Shown here one piece after another: positions 1 to 38,571 of a stretch of DNA of 38,571 nucleotides. The translations under genes and the position numbers were made by a program. The notes beneath the pieces were generated by a model. That model had not been told where the DNA came from. It worked only from the letters and a program-made list of their open reading frames with translations, and made no database searches. The number at the start of each line of letters is the position of its first letter. Position 1 is the first letter of the stretch. The DNA comes from Prevotella sp. (GTDB taxonomy: Bacteria; Bacteroidota; Bacteroidia; Bacteroidales; Bacteroidaceae), in the NCBI GenBank assembly GCA_017619275.1, contig JAFZSR010000095.1, forward strand, positions 1 to 38,571, given 5' to 3'.

Positions 1-339
1 ACCGACATGCTCGACCGCCGCATCTTCCGTGTGGAGGTGAGCGAGACGCCCTTCAGCGAGGAGTATGTGCAAGAACTGCGCAGCCAGATAGCGCGCAGCA
101 TGGACATCCCTCTTGACGACACCCGTTTTCTGATGACCCAGGTAACGCTGCGCAAGGATATGTACTCGCCTTTGGAGGACAGCATCGACATCCTCTACAA
201 GGACGGTACCACACGCCCCATCACCCAGGCCTCGGAGTTGCTCAATGTGGAACTGCTGTCGCGCCAGGTGAGCAAGCACTATCTCTGCTATCAACAGACC
301 CACCCCCTACCCCTCCCTTGTAGGGAGGGGAGTAGATAG
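1..339 (+). CDS. HD-superfamily phosphohydrolase, C-terminal fragment
   Basis: This is the end of a gene that enters from the left edge; the reading frame is open from base 1 and only the last 112 residues are present. The sequence (DRRIFRVEVSETPFSEEYV and what follows) resembles the C-terminal part of Bacteroidales HD-domain phosphohydrolases of the COG1078 type, which hydrolyse nucleotide phosphates. The HD catalytic motif lies outside the window, so the assignment rests on tail similarity only. The last 15 or so codons (QTHPLPLPCREGSR) are not gene-like: they are the translation of a GC-rich palindromic repeat that runs through the stop codon, so the native C-terminus has been replaced or extended. 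The gene converges on tsf. Confidence 0.6.
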   Translation, partial: TDMLDRRIFRVEVSETPFSEEYVQELRSQIARSMDIPLDDTRFLMTQVTLRKDMYSPLEDSIDILYKDGTTRPITQASELLNVELLSRQVSKHYLCYQQTHPLPLPCREGSR

Positions 340-398
340 TTCTGCCAACGAGTCTAACTACTCCCCTCCCTACAAGGGAGGGGCAGGGGGTGGGTCTG
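295..398. repeat. Inverted pair of GC-rich palindromic repeats, probable bidirectional terminator
   Basis: Two 41-bp arms (295-335 and 358-398) are inverted copies of each other with one mismatch. Each arm is itself a palindrome with a CCCCTCCC / GGGAGGGG stem. The pair lies between the convergent HD gene and tsf and overlaps the end of the former. It belongs to the repeat family also seen near 1426, 9246, 9500, 10020, 11950 and inside the gene at 28.6 kb. A bidirectional terminator role is inferred from position. Confidence 0.8.
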
Positions 399-411
399 CT
401 TTAATAGATGA

Positions 412-1413
412 TTACTCTGCAACGAGGGTGAAGCGGCGGAAAGCCACGATCTTCAGCTCCTTGTCCTGCTTCTTCAGCCATTCGTTGACGTTGGCCTTGT
501 CGCCGTCGCCAAACTGGAACTCCTGATCGACCAAGCAGCTCTCCTTCTTGAACTTCTGCACGCGGCCACGAGCGATACCCTCAATCATGGGCATCTTCAG
601 CTGAGCCTCGCCCTCCACCTTAGCCTCGGCGATGATCTTGCGGGCCTCGTCGGCCTGCTCCTTGGTGATCCAGCCCTTGGCGGTGTTGCTCTCGATGTGG
701 TCTTCGCTGTCCACGTGAGCGGGGTTGATGCCAGCCTTGTTGAGCTTCATGTCGACGAACTTCTGAACCTGCTCCAGCTTCGACTTCTCCACGGCGGTCT
801 TGTACTCCTCGTCGAGGATCTTCGGGTCGATGCTGTCGGCGTCGAGAGCGATGGGCTTCATGGCAGCCACCTGCATGGCCAGCTTGTGACCCACCTCGAC
901 GTTCTCCTTGTTCAGCTGAACCATGGTGCAGAGCATGTGCTTGCCCATGTGGTCGTAGACCTCCACGTTGTCGCCAGCGAGTGTGAGGTAGCCGTCGAGC
1001 TCCATCTTCTCACCGGTGATACCGCTACGCTGAGTAACGATTTCCTGAGCTTTCTGTCCGTTGATTTCCAGCTCCTTCACCTCGTCGAGCGTGGCGCACT
1101 TGGCGGCGATGGCAGCGTCGAGGATGGTCTGAGTCATGGCGATGAAGTCGGCGCCGTTGGCCACGAAGTCGGTCTCGCACTTCACGGCAATCATAGCGGC
1201 AAAGCCGTCGGCCTTCTTCACGAGCACGCAGCCGTTGCTGGTCTCGCGGTCGCTGCGCTTGGCAGCAATGGCCAGTCCGCGCTCGCGGAGCAGTTCCTTG
1301 GCACGGTCGAAGTCTCCTTCAGCCTCGGTGAGTGCTTTCTTCACGTCAGCCAGGCCGGCACCAGTCATGGTGCGGAGCTTCTTGATGTCTTCCATATTGG
1401 GTTTGTAATCCAT
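412..1413 (-). CDS. tsf: Translation elongation factor Ts
   Basis: EF-Ts is the cytoplasmic guanine-nucleotide exchange factor that regenerates EF-Tu-GTP from EF-Tu-GDP. The N-terminal UBA-like region carries the signature LRTMTGAGLADVKKAL, followed by the core with CETDFVA. The protein is 333 residues, longer than the E. coli protein but normal for Bacteroidales. The start at MDYKPNMEDIKKL was chosen because a longer in-frame reading to 1476 would translate the palindromic repeat lying between rpsB and tsf; the ATG at 1395 is an alternative. It is the last gene of rplM-rpsI-rpsB-tsf and ends at the inverted repeat shared with the convergent HD gene. Confidence 0.97.
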   Translation of the reverse strand: MDYKPNMEDIKKLRTMTGAGLADVKKALTEAEGDFDRAKELLRERGLAIAAKRSDRETSNGCVLVKKADGFAAMIAVKCETDFVANGADFIAMTQTILDAAIAAKCATLDEVKELEINGQKAQEIVTQRSGITGEKMELDGYLTLAGDNVEVYDHMGKHMLCTMVQLNKENVEVGHKLAMQVAAMKPIALDADSIDPKILDEEYKTAVEKSKLEQVQKFVDMKLNKAGINPAHVDSEDHIESNTAKGWITKEQADEARKIIAEAKVEGEAQLKMPMIEGIARGRVQKFKKESCLVDQEFQFGDGDKANVNEWLKKQDKELKIVAFRRFTLVAE

Positions 1414-1425
1414 AATCTTAATTTT

Positions 1426-1543
1426 GCCCCCTAAGTTAGGGGGATGGGGGTCTGAACACAAGCGAGAATCAGACACCAGGTTATTATTGTTTAATGGTGG
1501 GGGCTGCGCTTGTTCAGACCCCCAATCCCCTAACTTAGGGGGC
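1426..1543. repeat. Inverted repeat pair between rpsB and tsf
   Basis: Arms 1426-1457 and 1512-1543 match in inverted orientation at 30 of 32 positions. Each contains a CCCCTAA / TTAGGGG palindrome followed by a G-run and TCTGAAC. The pair lies inside an operon that should be co-transcribed, so it may form a large hairpin that moderates tsf expression. Layout (palindrome plus G-rich side) matches the 295-398 pair, but the stem sequence differs. Confidence 0.8.
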
Positions 1544-1548
1544 TAATA

Positions 1549-2397
1549 TTACTCTGCGGCGGGAGCCTCTTCCTCTTCAGCGGCGGGAGCCTCCTGAGCG
1601 GGAGCCTCGTCCTTGCGGGGACGGCGAGCACCGGCGGCGCGGCGGGGCTTCACTTCCTCGGCCTCGGCCTCAGCCTGAGCGTCGGCAGCCTTCTCGTCGG
1701 CCTTCTCGGCCTTGCGCTCCTCCAGTCCCTCTGCGATAGCGGCGCAGCAAGCGTTGAGGATCACCTCCACGCTGTCCTTGGCGTCGTCGTTGGCGGGGAT
1801 CACGAAGTCCACGTTCGAGGGGTCGCTGTTGGTGTCGACAATACCAAACACGGGGATACCGAGGCGGTTGGCCTCATGCACGGCGTTGGCTTCCTTCATC
1901 ACGTCGACCACGAAGAGTGCGCTGGGCAGACGGGTGAGGTCAACGATAGAGCCGAGGTTCTTCTCCAGCTTGGCGCGCTGGCGGGTCACCTGCAGCAGCT
2001 CGCGCTTCGACAGGTTGCCGAAGGTGCCGTCCTGCATCAGCTTGTCGATGTTGGCCATCTTCTTCACAGCCTTGCGGATGGTGGGGAAGTTGGTGAGCAT
2101 GCCGCCCGGCCAACGCTCGATGACGTATGGCATGTTGATGCTGGTTGCCTTCTCGGCAATCACTTCCTTGGTCTGTTTCTTAGTTCCTACGAAGAGGATT
2201 TTCTTGCCCTGGCGGGCGATGTTCTTCAGGGCCTCGGCGGCGTCGTCGATCTTGGCGACGGTCTTGTGGAGGTCGATGATGTGGATGCCGTTGCGCTCGG
2301 TGTAGATGTAGGGAGCCATGGCGGGGCACCACTTGCGCTTCAGGTGGCCAAAGTGGCAGCCAGCCTGCAGCAGCATGTCAAAATTTGTTCTTGCCAT
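1549..2397 (-). CDS. rpsB: 30S ribosomal protein S2
   Basis: S2 is a component of the small ribosomal subunit. The protein starts MARTNFDMLLQAGCHFGH and contains the conserved GTKKQ and ERWPGGMLTNF stretches. It is 282 residues; the last 50 or so form a low-complexity Ala/Glu/Pro/Arg tail (ending EEEEAPAAE) typical of Bacteroidales S2. It sits upstream of tsf in the usual rpsB-tsf order. Confidence 0.98.
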   Translation of the reverse strand: MARTNFDMLLQAGCHFGHLKRKWCPAMAPYIYTERNGIHIIDLHKTVAKIDDAAEALKNIARQGKKILFVGTKKQTKEVIAEKATSINMPYVIERWPGGMLTNFPTIRKAVKKMANIDKLMQDGTFGNLSKRELLQVTRQRAKLEKNLGSIVDLTRLPSALFVVDVMKEANAVHEANRLGIPVFGIVDTNSDPSNVDFVIPANDDAKDSVEVILNACCAAIAEGLEERKAEKADEKAADAQAEAEAEEVKPRRAAGARRPRKDEAPAQEAPAAEEEEAPAAE

Positions 2398-2469
2398 TTT
2401 GCTTTTAATGCTTTTAATGATGTTGTTTACTTTCTTTTTAATTCTTTCGCTTTAGAATCAGCCAGGGAG

Positions 2470-2577
2470 TAGTCGTTTGGTCGTTTGGCCATTTCGTCGT
2501 TTGGTTGTTTGGGGAAGTCACTTTGATCGATAGTATTATTCCTAAACGACCAAACGACTAACCCCCTAAACGACTAA
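2470..2577. repeat. Degenerate inverted/tandem GTCGTTTGG repeat between rpsI and rpsB
   Basis: The segment begins with several copies of a GTCGTTTGG-like word (2470-2515) and ends with the inverse word CCAAACGAC or CTAAACGAC (about 2545-2577), so the transcript could fold into a long hairpin. It lies in the gap between rpsI and rpsB, which is otherwise without a gene. Function is unknown. Confidence 0.65.
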
Positions 2578-2620
2578 CATGAGTCCCCCTGGTTTAGATG
2601 CTAAACTTGTCCAGCAGATA

Positions 2621-3007
2621 TTAACGCTTGCTGAACTGGAAGCGACGACGTGCCTTGGGCTGACCGGGCTTCTTGCGCTCCACCTCGCGGCTGTCGCGTG
2701 TGAGGAATCCCTTAGTCTTCAGCGCCTTCTTGTCCTCGGCGTTCACCTTCACCAGTGCGCGGGCGATGGCCATGCGCAGAGCCTGGCTCTGACCCGTGAA
2801 GCCACCACCGTCGAGGTTGGCCTTGATGTCGTACTTCTCGGCGCAGTCGAGTAGTGCCAGAGGCTGCTTCACCACATACTGCAGAATGGCTGAGGGGAAA
2901 TACTCGGTTAAGTCTTTCTTGTTGATCGTGATCTTGCCGGTACCTTCCGACATATAGACGCGAGCCACTGAGCTCTTGCGACGACCTGTAGTGTTAATTA
3001 CTTCCAT
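2621..3007 (-). CDS. rpsI: 30S ribosomal protein S9
   Basis: S9 is a small-subunit protein whose basic C-terminal tail reaches the P-site tRNA. The 128-residue protein has the usual start VINTTGRRKSSVARVY, the GGGFTGQSQALRM core and the conserved basic end GQPKARRRFQFSKR. It follows rplM by 9 bp, the near-universal rplM-rpsI pair, and is certainly co-transcribed with it. Confidence 0.98.
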   Translation of the reverse strand: MEVINTTGRRKSSVARVYMSEGTGKITINKKDLTEYFPSAILQYVVKQPLALLDCAEKYDIKANLDGGGFTGQSQALRMAIARALVKVNAEDKKALKTKGFLTRDSREVERKKPGQPKARRRFQFSKR

Positions 3008-3016
3008 CTCCTATTA

Positions 3017-3478
3017 TTATTTATACTGGTTAATATCAATGGCCTTGGGCTTCTGGGCCTCATGCTTGTGCTCCGTACCGTCGTAGACGTAGAGGTTGTT
3101 CAGCAGACTGCGTCCGAGGGGGCCTTTGGGCAGCATGCCCTTCACGGCGTGCTTCAGCATGCGCTCCACTCCGAAGGGCTTCTTGCGCAGCTCGGCGGGT
3201 GTGTTGAAGCGCTGGCCACCGGGATAGCCAGTATAACGGGTGTAGACCTTGTCGGTCTCCTTCTTTCCGGTGAATTTCACCTTGGCAGCATTGATGATGA
3301 TGACATTGTCGCCGCAGTCGACGTGCGGGGTGAAGCTGGGCTTGTACTTGCCGCGGATGAGCTTGGCGACCTTAGAAGCCAGGCGTCCCACCACCTGGTC
3401 GGTGGCATCGATGACGACCCACTCCTTCTTGGCTGTCTCTTTGTTCACAGAGACGGTCTTGTAACTTAAAGTGTTCAT
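3017..3478 (-). CDS. rplM: 50S ribosomal protein L13
   Basis: L13 is an early assembly protein of the large subunit. The 153-residue protein contains the family hallmarks VVGRLASKVAKLIRGK, GDNVIIINAAKV and YTGYPGG, and GMLPKGPLGR near the C-terminus. It is the first gene of the minus-strand cluster, preceded by a leader of roughly 150 nt and a Bacteroidetes-type -7 box. Confidence 0.98.
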   Translation of the reverse strand: MNTLSYKTVSVNKETAKKEWVVIDATDQVVGRLASKVAKLIRGKYKPSFTPHVDCGDNVIIINAAKVKFTGKKETDKVYTRYTGYPGGQRFNTPAELRKKPFGVERMLKHAVKGMLPKGPLGRSLLNNLYVYDGTEHKHEAQKPKAIDINQYK

Positions 3479-3641
3479 TTCTTCGATTAATTCTAAAAAA
3501 CAGATTCTTTTACTTTATAAAGCTTTTTTTTGTGATGAACGCCGATTCACAAACCACGCTGCCCGGCCAAAGACAAGCGCTATTTACACGACGCCCGCGG
3601 GGATTCTAAGACCCTCCCCAAATAATCGGACTGCAAAGGTA
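3479..3641 (-). promoter_or_regulatory. rplM promoter and long 5' leader, possible ribosomal-protein autoregulatory RNA
   Basis: On the minus strand a TACCTTTG -7 box lies at 3641-3634, about 155 nt before the rplM start. The leader carries possible stems, for example GTGAA / TTCAtCAC around a CGGCG loop, then an A/T-rich run before the ATG. A clear -33 TTTG at normal spacing was not found. An L13-type leader in Bacteroidia has, as I recall, been described; I could not check the match, so autoregulation is an inference. Confidence 0.4.
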
Positions 3642-3687
3642 CTGCTTTTTCGCCAAACATAAGCCCATCAGCAGCCCCCACGACTTG

Positions 3688-4638
3688 TTATTTATGATTA
3701 TTTAACAGTTGATGGCAAAGATAATACTCGCTGAAGTCCTTGCAACCGAGGGGCAACTGATGATGAACCAAGCCGGGCAGCGCCTGCTGCAGCTGCAGGA
3801 AAAGGCGTTCGCCGGGCACGTCGCGGTCGGGGTACATGTGGAATTCTGTTGAGGGCTGAGCGTTCTTCGCAGACGAAGCGTCGCCTGACGTCGCCGAGCG
3901 GAGAGATGAGAGAATCTCCACGTCCTTTTGCCTGAGGAGCGTGGCCGATGGGATGGCGATGGCTTTGTGGCCTGCCGACAACAGACTCCAACAATCGCTA
4001 CATCCCTCGGCTATGTAGAGCGCCTCGCTTGGCTTCAACAGGTTGAGCACGGGCAGGTTGTAGATGCTGCACTCCGAGCCTTGCGGGAAGCGGAAGCGGG
4101 GGAAGGCACCCTTCACGAGGTTGCGGTTCTGAACGCCCACAAGACGGCCCTCACGATTATAATAAGGTATCTGCAGCCAAGGCACGCCCTGACGGTCTTT
4201 CCACGAGGTCAGGCGGCACCAGCGCACCACGCGCTCATCCAGCCTGCGCTCGTCGAAGAGAAACTTTCGGGCCTCCTCGTTCAGCCAAGGGCGCTCAAAG
4301 AATCGCTCATAGCGGCTGGCGTCGAAAGCTGCCGGATGGCTGATGTCGGAAGGCTGAGGCTTCCACTCGTCAAAGATGATGTTGTGCGCATCGGCCAGCC
4401 AGCGGCATGCCTCCTTGAAGCCCACATGCAGATGCCGCATCACCAAGTCGATAGTGCCACCACTCGCCCCACAAACGAAGCAATGAAACGTGTTCTTGCT
4501 CACCCGATACGTAAGGCTTGGGTGGGTGTCGGCATGAAACGGGCAGAGGCTTTTGTGTCGCGCGACCCTTAGTCCAAGTCGCTCGGCGACCCCCTCGATG
4601 GGGAGGTCGCGGAGCTTCTCGATTTCAAACTTATCCAT
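3688..4638 (-). CDS. DnaG-like primase (CHC2 zinc finger plus Toprim)
   Basis: The protein is predicted to make or process RNA primers, or to act as an accessory primase of a mobile element. Residues 32-56 form a CHC2-type zinc ribbon (Cys32, His35, Cys53, Cys56 in CPFH...CFVC). A Toprim domain follows around 205-300, with the acidic motifs AEG (Glu211) and DRD (Asp271, Asp273). At 316 residues it lacks the long C-terminal helicase-binding part of housekeeping DnaG and matches short primases of Bacteroidetes phages and integrative elements. It is 12 bp downstream of a DUF3987-type gene on the same strand, so the two form a replication-type pair. The housekeeping dnaG is presumably elsewhere. 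Confidence 0.8.
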   Translation of the reverse strand: MDKFEIEKLRDLPIEGVAERLGLRVARHKSLCPFHADTHPSLTYRVSKNTFHCFVCGASGGTIDLVMRHLHVGFKEACRWLADAHNIIFDEWKPQPSDISHPAAFDASRYERFFERPWLNEEARKFLFDERRLDERVVRWCRLTSWKDRQGVPWLQIPYYNREGRLVGVQNRNLVKGAFPRFRFPQGSECSIYNLPVLNLLKPSEALYIAEGCSDCWSLLSAGHKAIAIPSATLLRQKDVEILSSLRSATSGDASSAKNAQPSTEFHMYPDRDVPGERLFLQLQQALPGLVHHQLPLGCKDFSEYYLCHQLLNNHK

Positions 4639-4650
4639 AGTCTCTCGTCA

Positions 4651-5967
4651 CTAACTGTTTTTAAACTTCTTGAGGCATTCCTCTGTCATGTAGTAGAGAT
4701 CTGTCCCAGCGGAGTAGGTCACCAGCTTGCGGAACACCCATTGCCGCAGTTGGCCGTCTGTACCCTCCTCGCTCTTGCCCATCTGCACGCGGAGCGCTTT
4801 CAGCTGCGCCTTGTTGAAGGGGTTTTCCAGACTCTCGAGCATGTTCACGGGGCCATGTCGCTGTGTCTCAGCAGTAAGGTCAATATCCTTGCCGTTCACC
4901 ATGTCAGAAAATATCATTCGCTTGCTCCAGAGATCCTGATAAACGAGCCACTCCACGAATTCCGCCATTGAGCGAGTGAAATTCTGGTTGTTAAGCAGAT
5001 AGAGTATGCATCCAACCCGCCAAGCTGATACGAGGCTCCTCTTGCTGCAGGCATACAGCCACGACTCGTCCATGCAGTCAGCCAGCTCGGCCATGTCCTC
5101 GGCCATCTTGTCGATGAGCTTGTTGAGCGGCTTGATGATGAATCGGCCCTTGGCGGAGGTGAGACGCTGCAGATACTCGTCGAGCCGGCCGTAGAACTCA
5201 TCCGAGAACTTTCCCACCCTTGGTATGCGACCGTCGCGGGCATGCTGCGGCACGTAGGAGAATGTTATTCTGGCAAGCGTGCCGTTGAAGAGTTCTGATT
5301 GATAGAAATCGCGGGCATCAACAGGTGTGCTGGCAAAGGTGAAGCAGGCGCGCAGCCTCGCGTTACAAGTCACACCGCTTTCCGTGGCTCGCAACTGCCC
5401 GTACAATTCGCGGTCGAAGCAGCACCTGAGCATCTTGCTGACCTTCTTGTGGCCCCCACAAATGTCGTTGGCCATCACCACCTCAGGGAGGTTCATGTAC
5501 ATACACTTGCCACCCTGCCCAGCGAGCACCTCAACATTTTTGTTGAAGCCTGCCGGCGTGCAATCAGCGGGAGGAAAGTAGAAGGCTACATCAGGACGGG
5601 GCGGACGGTCCTTTTGGTTGCTTCCCCACTTATAGGCCTTATCCCAATCCTTAAGTTTCTTGTCAGATTCTTCATCGTGTTCCCTGAAGTCCCTGCAGAC
5701 TGCCTCTGCCAACAGCCCCAACTGGCCTTTGTTGCCCGAAAACTCAGCACAGATATGGGCGATTAGGCCACATGGCTCCATCCAAACCCCCGAAGGATAC
5801 ATCAATTCACAACCATCGACATGTGCTCCAAGTGAGGGGAAAACCATCGGAGCAAGCGCCTCATGCATGGTTTTGCTGACCTGTGACAGCAAAAGTTTCA
5901 CTACTTCAAGGCCTTTTCCAAGCGTTGGCATCTTCGGACGTACCGGTTTTGTAATGTTGTATTTCAT
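4651..5967 (-). CDS. DUF3987-type protein of a primase module
   Basis: This 438-residue protein resembles the C-terminal part of DUF3987 proteins, which usually carry a P-loop ATPase linked to a primase-like N-terminal domain. The segment around 205-245 (ARLRACFTFASTPVDARDF and the following LFNGTLARITF) aligns with the corresponding part of the P-loop protein at 28107-30305 (MLGTNGAMRRCF, IENGLSSRILV). No Walker A motif is visible here; the nearest glycine-rich stretch, LAGQGGKC, does not fit. It may therefore be a partial or ATPase-dead relative. It precedes the primase gene and is preceded by the long inverted repeat at 6008-6156. Confidence 0.55.
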   Translation of the reverse strand: MKYNITKPVRPKMPTLGKGLEVVKLLLSQVSKTMHEALAPMVFPSLGAHVDGCELMYPSGVWMEPCGLIAHICAEFSGNKGQLGLLAEAVCRDFREHDEESDKKLKDWDKAYKWGSNQKDRPPRPDVAFYFPPADCTPAGFNKNVEVLAGQGGKCMYMNLPEVVMANDICGGHKKVSKMLRCCFDRELYGQLRATESGVTCNARLRACFTFASTPVDARDFYQSELFNGTLARITFSYVPQHARDGRIPRVGKFSDEFYGRLDEYLQRLTSAKGRFIIKPLNKLIDKMAEDMAELADCMDESWLYACSKRSLVSAWRVGCILYLLNNQNFTRSMAEFVEWLVYQDLWSKRMIFSDMVNGKDIDLTAETQRHGPVNMLESLENPFNKAQLKALRVQMGKSEEGTDGQLRQWVFRKLVTYSAGTDLYYMTEECLKKFKNS

Positions 5968-6007
5968 TGATTCTCATTTATTTAAGTTAATAATTCATGT
6001 CGACCGA

Positions 6008-6156
6008 GCGTTACGTTACAGTTGTTACAGTTGCTTTTTTAAGGGGTATGCCTCTTGTTAAATTCAATATAATAATCTGATTATTAATTAGTTATAGTAC
6101 TATTTAAAGGGGTTATACCCTCTTTTTTTTCAACTGTAACAACTGTAACGTAACGC
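6008..6156. repeat. Perfect 26-bp inverted repeat of TGTTAC words around an AT-rich spacer
   Basis: Left arm 6008-6033 and right arm 6131-6156 are exact inverted copies (GCGTTACGTTACAGTTG... outward to inward). Each arm contains repeated GTTAC / GTAAC words. The 97-bp spacer is AT-rich and holds two similar AAGGGGTaTacC-like segments near its ends. It lies between the DUF3987 gene and the small gene upstream. It could be an origin-like site, an operator or a terminator; the sequence alone does not decide. Confidence 0.85.
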
Positions 6157-6177
6157 ACTCAGTCTTGCGGTGGTTAC

Positions 6178-6588
6178 TCACTCTCCTATAAGGCCACCAA
6201 GGGCCAAGCAAATCTCGTTGCAAACTCCGAGGGCGAAGCGCTCGACGCTAAAGCCAGCCGACATCTTCAATTCCTTGAAGTTCAGACGCAGGCTGCTGTC
6301 GTCCCGTCTTGTCACCGTGAGGTACTCGCCGTCGAAAACGTGCGGATTGCGCTTGCTTGCGGTCAGGGGAACGGTCTCGACGAACGTGTAGTGCGGATCA
6401 CGATAGAGGAAGTCGTCGACGATGGCGTCTGAGTCAAGCTTCAAAACGCCTGGATAATCCTTACCTACTTTCATGCGCACGTCGCCACGCAGCATTGTTT
6501 TAAGGTCACAGCCCAAGTCTGTGTTTGCGTGCCAACCGTTGGGGCTGGCGCTCTTTGATTGTTTGTTCTTGTCTTCCATCATTTTCAT
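6178..6588 (-). CDS. Hypothetical protein upstream of the DUF3987/primase pair
   Basis: I do not recognise this family. The 136-residue reading starts at the ATG at 6588, preceded by an A-run typical of Bacteroidetes leaders. Other possible starts are ATG 6606, ATG 6582/6579 and, less likely, GTG 6660. The product is soluble, with a polar N-terminus (KMKMMEDKNKQSKSAS) and a mixed alpha/beta body rich in charged residues; no membrane segment or known motif is visible. It sits on the same strand as the DUF3987 and primase genes, separated from them by the inverted repeat. A TAACTTTG -7 box lies at 6699-6692. Confidence 0.5.
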   Translation of the reverse strand: MKMMEDKNKQSKSASPNGWHANTDLGCDLKTMLRGDVRMKVGKDYPGVLKLDSDAIVDDFLYRDPHYTFVETVPLTASKRNPHVFDGEYLTVTRRDDSSLRLNFKELKMSAGFSVERFALGVCNEICLALGGLIGE

Positions 6589-6691
6589 TTTTTTGGAAGT
6601 GAACATCTGTAACGTTTCCAGTCCTATGGCCAGATGTTTACCGAGACTGGCGGGAGCCACGCTGGGGCTTCATTCCCTTTGGAATCCAATG

Positions 6692-6699
6692 CAAAGTTA
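6692..6699 (-). promoter_or_regulatory. -7 box upstream of the small gene at 6178-6588
   Basis: TAACTTTG on the minus strand fits the Bacteroidetes TAnnTTTG consensus. No clear TTTG -33 is present at 19-21 bp. Confidence 0.35.
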
Positions 6700-6772
6700 C
6701 GGCTAAATGTTGAGAGTAGAGCAGAAAGTATTGGTTTTGAAAAAGCTGCCAAACAGGCCTTTCTGCCGCATG

Positions 6773-6954
6773 TTTTGACCCTAAACCGTCGTTTTGCCCC
6801 ATGGTCAGGAATGCCGAACGAGTTTTGACCTTTTATGCGTCTTTAGCGGTCAAAACAACTAACAGACTTTTGACCCTTTGATGGGAAAACAGGGGGTAAA
6901 ACAAAAAACTGACGCCTAAAGACGCCAGTCTGCATAACCTCGAAAAAGTCAAAA
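6773..6954. repeat. Five copies of TTTTGAC(C) in both orientations
   Basis: TTTTGACC occurs at 6773-6780, 6823-6830 and 6868-6875. The inverse GGTCAAAA is at 6848-6855 and GTCAAAA at 6948-6954. The segment 6661-6962 otherwise has no gene. Repeated octamers of this kind can be operator or iteron sites. Confidence 0.5.
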
Positions 6955-6962
6955 CATCTGTT

Positions 6963-8117
6963 CTATTCCATGGACTTCTCTTCTAAATCATCGATGAACG
7001 CATCAATTTGGCGGTTAAAGGCCTGTTGTTGCGCTTCATCCTTCGATGCCGTCAATACAGCCAGTTTCCTTTTTTCCGTCATGACGGCACTCATCTTGAC
7101 AACCCCGATTGTGCCTTCACAACGTTTAGTGATGTATTTTAGTATGGCATCGTTCTTGGTGCCGTTCCATCCACACCAGAAGAGTAGTCGCATGACGAAA
7201 TATCCTTTCAGCATGCCCTTCCAGCCAATGACGCCATCCATCTTTCCAGGCAATTCCAGGATATGGTCCAGCAGCAGGCGGAGTCTTTTCACCTTCGCCA
7301 AGTTATCCAGTCCCCATATCAGCGATTCCTCCTTGGTCAGCTCAGCCTTCTTACCCTCGTGAATGGCCACGCAGGCACAATTTAGGTTAAACAGATCACG
7401 ATTGAAACTATGAAACAAACTGGCAATATACTTTTTGCTGTCGTCGGCCTGTTCCAAGGCCTGTACAAAGTCGTTGTTCAAATCAGGGCGCTGGCTTTCA
7501 ATCATCTGAATGAACAACCTGCTGTCGCTCACCGAGCGGTAGTAATTGTCCAGATAGATAGGGTAAGCCGCCTCGGGATTTTGGCTGATGGCAATTTCGT
7601 CTTCAATCATCTTCACGGCAATGTCGATACATTCCTGAGCATCTTTCAGAAACGAGTTCAACTCTTGCAGAAGGTCTTGGGCATTCTGATCCTTATAGCT
7701 GTCCCAGCCAAAGAAATCCTGCATGTACGGACCGGTATATAGTGGCGTGTTGTCCATGATAGACACCTCCTTCTTGGTCTTGCCCTTGTTGCGGAATTCA
7801 GCCACAATCTTCTTCAGTCCGCTCAGCGTACTGCTCATCTTGCTCACCACCTCCTGCGCCGTAGTAACATATCGCCTGTGGTTGGTGGGATATTCCTTGT
7901 TGTATGTAGCTTCTATCTGCTTCAGCCGGTCCAGTTCCTTTAATGCATAATGATGACTGGTGCGTAGCCGGGCAATAAAGTTGTTCACCTTCTCAATATC
8001 CCACTTCTGCTGTTCCTGAATGCAATAGAGAAAACGGTCATGCTCAATCTCGCTGAACTTCTCGTCCAACCGTCTGATAGAGTCTTCATTATAATCATAT
8101 GGTGTAGAATATGCCAT
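6963..8117 (-). CDS. Hypothetical alpha-helical protein
   Basis: I do not recognise the family with confidence. The 384-residue protein is soluble and almost entirely helical, with heptad-like charged segments around residues 30-115 (for example FIARLRTSHHYALKELDRL) and 155-190, suggesting coiled coil. Tryptophans and WCGWNG lie in the C-terminal third. No signal peptide is seen. The start MAYSTPYDYNED leaves a leader of about 20 nt after the TATTTTTG -7 box at 8153-8146; ATG 8129 is an alternative, and an upstream reading to 8267 would cross the promoter. It is a single gene on the minus strand. Confidence 0.7.
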   Translation of the reverse strand: MAYSTPYDYNEDSIRRLDEKFSEIEHDRFLYCIQEQQKWDIEKVNNFIARLRTSHHYALKELDRLKQIEATYNKEYPTNHRRYVTTAQEVVSKMSSTLSGLKKIVAEFRNKGKTKKEVSIMDNTPLYTGPYMQDFFGWDSYKDQNAQDLLQELNSFLKDAQECIDIAVKMIEDEIAISQNPEAAYPIYLDNYYRSVSDSRLFIQMIESQRPDLNNDFVQALEQADDSKKYIASLFHSFNRDLFNLNCACVAIHEGKKAELTKEESLIWGLDNLAKVKRLRLLLDHILELPGKMDGVIGWKGMLKGYFVMRLLFWCGWNGTKNDAILKYITKRCEGTIGVVKMSAVMTEKRKLAVLTASKDEAQQQAFNRQIDAFIDDLEEKSME

Positions 8118-8145
8118 AGGCTTGGTCATTAAATTTTTTAGACTG

Positions 8146-8153
8146 CAAAAATA
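8146..8153 (-). promoter_or_regulatory. -7 box of the helical-protein gene
   Basis: TATTTTTG on the minus strand lies about 30 bp before the chosen start. A -33 box at normal spacing is weak. Confidence 0.4.
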
Positions 8154-8312
8154 CAAAAAAACCTTCTCATTGAGAAAAAATGAGAAGGGAAAATAGCCAT
8201 TTAAAACTATTTTAGCAATTTCGCAAACGATTCTTGCATAATAAGAGCTGGGAGTGCAAGAATCCATCCTATATGTTGTTCAATTTGCCCAAAAGTGGGT
8301 ATAGATTAAACG

Positions 8313-8453
8313 TTACCCTACTTTTGGGGGATTGTCATCAAGCATTTCGAAATATACGTTCAAAGCTTTCAGTTCTTTCGTGGGTATCTTTTCACCCATC
8401 ATTTCTTTAGCCTTCTTCAAAGCCTCGGATAAACTATCAGCCTCAATAGTCAT
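8313..8453 (-). CDS. Possible 46-residue protein or gene remnant
   Basis: An open frame starts MTIEADSLSEALKKAKEMMG and ends in NPPKVG. The composition is protein-like and helical, and the frame stays open a few codons upstream (VGKD), so it may be the tail of a lost longer gene. No convincing promoter or ribosome-binding site was found and I do not recognise it. Confidence 0.35.
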   Translation of the reverse strand: MTIEADSLSEALKKAKEMMGEKIPTKELKALNVYFEMLDDNPPKVG

Positions 8454-8488
8454 ATCCTTGCCCACCCGACTCCCCCCCTTAAAATGGA

Positions 8489-8524
8489 ACTGTCATCTGT
8501 CATAACTGTCATGACCGTCACGCG
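8489..8524. repeat. Array of TGTCA words upstream of HU gene 1
   Basis: Four close copies of a TGTCA-type word (CTGTCATCTGTCATAACTG, then TCATGACCGTCA) resemble one arm of the inverted repeat next to the second HU gene at 23759. A hairpin, CCTGTTTT / AAAACAGG, follows at 8527-8548. The rest of 8268-8640 shows only the doubtful small frame at 8313. Confidence 0.6.
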
Positions 8525-8649
8525 CGCCTGTTTTCCTGCAAAAACAGGCCGTTTCCAGGTGTAAACGACGGCGTTTTCGGGCGCAAACTGGGCGTTAGCA
8601 AAACTTAACGCTTAGATGGCATAAAAAGCTGAAAATAAATTGGAAAATA

Positions 8650-8681
8650 TTTGGTGGTTAAAGAAAAAGTTAGTATCTTTG
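8650..8681 (+). promoter_or_regulatory. Promoter of HU gene 1
   Basis: TTTG at 8650-8653 and TATCTTTG at 8674-8681 are separated by 20 bp, a near-ideal Bacteroidetes promoter. The second HU gene has the same two boxes and the same spacing. Confidence 0.8.
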
Positions 8682-8689
8682 CATATAGA

Positions 8690-8751
8690 AATCCAGCGCG
8701 CGGATTCAGAGAGAAACAACTGATTGTTAAACTATGAAAAACACATTTTAA
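8690..8751 (+). promoter_or_regulatory. HU gene 1 leader: palindrome plus mini-ORF MKNTF
   Basis: The leader contains AATCC-AGCGCGC-GGATT (8690-8706), then a complete five-codon reading frame, ATG AAA AAC ACA TTT TAA (8734-8751), ending 3 bp before the HU start. The palindrome, the GAGAG stretch and the ATGAAAAACAC string recur in the leader of the second HU gene, so the leader looks selected or copied as a unit. It may control translation. Confidence 0.55.
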
Positions 8752-8754
8752 GCT

Positions 8755-9216
8755 ATGTTGCAGATTGATCTTTACAAGAACAAGAACCAGGAAGCCCGCA
8801 ACTTCGGCAAGGTCTACGGGCGCGTTGACAACAAGGAGCCTATCGACCTGAACGGTCTGGCCAAGCACATCGCCCTGCACGGCTCGCCCTACACCCGCGA
8901 CGTGATTGGAGGCGTATTGACTCGTGCCGCCGATTGCGTGAAAGAACTCGCCCTCGACGGACAGCCCGTGAAGTTCGGCGACCTGTGCATCTTCAAATGC
9001 ACCGTGGTGAGCAAGCCCGCCGTGAGCGTGGAGAAGTTCGACCTCGCCGAGCACATCAGCAAGGTGCGCCTGACTTGCCGTCCCACCGGCGAGATGAACG
9101 CCAAGAAGCTCACGCAGGAGGCCAGCTTCGAGTACACCACGATGGCCCAGAAGCTGAAGGCTGGAGAGGCCACGCTGAGCAGCGAGAAGGGGAAGTATCT
9201 GGAGAGTGGGGAGTAA
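8755..9216 (+). CDS. HU-HIG domain DNA-binding protein (copy 1)
   Basis: This is a histone-like DNA-binding protein of the Bacteroidetes HU-HIG type, expected to bind or bend DNA in the nucleoid. The 153 residues include the HU-like GSPYTRDVIGGVLTRAADCV helix region, then LDGQPVKFGDLCIFK, and end in an Ala/Gly/Glu-rich tail (KLKAGEATLSSEKGKYLESGE, residues about 133-153). It is about 66% identical, without gaps, to the protein at 23050-23511 (101 of 153 by eye). As in the second locus, a smalltalk micro-protein gene follows. Promoter and leader are strong. Confidence 0.9.
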   Translation: MLQIDLYKNKNQEARNFGKVYGRVDNKEPIDLNGLAKHIALHGSPYTRDVIGGVLTRAADCVKELALDGQPVKFGDLCIFKCTVVSKPAVSVEKFDLAEHISKVRLTCRPTGEMNAKKLTQEASFEYTTMAQKLKAGEATLSSEKGKYLESGE

Positions 9217-9309
9217 TAACCCACCCCCAGAAGCCCCACCCCAGGAGCCTCACCCCCAACCCCTCTCCGATTGGAGAGGGGAGTATATAGACCTTTCTCT
9301 TAATTGATT

Positions 9310-9344
9310 GCGTGATAACGTAATAACGTTATGACGTTATAACG
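9310..9344. repeat. Array of ATAACGT words upstream of smalltalk 1
   Basis: The segment reads GATAACGTAATAACGTTATG followed by ACGTTATAACG: several direct and inverted copies of an AACGT core. It resembles the GTTAC arrays beside the DUF3987 gene (6008-6156). Confidence 0.55.
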
Positions 9345-9371
9345 AAAAAAAGAAAAACCGAAAAACCAAAA

Positions 9372-9494
9372 ATGAAAAACACTATGTCAGTACCAAACAA
9401 GAAATGGGACTTTTGGATCAGGCTGGTAGCCGCCATCGTCTCGGCCATCGCAACCTCGCTGGGTGTCAGCTCGTGCGTGAGCTGGGTGGTTTAG
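9372..9494 (+). CDS. Smalltalk protein (copy 1)
   Basis: This 40-residue protein belongs to the Bacteroidetes 'smalltalk' micro-protein family, whose function is unknown. A polar, basic N-terminus (MSVPNKKWDFWIR) leads to a hydrophobic helix, LVAAIVSAIATSLGV, then SSCVSWVV. The VSSC could act as a lipobox, which would leave a mature lipopeptide of only six residues. ATG 9384 is an alternative start. The gene follows HU copy 1, as the second smalltalk gene follows HU copy 2. It begins with the same ATGAAAAACAC string found in both HU leaders. Confidence 0.85.
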   Translation: MKNTMSVPNKKWDFWIRLVAAIVSAIATSLGVSSCVSWVV

Positions 9495-9499
9495 AAGCA

Positions 9500-9545
9500 G
9501 ACCCTCCCCCTTCACCTCCCTTAAGGGAGGGGAGTGTATAGACTC
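9500..9545. repeat. GC-rich palindromic repeat
   Basis: A CACCTCCC-TTAA-GGGAGGGG palindrome with a TGTATAGAC tail lies just after smalltalk 1. Its tail resembles those of the copies at 9281, 10020 and 11995. Confidence 0.7.
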
Positions 9546-9635
9546 ATCCGCAAGAGCAAGAGCAGGGACAAACGAAAAAGCTATCTACTCCCCTCTCCAA
9601 TCGGAGAGGGGTTGGGGGTGAGGCTTGAAAAGGGG

Positions 9636-9995
9636 TCAGCGCATCTTCTTCTTGCCGAAGAAGGAAAGGATGCGGGCGGCATCCTTGTAGTTGCGGCGCA
9701 GCTTGCGCACCAGCAAGAAGGCATCGATGGCAAGCGCGGAGTTGGCGATGAGCGACTGCACGAACTGGCCGCGGGTAGATTCCGACGGCTTCACGACGAG
9801 CGTGTGCCACAGCTTTTCAACTTGCTGTTGCTGGCCGTCCATCTGCTCGCGCAGCTGCTGCTTGCGCTGGCGGATGTCGTCGAGTGTGCGATACCCACCA
9901 CTCAGACACCCACCCCCATCCCCATTCCCGAGCATGGCTCGCCTACCCGTAGCCTTTCCCGTGCGGGAGGGGCGCTTATTTACTTCTGCTGTCAT
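9636..9995 (-). CDS. Small conserved-looking protein of the YtxH/holin-like operon
   Basis: The 119-residue reading has a real-looking C-terminal part, from YRTLDDIRQRKQQLREQM through a Gln-rich coiled-coil segment to NYKDAARILSFFGKKKMR. The first 35 or so residues (TGKATGRRAMLGNGDGGG) come from a degenerate palindromic repeat at 9898-9972, so the true start is uncertain; a Met at about 9938 is possible. It is third in a minus-strand series after the YtxH-like and holin-like genes. Such small proteins commonly accompany that pair in Bacteroidetes; the role is unknown. Confidence 0.6.
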   Translation of the reverse strand: MTAEVNKRPSRTGKATGRRAMLGNGDGGGCLSGGYRTLDDIRQRKQQLREQMDGQQQQVEKLWHTLVVKPSESTRGQFVQSLIANSALAIDAFLLVRKLRRNYKDAARILSFFGKKKMR

Positions 9996-10016
9996 TTGCT
10001 CTGTTGATTGTTCAAT

Positions 10017-10079
10017 ACGTTTGTCTATATAGCCCCCCTCCCGTTCGGGAGGGCTTGGGGGTGGGTGTCTGGGTGCTGG
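10017..10079. repeat. GC-rich palindromic repeat between operon genes
   Basis: The palindrome CCCTCCCGTTCGGGAGGG has a GTCTATATAG tail on one side and a G-run with GGGTGTCTGG on the other. It is an inverted relative of the copy at 11950-12008. Confidence 0.75.
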
Positions 10080-10093
10080 GGGGGTGGTCAAAA

Positions 10094-10441
10094 TCAGTCG
10101 AGCAGCAGGTGGGCCAGTCGGCGCACCAAGGGGCGCTCTATCCAGGGCTTGCGGAAAGCCCAGACCAAGAGGAGCACCACGATGTGGAGGGCGGCCACCA
10201 GCAGGAAGGCGGCGGTGAAGCCCACATGATGCGACAGCCAAGCCACGAGGCCCAGCGAGAGCAAGACCACCACGATGATGAGCACAAACAGCAAGAGGGC
10301 ATAGAGGGCGATGGCCGTGAGCAGGCGCACCGCCCTCTCTGCCAGGTCGAGCCGGGCGTATTCCACCCGCTGGCCCAGATAGTCCTTCACCGCCTCAATC
10401 AGTTGTGCGACGGTCTCTACATGTTTGTCGCTCGATAGCAT
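10094..10441 (-). CDS. Phage holin family / DUF1469-type membrane protein
   Basis: A 115-residue inner-membrane protein. The N-terminal 35 residues (VETVAQLIEAVKDYLGQRVE...) form an amphipathic helix, followed by two strong transmembrane segments around 42-65 and 72-95 and a short basic C-terminus. This layout matches the actinobacterial-holin/YqjE-like family, usually found with YtxH proteins and linked to envelope stress rather than lysis. The start at 10441 (MLSSDKHVETV) lies 7 bp after the YtxH-like gene. Confidence 0.75.
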   Translation of the reverse strand: MLSSDKHVETVAQLIEAVKDYLGQRVEYARLDLAERAVRLLTAIALYALLLFVLIIVVVLLSLGLVAWLSHHVGFTAAFLLVAALHIVVLLLVWAFRKPWIERPLVRRLAHLLLD

Positions 10442-10448
10442 CGGGTGC

Positions 10449-10655
10449 TCAGTCGGCCATGTCCTCCAGGTCGTCGACGAGGTTGTCAACGTCCTTGTTG
10501 CTCAGCTTGATGTTGTGCTTCTTTAGGAAGTCCTCCACCGTGTTGGTGATTTTCTTCCGGGTGTCCTTTCCTGTCTCGGGGGCAAGCAGCAGACCTGCGG
10601 CTGCGCCGGCGATGGCTCCGCCAATGAAGGCGCCAATGTAACCTAATCCTTTCAT
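10449..10655 (-). CDS. YtxH domain protein
   Basis: The 68-residue protein starts with a glycine-rich membrane helix (YIGAFIGGAIAGAAAGLLLA) followed by the hallmark APETGKDTRKKI and an acidic helical tail. YtxH-like proteins are small membrane-anchored general-stress proteins. It is the first gene of a three-gene minus-strand operon with the holin-like gene. A TATATTTG -7 box lies upstream at 10787-10780. Confidence 0.85.
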   Translation of the reverse strand: MKGLGYIGAFIGGAIAGAAAGLLLAPETGKDTRKKITNTVEDFLKKHNIKLSNKDVDNLVDDLEDMAD

Positions 10656-10697
10656 GTGTACTTAAATTTTTTTACTGTTAACTTTTTGAACTTTGCG

Positions 10698-10787
10698 ATG
10701 TCCACGGAGAACGCGGAATGCACGGAATAATTCTGAGTCTTCGGTGTCCTCGGTGGATAATCGTTGCATTTCTCGGCCGCAAATATA
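10698..10787 (-). promoter_or_regulatory. YtxH operon leader: -7 box and degenerate CCGTGG repeat
   Basis: On the minus strand a TATATTTG box at 10787-10780 is followed by a leader with repeated CCACCGAGGAC, CCGTGCATTCCGCG and CTCCGTGGAC words (10766-10698). The -33 is unclear. The repeated words look like another short dispersed repeat. Confidence 0.35.
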
Positions 10788-10880
10788 CGAATTTTTCTTT
10801 TACGATGGCATGAAAACGTGTTATTTTTTCGTTAAAAATGTTAGATTTTGTTCATTTAACAAAGTTTATGCAGGAAAACG

Positions 10881-10911
10881 TTTGTTTTTTCGCCGATTAT
10901 TTGTAATTTCG
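10881..10911 (+). promoter_or_regulatory. Promoter of the SPOR lipoprotein-ruvX unit
   Basis: TTTG at 10881-10884 and TAATTTCG at 10904-10911 are separated by 19 bp. The second box deviates from TAnnTTTG at one position. Confidence 0.5.
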
Positions 10912-10991
10912 CGCTGTCATTTAAGCATTAGGATGCTTGATGGGGCAAGAACAAAACTAAAAAAACAAATAATCATTTTTTTTAAACAACT

Positions 10992-11510
10992 ATGAAGAAG
11001 ATTGTAATGATGTGTGCCGGCATCTGCCTGGCAATGTCGATGGTGAGTTGCGGCTCGAGTGAGAAAGCTTATAAGAAGGCCTACGAGAAGGCTCAAGCCC
11101 AGGCTCAGCAGCAGCAGACACAGACGCAGCAGCAGGTGCAGACCGTGGTGCAGCCCGTGAAGACCGAGACACCCGTGGTGACCCAGGTGCAGACGGTGCC
11201 CTCGACAAGGACGCAGGTGGTGGACAATCGCGACAACGTGCAGGTGCGCGAGGAGCGCGTGAGCATCGTTAGCGGTGCCGGACTGAAGGCCTACAGCGTG
11301 GTGGTGGGTTCGTTCTCGGTGATCGCCAATGCCGAGGGACTGCAGCAGCGCCTGAAGAACGCCGGCTATGCCGCCCAGATCGTGAAGAACGAGGAGCGCA
11401 ACATGTATCGCGTGGTGGCTTCCACCTACGCCGACAAGGCATCGGCCGTGCAGAGCCGCGACCAGCTGCGTGGCACCTATCAGGATGCCTGGCTGCTCTA
11501 CTCCAAGTAA
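10992..11510 (+). CDS. SPOR domain lipoprotein
   Basis: The protein is a predicted outer-membrane or periplasmic lipoprotein: residues 1-19 are a type II signal peptide with lipobox MVSC (Cys20). A Gln-rich linker follows (about 35-55). The SPOR domain (about 96-172) contains YSVVVGSFSVIANAEGL and the two-fold repeat MYRVVASTYADKASA. SPOR domains bind denuded septal peptidoglycan, so a role in division or wall remodelling is likely. It is 3 bp upstream of ruvX and probably translationally coupled to it. Confidence 0.88.
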   Translation: MKKIVMMCAGICLAMSMVSCGSSEKAYKKAYEKAQAQAQQQQTQTQQQVQTVVQPVKTETPVVTQVQTVPSTRTQVVDNRDNVQVREERVSIVSGAGLKAYSVVVGSFSVIANAEGLQQRLKNAGYAAQIVKNEERNMYRVVASTYADKASAVQSRDQLRGTYQDAWLLYSK

Positions 11511-11513
11511 ATA

Positions 11514-11936
11514 TTGGGTGGATTGCGAATCCTTGCAATAGACTATGGCCGGAAGCGAACCGGACTGGCAGTCACCGACCCTCTGCAGCTCATAGCCGGA
11601 GGGTTGGCGACTGTTCCTACGCATGAGCTGTTCGACTGGCTGAAGGCATATATGCAGCGCGAGCCGCTGGAGCGCATCGTGATAGGCGAGCCGCGCCAGC
11701 CCAATGGGCAGCCCAGCGAGAACTGGGAGCGCGTGCAGCAGTTTGTCAACAGATGGCGAAAGGCCGTGCCCGATGTGCCCATCGAGCTTTACGACGAGCG
11801 CTTCACCAGCGTGCTGGCTCATCAGGCCATGATTGATGGCGGGCTGCGGAAGAAAGCACGGCAGGACAAGGCACTCGTCGACGAAATCAGCGCCACCATC
11901 ATCTTGCAGGACTTCATGCGCTCCAGGAAGCTGTAA
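11514..11936 (+). CDS. ruvX: Putative pre-16S rRNA nuclease / Holliday junction resolvase RuvX
   Basis: This is a YqgF/RuvX-family RNase H-fold nuclease involved in 16S rRNA 5' maturation, with reported resolvase activity. The catalytic features are visible: AIDYGRKRTGLAVTD near the N-terminus, IVIGEP in the middle, and DEISATIILQDF at the C-terminus. At 140 residues the length is typical. No in-frame ATG exists between the SPOR gene stop and the conserved start, so translation must begin at TTG 11514 or TTG 11523, only a few bases after the upstream stop. Confidence 0.92.
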   Translation: MGGLRILAIDYGRKRTGLAVTDPLQLIAGGLATVPTHELFDWLKAYMQREPLERIVIGEPRQPNGQPSENWERVQQFVNRWRKAVPDVPIELYDERFTSVLAHQAMIDGGLRKKARQDKALVDEISATIILQDFMRSRKL

Positions 11937-11945
11937 TGTCCAAAA

Positions 11946-12008
11946 ACACACCCCCAGACACCCACCCCCAGCCCCTCCCGTACGGGAGGGGAGCTATATA
12001 GACAAACC
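11946..12008. repeat. GC-rich palindromic repeat between ruvX and def
   Basis: The core is CCCCTCCCGTACGGGAGGGG with a CCAGACACCCACCCCCA side arm and a GCTATATAGACAAAC tail. It is the inverse of the element at 10017-10079 apart from the loop and single-base changes. Confidence 0.8.
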
Positions 12009-12020
12009 ATTAATTCGGAA

Positions 12021-12584
12021 ATGATACTACCTATATATATTTATGGCCAGCCCGTGTTGCGCAAGGTGACCACCGACATCACCCCCGACTATCCTGAACT
12101 GGAGAAGCTGATTGCCGACATGTGGGAGACGTTGGCCGAGAGCGACGGCATCGGTCTGGCAGCACCCCAGGTGGGACTGCCCATCAGGCTGAGCGTCATC
12201 GACCTGCGCCCGTTGGCCGAAGACTATCCCGAATACAAGGACTTCCGCCAAGTGTATATCAATCCGCACATCGTGGAGAAGGACGAGGAGCACACCGCAT
12301 CATCCGAGGAGGGGTGTCTGTCGCTGCCCGCCATCCACGAGAAGGTGGTGCGCCCAACACGCATCCGCGTGCAGTGGCAGGACGAGCAGTTCGTGCAGCA
12401 CGACGAGTGGGTGGAAGGCTATCTGGCCCGCGTGATGCAGCACGAGTTCGACCATCTGGAAGGCCACCTGTTCATCGACCATATCTCGCCCTTGCGCAAA
12501 CAGCTCATCAAGAGCAAGCTGAAGGCGCTGACGCAGGGCCGCTATCATTGCAGCTACAAGACGAAGGCGCCCAGGCCAAAATGA
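12021..12584 (+). CDS. def: Peptide deformylase
   Basis: Def removes the N-formyl group from nascent proteins. All three metal-site motifs are present: [10 protein letters not shown] (43-52), EGCLSLP with the Cys99 ligand, and HEFDH (141-145), giving the two His ligands and catalytic Glu142. The 187-residue length is typical of Bacteroidales. The ATG at 12021 is preceded by an A-rich stretch just after the palindromic repeat. Confidence 0.97.
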
Positions 12585-12597
12585 GGCGGCCTGTGGC

Positions 12598-12690
12598 CTA
12601 AATGATAAAAGTGAAGCGGCCTTCGGCCTAAATGATAAATGATAAATGATAAATGAAAAAATGATAAATGATCAATGAAAAAAGGATAAT
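12598..12690. repeat. TGATAAATG tandem repeat with GGCCTTCGGCC hairpin
   Basis: Several direct copies of an AATGATAAATGATAAATG word and a CGGCCTTCGGCCTAAATG element fill the gap between def and the TPR gene. The same words, inverted, recur at 18244-18378. Confidence 0.8.
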
Positions 12691-14686
12691 GCAGAATCGT
12701 GATTCCAGCCGCATGATGTTGCGGATGGTATTATCGTTTATCCTTTTTCATTTATCATTCATCCCGGCAGGGGCGCAATACAACACCGACCGCCTCATCA
12801 CCATCGGCCGCTCGGCCCTCTATTATGAGGACTATGTGCTGTCGATGCAGTATTTCAACCAGGTCATCACGCAGAAACCTTTCCTTTACGAACCGTGGTT
12901 TCTGCGTGGCATTGCCAAATACCATCTCGACGATTTTGTTGGGGCCGAGCACGACTGCACCGAGGCCATCAACCGCAACCCCTTCGTGGTGGGCATCTAC
13001 GAACTGAGGGGCCTCTGCCGCATTGAGCAGAAGAAATACGACGATGCCATCGCCGACTATAACCATGCCCTGCGCCTGTTGCCCAACAATCGTTCCATCT
13101 GGCACAACAGGGTGCTCTGCCACATTCAGAACAAGGAGTTCGACGAGGCCCTGCTCGAACTCGACACCATCCATCAGCGCTGGAAACAGTATGCCCCCGC
13201 CTATACCATGCGAGCCGACGTGCATATGCAGCAGAAGGACACGGCATTGGCCATCACCGCACTAGAGAAAAGTCTGGAGCTGGACCCCTACGACGGAAAG
13301 ACCTGGGCTATGAGGAGTCTCATCAGTCTGCAGCGGTCGCAATGGGCCGATGCCGAGCAACAACTTGACAAGGCCATCCACCTGCTGCCAAAGAACGGTG
13401 GCTACTACATCAACCGAGCATTGGCACGCTACAACCAGAACAACCTGCGCGGAGCCATGGCCGACTATGACATGGCGCTCGACCTGGAACCCAACAACTT
13501 CCTGGGACACTACAACCGCGGACTACTGCGCACCGACGTGGGCGACGACAACCGTGCCATCCTCGACTTCGACTTCGTGCTCCGCCTGGAGCCCGACAAC
13601 ATGCTTGCCCTCTTCAACCGCGGCGTGCTGCTGGAGCGAACCGGCGACATCAAGGGCGCCATCGAGGATTACACCAAAGTCATCGAGGAATATCCCAACT
13701 TCCACACCGGCATTCTCTATCGTGCCCGTTGCTATCGGCGGCTGGGCCAGACGCAGAAGGCCGAGCTGGAGGAGTTTCGCGTCTACAAGGAGCAGCTCTA
13801 TCAGCACCTCTATGGCATACAGCCAGGACAGGGCAAGCGCAACCAGCGCAAGCGCAGCGACCTGGACCCCGACAAATACGCCGAGCTGGTGGTGGAAGAC
13901 GAGCAGGAGCCTGAGCGCGAATATCAAAGCGACTATCGTGGACATGTGCAGAACCGCAAGGCCGACATGGAGCTGCTGCCCATGTTTGCGCTATCCCTGC
14001 AGCCCCAGCAGGACGGGGTGAACCGGACGCTGCACTACGACGCGGCCGTAGAACAGTTGAATAGGCAGCGCCAAGGGCGTACCATCTACGTCAGCAACCA
14101 GCATGCCCAGCTCGACACCCGCCACTCCGAAAGCTACTTCGGCTATATCGACTCGCTCAGCACCGCCATCGGCCAGGCTGGCTCGCTGCGCCGCACCATG
14201 CCTCTGCTGCTGGCACGCGCCGTGGCCTACGCCGCCGTGCAAGACAACGATGCCGCCATCCACGACCTGACAACCTATCTGGCCGAGGACTCCACACAGA
14301 TGTTGGCCCTGTGGCAGCGTGCCGTGTGCCGCCAGCGCATGGTCCTCTTTGCTGCCTCCGAGGGCAAGAGCACCGAGCTGGCGCAGCATGGCGTGGCGGC
14401 CGACTTGCAGAGCGCCCTTCGCCAAAACCCTCATAGCGGTTATCTGCTTTATAATATGGGCTGCCTCCTGGCGTGGCAGCAAGCCTACGCATCGGCCGAC
14501 GATTACTTCAGCCGTGCCATTGAGGCCGATTCACAACTGGCCGAGGCCTACTACAACCGAGGCATCTGCCGTCTGCACCAAGAACACATGGCCGAAGCCA
14601 CTGCCGACCTGAGCAAGGCTGGCGAGCTGGGGCTATACCAAGCATATAGCATCATCAAAAAATACAGGAATAATGCCGCAAAGTAA
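12689..14686 (+). CDS. Secreted TPR-repeat protein
   Basis: A large tetratricopeptide protein, about 665 residues, probably a periplasmic scaffold. The N-terminal signal peptide ends PAGAQ|YNTD. At least ten TPR units follow, with motifs such as LAIYHLDDFVGAEHDCTEAI-like, NRALARYNQNNLRGAMADYD and NRGVLLERTGDIKGAIEDY. A basic linker around QPGQGKRNQRKRSDLD separates N- and C-terminal TPR groups. The start is uncertain: ATG 12689 has AAAAAAGGATA before it; ATG 12668 and 12713 also work. The signal peptide DNA derives from a dispersed repeat. It is followed 27 bp later by the 5'-nucleotidase gene. Confidence 0.85.
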   Translation: MQNRDSSRMMLRMVLSFILFHLSFIPAGAQYNTDRLITIGRSALYYEDYVLSMQYFNQVITQKPFLYEPWFLRGIAKYHLDDFVGAEHDCTEAINRNPFVVGIYELRGLCRIEQKKYDDAIADYNHALRLLPNNRSIWHNRVLCHIQNKEFDEALLELDTIHQRWKQYAPAYTMRADVHMQQKDTALAITALEKSLELDPYDGKTWAMRSLISLQRSQWADAEQQLDKAIHLLPKNGGYYINRALARYNQNNLRGAMADYDMALDLEPNNFLGHYNRGLLRTDVGDDNRAILDFDFVLRLEPDNMLALFNRGVLLERTGDIKGAIEDYTKVIEEYPNFHTGILYRARCYRRLGQTQKAELEEFRVYKEQLYQHLYGIQPGQGKRNQRKRSDLDPDKYAELVVEDEQEPEREYQSDYRGHVQNRKADMELLPMFALSLQPQQDGVNRTLHYDAAVEQLNRQRQGRTIYVSNQHAQLDTRHSESYFGYIDSLSTAIGQAGSLRRTMPLLLARAVAYAAVQDNDAAIHDLTTYLAEDSTQMLALWQRAVCRQRMVLFAASEGKSTELAQHGVAADLQSALRQNPHSGYLLYNMGCLLAWQQAYASADDYFSRAIEADSQLAEAYYNRGICRLHQEHMAEATADLSKAGELGLYQAYSIIKKYRNNAAK

Positions 14687-14713
14687 TTGTTCCTGCGCGA
14701 ACTGTCACATCCT

Positions 14714-16147
14714 ATGAAAGCGATGAAACACCGGCTGTGCTTGCTGCTGATGGTGATGGCGCTGTTGCCCAGCAGCTACGCCTTTGCCCAGCAGCGCGAG
14801 GTGAGAATCCTTGCTGTCAACGACGTGCATGCCACCATCGGCGTGTTTCCACAGTTGGCGGCCCTCGTCGACAGCTTGCGCGCTGTCGACCCCGAGCTGC
14901 TGGTTTTCTCGGCGGGCGACAATCGCACCGGCAATCCCCTCAACGACAAGTACGACATTCCTGCCTATCCCATGGTGGCGTTGATGAACCAGGTGGGCTT
15001 CAACGGCTCGGCACTGGGCAACCACGAGTTCGACGTCCATTCGCTGCGGCGGTTAGTCGGCTTGTCGCATTTCCGCTATATCTGTGCCAACATGCACGCC
15101 GAGCCTTCGGCTGGCATCAACGTGGTGCCTTGTCAGGTGTTTCAGGTCAAGGGTTTTCGCGTCGGAGTGGTGGGAGCCATCCAGCTGTCGCCACAAGGAC
15201 TGCCCAGCACGCATCCCGACAACTTGCAGGGCCTCACCTTCGACGACCCCATGAAGGCAGTGGAGCGCCACGAATGGCTCAGCCAGCAATGCGATGTCGC
15301 CATCCTCTTGTCGCACCTGGGCTATGATGCCGACCAGGAGGTGGCCGCTCGATGCCCGTGGCTCGACCTCATCATTGGCGGACACACCCACACCCAGCTG
15401 AAAGGCGACGAGAGGGTGGGGGACGTGCTCATCACGCAGAACAAGAACAAGTTTGGACGCGTCACCCTGATCACCCTGACGGTGGATGACGATGGGCATG
15501 TGGTGGACAAGCGCGCCGAGTATATCGACGTGAAGAAGTTTCCCAAAAAGAATGCCGTGGTGGCCGAGATGGTGCGTTTCTTCGGCGACAACCCCGCCTT
15601 CCGTAGGGTGATAGCGTCGGCGGCCACGCCATTTGAGACAAAGGAAGAGCTGGGTTGCATGATGTGCGATGCCTACATGGCTGCCACAGGTGCCGAGATG
15701 GCGTTGCAGAACCCCGGCGGCGTGCGCATCGAGCGCCTTGCCCAGGGCGAAATCACCGTGCGCGATGTGTTGGAGATGGACCCCTTCGACAATCAAGTCG
15801 CGATGCTACAGCTCACGGGTAAGGAGATTGTGGAGATGATGCTCTCCTACTGTCACGGCAACGTGGTCAGCTTCCCCTTCGTAGGGGGCATGCGCTGCGA
15901 GATCACTTCGCAGAAGGACAACCCCAGCAAGATTGCCAAGGTGAGACTGAAGACCATCGACGGGCGCAAGCTGAAGATGAACAAGAAATATCGCGTGGCC
16001 ACCAACAACTACATCACGGCCACCAGCCATATTCCCGAAGGCTCGGCCCAAGAGCTGAACGTGCTCACCACCGATGTCATCCAGCAGTATTTGCAGGAGC
16101 AGCAGACGGTGAGCTATCAGGGCGTCAGTCGATTGAGTATTCGCTGA
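14714..16147 (+). CDS. Secreted 5'-nucleotidase / UshA-like metallophosphatase
   Basis: Predicted to hydrolyse nucleotides or other phosphate esters outside the cytoplasm. A signal peptide (MKAMKHRLCLLLMVMALLPS to AFAQ) precedes a calcineurin-like domain with the metal-ligand motifs AVNDVHA, SAGDNRTGNP, LGNHEFDVH, LLSHLG and GGHTHTQL. A C-terminal 5'-nucleotidase domain follows (about 300-477), with NPGGVRI and the substrate-side stretch MDPFDNQVAML. The start was placed at ATG 14714 because the frame upstream begins only with a TTG after the TPR stop. Its end overlaps the convergent CapA gene by 23 bp. Confidence 0.92.
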   Translation: MKAMKHRLCLLLMVMALLPSSYAFAQQREVRILAVNDVHATIGVFPQLAALVDSLRAVDPELLVFSAGDNRTGNPLNDKYDIPAYPMVALMNQVGFNGSALGNHEFDVHSLRRLVGLSHFRYICANMHAEPSAGINVVPCQVFQVKGFRVGVVGAIQLSPQGLPSTHPDNLQGLTFDDPMKAVERHEWLSQQCDVAILLSHLGYDADQEVAARCPWLDLIIGGHTHTQLKGDERVGDVLITQNKNKFGRVTLITLTVDDDGHVVDKRAEYIDVKKFPKKNAVVAEMVRFFGDNPAFRRVIASAATPFETKEELGCMMCDAYMAATGAEMALQNPGGVRIERLAQGEITVRDVLEMDPFDNQVAMLQLTGKEIVEMMLSYCHGNVVSFPFVGGMRCEITSQKDNPSKIAKVRLKTIDGRKLKMNKKYRVATNNYITATSHIPEGSAQELNVLTTDVIQQYLQEQQTVSYQGVSRLSIR

Positions 16148-17291
16148 CGCCTTTGGCATGGCGCTCCATCAGGCGTCGCATCGATGCGCGTATGGCATAG
16201 CGGTTCTTCTGCTCCATGCCCGTCAGCACCGAGTCGGGAATGTCGATGGGCAGCACGCGGTAGTTGTGCTTGAAGCCGTTATCGTTGGGACGACTCACCC
16301 AGTAGAGGGCATAGCCGCAATCGCTCAGCTTCACCTCGGCTGCTATGCTGTCGCCAACTGCATGTTCTGGGATGCGCTTTGTCAGTTCCATCCTCACCAG
16401 ATATCCTCCGTAGGTGTTGGGCTTCGATTGGTTGCTCACCACATTGCCCATCGACCAGGCGATGAGGTGGCAGCTGTCTTCGCTCAGCTCCAAGGGTTGT
16501 GCCACGTGCGGGTGTCCGCCAATCACATGGTCCACGCCGTTGCTGATCAGCCAGGCTGCCATTTCACGTTGTTGTGCCGAAGGCAGTTGCTGGTATTCAA
16601 TTCCCCAGTGGGGCAGGGCGATGATGGCGTCGGGCTGCATGGCCTTGGCCTTCTCAATGTCGGCGCGTATCTCGGTGGTGTCCATCAAGCACACCACGTT
16701 GGGCTCCTGCACGGCGATGCCGTTGGTGCCGTAGGTGAAGTTCAGCAGCACGATGCGCAGGCCGTTCTTCTCGAAGAGGAAGGGATAGGCTTTGTCGCGT
16801 TCCTCCTGGTTGACGTATGTTCCCAAGTGAGGCACCTTCAGCGAGTCCATCATCATGATGGTTCGCTCCAGCCCTGCCCGTCGGCTGTCGAGGCAGTGGT
16901 TGTTGGCGGTGAGCAGGATGTCGAAGCCCGCATCGATGCAAGCCCGCAGGTATTCGTCGGGGGCGCGGAACTGCGGATAACCTGCGTAGGGCTTTCCACC
17001 CAGCGTCACCTCCAGGTTGCCGATGGCCACGTCGGCCCGTTCAATCTCATTTTTTATGCCAGCAAAGCACTCGTCGTAGTTGTAGGTGCCGTCGCTCTGT
17101 AGCGCGGCTTTTATCTGCGGGCCGTGCTGCATCAGGTCGCCGGCAAAGAGCAGACTCAGGTGGTGCTCCACGGCGGGTTCCACCACGATGCTGTCGGCCT
17201 CCGTCTTTCCTTTTCCTTCGGCACGGCACGAGGTGGCCACCAGGGCCATGCTGCATAGGCAGACTGCTGCCAAGTAATAATGTCTCATCAT
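16125..17291 (-). CDS. CapA family lipoprotein (PGA_cap metallophosphatase fold)
   Basis: The family is named for poly-gamma-glutamate synthesis protein CapA but is widespread in species without that capsule, so the substrate is unknown. The N-terminus is a lipoprotein signal (MRHYYLAAVCLCSMALVATS then Cys). The calcineurin-like fold shows FAGDLMQHGPQ, IGNLEVTLGG, LLTANNHCLDS, ALPHWGIEYQ and IGGHPHVAQP. About 388 residues, normal for CapA. It is convergent with the nucleotidase and overlaps its end by 23 bp. ATG 17288 is an equally good start. Confidence 0.9.
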   Translation of the reverse strand: MMRHYYLAAVCLCSMALVATSCRAEGKGKTEADSIVVEPAVEHHLSLLFAGDLMQHGPQIKAALQSDGTYNYDECFAGIKNEIERADVAIGNLEVTLGGKPYAGYPQFRAPDEYLRACIDAGFDILLTANNHCLDSRRAGLERTIMMMDSLKVPHLGTYVNQEERDKAYPFLFEKNGLRIVLLNFTYGTNGIAVQEPNVVCLMDTTEIRADIEKAKAMQPDAIIALPHWGIEYQQLPSAQQREMAAWLISNGVDHVIGGHPHVAQPLELSEDSCHLIAWSMGNVVSNQSKPNTYGGYLVRMELTKRIPEHAVGDSIAAEVKLSDCGYALYWVSRPNDNGFKHNYRVLPIDIPDSVLTGMEQKNRYAIRASMRRLMERHAKGVSEYSID

Positions 17292-17302
17292 ATAATCATC
17301 GT

Positions 17303-17345
17303 TCAATGTTCAACGTTCATCGTTCATCGTTCAACGTTCAACGTT
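17303..17345. repeat. GTTCAACGTTCATC tandem repeat
   Basis: Five or six degenerate copies of TTCAACGTTCA or TTCATCG lie between the CapA gene and the EEP nuclease and run into the last codons of the latter. Related GGTCAACGGTCAA words occur in the BspA-like gene (27008-27040) and the VirE/DUF3987 gene (28965-29056). Confidence 0.7.
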
Positions 17346-18297
17346 TAAAGTTCACCACCAGCGGCAGGTGGTCGCTGTAGCCACCGCGCTGATATTTGAA
17401 TCCTTGGAAGGTGCGCCGAGGCTTCCATCCGCCGTAGGTGGTCTCGCGCTCCAGCAGGAAGGGCGCATCGTTGATGAATGTACTTTCCACTTTGTTCAGC
17501 AACGGCGTGCTCACCAGTATATGGTCTATCGAGTGCCATTCGCCCTGGTAGCGGTAGGTGCCCTTAGCCCGTTTGTTTATGCCTTGTGTCTGAGCCGTCA
17601 GGTTATGCAAACCGTGCTGTGTGAGCATCTGTAGCGAGGGACTGTCGGCATAGTCGTTGAAGTCGCCCGCCACGATGATGTTCTGGTTGGCTATCGAGTC
17701 GATGGCTTGCAGCAGCATGCTTATCACCTGACGGCGATGTGGCCGAGTCTCCAATTCCCCGCCGTAGCGGCTGGGCGCATGCACGATGAAGAGGTGGAGC
17801 GTGTCGGCATGCACCGTCTCCCCGCGTACATATAATATATCGCGCGTAGCACGCATGTCATCTAGCGTGGGCACGTTGATGTGTTCGTAGCAGATGGGGC
17901 GGAAGCGCTGGGGGTGATAGAGCAGGGCGATGTCGAGCCCGCGAACGTCGGGCGAGCAGGTCATCAGGTATTCATATCCCGCTCCCCGCAGCAATGAACG
18001 GCGTGTAAGGTCGCGCATCACCGTGTCGTTCTCGATTTCCACCAGCGCCACCAGGTCGGGCAGTTGCTCCGAACACGATAGCAGCTCCTGTGCAATGGCG
18101 TTCAGCTTGTTCCAATAGCGGGTGCGCGTCCATCGGCGGCTCCCGTCGGGCGTGAATTCGTGGTCGTCCTTCCCCTCGTCGTGTTGGCAGTCGAAGAGGT
18201 TCTCGCAGTTCAGCTCCACGAAGACCTGCGCCCCGGCGGGGCTATATGACAAATTAAAAATGATAAATGATAAAACTACCAGCAAGTATGGCCGCAT
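17338..18297 (-). CDS. Secreted endonuclease/exonuclease/phosphatase (EEP) family protein
   Basis: An EEP-fold hydrolase with an N-terminal signal peptide (LSFIIFNLSYSPAGAQ), so it acts outside the cytoplasm, probably on nucleic acids or phosphodiesters. Motifs in order: ELNCENLFD, VALVEIEND (metal-binding Glu), VHAPSRYGGE, VAGDFNDYADSPS and the terminal YSDHLPLVV with the catalytic Asp-His pair. About 319 residues from ATG 18297; the alternative ATG 18315 lies in the TGATAAATG repeat. The signal peptide DNA is closely similar to that of the TPR protein. The end runs into the GTTCAACG repeat. Confidence 0.88.
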   Translation of the reverse strand: MRPYLLVVLSFIIFNLSYSPAGAQVFVELNCENLFDCQHDEGKDDHEFTPDGSRRWTRTRYWNKLNAIAQELLSCSEQLPDLVALVEIENDTVMRDLTRRSLLRGAGYEYLMTCSPDVRGLDIALLYHPQRFRPICYEHINVPTLDDMRATRDILYVRGETVHADTLHLFIVHAPSRYGGELETRPHRRQVISMLLQAIDSIANQNIIVAGDFNDYADSPSLQMLTQHGLHNLTAQTQGINKRAKGTYRYQGEWHSIDHILVSTPLLNKVESTFINDAPFLLERETTYGGWKPRRTFQGFKYQRGGYSDHLPLVVNFKR

Positions 18298-18378
18298 AGC
18301 TCTATCATTTATCATTTCTCATTTATCATTTAGGCCGAAGGCCGTAGTTATCATTTATCATTTGTCATTTCTCATTTA
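18244..18378. repeat. TGATAAATG repeats with GGCCGAAGGCC hairpin
   Basis: Inverted relatives of the 12598-12690 repeat: ATCATTTATCATTTCTCATT words and TAGGCCGAAGGCCG occur at 18298-18378. One copy (18244-18276) lies inside the 5' end of the EEP nuclease gene. Confidence 0.8.
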
Positions 18379-18391
18379 GGGCTCTGCCCGC

Positions 18392-19930
18392 TCAGCACAC
18401 TTTCTCCAGTCGCTTCATCATGGCGAACATGAAGATGGCGGCAACGAGGCAGATGACGAGGAAGACGCTCCAGCACACCCAGAGGGGCACAGCACCCCAG
18501 AGCAGACCGCCCACGACGACGAGCTGGTTGCCAATGGCGGTGGCCACAAACCAGCCGCCCATCATCATACCCTTATACTTCGGGGGAGCTACCTTCGACA
18601 CAAACGAGATGCCCATAGGCGAGAGCAGCAGCTCGCCGAAGGTGAGGATGAGATACGTGCCGATGAGCAGGTTTGGCGTGACGTCGGCCACATGCTGGGC
18701 CACGGGTTCGCCGTCGGCTCCCATCACCGTCTGCGGCATGGGAAGTCCCATAGAGCCGAAGGCCATCAGGGCGTAGGCTGCTGCCGCCACAATCATACCG
18801 TAGGCAATTTTGCGGGGTGCCGAAGGCTCCTTGCCCTTGGCCGAGAGCGCACCGAAGATGGCCATCGAGACCGGCGTGAGTGCTACCACGTAGAAGGGGT
18901 TGAACTGCTGGAAGATGGGGGCTTCGATGCCCAGCTCGCCCTGTAGCCGCGAGTATTTCCATACTAATAATGCCACAGCCGCAATGATGATGGCAGCGGC
19001 AATGCCGCGTCCCTTCGAGGTCTTGCTCTGGAACAAGGCGAAGCCGGCGTAGACTATCAGGATGATGAGCACCAAGTTCCACACGTCGAAGGCCATAGCT
19101 TGCACGCCCTCAACGGTATGGTCGGTGAACTCGTCGGCAAAGTATGTCAGCGACAGACCGTTCTGATGGAAAGCCATCCAGAAGAAGATCACCACGGCGA
19201 ACACCATGCACAGGGCCACGATGCGCTGCTTGGTCTCCTCCTTCGTCAGTTCAGGCTCGTTGCTGGAGACAGCTTGCGACTTGTCGGCTTTCTTTTTCCC
19301 TCCCTCCGTATGACGGAACGTGCTGCGGAAGAGGTAGTAGATGGCGATGGAGAGGATGAGCGATGCACAGGCTACGGCAAACGAGAAGTGATAGGCATCG
19401 TTGCTCGAGTAGCCCAGCGACGTCTCGGCCCACTCCTTGATCTTGATGGCTGCTGTGGGTGCGAAGAGGGCACCGATGTTGATGGCCATGTAGAAGATGG
19501 AGAAGCCCGCGTCGCGCTTGTCGGCATACTTCGGGTCATCGTAGAGGTTGCCCACCATCACCTGCAGGTTTCCCTTGAACAGGCCGGTGCCGAAGCCAAT
19601 GAGCAGCAGTGCGGCCAGCATTACCACGAGGGCTGTCATGTCGCCACCAAGGGGCACCGACAGCAGCAGGTAGCCCACGAACATGATGATGATACCCGTG
19701 GTCACCATCTTGCCGAAGCCGAACTTGTCGGCCAGCATACCGCCGAAGAGCGGGAAGAAGTAGACGAACATGAGGAACGAACTGTAGATGGTGCCTGCCA
19801 TGCCGGCCGACAGTCCATAGTTTGCCCTCAGAAACAGTGCGAAGACGGCGAGCATCGTGTAGTAGCCGAAGCGCTCGCCAGTGTTGGCCAGTGCCAACGC
19901 AAATAGTCCTTTAGGTTGACCTTCAAACAT
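18392..19930 (-). CDS. POT family proton-dependent di/tripeptide transporter
   Basis: A 512-residue inner-membrane transporter of the PTR2/POT family that imports small peptides with protons. Diagnostic features are ALANTGERFGYYTMLAV at the N-terminus (the ExxER/FYY region), the PTR2 signature around FSIFYMAINIGALFAPT, and 12-14 hydrophobic segments. A charged loop rich in Lys and Glu (EGGKKKADKSQAVSSNEPEL) marks the central cytoplasmic linker. It is a single gene, separated from the EEP nuclease by the TGATAAATG repeats. Confidence 0.92.
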   Translation of the reverse strand: MFEGQPKGLFALALANTGERFGYYTMLAVFALFLRANYGLSAGMAGTIYSSFLMFVYFFPLFGGMLADKFGFGKMVTTGIIIMFVGYLLLSVPLGGDMTALVVMLAALLLIGFGTGLFKGNLQVMVGNLYDDPKYADKRDAGFSIFYMAINIGALFAPTAAIKIKEWAETSLGYSSNDAYHFSFAVACASLILSIAIYYLFRSTFRHTEGGKKKADKSQAVSSNEPELTKEETKQRIVALCMVFAVVIFFWMAFHQNGLSLTYFADEFTDHTVEGVQAMAFDVWNLVLIILIVYAGFALFQSKTSKGRGIAAAIIIAAVALLVWKYSRLQGELGIEAPIFQQFNPFYVVALTPVSMAIFGALSAKGKEPSAPRKIAYGMIVAAAAYALMAFGSMGLPMPQTVMGADGEPVAQHVADVTPNLLIGTYLILTFGELLLSPMGISFVSKVAPPKYKGMMMGGWFVATAIGNQLVVVGGLLWGAVPLWVCWSVFLVICLVAAIFMFAMMKRLEKVC

Positions 19931-19980
19931 AAATTATTATTTGTTAGTTATTAATAATTGGCAAAAGTAAGCATTATTTT

Positions 19981-22530
19981 TCAATTTTCCAAACTTTTTG
20001 GCGGATAATTGTTGAGGCGAATCTCGCTCACCACCAGTCCGGGGTCCATGAAGCCAACGCGCAGCGTGGCCGTCTTTTCTTCCGTGCTCTCATAGTCGAG
20101 GGTGGCCGAGGCATAGCCCTGAATGACGGTGGTGTTCCATTCGCCCTTCTGCGCTTCGGTTTTGATGGAGCGGATGGTGGATGCCTTGATGAGCGAAGCG
20201 GCAGTGCCGAGCGACCAATCCACTCCAGTGGTATCAACAGCGAGGGCTACGCGCAGGTCGTAGTTGGTGTTGATGGGGAAGGTGGGCAGACAGCGCACTT
20301 CGATGTGGTTCGTCCCCGCCTTGATGGGCACTTGGTAGATGGCGTAGGGAGCCTTTTCGGCCGAGGCGTAGGTTATGGTGTCGAGGGGCCAAACGGTGAT
20401 GCTGGCCTTGCCGATGCCCAGTCCGTCGATTTGTTTGATAGTGCTGCTGCTCTGCTTGAAGTCGGTGGCGGCAATGGCCGTCGTTGCGTTTTGAACAATG
20501 GCGGTTGTGTCTTTAGGGCTGATGTCAGCAGTGGTGGCAACAACCGGCATGTCGAACTGTCTGCGCTTGCGGGGCCTGAAGTCCATGATGCCGTTCCATT
20601 TTCCTTGGGCGATGCCGGTGTTGTATTTCTGCGTCATCTGTGCAATGTTGCGGAAGGCCTGTCGTGCTTCGTAGGCATATTGCAGTGCCTTGTCGCCCTC
20701 TCCCATCTTGGCCAGCTCCATGCTCTGGGTGGCGCGCAGGGTCTTCACGTTCATGTAGTAGGCCCCTTTCACGGGATACTCGATGAGCTGGAAGAAGGCG
20801 TCCTGCAGACGTGCGGGGATGTTGCTCTTCAGCTTGTCCACCAGTGCAACGATGGCAGCATAGTCGTTGATGCGCTGTTCTTTCTCGTCGAAGCTGAAGT
20901 TCACCTTGAACACATGTTCGGGCTTGCCTGCAGCTGCCAGTCGGTAGTATTCCTTCTTAATCTGGGCGATGTCGTCGGCGTTGGCCTTACCGAATGTTCT
21001 TACGGCCCAATCATGGCTGTAGTTGTTGGCCATTTGCGGCGTCCATTTGTCCACGTCCCAAGCCAAGTCCATGCAGAACTCCAGCTCCATCTCTGCGGGC
21101 TTGATGTCGCCCACGTTGATGACCCACAGCGTGCGCACTCCTTGGTCGTATGCCCTCGACAGTTCATAGCTGATGAGTGCTGGCGAGTGTGAGCACAGCC
21201 ACAGATAGTCTTCGGGTGTTCCCCAGTACGACAGGTGGTAGTAAACGCCGTTGCCGCCCTGCCGTGCCTGCTCGGCTGGCAGGGGCAGCTGGCGGATGTA
21301 GCCGTGGTTGTCGTCTACCCAGCACAGGGTGACGTCGTCGGGCACCTGCAGTCCTGCGTTGTAGGCTTCGAGCACCTCCTTGTAGGGGATGAAGAGTTGC
21401 GGCACCTTTGTTGCTTCGCCGAAATACTTGGTGAGCAGCCCGCGCTGGAAGTCGATGATCTCGGTCAGTCCCTTCACCTTGTCTTCGGTGGTGGGATAGC
21501 CCGAGATGCCCCAGTCGTGAACGCCTCGCATGCCCAGCGTGTACATGGCGTCGTAGCCCACGCTCTCGGCCACTCGCTCTTCCCAGTAACGCTGAATCTT
21601 CTCCTTGTTCGTCACGTAGTTCCAGTCCTCGTTGGTGCCGCTCCAGGGTTCGTGTCGCCACTCCCACTCATTGTCGCGCAGCATCTGCTCGCAATGGCTC
21701 GACCCCAGCATGATGTCGTATTCCCTTGCCACGGGGATATTCTCCTTGTTGGCCCAGAAGGCCTCGGAGCAAAGGTGCATGGCAGGCCAGAGCGTGTTGG
21801 CCCTGAGGCGCAGCAGCAGCTCCATCACACGGGCGTAGGTGTGGGGGCCAATGTTGTTATATTGCTTATCGATGCCCTTTGCCGCCCAGGGCTGCAGCCC
21901 CCAGTCCTCATCGTTGATGAAGATGCCGCGATATTTCACCGAGGGCTCCTTCGACACCATCCTGCTGCCGTGCAGATAGAGCTGGCGGCGTTGCTCGGGC
22001 GTCACGTCGGCCCACCACACGTAGGGCGACACACCCATGAGGCGCGAGAGCTCGAAGAGGCCATAGGCCGTGCCTCGTGGCGTGCTGCCCATCACCACCA
22101 GTGCCCGTTTCGCATTGGTGTTTGGCAGCTCCACCAGTTGCAGCGCGTATGTCTCCCAGCGACCCGCCACCCCTGTGGTGTCGGCCTTGCCTAGGGCGGT
22201 GAGCTGTTTGATGAGAATCGACTGTCCGATGGTGCCGGCGATGATGAGTGGCGATTTCGACTCTCCGCTGACAGAAGGGAGGTCGGCCAAACTGTTCACG
22301 GCATTCACCGCCAGCGTCTGTCGGGTGATGAGTGCCACGTCGTTAGCCACGCATTGCGCTACGGTGTTCACTACGGGTGCGTCGGCCTTGTCGTAGACGA
22401 TGATGGCCTTTTCAAAGTCGTCGATGATGGTGAAGCTCTGGTCGTCCTTCATCGTGTTCACTTCCATTTGTGCGATGGCTCCCGTGGCAATCAGGGTGGC
22501 CAGCATGATGGAGCAGATTCTTTTTTTCAT
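19981..22530 (-). CDS. Glycoside hydrolase family 115 (xylan alpha-glucuronidase-like)
   Basis: GH115 enzymes remove glucuronic or 4-O-methylglucuronic acid from xylan. The 849-residue protein has a signal peptide (MKKRICSIMLATLIATGAIA), an N-terminal alpha/beta domain, and the family core with VKYRGIFINDEDWGLQPWA, HTYARVMELLLRLRANTLWP and GYPTTEDKVKGL. The C-terminal beta domain covers about 700-849. The start is set at ATG 22530; the upstream frame lacks a signal peptide and crosses the promoter. No SusC/D genes are adjacent, so it is not in an obvious polysaccharide utilisation locus here. Confidence 0.92.
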   Translation of the reverse strand: MKKRICSIMLATLIATGAIAQMEVNTMKDDQSFTIIDDFEKAIIVYDKADAPVVNTVAQCVANDVALITRQTLAVNAVNSLADLPSVSGESKSPLIIAGTIGQSILIKQLTALGKADTTGVAGRWETYALQLVELPNTNAKRALVVMGSTPRGTAYGLFELSRLMGVSPYVWWADVTPEQRRQLYLHGSRMVSKEPSVKYRGIFINDEDWGLQPWAAKGIDKQYNNIGPHTYARVMELLLRLRANTLWPAMHLCSEAFWANKENIPVAREYDIMLGSSHCEQMLRDNEWEWRHEPWSGTNEDWNYVTNKEKIQRYWEERVAESVGYDAMYTLGMRGVHDWGISGYPTTEDKVKGLTEIIDFQRGLLTKYFGEATKVPQLFIPYKEVLEAYNAGLQVPDDVTLCWVDDNHGYIRQLPLPAEQARQGGNGVYYHLSYWGTPEDYLWLCSHSPALISYELSRAYDQGVRTLWVINVGDIKPAEMELEFCMDLAWDVDKWTPQMANNYSHDWAVRTFGKANADDIAQIKKEYYRLAAAGKPEHVFKVNFSFDEKEQRINDYAAIVALVDKLKSNIPARLQDAFFQLIEYPVKGAYYMNVKTLRATQSMELAKMGEGDKALQYAYEARQAFRNIAQMTQKYNTGIAQGKWNGIMDFRPRKRRQFDMPVVATTADISPKDTTAIVQNATTAIAATDFKQSSSTIKQIDGLGIGKASITVWPLDTITYASAEKAPYAIYQVPIKAGTNHIEVRCLPTFPINTNYDLRVALAVDTTGVDWSLGTAASLIKASTIRSIKTEAQKGEWNTTVIQGYASATLDYESTEEKTATLRVGFMDPGLVVSEIRLNNYPPKSLEN

Positions 22531-22593
22531 GATGGTATCTCTTTGGAAAGATGATTTGTAGGGATGGTTTCTTTGCCCAGTTTTTATGGTGTG

Positions 22594-22626
22594 CAAAATT
22601 ACACAAATTTTGCCCAAATCAGCAAA
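22594..22626 (-). promoter_or_regulatory. Promoter of the GH115 gene
   Basis: On the minus strand TTTG (22626-22623) and TAATTTTG (22601-22594) are separated by 21 bp, about 65 bp before the start. Confidence 0.6.
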
Positions 22627-22721
22627 AAAAATCATTCAAAATGCATGAAATTCCATTATTTTCCTCTTTTTTGCTCCATGATAGAATAAAAAATGGACCA
22701 TGCAGAAAAACGTTTTATCGA

Positions 22722-22750
22722 CTTTTCAAAAAAATCGTTACCAAATTTTG
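22722..22750. repeat. CTTTTCAAAAAAATCGTTACC element
   Basis: The words TTTTCAAAAAAATCGTTACC and AAATTTTG match the tandem copies at 37482-37524. It sits in the gap between the GH115 and smalltalk genes, next to a nitroreductase remnant. Confidence 0.55.
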
Positions 22751-22761
22751 AGGGTGGGTGC

Positions 22762-22812
22762 TGCCTGCTTTTTGAAATTGGAGCTGGAAAGGAAAACTTT
22801 GATTGGGTGTAA
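22762..22812 (+). pseudogene. Remnant of a nitroreductase gene 3' end
   Basis: The frame ends FEIGAGKENFDWV and stop. This is almost the same as the C-terminus of the intact nitroreductase at 31025-31717 (FEIGAGKENFVWVK), and the DNA is similar too. Nothing recognisable precedes it, so this is the tail of a deleted paralogue. The rest of 22531-22880 holds the GH115 promoter and the short repeat at 22722 only. Confidence 0.7.
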
Positions 22813-22880
22813 TGGTGAAGGGCTGACATTCTCATGATTGAATGCCAGTCCCTCTCTAAAGTCCGTCGGTCATTGCTTTC

Positions 22881-22982
22881 TCAGATTACGCCCATGCAGC
22901 TGGCCACGCCCAGCGAGGTGGCAATGGCCGTGAGGATGGCTGCAAGGGTCTGCAAGATGAATTTCCAAGTTTCTTTCTTCAT
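22881..22982 (-). CDS. Smalltalk protein (copy 2)
   Basis: A 33-residue micro-protein: MKKETWKFILQTLAAILTAI, then ATSLGVASCMGVI. It matches the smalltalk family in basic/aromatic N-terminus, single hydrophobic helix and terminal ATSLGV-[SA]-SC. VASC fits a lipobox, which would leave a five-residue lipopeptide. It is about 70 bp downstream of HU copy 2 on the same strand, repeating the HU-smalltalk order at 8.7-9.5 kb. Confidence 0.88.
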   Translation of the reverse strand: MKKETWKFILQTLAAILTAIATSLGVASCMGVI

Positions 22983-23033
22983 GGTGGTTCAGGTTTTTAA
23001 GGTTTATTTCCCATTATTCAAGAAGGAGTTTAG

Positions 23034-23049
23034 GGGGCTGGGGGTGAGG
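23034..23049. repeat. Partial GC-rich repeat after HU copy 2
   Basis: GGGGGCTGGGGGTGAGGC is the side arm of the palindrome family (compare GGGGTTGGGGGTGAGGCT at 9608-9625) without its palindromic core. Confidence 0.5.
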
Positions 23050-23511
23050 CTACTCGCCCGTTTCCAGGTACTTTCCCTTCTCCGAGCTCAGGGTGGCCTC
23101 GCCGTCCTTGATGCGCTGTGCCATGGTGGTGTAGGAGAGCTGCACGTCGCCTTTCATGTTCTTGATGCGGGTGGCACCGGTGGCTCGGCATCCCAGTCGG
23201 ATGGCTTTGATGTGCTCGTCGAGACTGAACTTCTCCACGCTCACGGCGGGGGCGCTCACGGCGGTGGCCTTGAAGATGCACAGGTCGGCCAGCTTCACGG
23301 GCTGTCCCTCCAGCACCAGGTGCTTGATGCAGTCGGCGGCCTTGATGAGCACGGCGAAGATGACGTCGCGGGTGTAGGGGCTGCCGTGCTGGCTGATGTG
23401 CGTCGACAGGCGGTCAATCTCCCAAGGGTCCTTGTTGTGCACGCGTCCGTAGACTTTGCCGAACTGGCGGCTCTCCTGGTTCTTGTTTTTGTAGAAGTCG
23501 ATTTCAAGCAT
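23050..23511 (-). CDS. HU-HIG domain DNA-binding protein (copy 2)
   Basis: The paralogue of the protein at 8755-9216: same 153-residue length, about 66% identity by eye. It starts MLEIDFYKNKNQESRQFGKV and shares GSPYTRDVI, DLCIFK, PAVSVEKF and the tail GEATLSSEKGKYLETGE. The middle (about 110-125) diverges most, so the two may bind different sites or partners. It is transcribed divergently from the S24 gene; the long inverted repeat at 23759-23932 lies between their promoters. Promoter boxes and leader closely resemble those of copy 1. Confidence 0.9.
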   Translation of the reverse strand: MLEIDFYKNKNQESRQFGKVYGRVHNKDPWEIDRLSTHISQHGSPYTRDVIFAVLIKAADCIKHLVLEGQPVKLADLCIFKATAVSAPAVSVEKFSLDEHIKAIRLGCRATGATRIKNMKGDVQLSYTTMAQRIKDGEATLSSEKGKYLETGE

Positions 23512-23617
23512 GGTTGTAAAAAGTGTTTTTCATAGTTTGACATTAAGGTTTTCTCTCTCTGAATCCGCGCGCTGGATTTCTGGTGCAAAGATACGGCCTT
23601 TTCCGCCAACGGCCAAA
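23504..23617 (-). promoter_or_regulatory. HU copy 2 promoter, leader palindrome and overlapping mini-ORF
   Basis: Minus-strand TTTG (23617-23614) and TATCTTTG (23593-23586) are 20 bp apart. The leader then carries AATCCAGCGCGCGGATTCAG, as in copy 1. A nine-codon frame beginning MKNTF (23533-23504) overlaps the HU start in another frame, whereas in copy 1 it stops just before it. Confidence 0.7.
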
Positions 23618-23758
23618 TTTCGGCACCTCAATTCGCCCCGTTTTCAGCAGCAGCCCGCGCAATTGGGCTGTACGCCCCGTTTTCGTCTGCCAGCGCACCG
23701 TTTTCTGCCGCCATCGCATCGTTTCTCTCTTCATGACCAGCATCCCCAGTGGTGACAC

Positions 23759-23932
23759 TGTGACATGTGACTTTGTGACATTAAGCACCTCCCCTATGTG
23801 TGTGCCCCCTCTCTACAACATAACCATATATAAATAATATATAATAATTATTAATAATATTTAAAATACCATACTCTCTTTTTCATCCCCCACATATTCA
23901 ACCTCCTTAATGTCACAATGTCACATGTCACA
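23759..23932. repeat. 27-bp inverted repeat of TGTGAC words around an AT-rich spacer
   Basis: Left arm 23759-23785 and right arm 23906-23932 match in inverted orientation at 26 of 27 positions. Each has three TGTGAC words and ends inward in ATTAAG. The spacer of about 120 bp is AT-rich, with runs such as AAATAATATATAATAATTAT. It sits in the 580-bp gap between the divergent HU copy 2 and S24 genes. The layout is the same as 6008-6156. A single related arm is at 30299-30330. Confidence 0.85.
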
Positions 23933-24011
23933 AAGTATCATTTTTTTCGACCCCACGTATTTTTTTTCAAGAAAAAGGGGGGGAATGGCGTGCGTTCTCA
24001 GATTTTATTTG

Positions 24012-24019
24012 TATTTTTG
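24012..24019 (+). promoter_or_regulatory. -7 box of the S24 gene
   Basis: TATTTTTG, 75 bp before the ATG at 24095. No clear TTTG at the normal distance upstream. Confidence 0.4.
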
Positions 24020-24094
24020 CATCGTCCAAGGCTCGGTCTGTGTGGCAGAGAGGGAAAAGGAGAGCCAACGACGAAAAACAAAAACCCCGACAGG

Positions 24095-24964
24095 ATGGAT
24101 TACGACTTTGAAAATGAGAGCACGGCCGAGCAGCTGGCGAAGGAGCTGCGCGAGTCAGGATGGAATGCACACGTGACCGACGAGACGGGGTGGCATGCCG
24201 AGTCGAAGGTGCGCGCCGGGCGGCCCTCGGGGCTGGGCGACGAGCGCCAGCAACGCGCGCTGGAGGATGCCGTGCGGCTGCAGGGCAGGGTGACGGCCGA
24301 CATCATTGGCGACTCGATGACGGACCTCGACATTGAGGACGGCGACGAGGTGATCATCGACACGACGGCGCGCCCCCACGACGGCGACGTGGTGCTGGCG
24401 TGCATCGACGACGAGTTCACCGTGAAGGTGCTCTTCACCGACGCCAAGGGGCAGCGGTGGCTGCTGCCGGCCAACAAGAGCTTCGCGCCCATCATGATGG
24501 AGCCTGCGGCGCAGATTCGCGGCTGTGTGGTGAGGGTGATGAAGCGCAAGCCGCACATGGACTACAACGCTTGCCTGGGCGTGCTGAAGGCCGCGGGGAG
24601 CGTGAAGCTTCGCGTGCCCACCGACTTTGAGGTGCAGCATGCCATCACGGTTGTGGCGAAGAGGGTGCGCTCGGGACGCCAGTGGTATGTGCTGATGCGG
24701 GCGCTCGTGGACACGCACTACCTGCAGCCCACCGAGTATGCGCGCTTTGTGAAGCTGGTGGAGGTGTTCGCAGCCGAGTGCCGGTTCAAGCCCAGCGTGC
24801 GCGAGCTGTCGCGACTGGCCGTCGACAGCTTTTCCAAGCCCATAGAGCGCTGGGACAAGAACAACGCGCCGGTGAAGGGGACCGTGTTCGACGAGTACCT
24901 CAGCCTGGCCCAGCAGGCGCTGGCCTTGCTGGAGAAGGAGGAGAGGCTGGAGCTGCCCTTCTGA
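24095..24964 (+). CDS. UmuD/LexA-like S24 peptidase with an extra C-terminal domain
   Basis: A self-cleaving S24 protein of 289 residues. The likely cleavage site is Ala41-Gly42 in KVRAG|RPSG, matching the AG site of UmuD. The catalytic Ser74 lies in IIGDSM, and Lys111 in DEFTVKVLF. No helix-turn-helix is visible in the 40 residues before the cleavage site, so it is UmuD-like rather than a repressor such as LexA. No umuC follows. Residues about 155-289 form an extra, mostly helical domain (TDFEVQHAITVVAKRV, then FVKLVEVFAAECRF) that I do not recognise. The upstream frame to 23918 was rejected because it would translate the inverted repeat and promoter. Confidence 0.82.
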   Translation: MDYDFENESTAEQLAKELRESGWNAHVTDETGWHAESKVRAGRPSGLGDERQQRALEDAVRLQGRVTADIIGDSMTDLDIEDGDEVIIDTTARPHDGDVVLACIDDEFTVKVLFTDAKGQRWLLPANKSFAPIMMEPAAQIRGCVVRVMKRKPHMDYNACLGVLKAAGSVKLRVPTDFEVQHAITVVAKRVRSGRQWYVLMRALVDTHYLQPTEYARFVKLVEVFAAECRFKPSVRELSRLAVDSFSKPIERWDKNNAPVKGTVFDEYLSLAQQALALLEKEERLELPF

Positions 24965-25089
24965 GGCTTACACGGCACACCCTCTATTAGTCTGACGGCG
25001 AATTCTTATCAATAATTAGGATCATTCGTTTCAAAAGAAATGAATTCAGAACTTCCCCCTCGCAAAACAGCTGTTTCTTTGGCAAAAAA

Positions 25090-25121
25090 TTTGTGAAATC
25101 CCAAAAAAATGTGTAAATTTG
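25090..25121 (+). promoter_or_regulatory. Promoter of the BspA-like gene
   Basis: TTTG (25090-25093) and TAAATTTG (25114-25121) are 20 bp apart. The gap 24965-25089 shows no gene. Confidence 0.75.
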
Positions 25122-25178
25122 CAGCAGATTTTTAACCAGAGGACGTGCACAACGCCCATACACTAAAAGCCTTACAAC

Positions 25179-27140
25179 ATGGAAATGCAGCACAAAACAA
25201 TGATGATGCGGGCAGCCGTTACGCTGCTGCTCGCCGTGATGACCGTCGCAGGAGCACGGGCCGACGACAGCGGCCCGTGCGGTGCTGGTGTTTATTACCA
25301 TTATTATAGCGACACTCAGAAGTTGGAAATTTACAGGGAAGGCCTGGGGTATGGGGCAATAGACAATATTCCGTGGAAATCTTACCGCGCGGAAATCAAG
25401 GAAGTGGTCATCGGCGATGGGGTGACTAGCATCGTCATGGGGGCCTTCGAGTATTGTACCGCGCTGACGAGCATCAGCATCCCCAACTCCGTGAGCAAAA
25501 TCGGCCCATACGCCTTCGAAGGCTGTACCGCGCTGACGAGCATCAGCATCCCCAACTCCGTGACCAGCATCGGCCCGTCCACCTTCGAAAGCTGTACCGC
25601 GCTGACGAGCGTCAGCATTCCCAACTCCGTGATCACCATCGGCGAGTACGCCTTCAAGTATTGTTACGCGCTTACGAGCATCAACATCCCCCAATCCGTG
25701 ACCAGCATCGGCGTGGGCGCCTTCTCTGGTTGTTCCGCACTAACTTCGGTTTATTGCAATCGTAACACACCGCCCACTTTGGAAAAGGACGATTTGGGTC
25801 TGCTTCCGTTCGCTGGCAACGCTAACGGCCGCAAATTCTACGTGCCAGAAAACTGCGTGAACGCCTACAAGGCAGCATGGAGCGAATATAGCGGCGACAT
25901 TGTGGGCACCACCTTTTATCCCATCAACATCATCGTCAACTCAGATGACGGCGGTACGGTGGAGGTGTCCTCCTCCAGCGCTGCTCCTGGCGAAGTCGTT
26001 GGATTGAGGGCTACGCCCAGCGAGCGTTACAAGTTCGTCTCGTGGGAAGGAGCGGGTGGAGCAGTATTCTACAACAGCTTCGCCGCGCAGACCACATTCA
26101 CAATGCCAGCAGGTGAGGTGACTATCGCGGCAAAATTCAAAAGCTGGGGTAGCACCATCGGCGTATACAATTTGCATCTTTGGCCCCAAAATGGAGATGA
26201 TGATGTCATAATTACTGCCAATGAATACACCCTTCCCTCTCTAAGTCAGCCACGCAATGTCTTCCTGGGCTGGTGCGAAGCGGCTGACGGCACAGCTGCC
26301 ATATACCCCGCCGGCGAAAAACTCACTCTTGGCGGCGACCTGACGCTTTATGGAATCTGGCGGGAGGACCCCATAATCCTGGCCGACAATAACAACAACA
26401 CCACCCTCCTACAAACTCTCGAAAAATCTGGCAAAGGCGTTAATGTAAAACTGAAACGAACGTTCATCACCAACGGCAACTGGAACACGCTGTGCTTGCC
26501 CTTCGACACAGCACTTGAAGGCACCCCACTCGCAGGCGGCGAGCTGATGGAGCTCGACAACAGTAAGACGCGCTACGCCGACGGCACACTCAACCTGTAC
26601 TTCAAGGCTGCACCGAGCATCGAGGCGGGCATGCCGTATCTCATCAGGTGGGTAACCCCCGAAAACCCACCGAACCAACCTGTGGATGAAAGCCAGTTGA
26701 ACGCCGCAACATTCTTCCAGAATGTCACCATCACCCGTTATTCTGCTACTTATATCGTAAGCGACGACGGTAGTGTGACCTTCTGCGGCAACCTCGTCCC
26801 CAAAGGACTCGAAGCCGACGACAGGAGCATCCTCTACTTGGGCGACGGAAACACCCTCTACTACCCCAACGCGCAGATGAATGTGAAAAGCTTCCGCGCC
26901 TACTTCCAGCTGAACGACGGCCTCACGGCCTCACCCGACCCCTCGCAAGGAGAAAAGAGCGTGCGCATTGTGCTGGGCTTCGGCGAAGGTGAAGCCACCG
27001 GCATTGATGATGTTCAACGGTCAACGGTCAACGGTCAATCAGCGTCTGCTTGGCACACGCTCGACGGCCGCCAGCTCCTCCACCAGCCCACCGCCAAGGG
27101 CCTGTACCTGCATGGCGGGCGCGCGGTGGTGATAAAGTGA
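25179..27140 (+). CDS. BspA-like leucine-rich repeat surface protein
   Basis: A secreted adhesin-like protein of 653 residues. Signal peptide about 1-28 (ends GARA|DDS). Five BspA-type (LRR_5) repeats of 23 residues with the pattern [17 protein letters not shown] span about 70-195. One bacterial Ig-like/B-repeat domain ([17 protein letters not shown]) and an InlB-like segment ([11 protein letters not shown]) follow to about 405. A beta-rich domain then leads to the C-terminal GIDDV...WHTLDGRQL...[13 protein letters not shown]. That tail recurs in Prevotella secreted proteins and is probably a sorting or anchoring signal. The ATG at 25185 is an alternative start. The tail includes a GGTCAACGGTCAACGG repeat translated in frame. 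Confidence 0.88.
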
Positions 27141-27156
27141 CCTCGGCGGCAGCCTA

Positions 27157-27217
27157 TTTCTTACACGTTTCCGCCCCTTCCAGTGTGGTTTCTTACACGC
27201 GGGGCCTTCTCTTACAC
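27157..27217. repeat. Three TTTCTTACAC words downstream of the BspA-like gene
   Basis: TTTCTTACAC occurs at 27157-27166 and 27189-27198 and TCTCTTACAC at 27208-27217, roughly 20-30 bp apart. No function assigned. Confidence 0.4.
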
Positions 27218-27236
27218 TTTTTCTTCCCATTTCTTC

Positions 27237-27272
27237 CACCCGATGAAGTTTTGCTTCGCCGGGTGTTTTTTT
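27237..27272 (+). terminator. Rho-independent terminator of the BspA-like gene
   Basis: Stem CACCCG (27237-27242) / CGGGTG (27260-27265) with an inner GAAG / CTTC pairing, followed by seven T. Confidence 0.8.
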
Positions 27273-27277
27273 GTGCC

Positions 27278-27285
27278 TACCTTTG
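27278..27285 (+). promoter_or_regulatory. -7 box of the BRO-VirE/DUF3987-DUF5675 operon
   Basis: TACCTTTG directly follows the terminator. The nearest TTTG (27250-27253) is 24 bp upstream, longer than usual. The leader to the BRO start is about 140 nt. Confidence 0.5.
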
Positions 27286-27432
27286 CATTGTCAACCTCCA
27301 CCCCGGCACCAAGGGCGTTGGGGCAAGAAGAGGGGGGACAACAGTGTTTAACCAGGGTTGCAGCCGAGGGGGATGTTCTCGAGTAAATGGCCAAGGAATC
27401 CGACGTTCTTCCCGCAACAACAACTAAAAACA

Positions 27433-28110
27433 ATGGAAACAAAGATTCAAATTTTCAAAAGCAACGTCTTCGGCGAAGTGCGGACGTTGACAAACGAGAA
27501 GGGCGAGACGTTCTTCGTGGGCAAGGACGTGGCCGAGGCGCTGGGCTACAGCAACAGCCGCGATGCGCTGTACAGGCATGTTGACCAAGAGGACAGAACC
27601 ACTGTCGTGATTCACGACGGTGGACATAACACCCGAGTCGTGGTCATCAACGAGAGCGGCCTCTACTCGCTCATCCTCTCGTCGAAGCTGGAACAGGCGA
27701 AGGCCTTCAAGCGCTGGGTGACCTCGGAGGTGCTGCCCGCCATACGCCGCTCGGGTGTCTACGAGCTGCAGCCGGCAGGGGTGAAGCTGCTGGCCTCGCA
27801 GGCGGAGTATTGCCAGGAGGTGCTGCAGAGCGTGGACTGCGTGACGACGACGCAGGTGGCCAAGGAGATGGGGATGACGGGCGCCGAGCTCTACCGCTGG
27901 CTGGTGGCGCTGCAGGTGCTCTACTGGCAGAGCGGCGAGTATATGCTCTATGCCGACTTTGCCCGCATGCGACTGACGAAGACGCGCACGCACAGCCGTC
28001 GCAACCGCTTGGGCGCGGTCCACACGCAGCGCTATCTGGTATGGACAGAAGAGGGGCGCAAGTTCCTGCACGAGCTGCTCGACCCAGCAAGGAAGGAGGT
28101 GGCAGCATGA
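27433..28110 (+). CDS. BRO family / phage antirepressor protein
   Basis: A phage-type DNA-binding regulator of 225 residues. Residues 1-105 are a Bro-N domain (VFGEVRTLTNEKGETFFVGK, DVAEALGYSNSRDAL, then INESGLYSLILSSK and FKRWVTSEVLPAIR). Residues about 115-225 match a KilA-C/ANT-type domain (TQVAKEMGMTGAELYRWL ... RYLVWTEEGRKFL). In phages such proteins antagonise repressors. Here the gene opens an operon, with its stop overlapping the next start (ATGA). The start METKIQIFKS was preferred to an upstream ATG that has no similarity to the family. Confidence 0.88.
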   Translation: METKIQIFKSNVFGEVRTLTNEKGETFFVGKDVAEALGYSNSRDALYRHVDQEDRTTVVIHDGGHNTRVVVINESGLYSLILSSKLEQAKAFKRWVTSEVLPAIRRSGVYELQPAGVKLLASQAEYCQEVLQSVDCVTTTQVAKEMGMTGAELYRWLVALQVLYWQSGEYMLYADFARMRLTKTRTHSRRNRLGAVHTQRYLVWTEEGRKFLHELLDPARKEVAA

Positions 28111-30305
28111 CGGCAGTAAAGACGGCATTCACATGCATAGGCAAGGGGCACGGCTCACCTTGCCTGCCCGCCACCAGAGACGAATGGGAGAAGCTGCGCC
28201 GCGAGCCGTGGCTGGCAGAGATGTGCGCACGCATTGAAAACGGCGAAGAGCAACTGAAGCACCGATTGCCCGTGTGGACACCACATTGCGCCGCCTTCAA
28301 CAACAACCACCGGGCCACGGCCGATGCCACCATGCCGCTGCGGCGGCTCATGCTCGACTTCGACGAGAAGGGGCACACCGACGAGATAAAGGCCAGGCTG
28401 ATGCAGAAAAGCCCCCTCGTGGTGCTGCTCATCGAGGAGTCGGTGAGAAGGGGCACACACGTGCTGGTGGAGCTGCCCGACGGCATCGACGCCGACAAGG
28501 CGCAGCAGCTGATGAAGGAGGCTACCGGATTCGCCCCCGACGCTGTCGTGAAGGACGTGGCGCGATGCATCTACATGGTGACCGAGGGACACACCCGCTA
28601 CGTGTCGGAACGCCTGTGGAACCCCACTCCCATGCCCTCTCCAGTTGGAGAGGGGCAGGGGGAGCGGCCTCTTCCCTCTCCAGTTGGAGAAGGGGCGGGG
28701 GAGAGGCTTTTCAAGGGCATCCCCTACGCCTCCATCATCCGCGAGTGGTGGATTCGCAATGGCGGCGAGCCACAGGAGGGCGAGCGAAACGTGAAGCTGC
28801 ACAAGCTGGCCGTGAGCCTACGCTCCATCTGCGACAACAGGAAAGAGGTGCTCATGGCCGTGATGCCACGCTACGGCCTTCCCGAGGCAGAGCTGAGGAG
28901 CATCGTAGACTCGGCCTGCAAGGAAGAGCCCAAGGGGATATCGAAGGTGATGCTTCAAATCATTGACCATTTAACATTGACCATTGACCATTCTGATGAC
29001 GATTGGGACGATGTCGCGGCAAACGATGGTCAATCGTCAATCGTCGATGTTCAATGGAACAAGCTGCCTATCGGACTGCGCGAGACGCTTGTGGGCGTGC
29101 CGGCACCCATGCACATGCCCGTGCTCTGCTCGGTGCTGCCCCTGGCAGCGGCATACGCCGACCAGGTGGAGGTGACGTATTGCGACGGCAACCGGCAGCG
29201 GCTGGGACTCATGTCGATAGTGCGCGGCGACCAGGCTTCGGGCAAGTCGGTCTGCAAGAATGCCATCGACATCTGGAAACGGCAGTTCGACGAAGAAGAC
29301 GCCCTGGCACGGCGGCGCGAGGAGGAATGGCGCGAGCGGAAGAAAGGGCGCAAGGCCAACGAGAAGGCCCCCGACGACCCGAAGGTGCTCATACGCATGG
29401 TGCCCGTCACCGTGTCGTGCTCCACGCTCCTGAAGCGGCTCAAGAACTCAAGCGGACACTGCCTCTACTCGTTTGGCGAGGAACTCGACACGCTCCGAAA
29501 AACCAATGGCGCCGGCTCGTGGAGCTCGAAGTACGACATCTATCGAGTGGCCTTCGACAATGGCGAGTGGGGACAGGACTACAACTCCGACCAGGCAGAG
29601 TCGGGCGTGGTGAGGGTGGCCTACAACTGGACCATGCTTGGCACCAACGGAGCCATGCGCCGCTGCTTCAGGCAGGACAACATCGAGAACGGACTTTCGA
29701 GCCGAATACTCGTGGCCGAGATGCCCGACGCATCGTTCACGAAGATGCCCAAGTATGGACGCCGCTCGACCGAAGACGAGGCACGCATACAGGAGGCCGT
29801 CACAAGGCTGCGCTCCTTCGCAGGACTCATCGACACACCACGCCTGCGCAAGGCCATCGAGGAGTGGGCCGAGCAGAAAAGGGTGGAAGCCGCCAAGGAC
29901 ATCGACCACGTGAAGGACACATACCGCAAGCGGGCGGCAGTCATCGCATTCCGGTGCGGCGTAGTACACCACTTGCTCACAGGCAAGGCGCACGAGACGA
30001 AGGCCACCATCGACTTCGCCAAGGCGATGGCCGACTACTGCCTGGCCGAGCAGATAAGCGCATTCGGCGAGGCACTGCAAAACCAGTACGCCGACAACGG
30101 CGAGGGAGGCAGGCGACATGGCAGCAACCACACCATCTTCGACCAGCTGCCACCCACGTTCACCCTCGACGACCTCAGGGCGCTCAAGCGGGGGATGTGC
30201 GGAGAGTCGGCCGTCAGGAAAATCATCTCACGATGGTATCGCGACAGCTGGATAGAAAAAGCCGACCGCGCGCACTGGAAGAAACTGGCAACAGGGAATT
30301 TGTGA
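28107..30305 (+). CDS. VirE N-terminal (BT4734-like) / DUF3987 primase-helicase-like protein
   Basis: A 732-residue protein of the kind seen in Bacteroidetes accessory loci, with a primase-like N-terminus and an ATPase C-terminus. Residues about 45-170 are the BT4734/VirE-N domain (PLRRLMLDFDEKGHTDEIKA, VELPDGIDADKAQQLM). A helical PriCT-like part follows (about 205-285). The DUF3987 part has a Walker A-like GDQASGKS near residue 375 and SFGEELDTLRK. Start ATG overlaps the BRO stop, after GGAAGGAGG. Two repeat-derived inserts lie in frame: residues about 172-202 and 287-317. The stop lies inside a TGTGAC-type repeat arm. Confidence 0.85.
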   Translation: MTAVKTAFTCIGKGHGSPCLPATRDEWEKLRREPWLAEMCARIENGEEQLKHRLPVWTPHCAAFNNNHRATADATMPLRRLMLDFDEKGHTDEIKARLMQKSPLVVLLIEESVRRGTHVLVELPDGIDADKAQQLMKEATGFAPDAVVKDVARCIYMVTEGHTRYVSERLWNPTPMPSPVGEGQGERPLPSPVGEGAGERLFKGIPYASIIREWWIRNGGEPQEGERNVKLHKLAVSLRSICDNRKEVLMAVMPRYGLPEAELRSIVDSACKEEPKGISKVMLQIIDHLTLTIDHSDDDWDDVAANDGQSSIVDVQWNKLPIGLRETLVGVPAPMHMPVLCSVLPLAAAYADQVEVTYCDGNRQRLGLMSIVRGDQASGKSVCKNAIDIWKRQFDEEDALARRREEEWRERKKGRKANEKAPDDPKVLIRMVPVTVSCSTLLKRLKNSSGHCLYSFGEELDTLRKTNGAGSWSSKYDIYRVAFDNGEWGQDYNSDQAESGVVRVAYNWTMLGTNGAMRRCFRQDNIENGLSSRILVAEMPDASFTKMPKYGRRSTEDEARIQEAVTRLRSFAGLIDTPRLRKAIEEWAEQKRVEAAKDIDHVKDTYRKRAAVIAFRCGVVHHLLTGKAHETKATIDFAKAMADYCLAEQISAFGEALQNQYADNGEGGRRHGSNHTIFDQLPPTFTLDDLRALKRGMCGESAVRKIISRWYRDSWIEKADRAHWKKLATGNL
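28621..28711. repeat. Tandem GC-rich palindromes inserted in frame in the VirE/DUF3987 gene
   Basis: Two tandem copies of CCCTCTCCAGTTGGAGA-GGG with a G-rich side arm, encoding PMPSPVGEGQGER and PLPSPVGEGAGER. The preceding and following residues, ERLW and ERLF, look like a duplicated junction. Confidence 0.85.
28965..29056. repeat. TTGACCATT / GGTCAAT inverted repeat inside the VirE/DUF3987 gene
   Basis: Words ATTGACCATT (three copies, 28969-29001) and the inverse GATGGTCAATCGTCAATCG (29025-29043) flank a short acidic stretch (DDDWDD). The segment stays in frame and lies between the N-terminal part and the ATPase domain. Confidence 0.7.
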
Positions 30306-30330
30306 CATTTGACATTGTGACATTAAGCAG
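30299..30330. repeat. Single TGTGAC-type repeat arm
   Basis: TTTGTGACATTTGACATTG then TGACATTAAGC closely follows the left arm of the 23759-23932 inverted repeat, including the ATTAAGC end. It spans the stop of the VirE/DUF3987 gene and ends 10 bp before DUF5675. No inverse partner was found nearby. Confidence 0.7.
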
Positions 30331-30339
30331 GTTCAATAC

Positions 30340-30750
30340 ATGGAAATCATATTGCAACGAATAGCAAAACGCAAAAGCTATACAATAGGGAAACTGAGCA
30401 TCGGGGGCACCTACTTCTGCGACACGCTGGAACCCACCTGGCGCGACTACCAGCACGGAGCCTACAAGGTGAAGGGGCGCTCGGCCATACCCGAAGGACG
30501 CTACGCCGTCGTCATCTCCTATTCCCCCAAGCTCAAGCAGTGGCTACCCATACTGCTCGGAGTGCCCAACTTCAGCGGCATCAGGATACACGCGGGAAAC
30601 ACCGCCACCGACACCGAGGGATGCATCCTCGTGGGAAAGAACAAGCTGGTGGGGCAGCTCGTCGACTCGCGCATCTGGCTCCACCGCCTGAAGAAGAAGA
30701 TAGTGGAGGCAAAGGACAAGGACGAAGCCGTCTGGATCACCATCTGCTAA
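30340..30750 (+). CDS. DUF5675 family protein (putative wall-acting enzyme)
   Basis: A 136-residue protein. The central motif SGIRIHAGNTATDTEGCILV (His84, Cys95) resembles the His...Cys catalytic arrangement of L,D-transpeptidase-type enzymes, so action on peptidoglycan is plausible but unproven. No signal peptide is visible. In Bacteroidetes, DUF5675 or an N-acetylmuramoyl-alanine amidase often lies beside HU-HIG, smalltalk and VirE/DUF3987 genes, and this gene takes that place. It is last in the BRO-VirE/DUF3987 operon, 34 bp after the previous stop, and is followed by a terminator. Confidence 0.85.
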   Translation: MEIILQRIAKRKSYTIGKLSIGGTYFCDTLEPTWRDYQHGAYKVKGRSAIPEGRYAVVISYSPKLKQWLPILLGVPNFSGIRIHAGNTATDTEGCILVGKNKLVGQLVDSRIWLHRLKKKIVEAKDKDEAVWITIC

Positions 30751-30771
30751 ACACCATCAAAATCAGAGAAG

Positions 30772-30799
30772 GCCGACATGTGAAAGTGTCGGCTTTCTT
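30772..30799 (+). terminator. Terminator of the BRO-VirE/DUF3987-DUF5675 operon
   Basis: Stem GCCGACA / TGTCGGC with an 8-nt loop, followed by TTTCTT. The following 190 bp to the next promoter show nothing else. Confidence 0.8.
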
Positions 30800-30988
30800 G
30801 CTAATACTAAGTATTCTCGCGCAGTGCACCAATCATTTCCTGCCCAGTTCGAATGGTTACAAGTGTTTCAACGCTCGCTGAAATGAACAAAAACTGTTGC
30901 GAAGCAGGTTTTTAGTGGAAAGTGTTAAAAACATGCCTCGAAATGCAGAATTATCGTGTGATAGTAAAAATATACGAAAAAAACATTG

Positions 30989-30996
30989 TATTTTTG
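30989..30996 (+). promoter_or_regulatory. -7 box of nitroreductase A
   Basis: TATTTTTG 28 bp before the ATG. No clear -33. Confidence 0.45.
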
Positions 30997-31024
30997 CATA
31001 GCAATAATAGATATAAGAAAAGAA

Positions 31025-31717
31025 ATGACAATTCAAGAAGCCATTGAAGCCCGGCACAGTGTAAGGGCATACAAGGAACAGCCATTGACTGAGGAAATCG
31101 TCAAAGCGCTGGAGGAGAAGATAGCGGAACTGAACAAAGAAGGGCAGTTGCACATGCAGCTGGTGCTGAACGAGCCGAAGGCATTCCTGGGCACGTTGGC
31201 CAAATATGGAAGGTTCCGTGGAGTCAACAACTATGTCGTCGTTGCTGGCCAGAAGGCAGATGACCTGGATGAGCGGGTGGGCTACTACGGTGAGCATCTG
31301 GTGCTGTTCGCCCAAATGCTCGGCCTGAACACCTGCTGGGTGGGACTCAGTTATTCAAAAGTTCCAGGAACGTATGTGCTCGATGAGGGCGAGAAGATAG
31401 CCTGCTATATAGCCATCGGCTATGGTGAGACGCAGGGCGTTGGCCATAAGATCAAGACCGTCGAGCAGGTCAGCCGCTCGGTCAGCGACACCACTCCGGC
31501 TTGGTTTAGGAAAGGAGTAGAGGCAGCCCTGCTTGCTCCTACTGCCGTGAACCAGCAGAAGTTCTCGTTTGAGTATTTGGGCATGAGCAACAATCGTCAT
31601 CAGGTGCGAGCCAAGAAAGGTTTTTCCCTGATTGGCTATACGCAGATGGACTTAGGCATTGCCAAATGTCATTTTGAAATAGGGGCTGGTAAGGAAAATT
31701 TTGTTTGGGTGAAATAA
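31025..31717 (+). CDS. Nitroreductase family protein (A)
   Basis: A flavin-dependent nitroreductase-fold protein of 230 residues. The N-terminus IQEAIEARHSVRAYKEQPLT contains the RxSxRxY motif that contacts FMN. GVNNYVVVAGQ and the later LLAPTAVNQQKFSF are also typical of the larger TM1586-type nitroreductases. The start MTIQEAIEARHS is the conserved one. Downstream lie an SDR remnant and small enzyme genes on the same strand. A copy of its last codons is at 22762-22812. Substrate unknown. Confidence 0.88.
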   Translation: MTIQEAIEARHSVRAYKEQPLTEEIVKALEEKIAELNKEGQLHMQLVLNEPKAFLGTLAKYGRFRGVNNYVVVAGQKADDLDERVGYYGEHLVLFAQMLGLNTCWVGLSYSKVPGTYVLDEGEKIACYIAIGYGETQGVGHKIKTVEQVSRSVSDTTPAWFRKGVEAALLAPTAVNQQKFSFEYLGMSNNRHQVRAKKGFSLIGYTQMDLGIAKCHFEIGAGKENFVWVK

Positions 31718-31731
31718 GAGTTATTTAATAA

Positions 31732-31809
31732 ATGGACTTCAAAGGAAAAGTAGCCGTCGTAACAGGAGGCTTGCGAAGCCGTCAGCGAGGATGGTCTTTT
31801 CAGGTTTGA
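31732..31809 (+). pseudogene. Short-chain dehydrogenase remnant (N-terminus only)
   Basis: The frame MDFKGKVAVVTGG is the start of an SDR, including the first part of the NAD-binding TGxxxGxG motif. It then loses similarity (LRSRQRGWSFQV) and stops. The rest of the gene has been deleted; the position after nitroreductase A suggests a former operon partner. Confidence 0.7.
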
Positions 31810-31843
31810 AAAAAGAATGAGATAATAGTTATTAGATTTTGAT

Positions 31844-32149
31844 ATGAAACAGTTTGTGATTAAAGCCTACGACGGCGAAGGTAAGCTGGATAAGCGGATG
31901 GAGGTTCGTCCCCGCCACTTTGAAGGCATGGAGAAGATGAAAGAGCACGTCCTCTGTGCCGGAGGTATGCTCGACGAGGATGGAAAGATGATAGGATCTC
32001 TGCTTGTGATGGAGTTCGAGAACCGCGAGCAGGTTGACGAATACCTGGCGAACGAGCCCTACGTGGTGGAACACGTCTGGGAGCGGATTGAGGTGGAGCG
32101 GATGAATGTCGTCATCTTCGACAAAGAGATTATCCGAGAAAGAATCTGA
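31844..32149 (+). CDS. YciI family protein
   Basis: A 101-residue ferredoxin-like-fold protein of the YCII group. It starts MKQFVIKAYDGEG and contains RPRHFEGMEKMKEHVLCAGG, GSLLVMEFENREQVDEYLAN and EPYVVEHVWERIEV, the usual order for the family (RxxHL-like His, substrate cleft, terminal strand). Function in most members is unknown. It may be co-transcribed with nitroreductase A. Confidence 0.88.
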   Translation: MKQFVIKAYDGEGKLDKRMEVRPRHFEGMEKMKEHVLCAGGMLDEDGKMIGSLLVMEFENREQVDEYLANEPYVVEHVWERIEVERMNVVIFDKEIIRERI

Positions 32150-32233
32150 CAGACACAATGGAAATAGATAGAGCGACAAGGAGGGGATGTGTTTCTACAA
32201 TATGAATCGATGAATGCCAAATAATATAGAGAG

Positions 32234-32494
32234 ATGTTACGACACATTGCAGATTTCACGGCTTGGCCGATACTTACGGGTATCTTCATAGGCTACATTG
32301 CCAACCGCATCATGAGCGGTGAGGGCAAAGGATGCTGTATGAATCTTTTCATTGGCGTCATAGGCAGTTATGCCGGAACATTCATCAGTCATTTGCTCAA
32401 CATAGAACTGATGGGCAAAGGCTACATTACTAACTTCGTGTTCTGTGTTGCTGGTGCAGTCACCGTTTTGTGGATTTGGAGGAAACTATTTTGA
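32234..32494 (+). CDS. GlsB/YeaQ/YmgE-type small membrane protein
   Basis: An 86-residue protein with three hydrophobic segments and the pattern GIFIGYIANRIM, GEGKGCCMNLFIGVIGSYAG, typical of transglycosylase-associated proteins (YeaQ/YmgE), which despite the name are small stress-linked membrane proteins. It ends IWRKLF. Confidence 0.8.
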   Translation: MLRHIADFTAWPILTGIFIGYIANRIMSGEGKGCCMNLFIGVIGSYAGTFISHLLNIELMGKGYITNFVFCVAGAVTVLWIWRKLF

Positions 32495-32576
32495 TTGAAT
32501 ATGATAATCATTGATGCTTTCCTGACACGAGAAGGGTAGGGGCTGTAGCCGAATCTCCTAAATAATCAAAAAACTT

Positions 32577-32608
32577 CCCCGATATTCTGCAGAACGTCGG
32601 GGATTTTT
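32577..32608 (+). terminator. Terminator after the YciI/GlsB-like genes
   Basis: Stem CCCCGA (32577-32582) / TCGGGG (32597-32602) followed by ATTTTT. Confidence 0.7.
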
Positions 32609-32610
32609 CG

Positions 32611-32618
32611 TAATTTTG
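32611..32618 (+). promoter_or_regulatory. -7 box of nitroreductase B operon
   Basis: TAATTTTG follows the terminator directly; the start codon is 67 bp further on. No clear -33. Confidence 0.5.
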
Positions 32619-32684
32619 CAGTCGTTCAATCGTCGCCTACTTCAAAAGAAATAATAGTTTAACAACATAAAAACCAACACGATT

Positions 32685-33197
32685 ATGGATTTCATTGAAT
32701 TAGCAAGAAGCAGGTATTCCTGCAAGAGTTTTGACTCGCGTCAGATTAGTAAAGAACAACTCGACAGCATCCTGGAGGCAGGACGCTTGGCACCTACGGC
32801 AAAGAACCTGCAGGAGCAACACGTCTATGTGGTGCAGTCGGCAGAAGGACTCGCCAAAGTTGATGCACTCACACCTTGCCGCTACGGTGCGCCCACGATG
32901 CTCATCGTGGCCTTCGACAAGAACAACGTTTTTACTTATCCCGGTCAGAAGTATGATTCCGGCATTGAGGATGCCACCATCGTGACCACCCACATGATGC
33001 TCTGCGCGAAGAGTGTGGGTGTGGAAAGCTGCTGGGTGAATTTCTTCGACCCCGACAAGATGGCCGAAGCTTTCCAGTTGCCAGCTAACGAAGAGATTCT
33101 GACCTGCCTTGCCCTCGGTTATGCAGCAGAAGGCGCAGGGCCGCTGGCCAACCATAACAGCCGTAAGCCAATTGAGGAAACTGTAACTTACCTGTAA
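32685..33197 (+). CDS. Nitroreductase family protein (B)
   Basis: A 170-residue FMN-dependent nitroreductase. The start FIELARSRYSCKSFDSRQIS has the RxSxxxF FMN motif. LEAGRLAPTAKNLQEQ, IEDATIVTTHMMLCAKSVGV and CWVNFFDP are family landmarks, and LALGYAAEG closes the domain. It is shorter than nitroreductase A and only distantly related. The esterase gene follows 8 bp later, so the two are probably co-transcribed. Confidence 0.92.
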   Translation: MDFIELARSRYSCKSFDSRQISKEQLDSILEAGRLAPTAKNLQEQHVYVVQSAEGLAKVDALTPCRYGAPTMLIVAFDKNNVFTYPGQKYDSGIEDATIVTTHMMLCAKSVGVESCWVNFFDPDKMAEAFQLPANEEILTCLALGYAAEGAGPLANHNSRKPIEETVTYL

Positions 33198-33205
33198 AAG
33201 ACAAA

Positions 33206-34174
33206 ATGAAGACAAAGAAAATACTCAGGAGACTGTTTCTTACAGTTTTGGGGCTCATCGTGGCAGTTATTGTTCTCGGTTTGGGATTCTGGCTTATCGA
33301 TGGACGCTCGCCACAGGCCTATATCGTTGCGCATATGTTGCCTCAGACCACAATGGAAGACTATGAGAAGGGCAAGACCGACATGACCGACAAGAGTACG
33401 GTGGAGATTCCCGACGGCCTGGAATTTCCCCGGGAAGTGACTCAGTACAGGGTCGGCCACATGCAGGTCTTCGAGTGTGCTGCCGAAGATGATTCCAAGC
33501 CCATCGTGCTCTACATCCATGGTGGAGCCTATGTCAACAACTTTTCAACACCACATTGGAGTGCGATGGCTGAGTGGGCAGTGAGGACAGGCTGCGGCAT
33601 GGTGATTCCCAACTATCCGCTGCTCTTCCGCTATACCGTCAAGGATGCTTTCCCCTTGATGATGCAGCTATACTGCCAACTGCAGGGGCGTTTTCCTGCA
33701 AAGCGTATCGCCATCATGGGTGATTCGGCAGGAGGCGGCTTTTCACTTGCCTTGGCACAAGAGATACTCAAGACCGACTCCTTGGACCAGGCCGGCCGTC
33801 TGATACTCATCTCGCCCTGGGTCGACGTGACGGGTGGTGATGACGCGCTACAGGAGTACGATACGTTTCTCAACAACGAGGTGCTGCGGCACGTAGGAGC
33901 CGACTGGGCTGGAGAACTCGATCCACACAACCCGATAGTGTCTCCTCTCTATGGCGACATGCAGGGACTGCCACCCGTCGACCTTTTTACGGGCACGTGG
34001 GAGGTGTTTTATACGGACATTGTGAAGACCTATGATAAGATGAAGGCCGCAGGTGTCGATGTCAGTTTGCACGTGAAGAAGAAGATGGGCCACGTCTATC
34101 CGCTCTGGCCATGCCCGGAAGGAAAGGAGGCCAGAAAGGAGATAGCGGAGTTGATATCGAAGGTTAAATTCTAA
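33206..34174 (+). CDS. Alpha/beta hydrolase (hormone-sensitive-lipase type esterase)
   Basis: A 322-residue membrane-anchored or exported esterase. Residues about 10-31 are a single hydrophobic helix (LFLTVLGLIVAVIVLGLGFW). The oxyanion-hole motif HGG is at 105-107, the nucleophile Ser174 in MGDSAGGG, an acidic residue near 271 (TGTWEVFYTD), and His296 in KMGHVYPLWP. This is the HSL (family IV) order. Substrate unknown. It sits between nitroreductase B and an HD-domain gene on the same strand. Confidence 0.9.
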   Translation: MKTKKILRRLFLTVLGLIVAVIVLGLGFWLIDGRSPQAYIVAHMLPQTTMEDYEKGKTDMTDKSTVEIPDGLEFPREVTQYRVGHMQVFECAAEDDSKPIVLYIHGGAYVNNFSTPHWSAMAEWAVRTGCGMVIPNYPLLFRYTVKDAFPLMMQLYCQLQGRFPAKRIAIMGDSAGGGFSLALAQEILKTDSLDQAGRLILISPWVDVTGGDDALQEYDTFLNNEVLRHVGADWAGELDPHNPIVSPLYGDMQGLPPVDLFTGTWEVFYTDIVKTYDKMKAAGVDVSLHVKKKMGHVYPLWPCPEGKEARKEIAELISKVKF

Positions 34175-34187
34175 AAGCACATAGATA

Positions 34188-34772
34188 ATGGAGTGTCGGA
34201 TTACAAGAGAGGCAGCCTGGGAGCTGCTGAGAAAGTATAACAAAGACTCGTTTCACCTGCAGCATGCGCTGACGGTGGAAGGGGTGATGCGTTGGTATGC
34301 CGTGCAACTGGGCTTTGCCGACGAAGTGGATTTCTGGGGGATGGTCGGACTGTTGCACGACATCGACTTTGAGCTGTACCCCGAGGAGCATTGCATCAAG
34401 GCCCCCGAACTGCTGCGCGAAGGGGGCGTAAGCGAAGACATGATTCATGCCATCTGCAGCCACGCTTACGGTTTGCATGTAGATGTAAAGCCCGAACACC
34501 TGATGGAGAAGGTGCTCTTTGCCACCGACGAACTGACAGGACTGATAGGGGCTGCAGCACTGATGCGCCCATCGAAAAGCGTTCAGGACATGGAGCTGAA
34601 GTCTCTCAAGAAGAAATACAAGTCAAAGGGCTTTGCCGCAGGTTGCTCACGTGAGGTCATTGAACAAGGAGCGGAAATGCTGGGCTGGCCTCTGGACGAG
34701 GTACTGCAAAAGACGCTCGATGCCATGAGGGATTGTGAAGCCCGGGTGGCAAACGAGATGCAGACGATTTAA
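34188..34772 (+). CDS. HD domain protein
   Basis: A 194-residue putative metal-dependent phosphohydrolase. Ligands are visible: His26 in HLQHALTVEG, His57-Asp58 in GLLHDIDFEL, and a later His in ICSHAYGL. Homologues are annotated as HDIG-domain or HAD-associated hydrolases; substrate unknown. It starts 13 bp after the esterase gene. Confidence 0.88.
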   Translation: MECRITREAAWELLRKYNKDSFHLQHALTVEGVMRWYAVQLGFADEVDFWGMVGLLHDIDFELYPEEHCIKAPELLREGGVSEDMIHAICSHAYGLHVDVKPEHLMEKVLFATDELTGLIGAAALMRPSKSVQDMELKSLKKKYKSKGFAAGCSREVIEQGAEMLGWPLDEVLQKTLDAMRDCEARVANEMQTI

Positions 34773-34790
34773 GGCCGTAGCTAGGCAAAG

Positions 34791-35573
34791 ATGGGTGAAT
34801 TATGGAAAGCTGCGAGTAAGCGAGAGCAGCCTGAGCTTGCTCAGAGGCTGCCGAGCGAGAGCAGGTTATGGAACCTGTGGCACGGATGCCACAAGAAGAG
34901 TGAGGGCTGTCAGCACTGCTATGTGTATCGGCGTGATGCGGAGTTTGAAAAGGACTCCAACATTGTGACGAAGACCGCCAGTTTCAATCTGCCCATCCGT
35001 CGTAACCGTCAAGGTGACTGGAAGGTTCCGTCAGGAACGTTGATGTGGACTTGCTTCACATCGGACTTCTTCATCGAGGAAGCCGACGAGTGGCGTGAGG
35101 ATGCTTGGTTGATGATTCACCGTCGCAGCGACCTACATTTCTTCATGATTACGAAGCGGCCAGAACGGATTCGCGAATGTCTGCCCGAGGATTGGGGCGA
35201 CGGCTACGAGCACGTCACCATCTGCTGCACGATGGAGAACCAGCGGCGCGTTGACGAACGTTTGCCACTCTACCGCGAGCTGCCAATTCGTCACAAGTCA
35301 ATCATCTGTGAGCCACTGCTTGATAACATAGACTTCCATGGTGGTCTCGGTTCTTGGTGCGAACACGTAACAGTCGGCGGTGAGTCAGGCCGTGATGCAC
35401 GTGTCTGCGATTATGCCTGGGTGCTCAGCATCCGTGAGCAATGCATTGCAGCCAACGTACCGTTCCATTTCAAGCAGACAGGGGCTCACTTCCGCAAGGA
35501 TGGCCGTTTGTACAACATACCGAGAAAGTTGCAGATGCAGCAGGCGCATCGTGCTGGAATAGATTATAAATAA
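34791..35573 (+). CDS. DUF5131 (phage Gp37/Gp68-like) protein
   Basis: A 260-residue protein related to phage gp37/68, with a radical-SAM-like Cys set (Cys33, Cys40, Cys43 in HGCHKKSEGCQHCYVY), so an Fe-S cluster is likely. FFMITKRPERI, CCTMENQRRVDERL, ICEPLLDNID and VGGESGRDARVCDYAWV are typical. The family usually begins near WNLWHGCHK; here about 25 extra residues precede it, encoded by a hairpin-forming sequence at 34800-34865. The zinc-ribbon-like gene follows 24 bp later. Confidence 0.85.
   Translation: MGELWKAASKREQPELAQRLPSESRLWNLWHGCHKKSEGCQHCYVYRRDAEFEKDSNIVTKTASFNLPIRRNRQGDWKVPSGTLMWTCFTSDFFIEEADEWREDAWLMIHRRSDLHFFMITKRPERIRECLPEDWGDGYEHVTICCTMENQRRVDERLPLYRELPIRHKSIICEPLLDNIDFHGGLGSWCEHVTVGGESGRDARVCDYAWVLSIREQCIAANVPFHFKQTGAHFRKDGRLYNIPRKLQMQQAHRAGIDYK
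34826..34851. repeat. Hairpin in the 5' end of the DUF5131 gene
   Basis: GCAGCCTGAGC-TT-GCTCAGAGGCTGC forms an 11-bp stem with a 2-nt bulge. Flanking words (GCGAGTAAGCGAGAGCAG, GAGCGAGAGCAG) are repetitive. Confidence 0.6.
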
Positions 35574-35597
35574 CTAACCAATAAAAACATTACTACT

Positions 35598-35780
35598 ATG
35601 GAAAAAAGATGTGAGAATTGCAAGCTCAGGGCACATTACGACAAGAACCCAAAGTCATTCATGGGACGCTTTTGGCGTTGGCACATTAACTTCTGTCCAG
35701 GATGGAAAGGCTATTTCACCAGCCTGAGCGACGAGCAGAAGGCTGAGTTAAGGGCAAAGTATAATTTCAAGAAGTATTAG
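35598..35780 (+). CDS. Small Cys-containing protein
   Basis: A 60-residue basic protein: MEKRCENCKLRAHYDKNPKS, then FWRWHINFCPGWKGYFTSLS. CxxC plus a later Cys suggests a partial zinc ribbon. I do not know its function. It follows DUF5131 closely on the same strand, and its stop (TAG) directly abuts the ATG of the truncated duplicate. Confidence 0.65.
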   Translation: MEKRCENCKLRAHYDKNPKSFMGRFWRWHINFCPGWKGYFTSLSDEQKAELRAKYNFKKY

Positions 35781-35843
35781 ATGATTCAGAACTACAAGAT
35801 AGTCACGCTCTGCGGAAGCACCCGTTTCAAGGAGCAATATTAG
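35781..35843 (+). pseudogene. Truncated duplicate of the 5' end of the deoxyribosyltransferase-like gene
   Basis: The first 56 bp (35781-35836) are identical to 37099-37154, encoding MIQNYKIVTLCGSTRFKEQ. The copy then diverges and stops after one more codon. Confidence 0.9.
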
Positions 35844-35852
35844 GGTGTAATT

Positions 35853-36515
35853 ATGAGACAAATATTCCTCTCCTTGTTGCTCCTGTTGTCGGGATGCGCT
35901 TTGGCGCAGGACATCCAGTCTTTCATTAGACAGCAGATGGTTTTGTACCCCAAGTCCCATGTACTCGACCTCTACAAGTCGTGCTTTCAGGACTACATGG
36001 GTGCGGAGCATCTGGTGTCGGACCGTGAGCGGGTCAAGGCCTATCTTGATGAGGAGTTGGCCACCACAGACACAAGCGACCTGCTTGAATGGCTTTATGA
36101 GCCATGCGGAATCAAGGGACAATATGTTCGCGTCAGCCTGAGGGCTGTCAAGGAAGGACTCCTTACGGAGGATATGCTTCTGGATGCTTTTATTCGAAGT
36201 GCCAACATGAAGCGACCATCTGTCAAGTCCTGGTCTCGCAAATGGCACAAGATTATTGGTACGATTGACAAGATGCGCCCGGCCCATAGGGACGCTTTGC
36301 TTGCAAAGAACCTGAACCTGCCCGACTATGACAGGGAAAAGCAATTCATTGACAGCCTACTATCTGTCGGGAAATATGCCATCAGCCATTCGTCCGACTA
36401 TCGCGAAGCCTATCATCCCCACTATAGGATTGTGGAACGGCATATCTTCGAGAGCGAACTTAAATCATTGATTGAAAAAGGGCTGACTCTTAAACCAAGA
36501 TTAGAGATAAAATGA
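35853..36515 (+). CDS. Secreted hypothetical protein
   Basis: I do not recognise a named family. The 220-residue protein has a signal peptide (MRQIFLSLLLLLSGCALAQ; the LLSGC also resembles a lipobox) and a helical, charged mature part with YMGAEHLVSDRERVKAYLDE, then LLEWLYEPCGIKGQYVRVSL and YHPHYRIVERHIFESEL near the C-terminus. It lies within the 1.3-kb segment bounded by the 56-bp duplication. The next small frame overlaps its stop (ATGA). Confidence 0.75.
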   Translation: MRQIFLSLLLLLSGCALAQDIQSFIRQQMVLYPKSHVLDLYKSCFQDYMGAEHLVSDRERVKAYLDEELATTDTSDLLEWLYEPCGIKGQYVRVSLRAVKEGLLTEDMLLDAFIRSANMKRPSVKSWSRKWHKIIGTIDKMRPAHRDALLAKNLNLPDYDREKQFIDSLLSVGKYAISHSSDYREAYHPHYRIVERHIFESELKSLIEKGLTLKPRLEIK

Positions 36516-36750
36516 AAAAGATGATGTTAGCATTTGCCACACTGCTGCCAATAGCTGCATGCACACAGAAAAGTGCTCGACATGGAGAAACTGTGGACAC
36601 CAGAGTACATCGGCGACCAAGACGGATTCTTGGAGAGCATGCCGAGAAAATCGGTCTTGGCAACCGCAGTTATAATCTCATAAGCATTGACAAGTGACGA
36701 AGACTGATGCTGCGCTGAGCAAGATTCAGGCGTTGTTGGAGAAACTATAG
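36512..36750 (+). pseudogene. Decayed lipoprotein-like gene
   Basis: A lipoprotein signal (MKKMMLAFATLLPIAACTQK) is followed by sequence that appears frameshifted: the +1 frame reads DMEKLWTPEYIGDQDGFLE, while the original frame later gives GLGNRSYNLISIDK and stops at 36697. A further short frame, VTKTDAALSKIQALLEKL, ends at 36750. The alternating frames suggest at least one indel. Confidence 0.55.
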
Positions 36751-36754
36751 TTTA

Positions 36755-37102
36755 ATGAACATAGAGGATTATCGAGAATATTGCCTTTCATTGGGCGCAG
36801 ACGTGGAGGAGAAACTGCCCTTCACAGCTTTCCATCATGCCAGCGGCGTATTGGTGTTCTATGTTCATGGCCACATGTTTTCGTTCTTTGATTGCGATAG
36901 TTTCAGTGTCATTATGCTGAAATGCCAGCCCGACCGCATCGAAGAACTGAAAGCGAAGTACGACTGCATCGGCAAGCCGAGCAACCTGTCGCCAAAGCAT
37001 TGGATTGGCATCAATCCAGAGACGGCTTCTGATGACCTTCTTCGGGAGTTGACACGAAACTCATACGAGATAGTAAAGAACAAATATAAAACACGGAAAT
37101 GA
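36755..37102 (+). CDS. MmcQ/YjbR family protein
   Basis: A 115-residue CyaY-like-fold protein of the MmcQ/YjbR group. It starts MNIEDYREYCLSLGADVEEK and carries PFTAFHHASGVLVFYVHGHM, LKCQPDRIEELKAKY, PKHWIGINPETASDDLLREL and a basic end. Members are proposed to bind DNA; function not established. Its stop overlaps the start of the next gene (ATGA). Confidence 0.9.
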   Translation: MNIEDYREYCLSLGADVEEKLPFTAFHHASGVLVFYVHGHMFSFFDCDSFSVIMLKCQPDRIEELKAKYDCIGKPSNLSPKHWIGINPETASDDLLRELTRNSYEIVKNKYKTRK

Positions 37103-37410
37103 TTCAGAACTACAAGATAGTCACGCTCTGCGGAAGCACCCGTTTCAAGGAGCAGTACATGGAAGTCCAGAAACAGCTGACACTGGAGGGCTGCATCGTC
37201 ATCAGTGTCGGCATGTTCGGACATTCGGGCGACCAAGAGGTATGGAAGCCTGGCGTGAAGGAAATGCTCGACGATATGCACCTGCGCAAGATAGACCTTG
37301 CCGACGAAATCTTTGTCATCAACGTTGGCGGCTACATCGGCGAGAGTACGAAACGAGAGATTGCCTATGCCGAAAAGACAGGCAAGAAGGTAAACTATCT
37401 GGAGAAATAG
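37099..37410 (+). CDS. Nucleoside 2-deoxyribosyltransferase-like protein
   Basis: A 103-residue Rossmann-like protein. CGSTRFKEQY at the N-terminus, DDMHLRKIDLADEIFVIN in the middle, and YIGESTKREIAYAEKTGKKV match short deoxyribosyltransferase-related proteins that act on nucleoside or nucleotide glycosidic bonds. The exact substrate is unknown. It overlaps the MmcQ/YjbR stop. Its first 56 bp are duplicated at 35781. Confidence 0.82.
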   Translation: MIQNYKIVTLCGSTRFKEQYMEVQKQLTLEGCIVISVGMFGHSGDQEVWKPGVKEMLDDMHLRKIDLADEIFVINVGGYIGESTKREIAYAEKTGKKVNYLEK

Positions 37411-37463
37411 CCCATGAAGCCGTAAGTTCTCAACCTGTCAGGAAAAGGGCTTGCCGACCTGCC

Positions 37464-37487
37464 AAAAAATCTCGTACGAGATTTTTT
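37464..37487. terminator. 24-bp perfect palindrome, probable terminator
   Basis: AAAAAATCTCG / CGAGATTTTTT around TA, ending in a T-run on both strands, 53 bp after the deoxyribosyltransferase-like stop. Confidence 0.65.
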
Positions 37488-37524
37488 CAAAAGTCGTTAC
37501 CGTTTTTCAAAAAGTCGTTACCAA
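37482..37524. repeat. Two tandem TTTTTCAAAAAGTCGTTACC units
   Basis: Two copies, differing by one A, followed by AAAATTTTGGG. A related copy is at 22722-22750. Confidence 0.7.
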
Positions 37525-37593
37525 AATTTTGGGCAATGATATAGCAGTTGGTTAAAAAGGTCTGCGAGATCTCCTAAATTATCACAAAAGAAT

Positions 37594-37624
37594 CCTCCAT
37601 ATCGCGATAGTATGGAGGTTTTTT
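37594..37624 (+). terminator. Rho-independent terminator
   Basis: CCTCCATA / TATGGAGG stem followed by six T. It lies between the upstream genes and the remnant region. Confidence 0.75.
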
Positions 37625-37640
37625 CGGCGTATAGGTCAAT

Positions 37641-37848
37641 TTGCAGGATAGTTTGATAGTACTATGTGTCAATGGGTCAAATTTCACCATCATTGGCGAT
37701 GAGAAGAATGACCGAGGTAACGAGCATGAGATTGATGTTGACGAAATCTTTGCTGGTCATATTGACTTCATTATTTCAGAGATAGGGAAAGTAAATCACT
37801 TTGGGGATAGGTGGCAATTTCGCTGTCTATTCCCAATAATCCCCAAGT
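37641..37848 (+). pseudogene. Gene remnant
   Basis: The frame has protein-like sequence (FTIIGDEKNDRGNEHEIDVD, FAGHIDFIISEIGKVNHFGD) but no ATG start; it begins only at a TTG. After about 37850 the frame loses protein-like character. Probably the middle of a lost gene. Not recognised. Confidence 0.4.
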
Positions 37849-37851
37849 ATT

Positions 37852-38109
37852 ATGAAACAGATATTTGTAGTTTACGAAACCGACGCATGGCACAGCACGA
37901 GCCATCGGGAGCGTGCAGGTGTTTTCACAAGCAAATGGGCGGCCGATGTCCGATGTGGGGCAAGGTATGCGGTATATGTAGTGGAACAACCAGGTGAGTT
38001 CGGCACACGATGTACCGACTACCTGCCTTAGGAGCAGTTGGAGCAGCACTTTTTAGGGGTGTTCTATGCCAATGAGTTCAATAGACTGATTGGGAGAAAG
38101 TCTGCATGA
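37852..38109 (+). pseudogene. Small gene interrupted by an in-frame TAG
   Basis: The frame starts MKQIFVVYETDAWHSTSHRE and runs 59 codons to TAG (38029-38031). The same frame stays open for 25 more codons (EQLEQHFLGVFYANEFNRLI, then GRKSA) to TGA. The continuous protein-like sequence on both sides suggests a single small gene with a premature amber codon. The product is not recognised. Confidence 0.5.
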
Positions 38110-38118
38110 GCTGCAAAA

Positions 38119-38152
38119 AGCCCTTCGAGCATCGCGGGTGACTCGAAGGGCT
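38119..38152 (-). terminator. Terminator of the hydrolase gene at the right edge
   Basis: Perfect 11-bp stem AGCCCTTCGAG / CTCGAAGGGCT; read on the minus strand it is followed by TTTTTG. Confidence 0.75.
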
Positions 38153-38164
38153 GTTTCCTTATGA

Positions 38165-38571
38165 CTATTTGCTTATAAACGTCCCGTCTGGATGCTCATC
38201 CTGCCATCGTTGTTCCGCCTCAGAACCGGGCTTTGTCATGTAGTAAAGACAACAGTCATCACCAGAAGCAAGGGTCTTGTTTCGATGAAGAACGACTCCC
38301 ATGGCCTCGAAGGTGATGTAATCCGTTTTGCACATGGCCGGAAGAATGTCCAAATGACCTCGTTTCCTTGCCAATTCGCACAGTCCGCAACGGGTGTATG
38401 ACAAGGTAAACTCCTCATCAACCTTTCCAAGTTGATAATGAGCCTGCCAGTTGTAGGGAGAGTCGATGCGGTTCTCCCGTTCGGAACGTTTCATCATGCT
38501 TTCCTGGAATTTCCTTGTGAACGGCTTCGTCATTCGTGCCATTCTGAGCATCATGGGCATGGCGATGGATG
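38165..38571 (-). CDS. L-2-amino-thiazoline-4-carboxylic acid hydrolase-like protein, partial
   Basis: The frame is open to the right edge, so only the last 135 or so residues are present. LSYTRCGLCELARKRGHLDI, LPAMCKTDYITFEAM and CCLYYMTKPGSEAEQRW match the C-terminal part of the ATC hydrolase family, which opens 2-aminothiazoline-4-carboxylate in the cysteine-forming pathway of some bacteria; many members have unknown substrates. The conserved Cys residues are present. A strong terminator follows the stop. Confidence 0.75.
   Translation of the reverse strand, partial: SIAMPMMLRMARMTKPFTRKFQESMMKRSERENRIDSPYNWQAHYQLGKVDEEFTLSYTRCGLCELARKRGHLDILPAMCKTDYITFEAMGVVLHRNKTLASGDDCCLYYMTKPGSEAEQRWQDEHPDGTFISK

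Follow-up and report, generated by a model that had tools for sequence, protein, structure and literature searches.

The window, i.e., the whole stretch of 38,571 nucleotides of Prevotella sp. DNA that was analyzed, carries a VirE-DUF3987 gene at 28107–30305 of the plus strand. The likely start is 28107, giving a protein of 732 aa, and the longer ORF matches PF13148 (3.8e-7). The genes ahead of it on the same strand code for an S24/LexA-type peptidase (24095–24964; PF00717, 4.9e-16), which is the first variable cargo gene, a BspA-type leucine-rich-repeat cargo protein (25179–27140; PF13306, 4.7e-37) and, just before VirE-DUF3987, a BRO-N/KilAC antirepressor-like protein (27358–28110; PF02498, 5.3e-27; PF03374, 6.6e-19). 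A plus-strand DUF5675 gene (30340–30750; PF18925, 1.9e-33) forms the common right end of the cassette. On the minus strand, 4651–5967 encodes a 438-aa DUF3987-like protein, proposed as the initiator of a second family. It has no match in Pfam, NCBIfam or PHROGs and is distantly related to the VirE-DUF3987 protein (phmmer, 2.7e-15). Its downstream partner is the gene of a DnaG-type zinc-finger primase (3688–4638, minus strand; PF01807, 1.3e-16; PHROGs DNA primase, 4.8e-26). There are two HU-HIG genes (PF18291), copy 1 at 8755–9216 of the plus strand (2.1e-10) and copy 2 at 23050–23511 of the minus strand (2.8e-8). The “smalltalk” ORF, tested at 9374–9495, has no NCBIfam match.

Five sites in the window had been described from sequence alone as sharing one design of short repeated words. 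Inspection confirms repeated words at all five, but one device fits only three of them and the remaining two do not join simply. The most complete is an origin-like element at 23744–23936, immediately to the right of HU-HIG copy 2, in which GTGAC arrays flank an AT-rich centre. Its arms (approximately 23759–23787 and 23900–23934) both end in ATTAAG, and 23759–23800 and 23891–23932 form a 42-bp inverted repeat that is 81% complementary with 90 bp between. The second, at 6008–6156, has GTTACAGTT words in an inverted pair whose centre is AT-rich; it lies 41–189 bp before the start codon of the 4651–5967 gene. Its ends (6008–6033 and 6131–6156) form an inverted repeat of 26 bp without mismatch, the arms lying 97 bp apart. 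Both long inverted repeats noted earlier are thus present. The third is a half array, TTGTGACATTTGACATTGTGACATTAAG, on the plus strand at 30299–30330, spanning the VirE-DUF3987 stop codon directly before DUF5675. The array at 8475–8524 is single, and its GATGACAG/TGTCATC word family is that of the 3′-end array of a DUF3987 gene on another contig of the same genome, C64 (C120:8475–8512, E 3.5e-5). The site at 9310–9344, beside smalltalk, is a palindromic array of TAACGTTA words, a separate family seen again at an apparent atpH–atpA junction (by eye); no DUF3987 gene could be linked to its word. The words differ among the five sites (GTGAC; GTTACAGTT; GATGACA; TAACGTTA). Six spots in the window (6009, 6135, 9316, 23752, 23911 and 30301) have clusters of at least four words per 40 bp, compared with 0.95 per dinucleotide shuffle, but this support is circular because the word set was drawn from the sequence-only reading itself. 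The 8489 site falls below this threshold, and TGTNAC itself is not enriched in the window (49 versus 59 ± 9 in shuffles).

The structure model of the VirE-DUF3987 protein (pLDDT 87.8, pTM 0.57) predicts an AEP-like primase domain at approximately residues 5–175, an MCM-like AAA+ helicase at 316–661 and a C-terminal winged helix at 675–726. The predicted helicase has the MCM AAA+ fold with a Walker A motif. No transposase or HUH domain was seen by Pfam or in the model, and a PDB sequence search found no match. All Foldseek rows for the N-terminal domain had E > 0.01 and were set aside.

DUF3987 proteins were matched in 35 of the 60 genomes of the genus searched, and the 438-aa protein in 50 of 100, a count that includes distant DUF3987 proteins. 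Relatives of VirE-DUF3987 were collected by a scan of genome contigs, with the best 80 of 199 used. Some of these loci and the genomes scanned for arrays (G genomes) overlap, apparently L280/G007, L327/G043 and L324/G053. Repeated core words occur at the 3′ end of the VirE-DUF3987 gene in 73 of these 80 loci, compared with 94 of the 861 ORFs that the loci contain besides it. Of 40 DUF3987 genes, one of 41 loci being omitted at a contig end, 25 have a 3′-end array, versus 33 of 264 control ORFs; arrays had earlier been placed beside every HU-HIG, smalltalk and DUF3987 gene, an exclusivity that is wrong. In the array scan of the G genomes, scores cover 28 of the 66 candidates in G063 and 28 of the 33 in G000. 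Paired array matches mostly have the plus strand first, with exceptions at G018:C249 and G049:C32.

An upstream inverted pair, sought blind to the 3′ array, is present in 45 of the 67 loci with at least 2.5 kb upstream (reversed-sequence control, 3), and in 39 of those 45 it carries the word of the 3′ array (permuted mean, 12). The complete site lies about 1.5–9.5 kb upstream of the VirE-DUF3987 gene, and the 3′ end holds only a half array. The centre of the pair has a GC content of 23% versus 49% (43 loci). In the second family, an inverted pair, with other words, precedes the gene in 17 of 18 orthologs, that of the window included. These 18 come from 20 close matches (L348–L367), of which L366 lacks a start and L367 has stops. 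The site at 6008–6156 is the same device as 23759–23932, belonging to a second DUF3987 family.

The words vary among DUF3987 loci (GTGAC, GTAAC, GTCCC, GCCAC; seen for example in L269, L318, L293 and L286, respectively), and the word class follows the C-terminal winged helix, in which residues 697, 705, 708 and 711 (numbered from the 28107 start) are candidates for setting the specificity. By nearest neighbor, the winged helix assigns 50 of 59 proteins to their class and the ATPase core 37; the 59 derive from the 80 after 16 with stop codons were omitted, the window protein was added and 6 of 65 without a word class were set aside. DUF3987 variants seem to read different words. The single GTNAC-reading factor proposed earlier was dropped because the words change with the initiator. 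The accompanying suggestion that the arrays serve DNA binding or replication, a primase being one candidate, is well supported in the case of DUF3987 by the 3′ arrays and by the word following the winged helix better than the rest of the protein.

The reading considered fairly probable is that the arrays are initiator-specific, origin-like iterons of DUF3987 primase-helicases, whose sites have also spread as mobile copies. The initiator would bind its own short word through the C-terminal winged helix. A full site consists of two inward word arrays, each ending in ATTAAG or similar, around an AT-rich and often palindromic centre of about 100 bp, and may represent a type of origin at which two helicases are loaded head to head. 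In the VirE-DUF3987 cassette, the full site has HU-HIG on one side and the cargo on the other, and an additional half site marks the 3′ end of the initiator gene; the 438-aa family has its full site directly before that gene. Small non-autonomous copies of the sites, some with an initiator stub, have also become dispersed in the genome, probably propagated in trans by the cognate initiator.

This genome holds 14 copies of the 23759 element, two of them near HU-HIG and seven cut by a contig end in this assembly. By eye, copies adjoin genes resembling uvrB, uvrA, a TlpA-like gene and an acyl-CoA ligase. An alternative is a transposition or REPIN-like system, in which the pair is the mobile unit, DUF3987 is the mobilizer and the word match reflects recognition of ends rather than replication. 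The dispersed pairs are intergenic in the cases looked at, and for units that G000 shares with G075 (the best matches span 430 bp at 94% and 401 bp at 98%) homology is confined to the unit, the fetched flanks yielding nothing more at E 1e-6. Some copies hold truncated initiator genes, two apparently fused to primase fragments (by eye). The repeat beside a DUF3987 gene also tends to match the dispersed family of its own genome, as in RAYT/REPIN systems (PMC3116915), with the proviso that these own-genome matches omit the query's own gene alone and include at least one (G061:1931815) that belongs to the 3′ end of a different DUF3987 gene. Such a system is nonetheless thought unlikely: the predicted protein is a primase with an MCM-like helicase and winged helix and shows no transposase or HUH domain, and the AT-rich palindromic centre and the fixed place of the pair within the initiator locus are features of origins.

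An HU-HIG relative lies beside the inverted pair, on the same side and strand as in the window, in 31 of 43 VirE loci. The HU proteins had been suggested as readers of the words and their frequent adjacency holds, but the role of word reader now seems less probable: HU adjoins the pair in 31 of 43 loci, while the word tracks the DUF3987 winged helix. Among the best 80 of 199 relatives, 70 have DUF5675 less than 800 bp from the stop codon of VirE. The ORFs common to at least 19 of the 43 loci are HU-HIG, a 144-aa gene without a Pfam match, VirE-DUF3987 and DUF5675. S24 was discarded as a conserved partner, the window's S24 having no relative at E 1e-3 in the 80 loci; one G-genome locus (L264) does have an S24 relative. 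The 40-aa smalltalk ORF also has no relative in the 80 loci, where ORFs of at least 40 aa were covered. Of ten representatives of shared cargo clusters, at most three had matches at 0.001 or better, to PIN and HIRAN, and none to a recombinase. A Pfam scan of 101 cargo proteins (100 of 119 plus-strand ORFs of at least 150 aa, and the window's S24) likewise showed no recombinase among the 25 most often matched of 54 families.

This neighborhood could suit operators, with arrays binding DUF3987, HU-HIG, S24 or BRO/KilAC and regulating divergent HU and cargo promoters and DUF5675 without any replication. The pair lies beside the minus-strand HU-HIG, the half array directly before DUF5675, and the cargo includes S24 and antirepressor genes. 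An ATPase-helicase would, however, be an unusual repressor, arm spacing and AT-rich centre are kept despite changing cargo, and dispersed pairs stand in tandem and divergent positions alike (by eye), so regulation of this kind appears improbable.

Arrays also occur beside unrelated genes. Tandem Repeats Finder reported 7–8-bp word arrays elsewhere in the window at 17296–17354, 18246–18378 and 28961–29045, and further such arrays at 2472–2577 beside ribosomal protein S2 and at 12629–12763 beside peptide deformylase, contradicting the earlier impression that housekeeping genes have none. A strict array-inverted-repeat detector passed four of these five extra arrays and none in 10 shuffles; it overlooked both headline sites. 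Among 106 long ORFs from eight 20-kb samples of this genome, 22 carry an array at the 3′ end, and many array words have no DUF3987 partner found. That the association is background from ordinary lineage short tandem repeats near many genes is highly improbable, since background would not be expected to produce matching words in the 3′ array and the distant pair, nor a word class that covaries with the winged helix; in G016 and G040 it amounts to only 4 of 103 ORFs. Site by site, background repeats are the likeliest account of 9310–9344, a possible one of 8489–8524 and a disfavored one of 6008–6156, 23759–23932 and 30299–30330. A plasmid origin was rejected with no PLSDB match. A phage origin was also rejected; three IMG/VR loci have half arrays (by eye) and no upstream pair at the score limit in the approximately 1, 2 and 8 kb searched. 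Of two short phage-labelled contigs, one shows an imperfect pair of 22 bp immediately beyond the gene.

Should the origin-like iteron reading be true, DUF3987 proteins would acquire a function, a target in DNA and a helix that determines specificity, and HU-HIG proteins would gain a defined DNA context. The dispersed repeat family would be explained as cognate origin copies, and the word–helix pairs would be a draft recognition code open to swap tests. A wider and more tentative possibility is that of selfish “origin elements”, in which small non-autonomous units amplified in Prevotella-type chromosomes are origins, not transposon ends. Each family would obey its own primase-helicase through a winged-helix protein–DNA code, with HU-HIG and a cargo slot, possibly of restriction or defence genes, as companions. 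Burroughs and colleagues reportedly linked the HU-HIG expansion in Bacteroidetes to mobile-element conflicts in 2017, and are said to have proposed no cognate DNA words. Searches of the open-access literature found nothing relevant on HU-HIG and, in PMC, no paper on the DUF3987 word system.

Among known systems, a dispersed intergenic repeat of a Prevotella has been described as PINSR in Prevotella intermedia (188 bp, 177–184 copies, one clade; PMC4755523); it is reported without terminal inverted repeats, and this description sets it apart. Compared with MITEs, inverted arms are present and homology is limited to the unit. RAYT/REPIN systems share a single gene, a cognate repeat beside it and dispersed inverted doublets in the same genome (PMC3116915), whereas here the gene codes for a predicted primase-helicase instead of a Y1/HUH transposase, and the repeat consists of arrayed 8–9-bp words. 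SCCmec Cch/Cch2 (5dgk) belong to a self-loading helicase family, and the C-terminal domain of Cch2 is reported to bind a direct-repeat site downstream of its gene (PMC7581432). The present system differs in its inverted pair with an AT-rich centre and in word classes that change with the winged helix, and no Ccr recombinase was recognized. The SaPI/PICI replicon has a Rep helicase initiator with a C-terminal DNA-binding domain and an ori in which two sets of iterons lie on either side of an AT-rich region (PMC6092414, PMC7581432). The likeness covers a predicted helicase initiator with a C-terminal domain, short iterons in two sets around an AT-rich region, a fused or adjacent primase, and iterons at the 3′ end of the initiator gene. 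Here, in contrast, the initiator is of another family (DUF3987) in another phylum, and no integrase was recognized among the shared genes. The complete origin is not directly 3′ of the initiator; it lies kilobases upstream or just before the gene, with a half array alone at the 3′ end. HU-HIG often adjoins and copies of the site are dispersed in the genome. The predicted domain plan of DUF3987 is that of the SaPI Rep and SCCmec Cch iteron-origin initiators, and the PICI-like origin architecture would extend to a family of Bacteroidales elements.

Repeated 6-7-bp words of the GTNAC kind had been reported at five sites of the window, next to HU-HIG, smalltalk and DUF3987 genes, and the sequences match this description. 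At 6008-6156 (26 bp, 100%) and 23759-23932 (42 bp, 81%), the words form inverted repeats with AT-rich DNA between the arms. The site at 8489-8524 (match 8475-8512) is a single array beside an HU-HIG gene, in the word family (GATGACAG) of a DUF3987 gene on contig C64 of the same genome. The array at 9310-9344 belongs to a separate word family, for which no DUF3987 partner was found and which recurs on contig C75 (locus L384) at a junction between genes resembling atpH and atpA. The claim that housekeeping genes lack such arrays is refuted, as arrays of 7-8-bp words adjoin ribosomal protein S2, peptide deformylase and others within the window. These arrays, of unrelated words, lie at 2472-2577, 12629-12763, 17296-17354, 18246-18378 and 28961-29045 (GTCGTTTG, TAAATGA, TCAACGT, ATGATAA and CATTGAC); four of the five form inverted pairs, with these two genes among the neighbours.

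The GTGAC core was found in two other genomes in the tilS/ileS and carB/uvrD gaps (genes named by eye). In genome G007, one array is placed like that at 30299-30330 in the window, at the VirE-DUF3987 end and before DUF5675; therefore, 40 DUF3987 loci of the genus were fetched. Many of their DUF3987 genes carry a word array across the 3′ end, the word varying by gene. Such arrays were present in 25/40 DUF3987 zones (window counted) vs 33/264 control ORFs from four genomes (p 4e-11), the controls of two genomes, G016 and G040, giving 4/103; among long ORFs sampled from the window's genome, the figure was 22/106. Named genomes were then scanned for relatives with an alignment of 14 proteins, and the analysis continued with the best 80 of 199, from records that bear the name Prevotella or Xylanibacter or are labelled uncultured Prevotellaceae, Bacteroidaceae, Bacteroidales or Bacteroidia. 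Of these best 80 loci, 73 carry a core word (one of 13) two or more times at the 3′ end (GTGAC 35, GTCCC 12, GTAAC 9, GCCAC 7, others 10), vs 94/861 other ORFs of the same loci, 25/264 control ORFs and 30/80 of the 3′ zones read backwards.

Among the first 20 loci, seven had, kilobases upstream, an inverted pair that agreed with the 3′ array, in spite of a word that varied between species. Of the best 80 of 199, 67 loci had enough upstream DNA, and in 43 of these a pair agreed with the 3′ array of its locus. Compared with pairs of other loci, 3′ arrays matched in 48/3326 comparisons between different word classes and 488/1076 within the same class. A search blind to the 3′ array recovered a pair in 45/67 loci, vs 3/67 on reversed sequence, and pair and 3′ array share their word in 39 of these 45 (shuffled mean 12.2, maximum 24).

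These pairs belong to a cassette that includes, in the window, VirE-DUF3987 (28107..30305, plus strand). A minus-strand HU-HIG relative lies left of the pair in 31/43 loci, at 34-518 bp and once at 1455; 7 of the 12 exceptions have less than 1.2 kb of DNA on that side. To the right follow 1-13 cargo ORFs, a 144-aa gene without Pfam match (32/43 loci), VirE-DUF3987, the half array and DUF5675, which lies within 800 bp of VirE-DUF3987 in 70 of the best 80 of 199 loci. The cargo amounts to 262 mechanical ORFs, of which 121 have no relative within the set, and includes methylases, restriction enzymes and antirepressors. In L268-L347, the slot from pair to VirE-DUF3987 holds methylase, restriction endonuclease, HIRAN, RhuM and KilA/BRO genes; PADLOC hits on 101 cargo proteins included mad2 (9/101) and type II methylases (5/101). 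The cassette seems to occupy many chromosomal sites, since no ORF cluster outside it was common to at least 4 of the 43 loci. The pair centres have 23% GC vs 49% for the loci, and 26/43 contain a perfect palindrome of at least 20 bp vs 1/860 shuffled centres; that of the window's own pair is just 12 bp. The same architecture with a palindromic AT-rich centre and another word, CGTTGCAG, is seen at about 1440-1620 of L051 (genome G015).

A second family shows the pair at another position. The site at 6008-6156 lies directly before a 438-aa DUF3987-like gene (4651..5967, minus strand) and a zinc-finger primase (3688..4638, minus strand). An inverted pair occurs at -220 to -33 of the start codon in 17/18 orthologs (window counted), with words including GTTACAGTT, GTTCCAGTTCCA, CTTACAGTCTTACAG and CGTCTCAACGTCTCA; the sole exception has just 142 bp of upstream DNA. 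The pair is also kept in place in 16 of 18 fetched loci with the first part of the gene alone, a score reached in 25/180 random windows of those loci. The break points differ, and two of these partial genes are apparently fused to primase fragments (by eye). These loci look like deletion derivatives in which the pair was kept. In L390, the gene copy is truncated with a broken reading frame, and the inverted pair AGTCTCAGTCTCAG is still there.

The sequence-only reading proposed a common DNA-binding factor. One factor reading one word does not fit, as the word differs among DUF3987 genes; word class appears to follow the DUF3987 C-terminal winged helix. Among 59 proteins, the nearest neighbour shared the word class in 50 cases by winged helix, 37 by ATPase core and 27 by N-terminal part (mean 16.8 and at most 30 under permutation). 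The counts became 47, 22 and 20 once pairs with a core identity at or above 0.90 were set aside. The ATPase core thus carries some signal, much weaker than that of the winged helix, and shared ancestry would give such a signal. By word class, the presumed recognition helix is RNIITRW (GCCAC), RN[IV][IV]MRWK (GTCCC), mostly RMIISRWM (GTAAC) and mostly RKIISRW (GTGAC); a GTGAC subgroup with other spacing has a different one. As the 3′ array adjoins the DNA coding this helix, linkage could be part of the cause of the covariation. The match with the distant pair is beyond such an explanation.

Words also recur away from the genes. The 23759 element has 14 copies in its genome, the others 88-94% identical to the window's; seven of the 14 are cut by a contig end. 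The copies adjoin genes resembling uvrB, uvrA, acyl-CoA ligase and others (by eye). Two of the 14, the window's own and one on contig C13, have one of the genome's ten HU-HIG matches at a distance of less than 1 kb. One side of the dispersed unit bears a further array of about 21 bp (CGCACCGTTTTCCGCCGCCAA), and on the opposite side most copies have a palindrome whose end is near ACTTGCGAAACTTGA (seen in L217-L220 and at 23620-23740 of the window). Eleven 3′ arrays were searched against 24 genomes (E up to 1e-4, query gene left out), giving 44 matches in their own genomes (11 cells) vs 22 in 253 other cells. Half of the 44 come from one word of genome G061 and four words had no own-genome match, while for some of the 22 the genome's own DUF3987 gene bears the same word. 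Many matches are paired, 100-200 bp apart, plus strand first. The C64 word is found at nine further places in its genome, three adjoining HU-HIG genes (8475-8512 included), and the word of the DUF3987 gene on contig C123, AGGAGTTT, recurs at a second inverted pair. Units common to the window's genome and G075 extend to 430 bp (94%) and 401 bp (98%), with no further match in the fetched flanks. No GTGAC-word DUF3987 gene was found in the fetched loci of G018, G044 and G075, though GTGAC pairs are present, which counts against a strict rule of one gene, one family. In L378, a phage-labelled human stool contig of 4.1 kb, a DUF3987 gene has an inverted GGTCATTAAGG pair behind it, much as the genes in L133 and L136 do.

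PICI origins are described as combining a helicase initiator bearing a C-terminal DNA-binding domain with iterons flanking an AT-rich stretch, and such anatomy is described in part for SCCmec Cch2 (PMC6092414, PMC7581432). Because the DUF3987 loci appear to share this anatomy, we read the inverted pair as a probable origin; the half array would be a second binding site, and the dispersed copies would be derivatives that bear an origin; we infer binding, melting and replication at the arrays. The DUF3987 system is not called a PICI, because its proposed complete origin lies elsewhere than that of PICIs.
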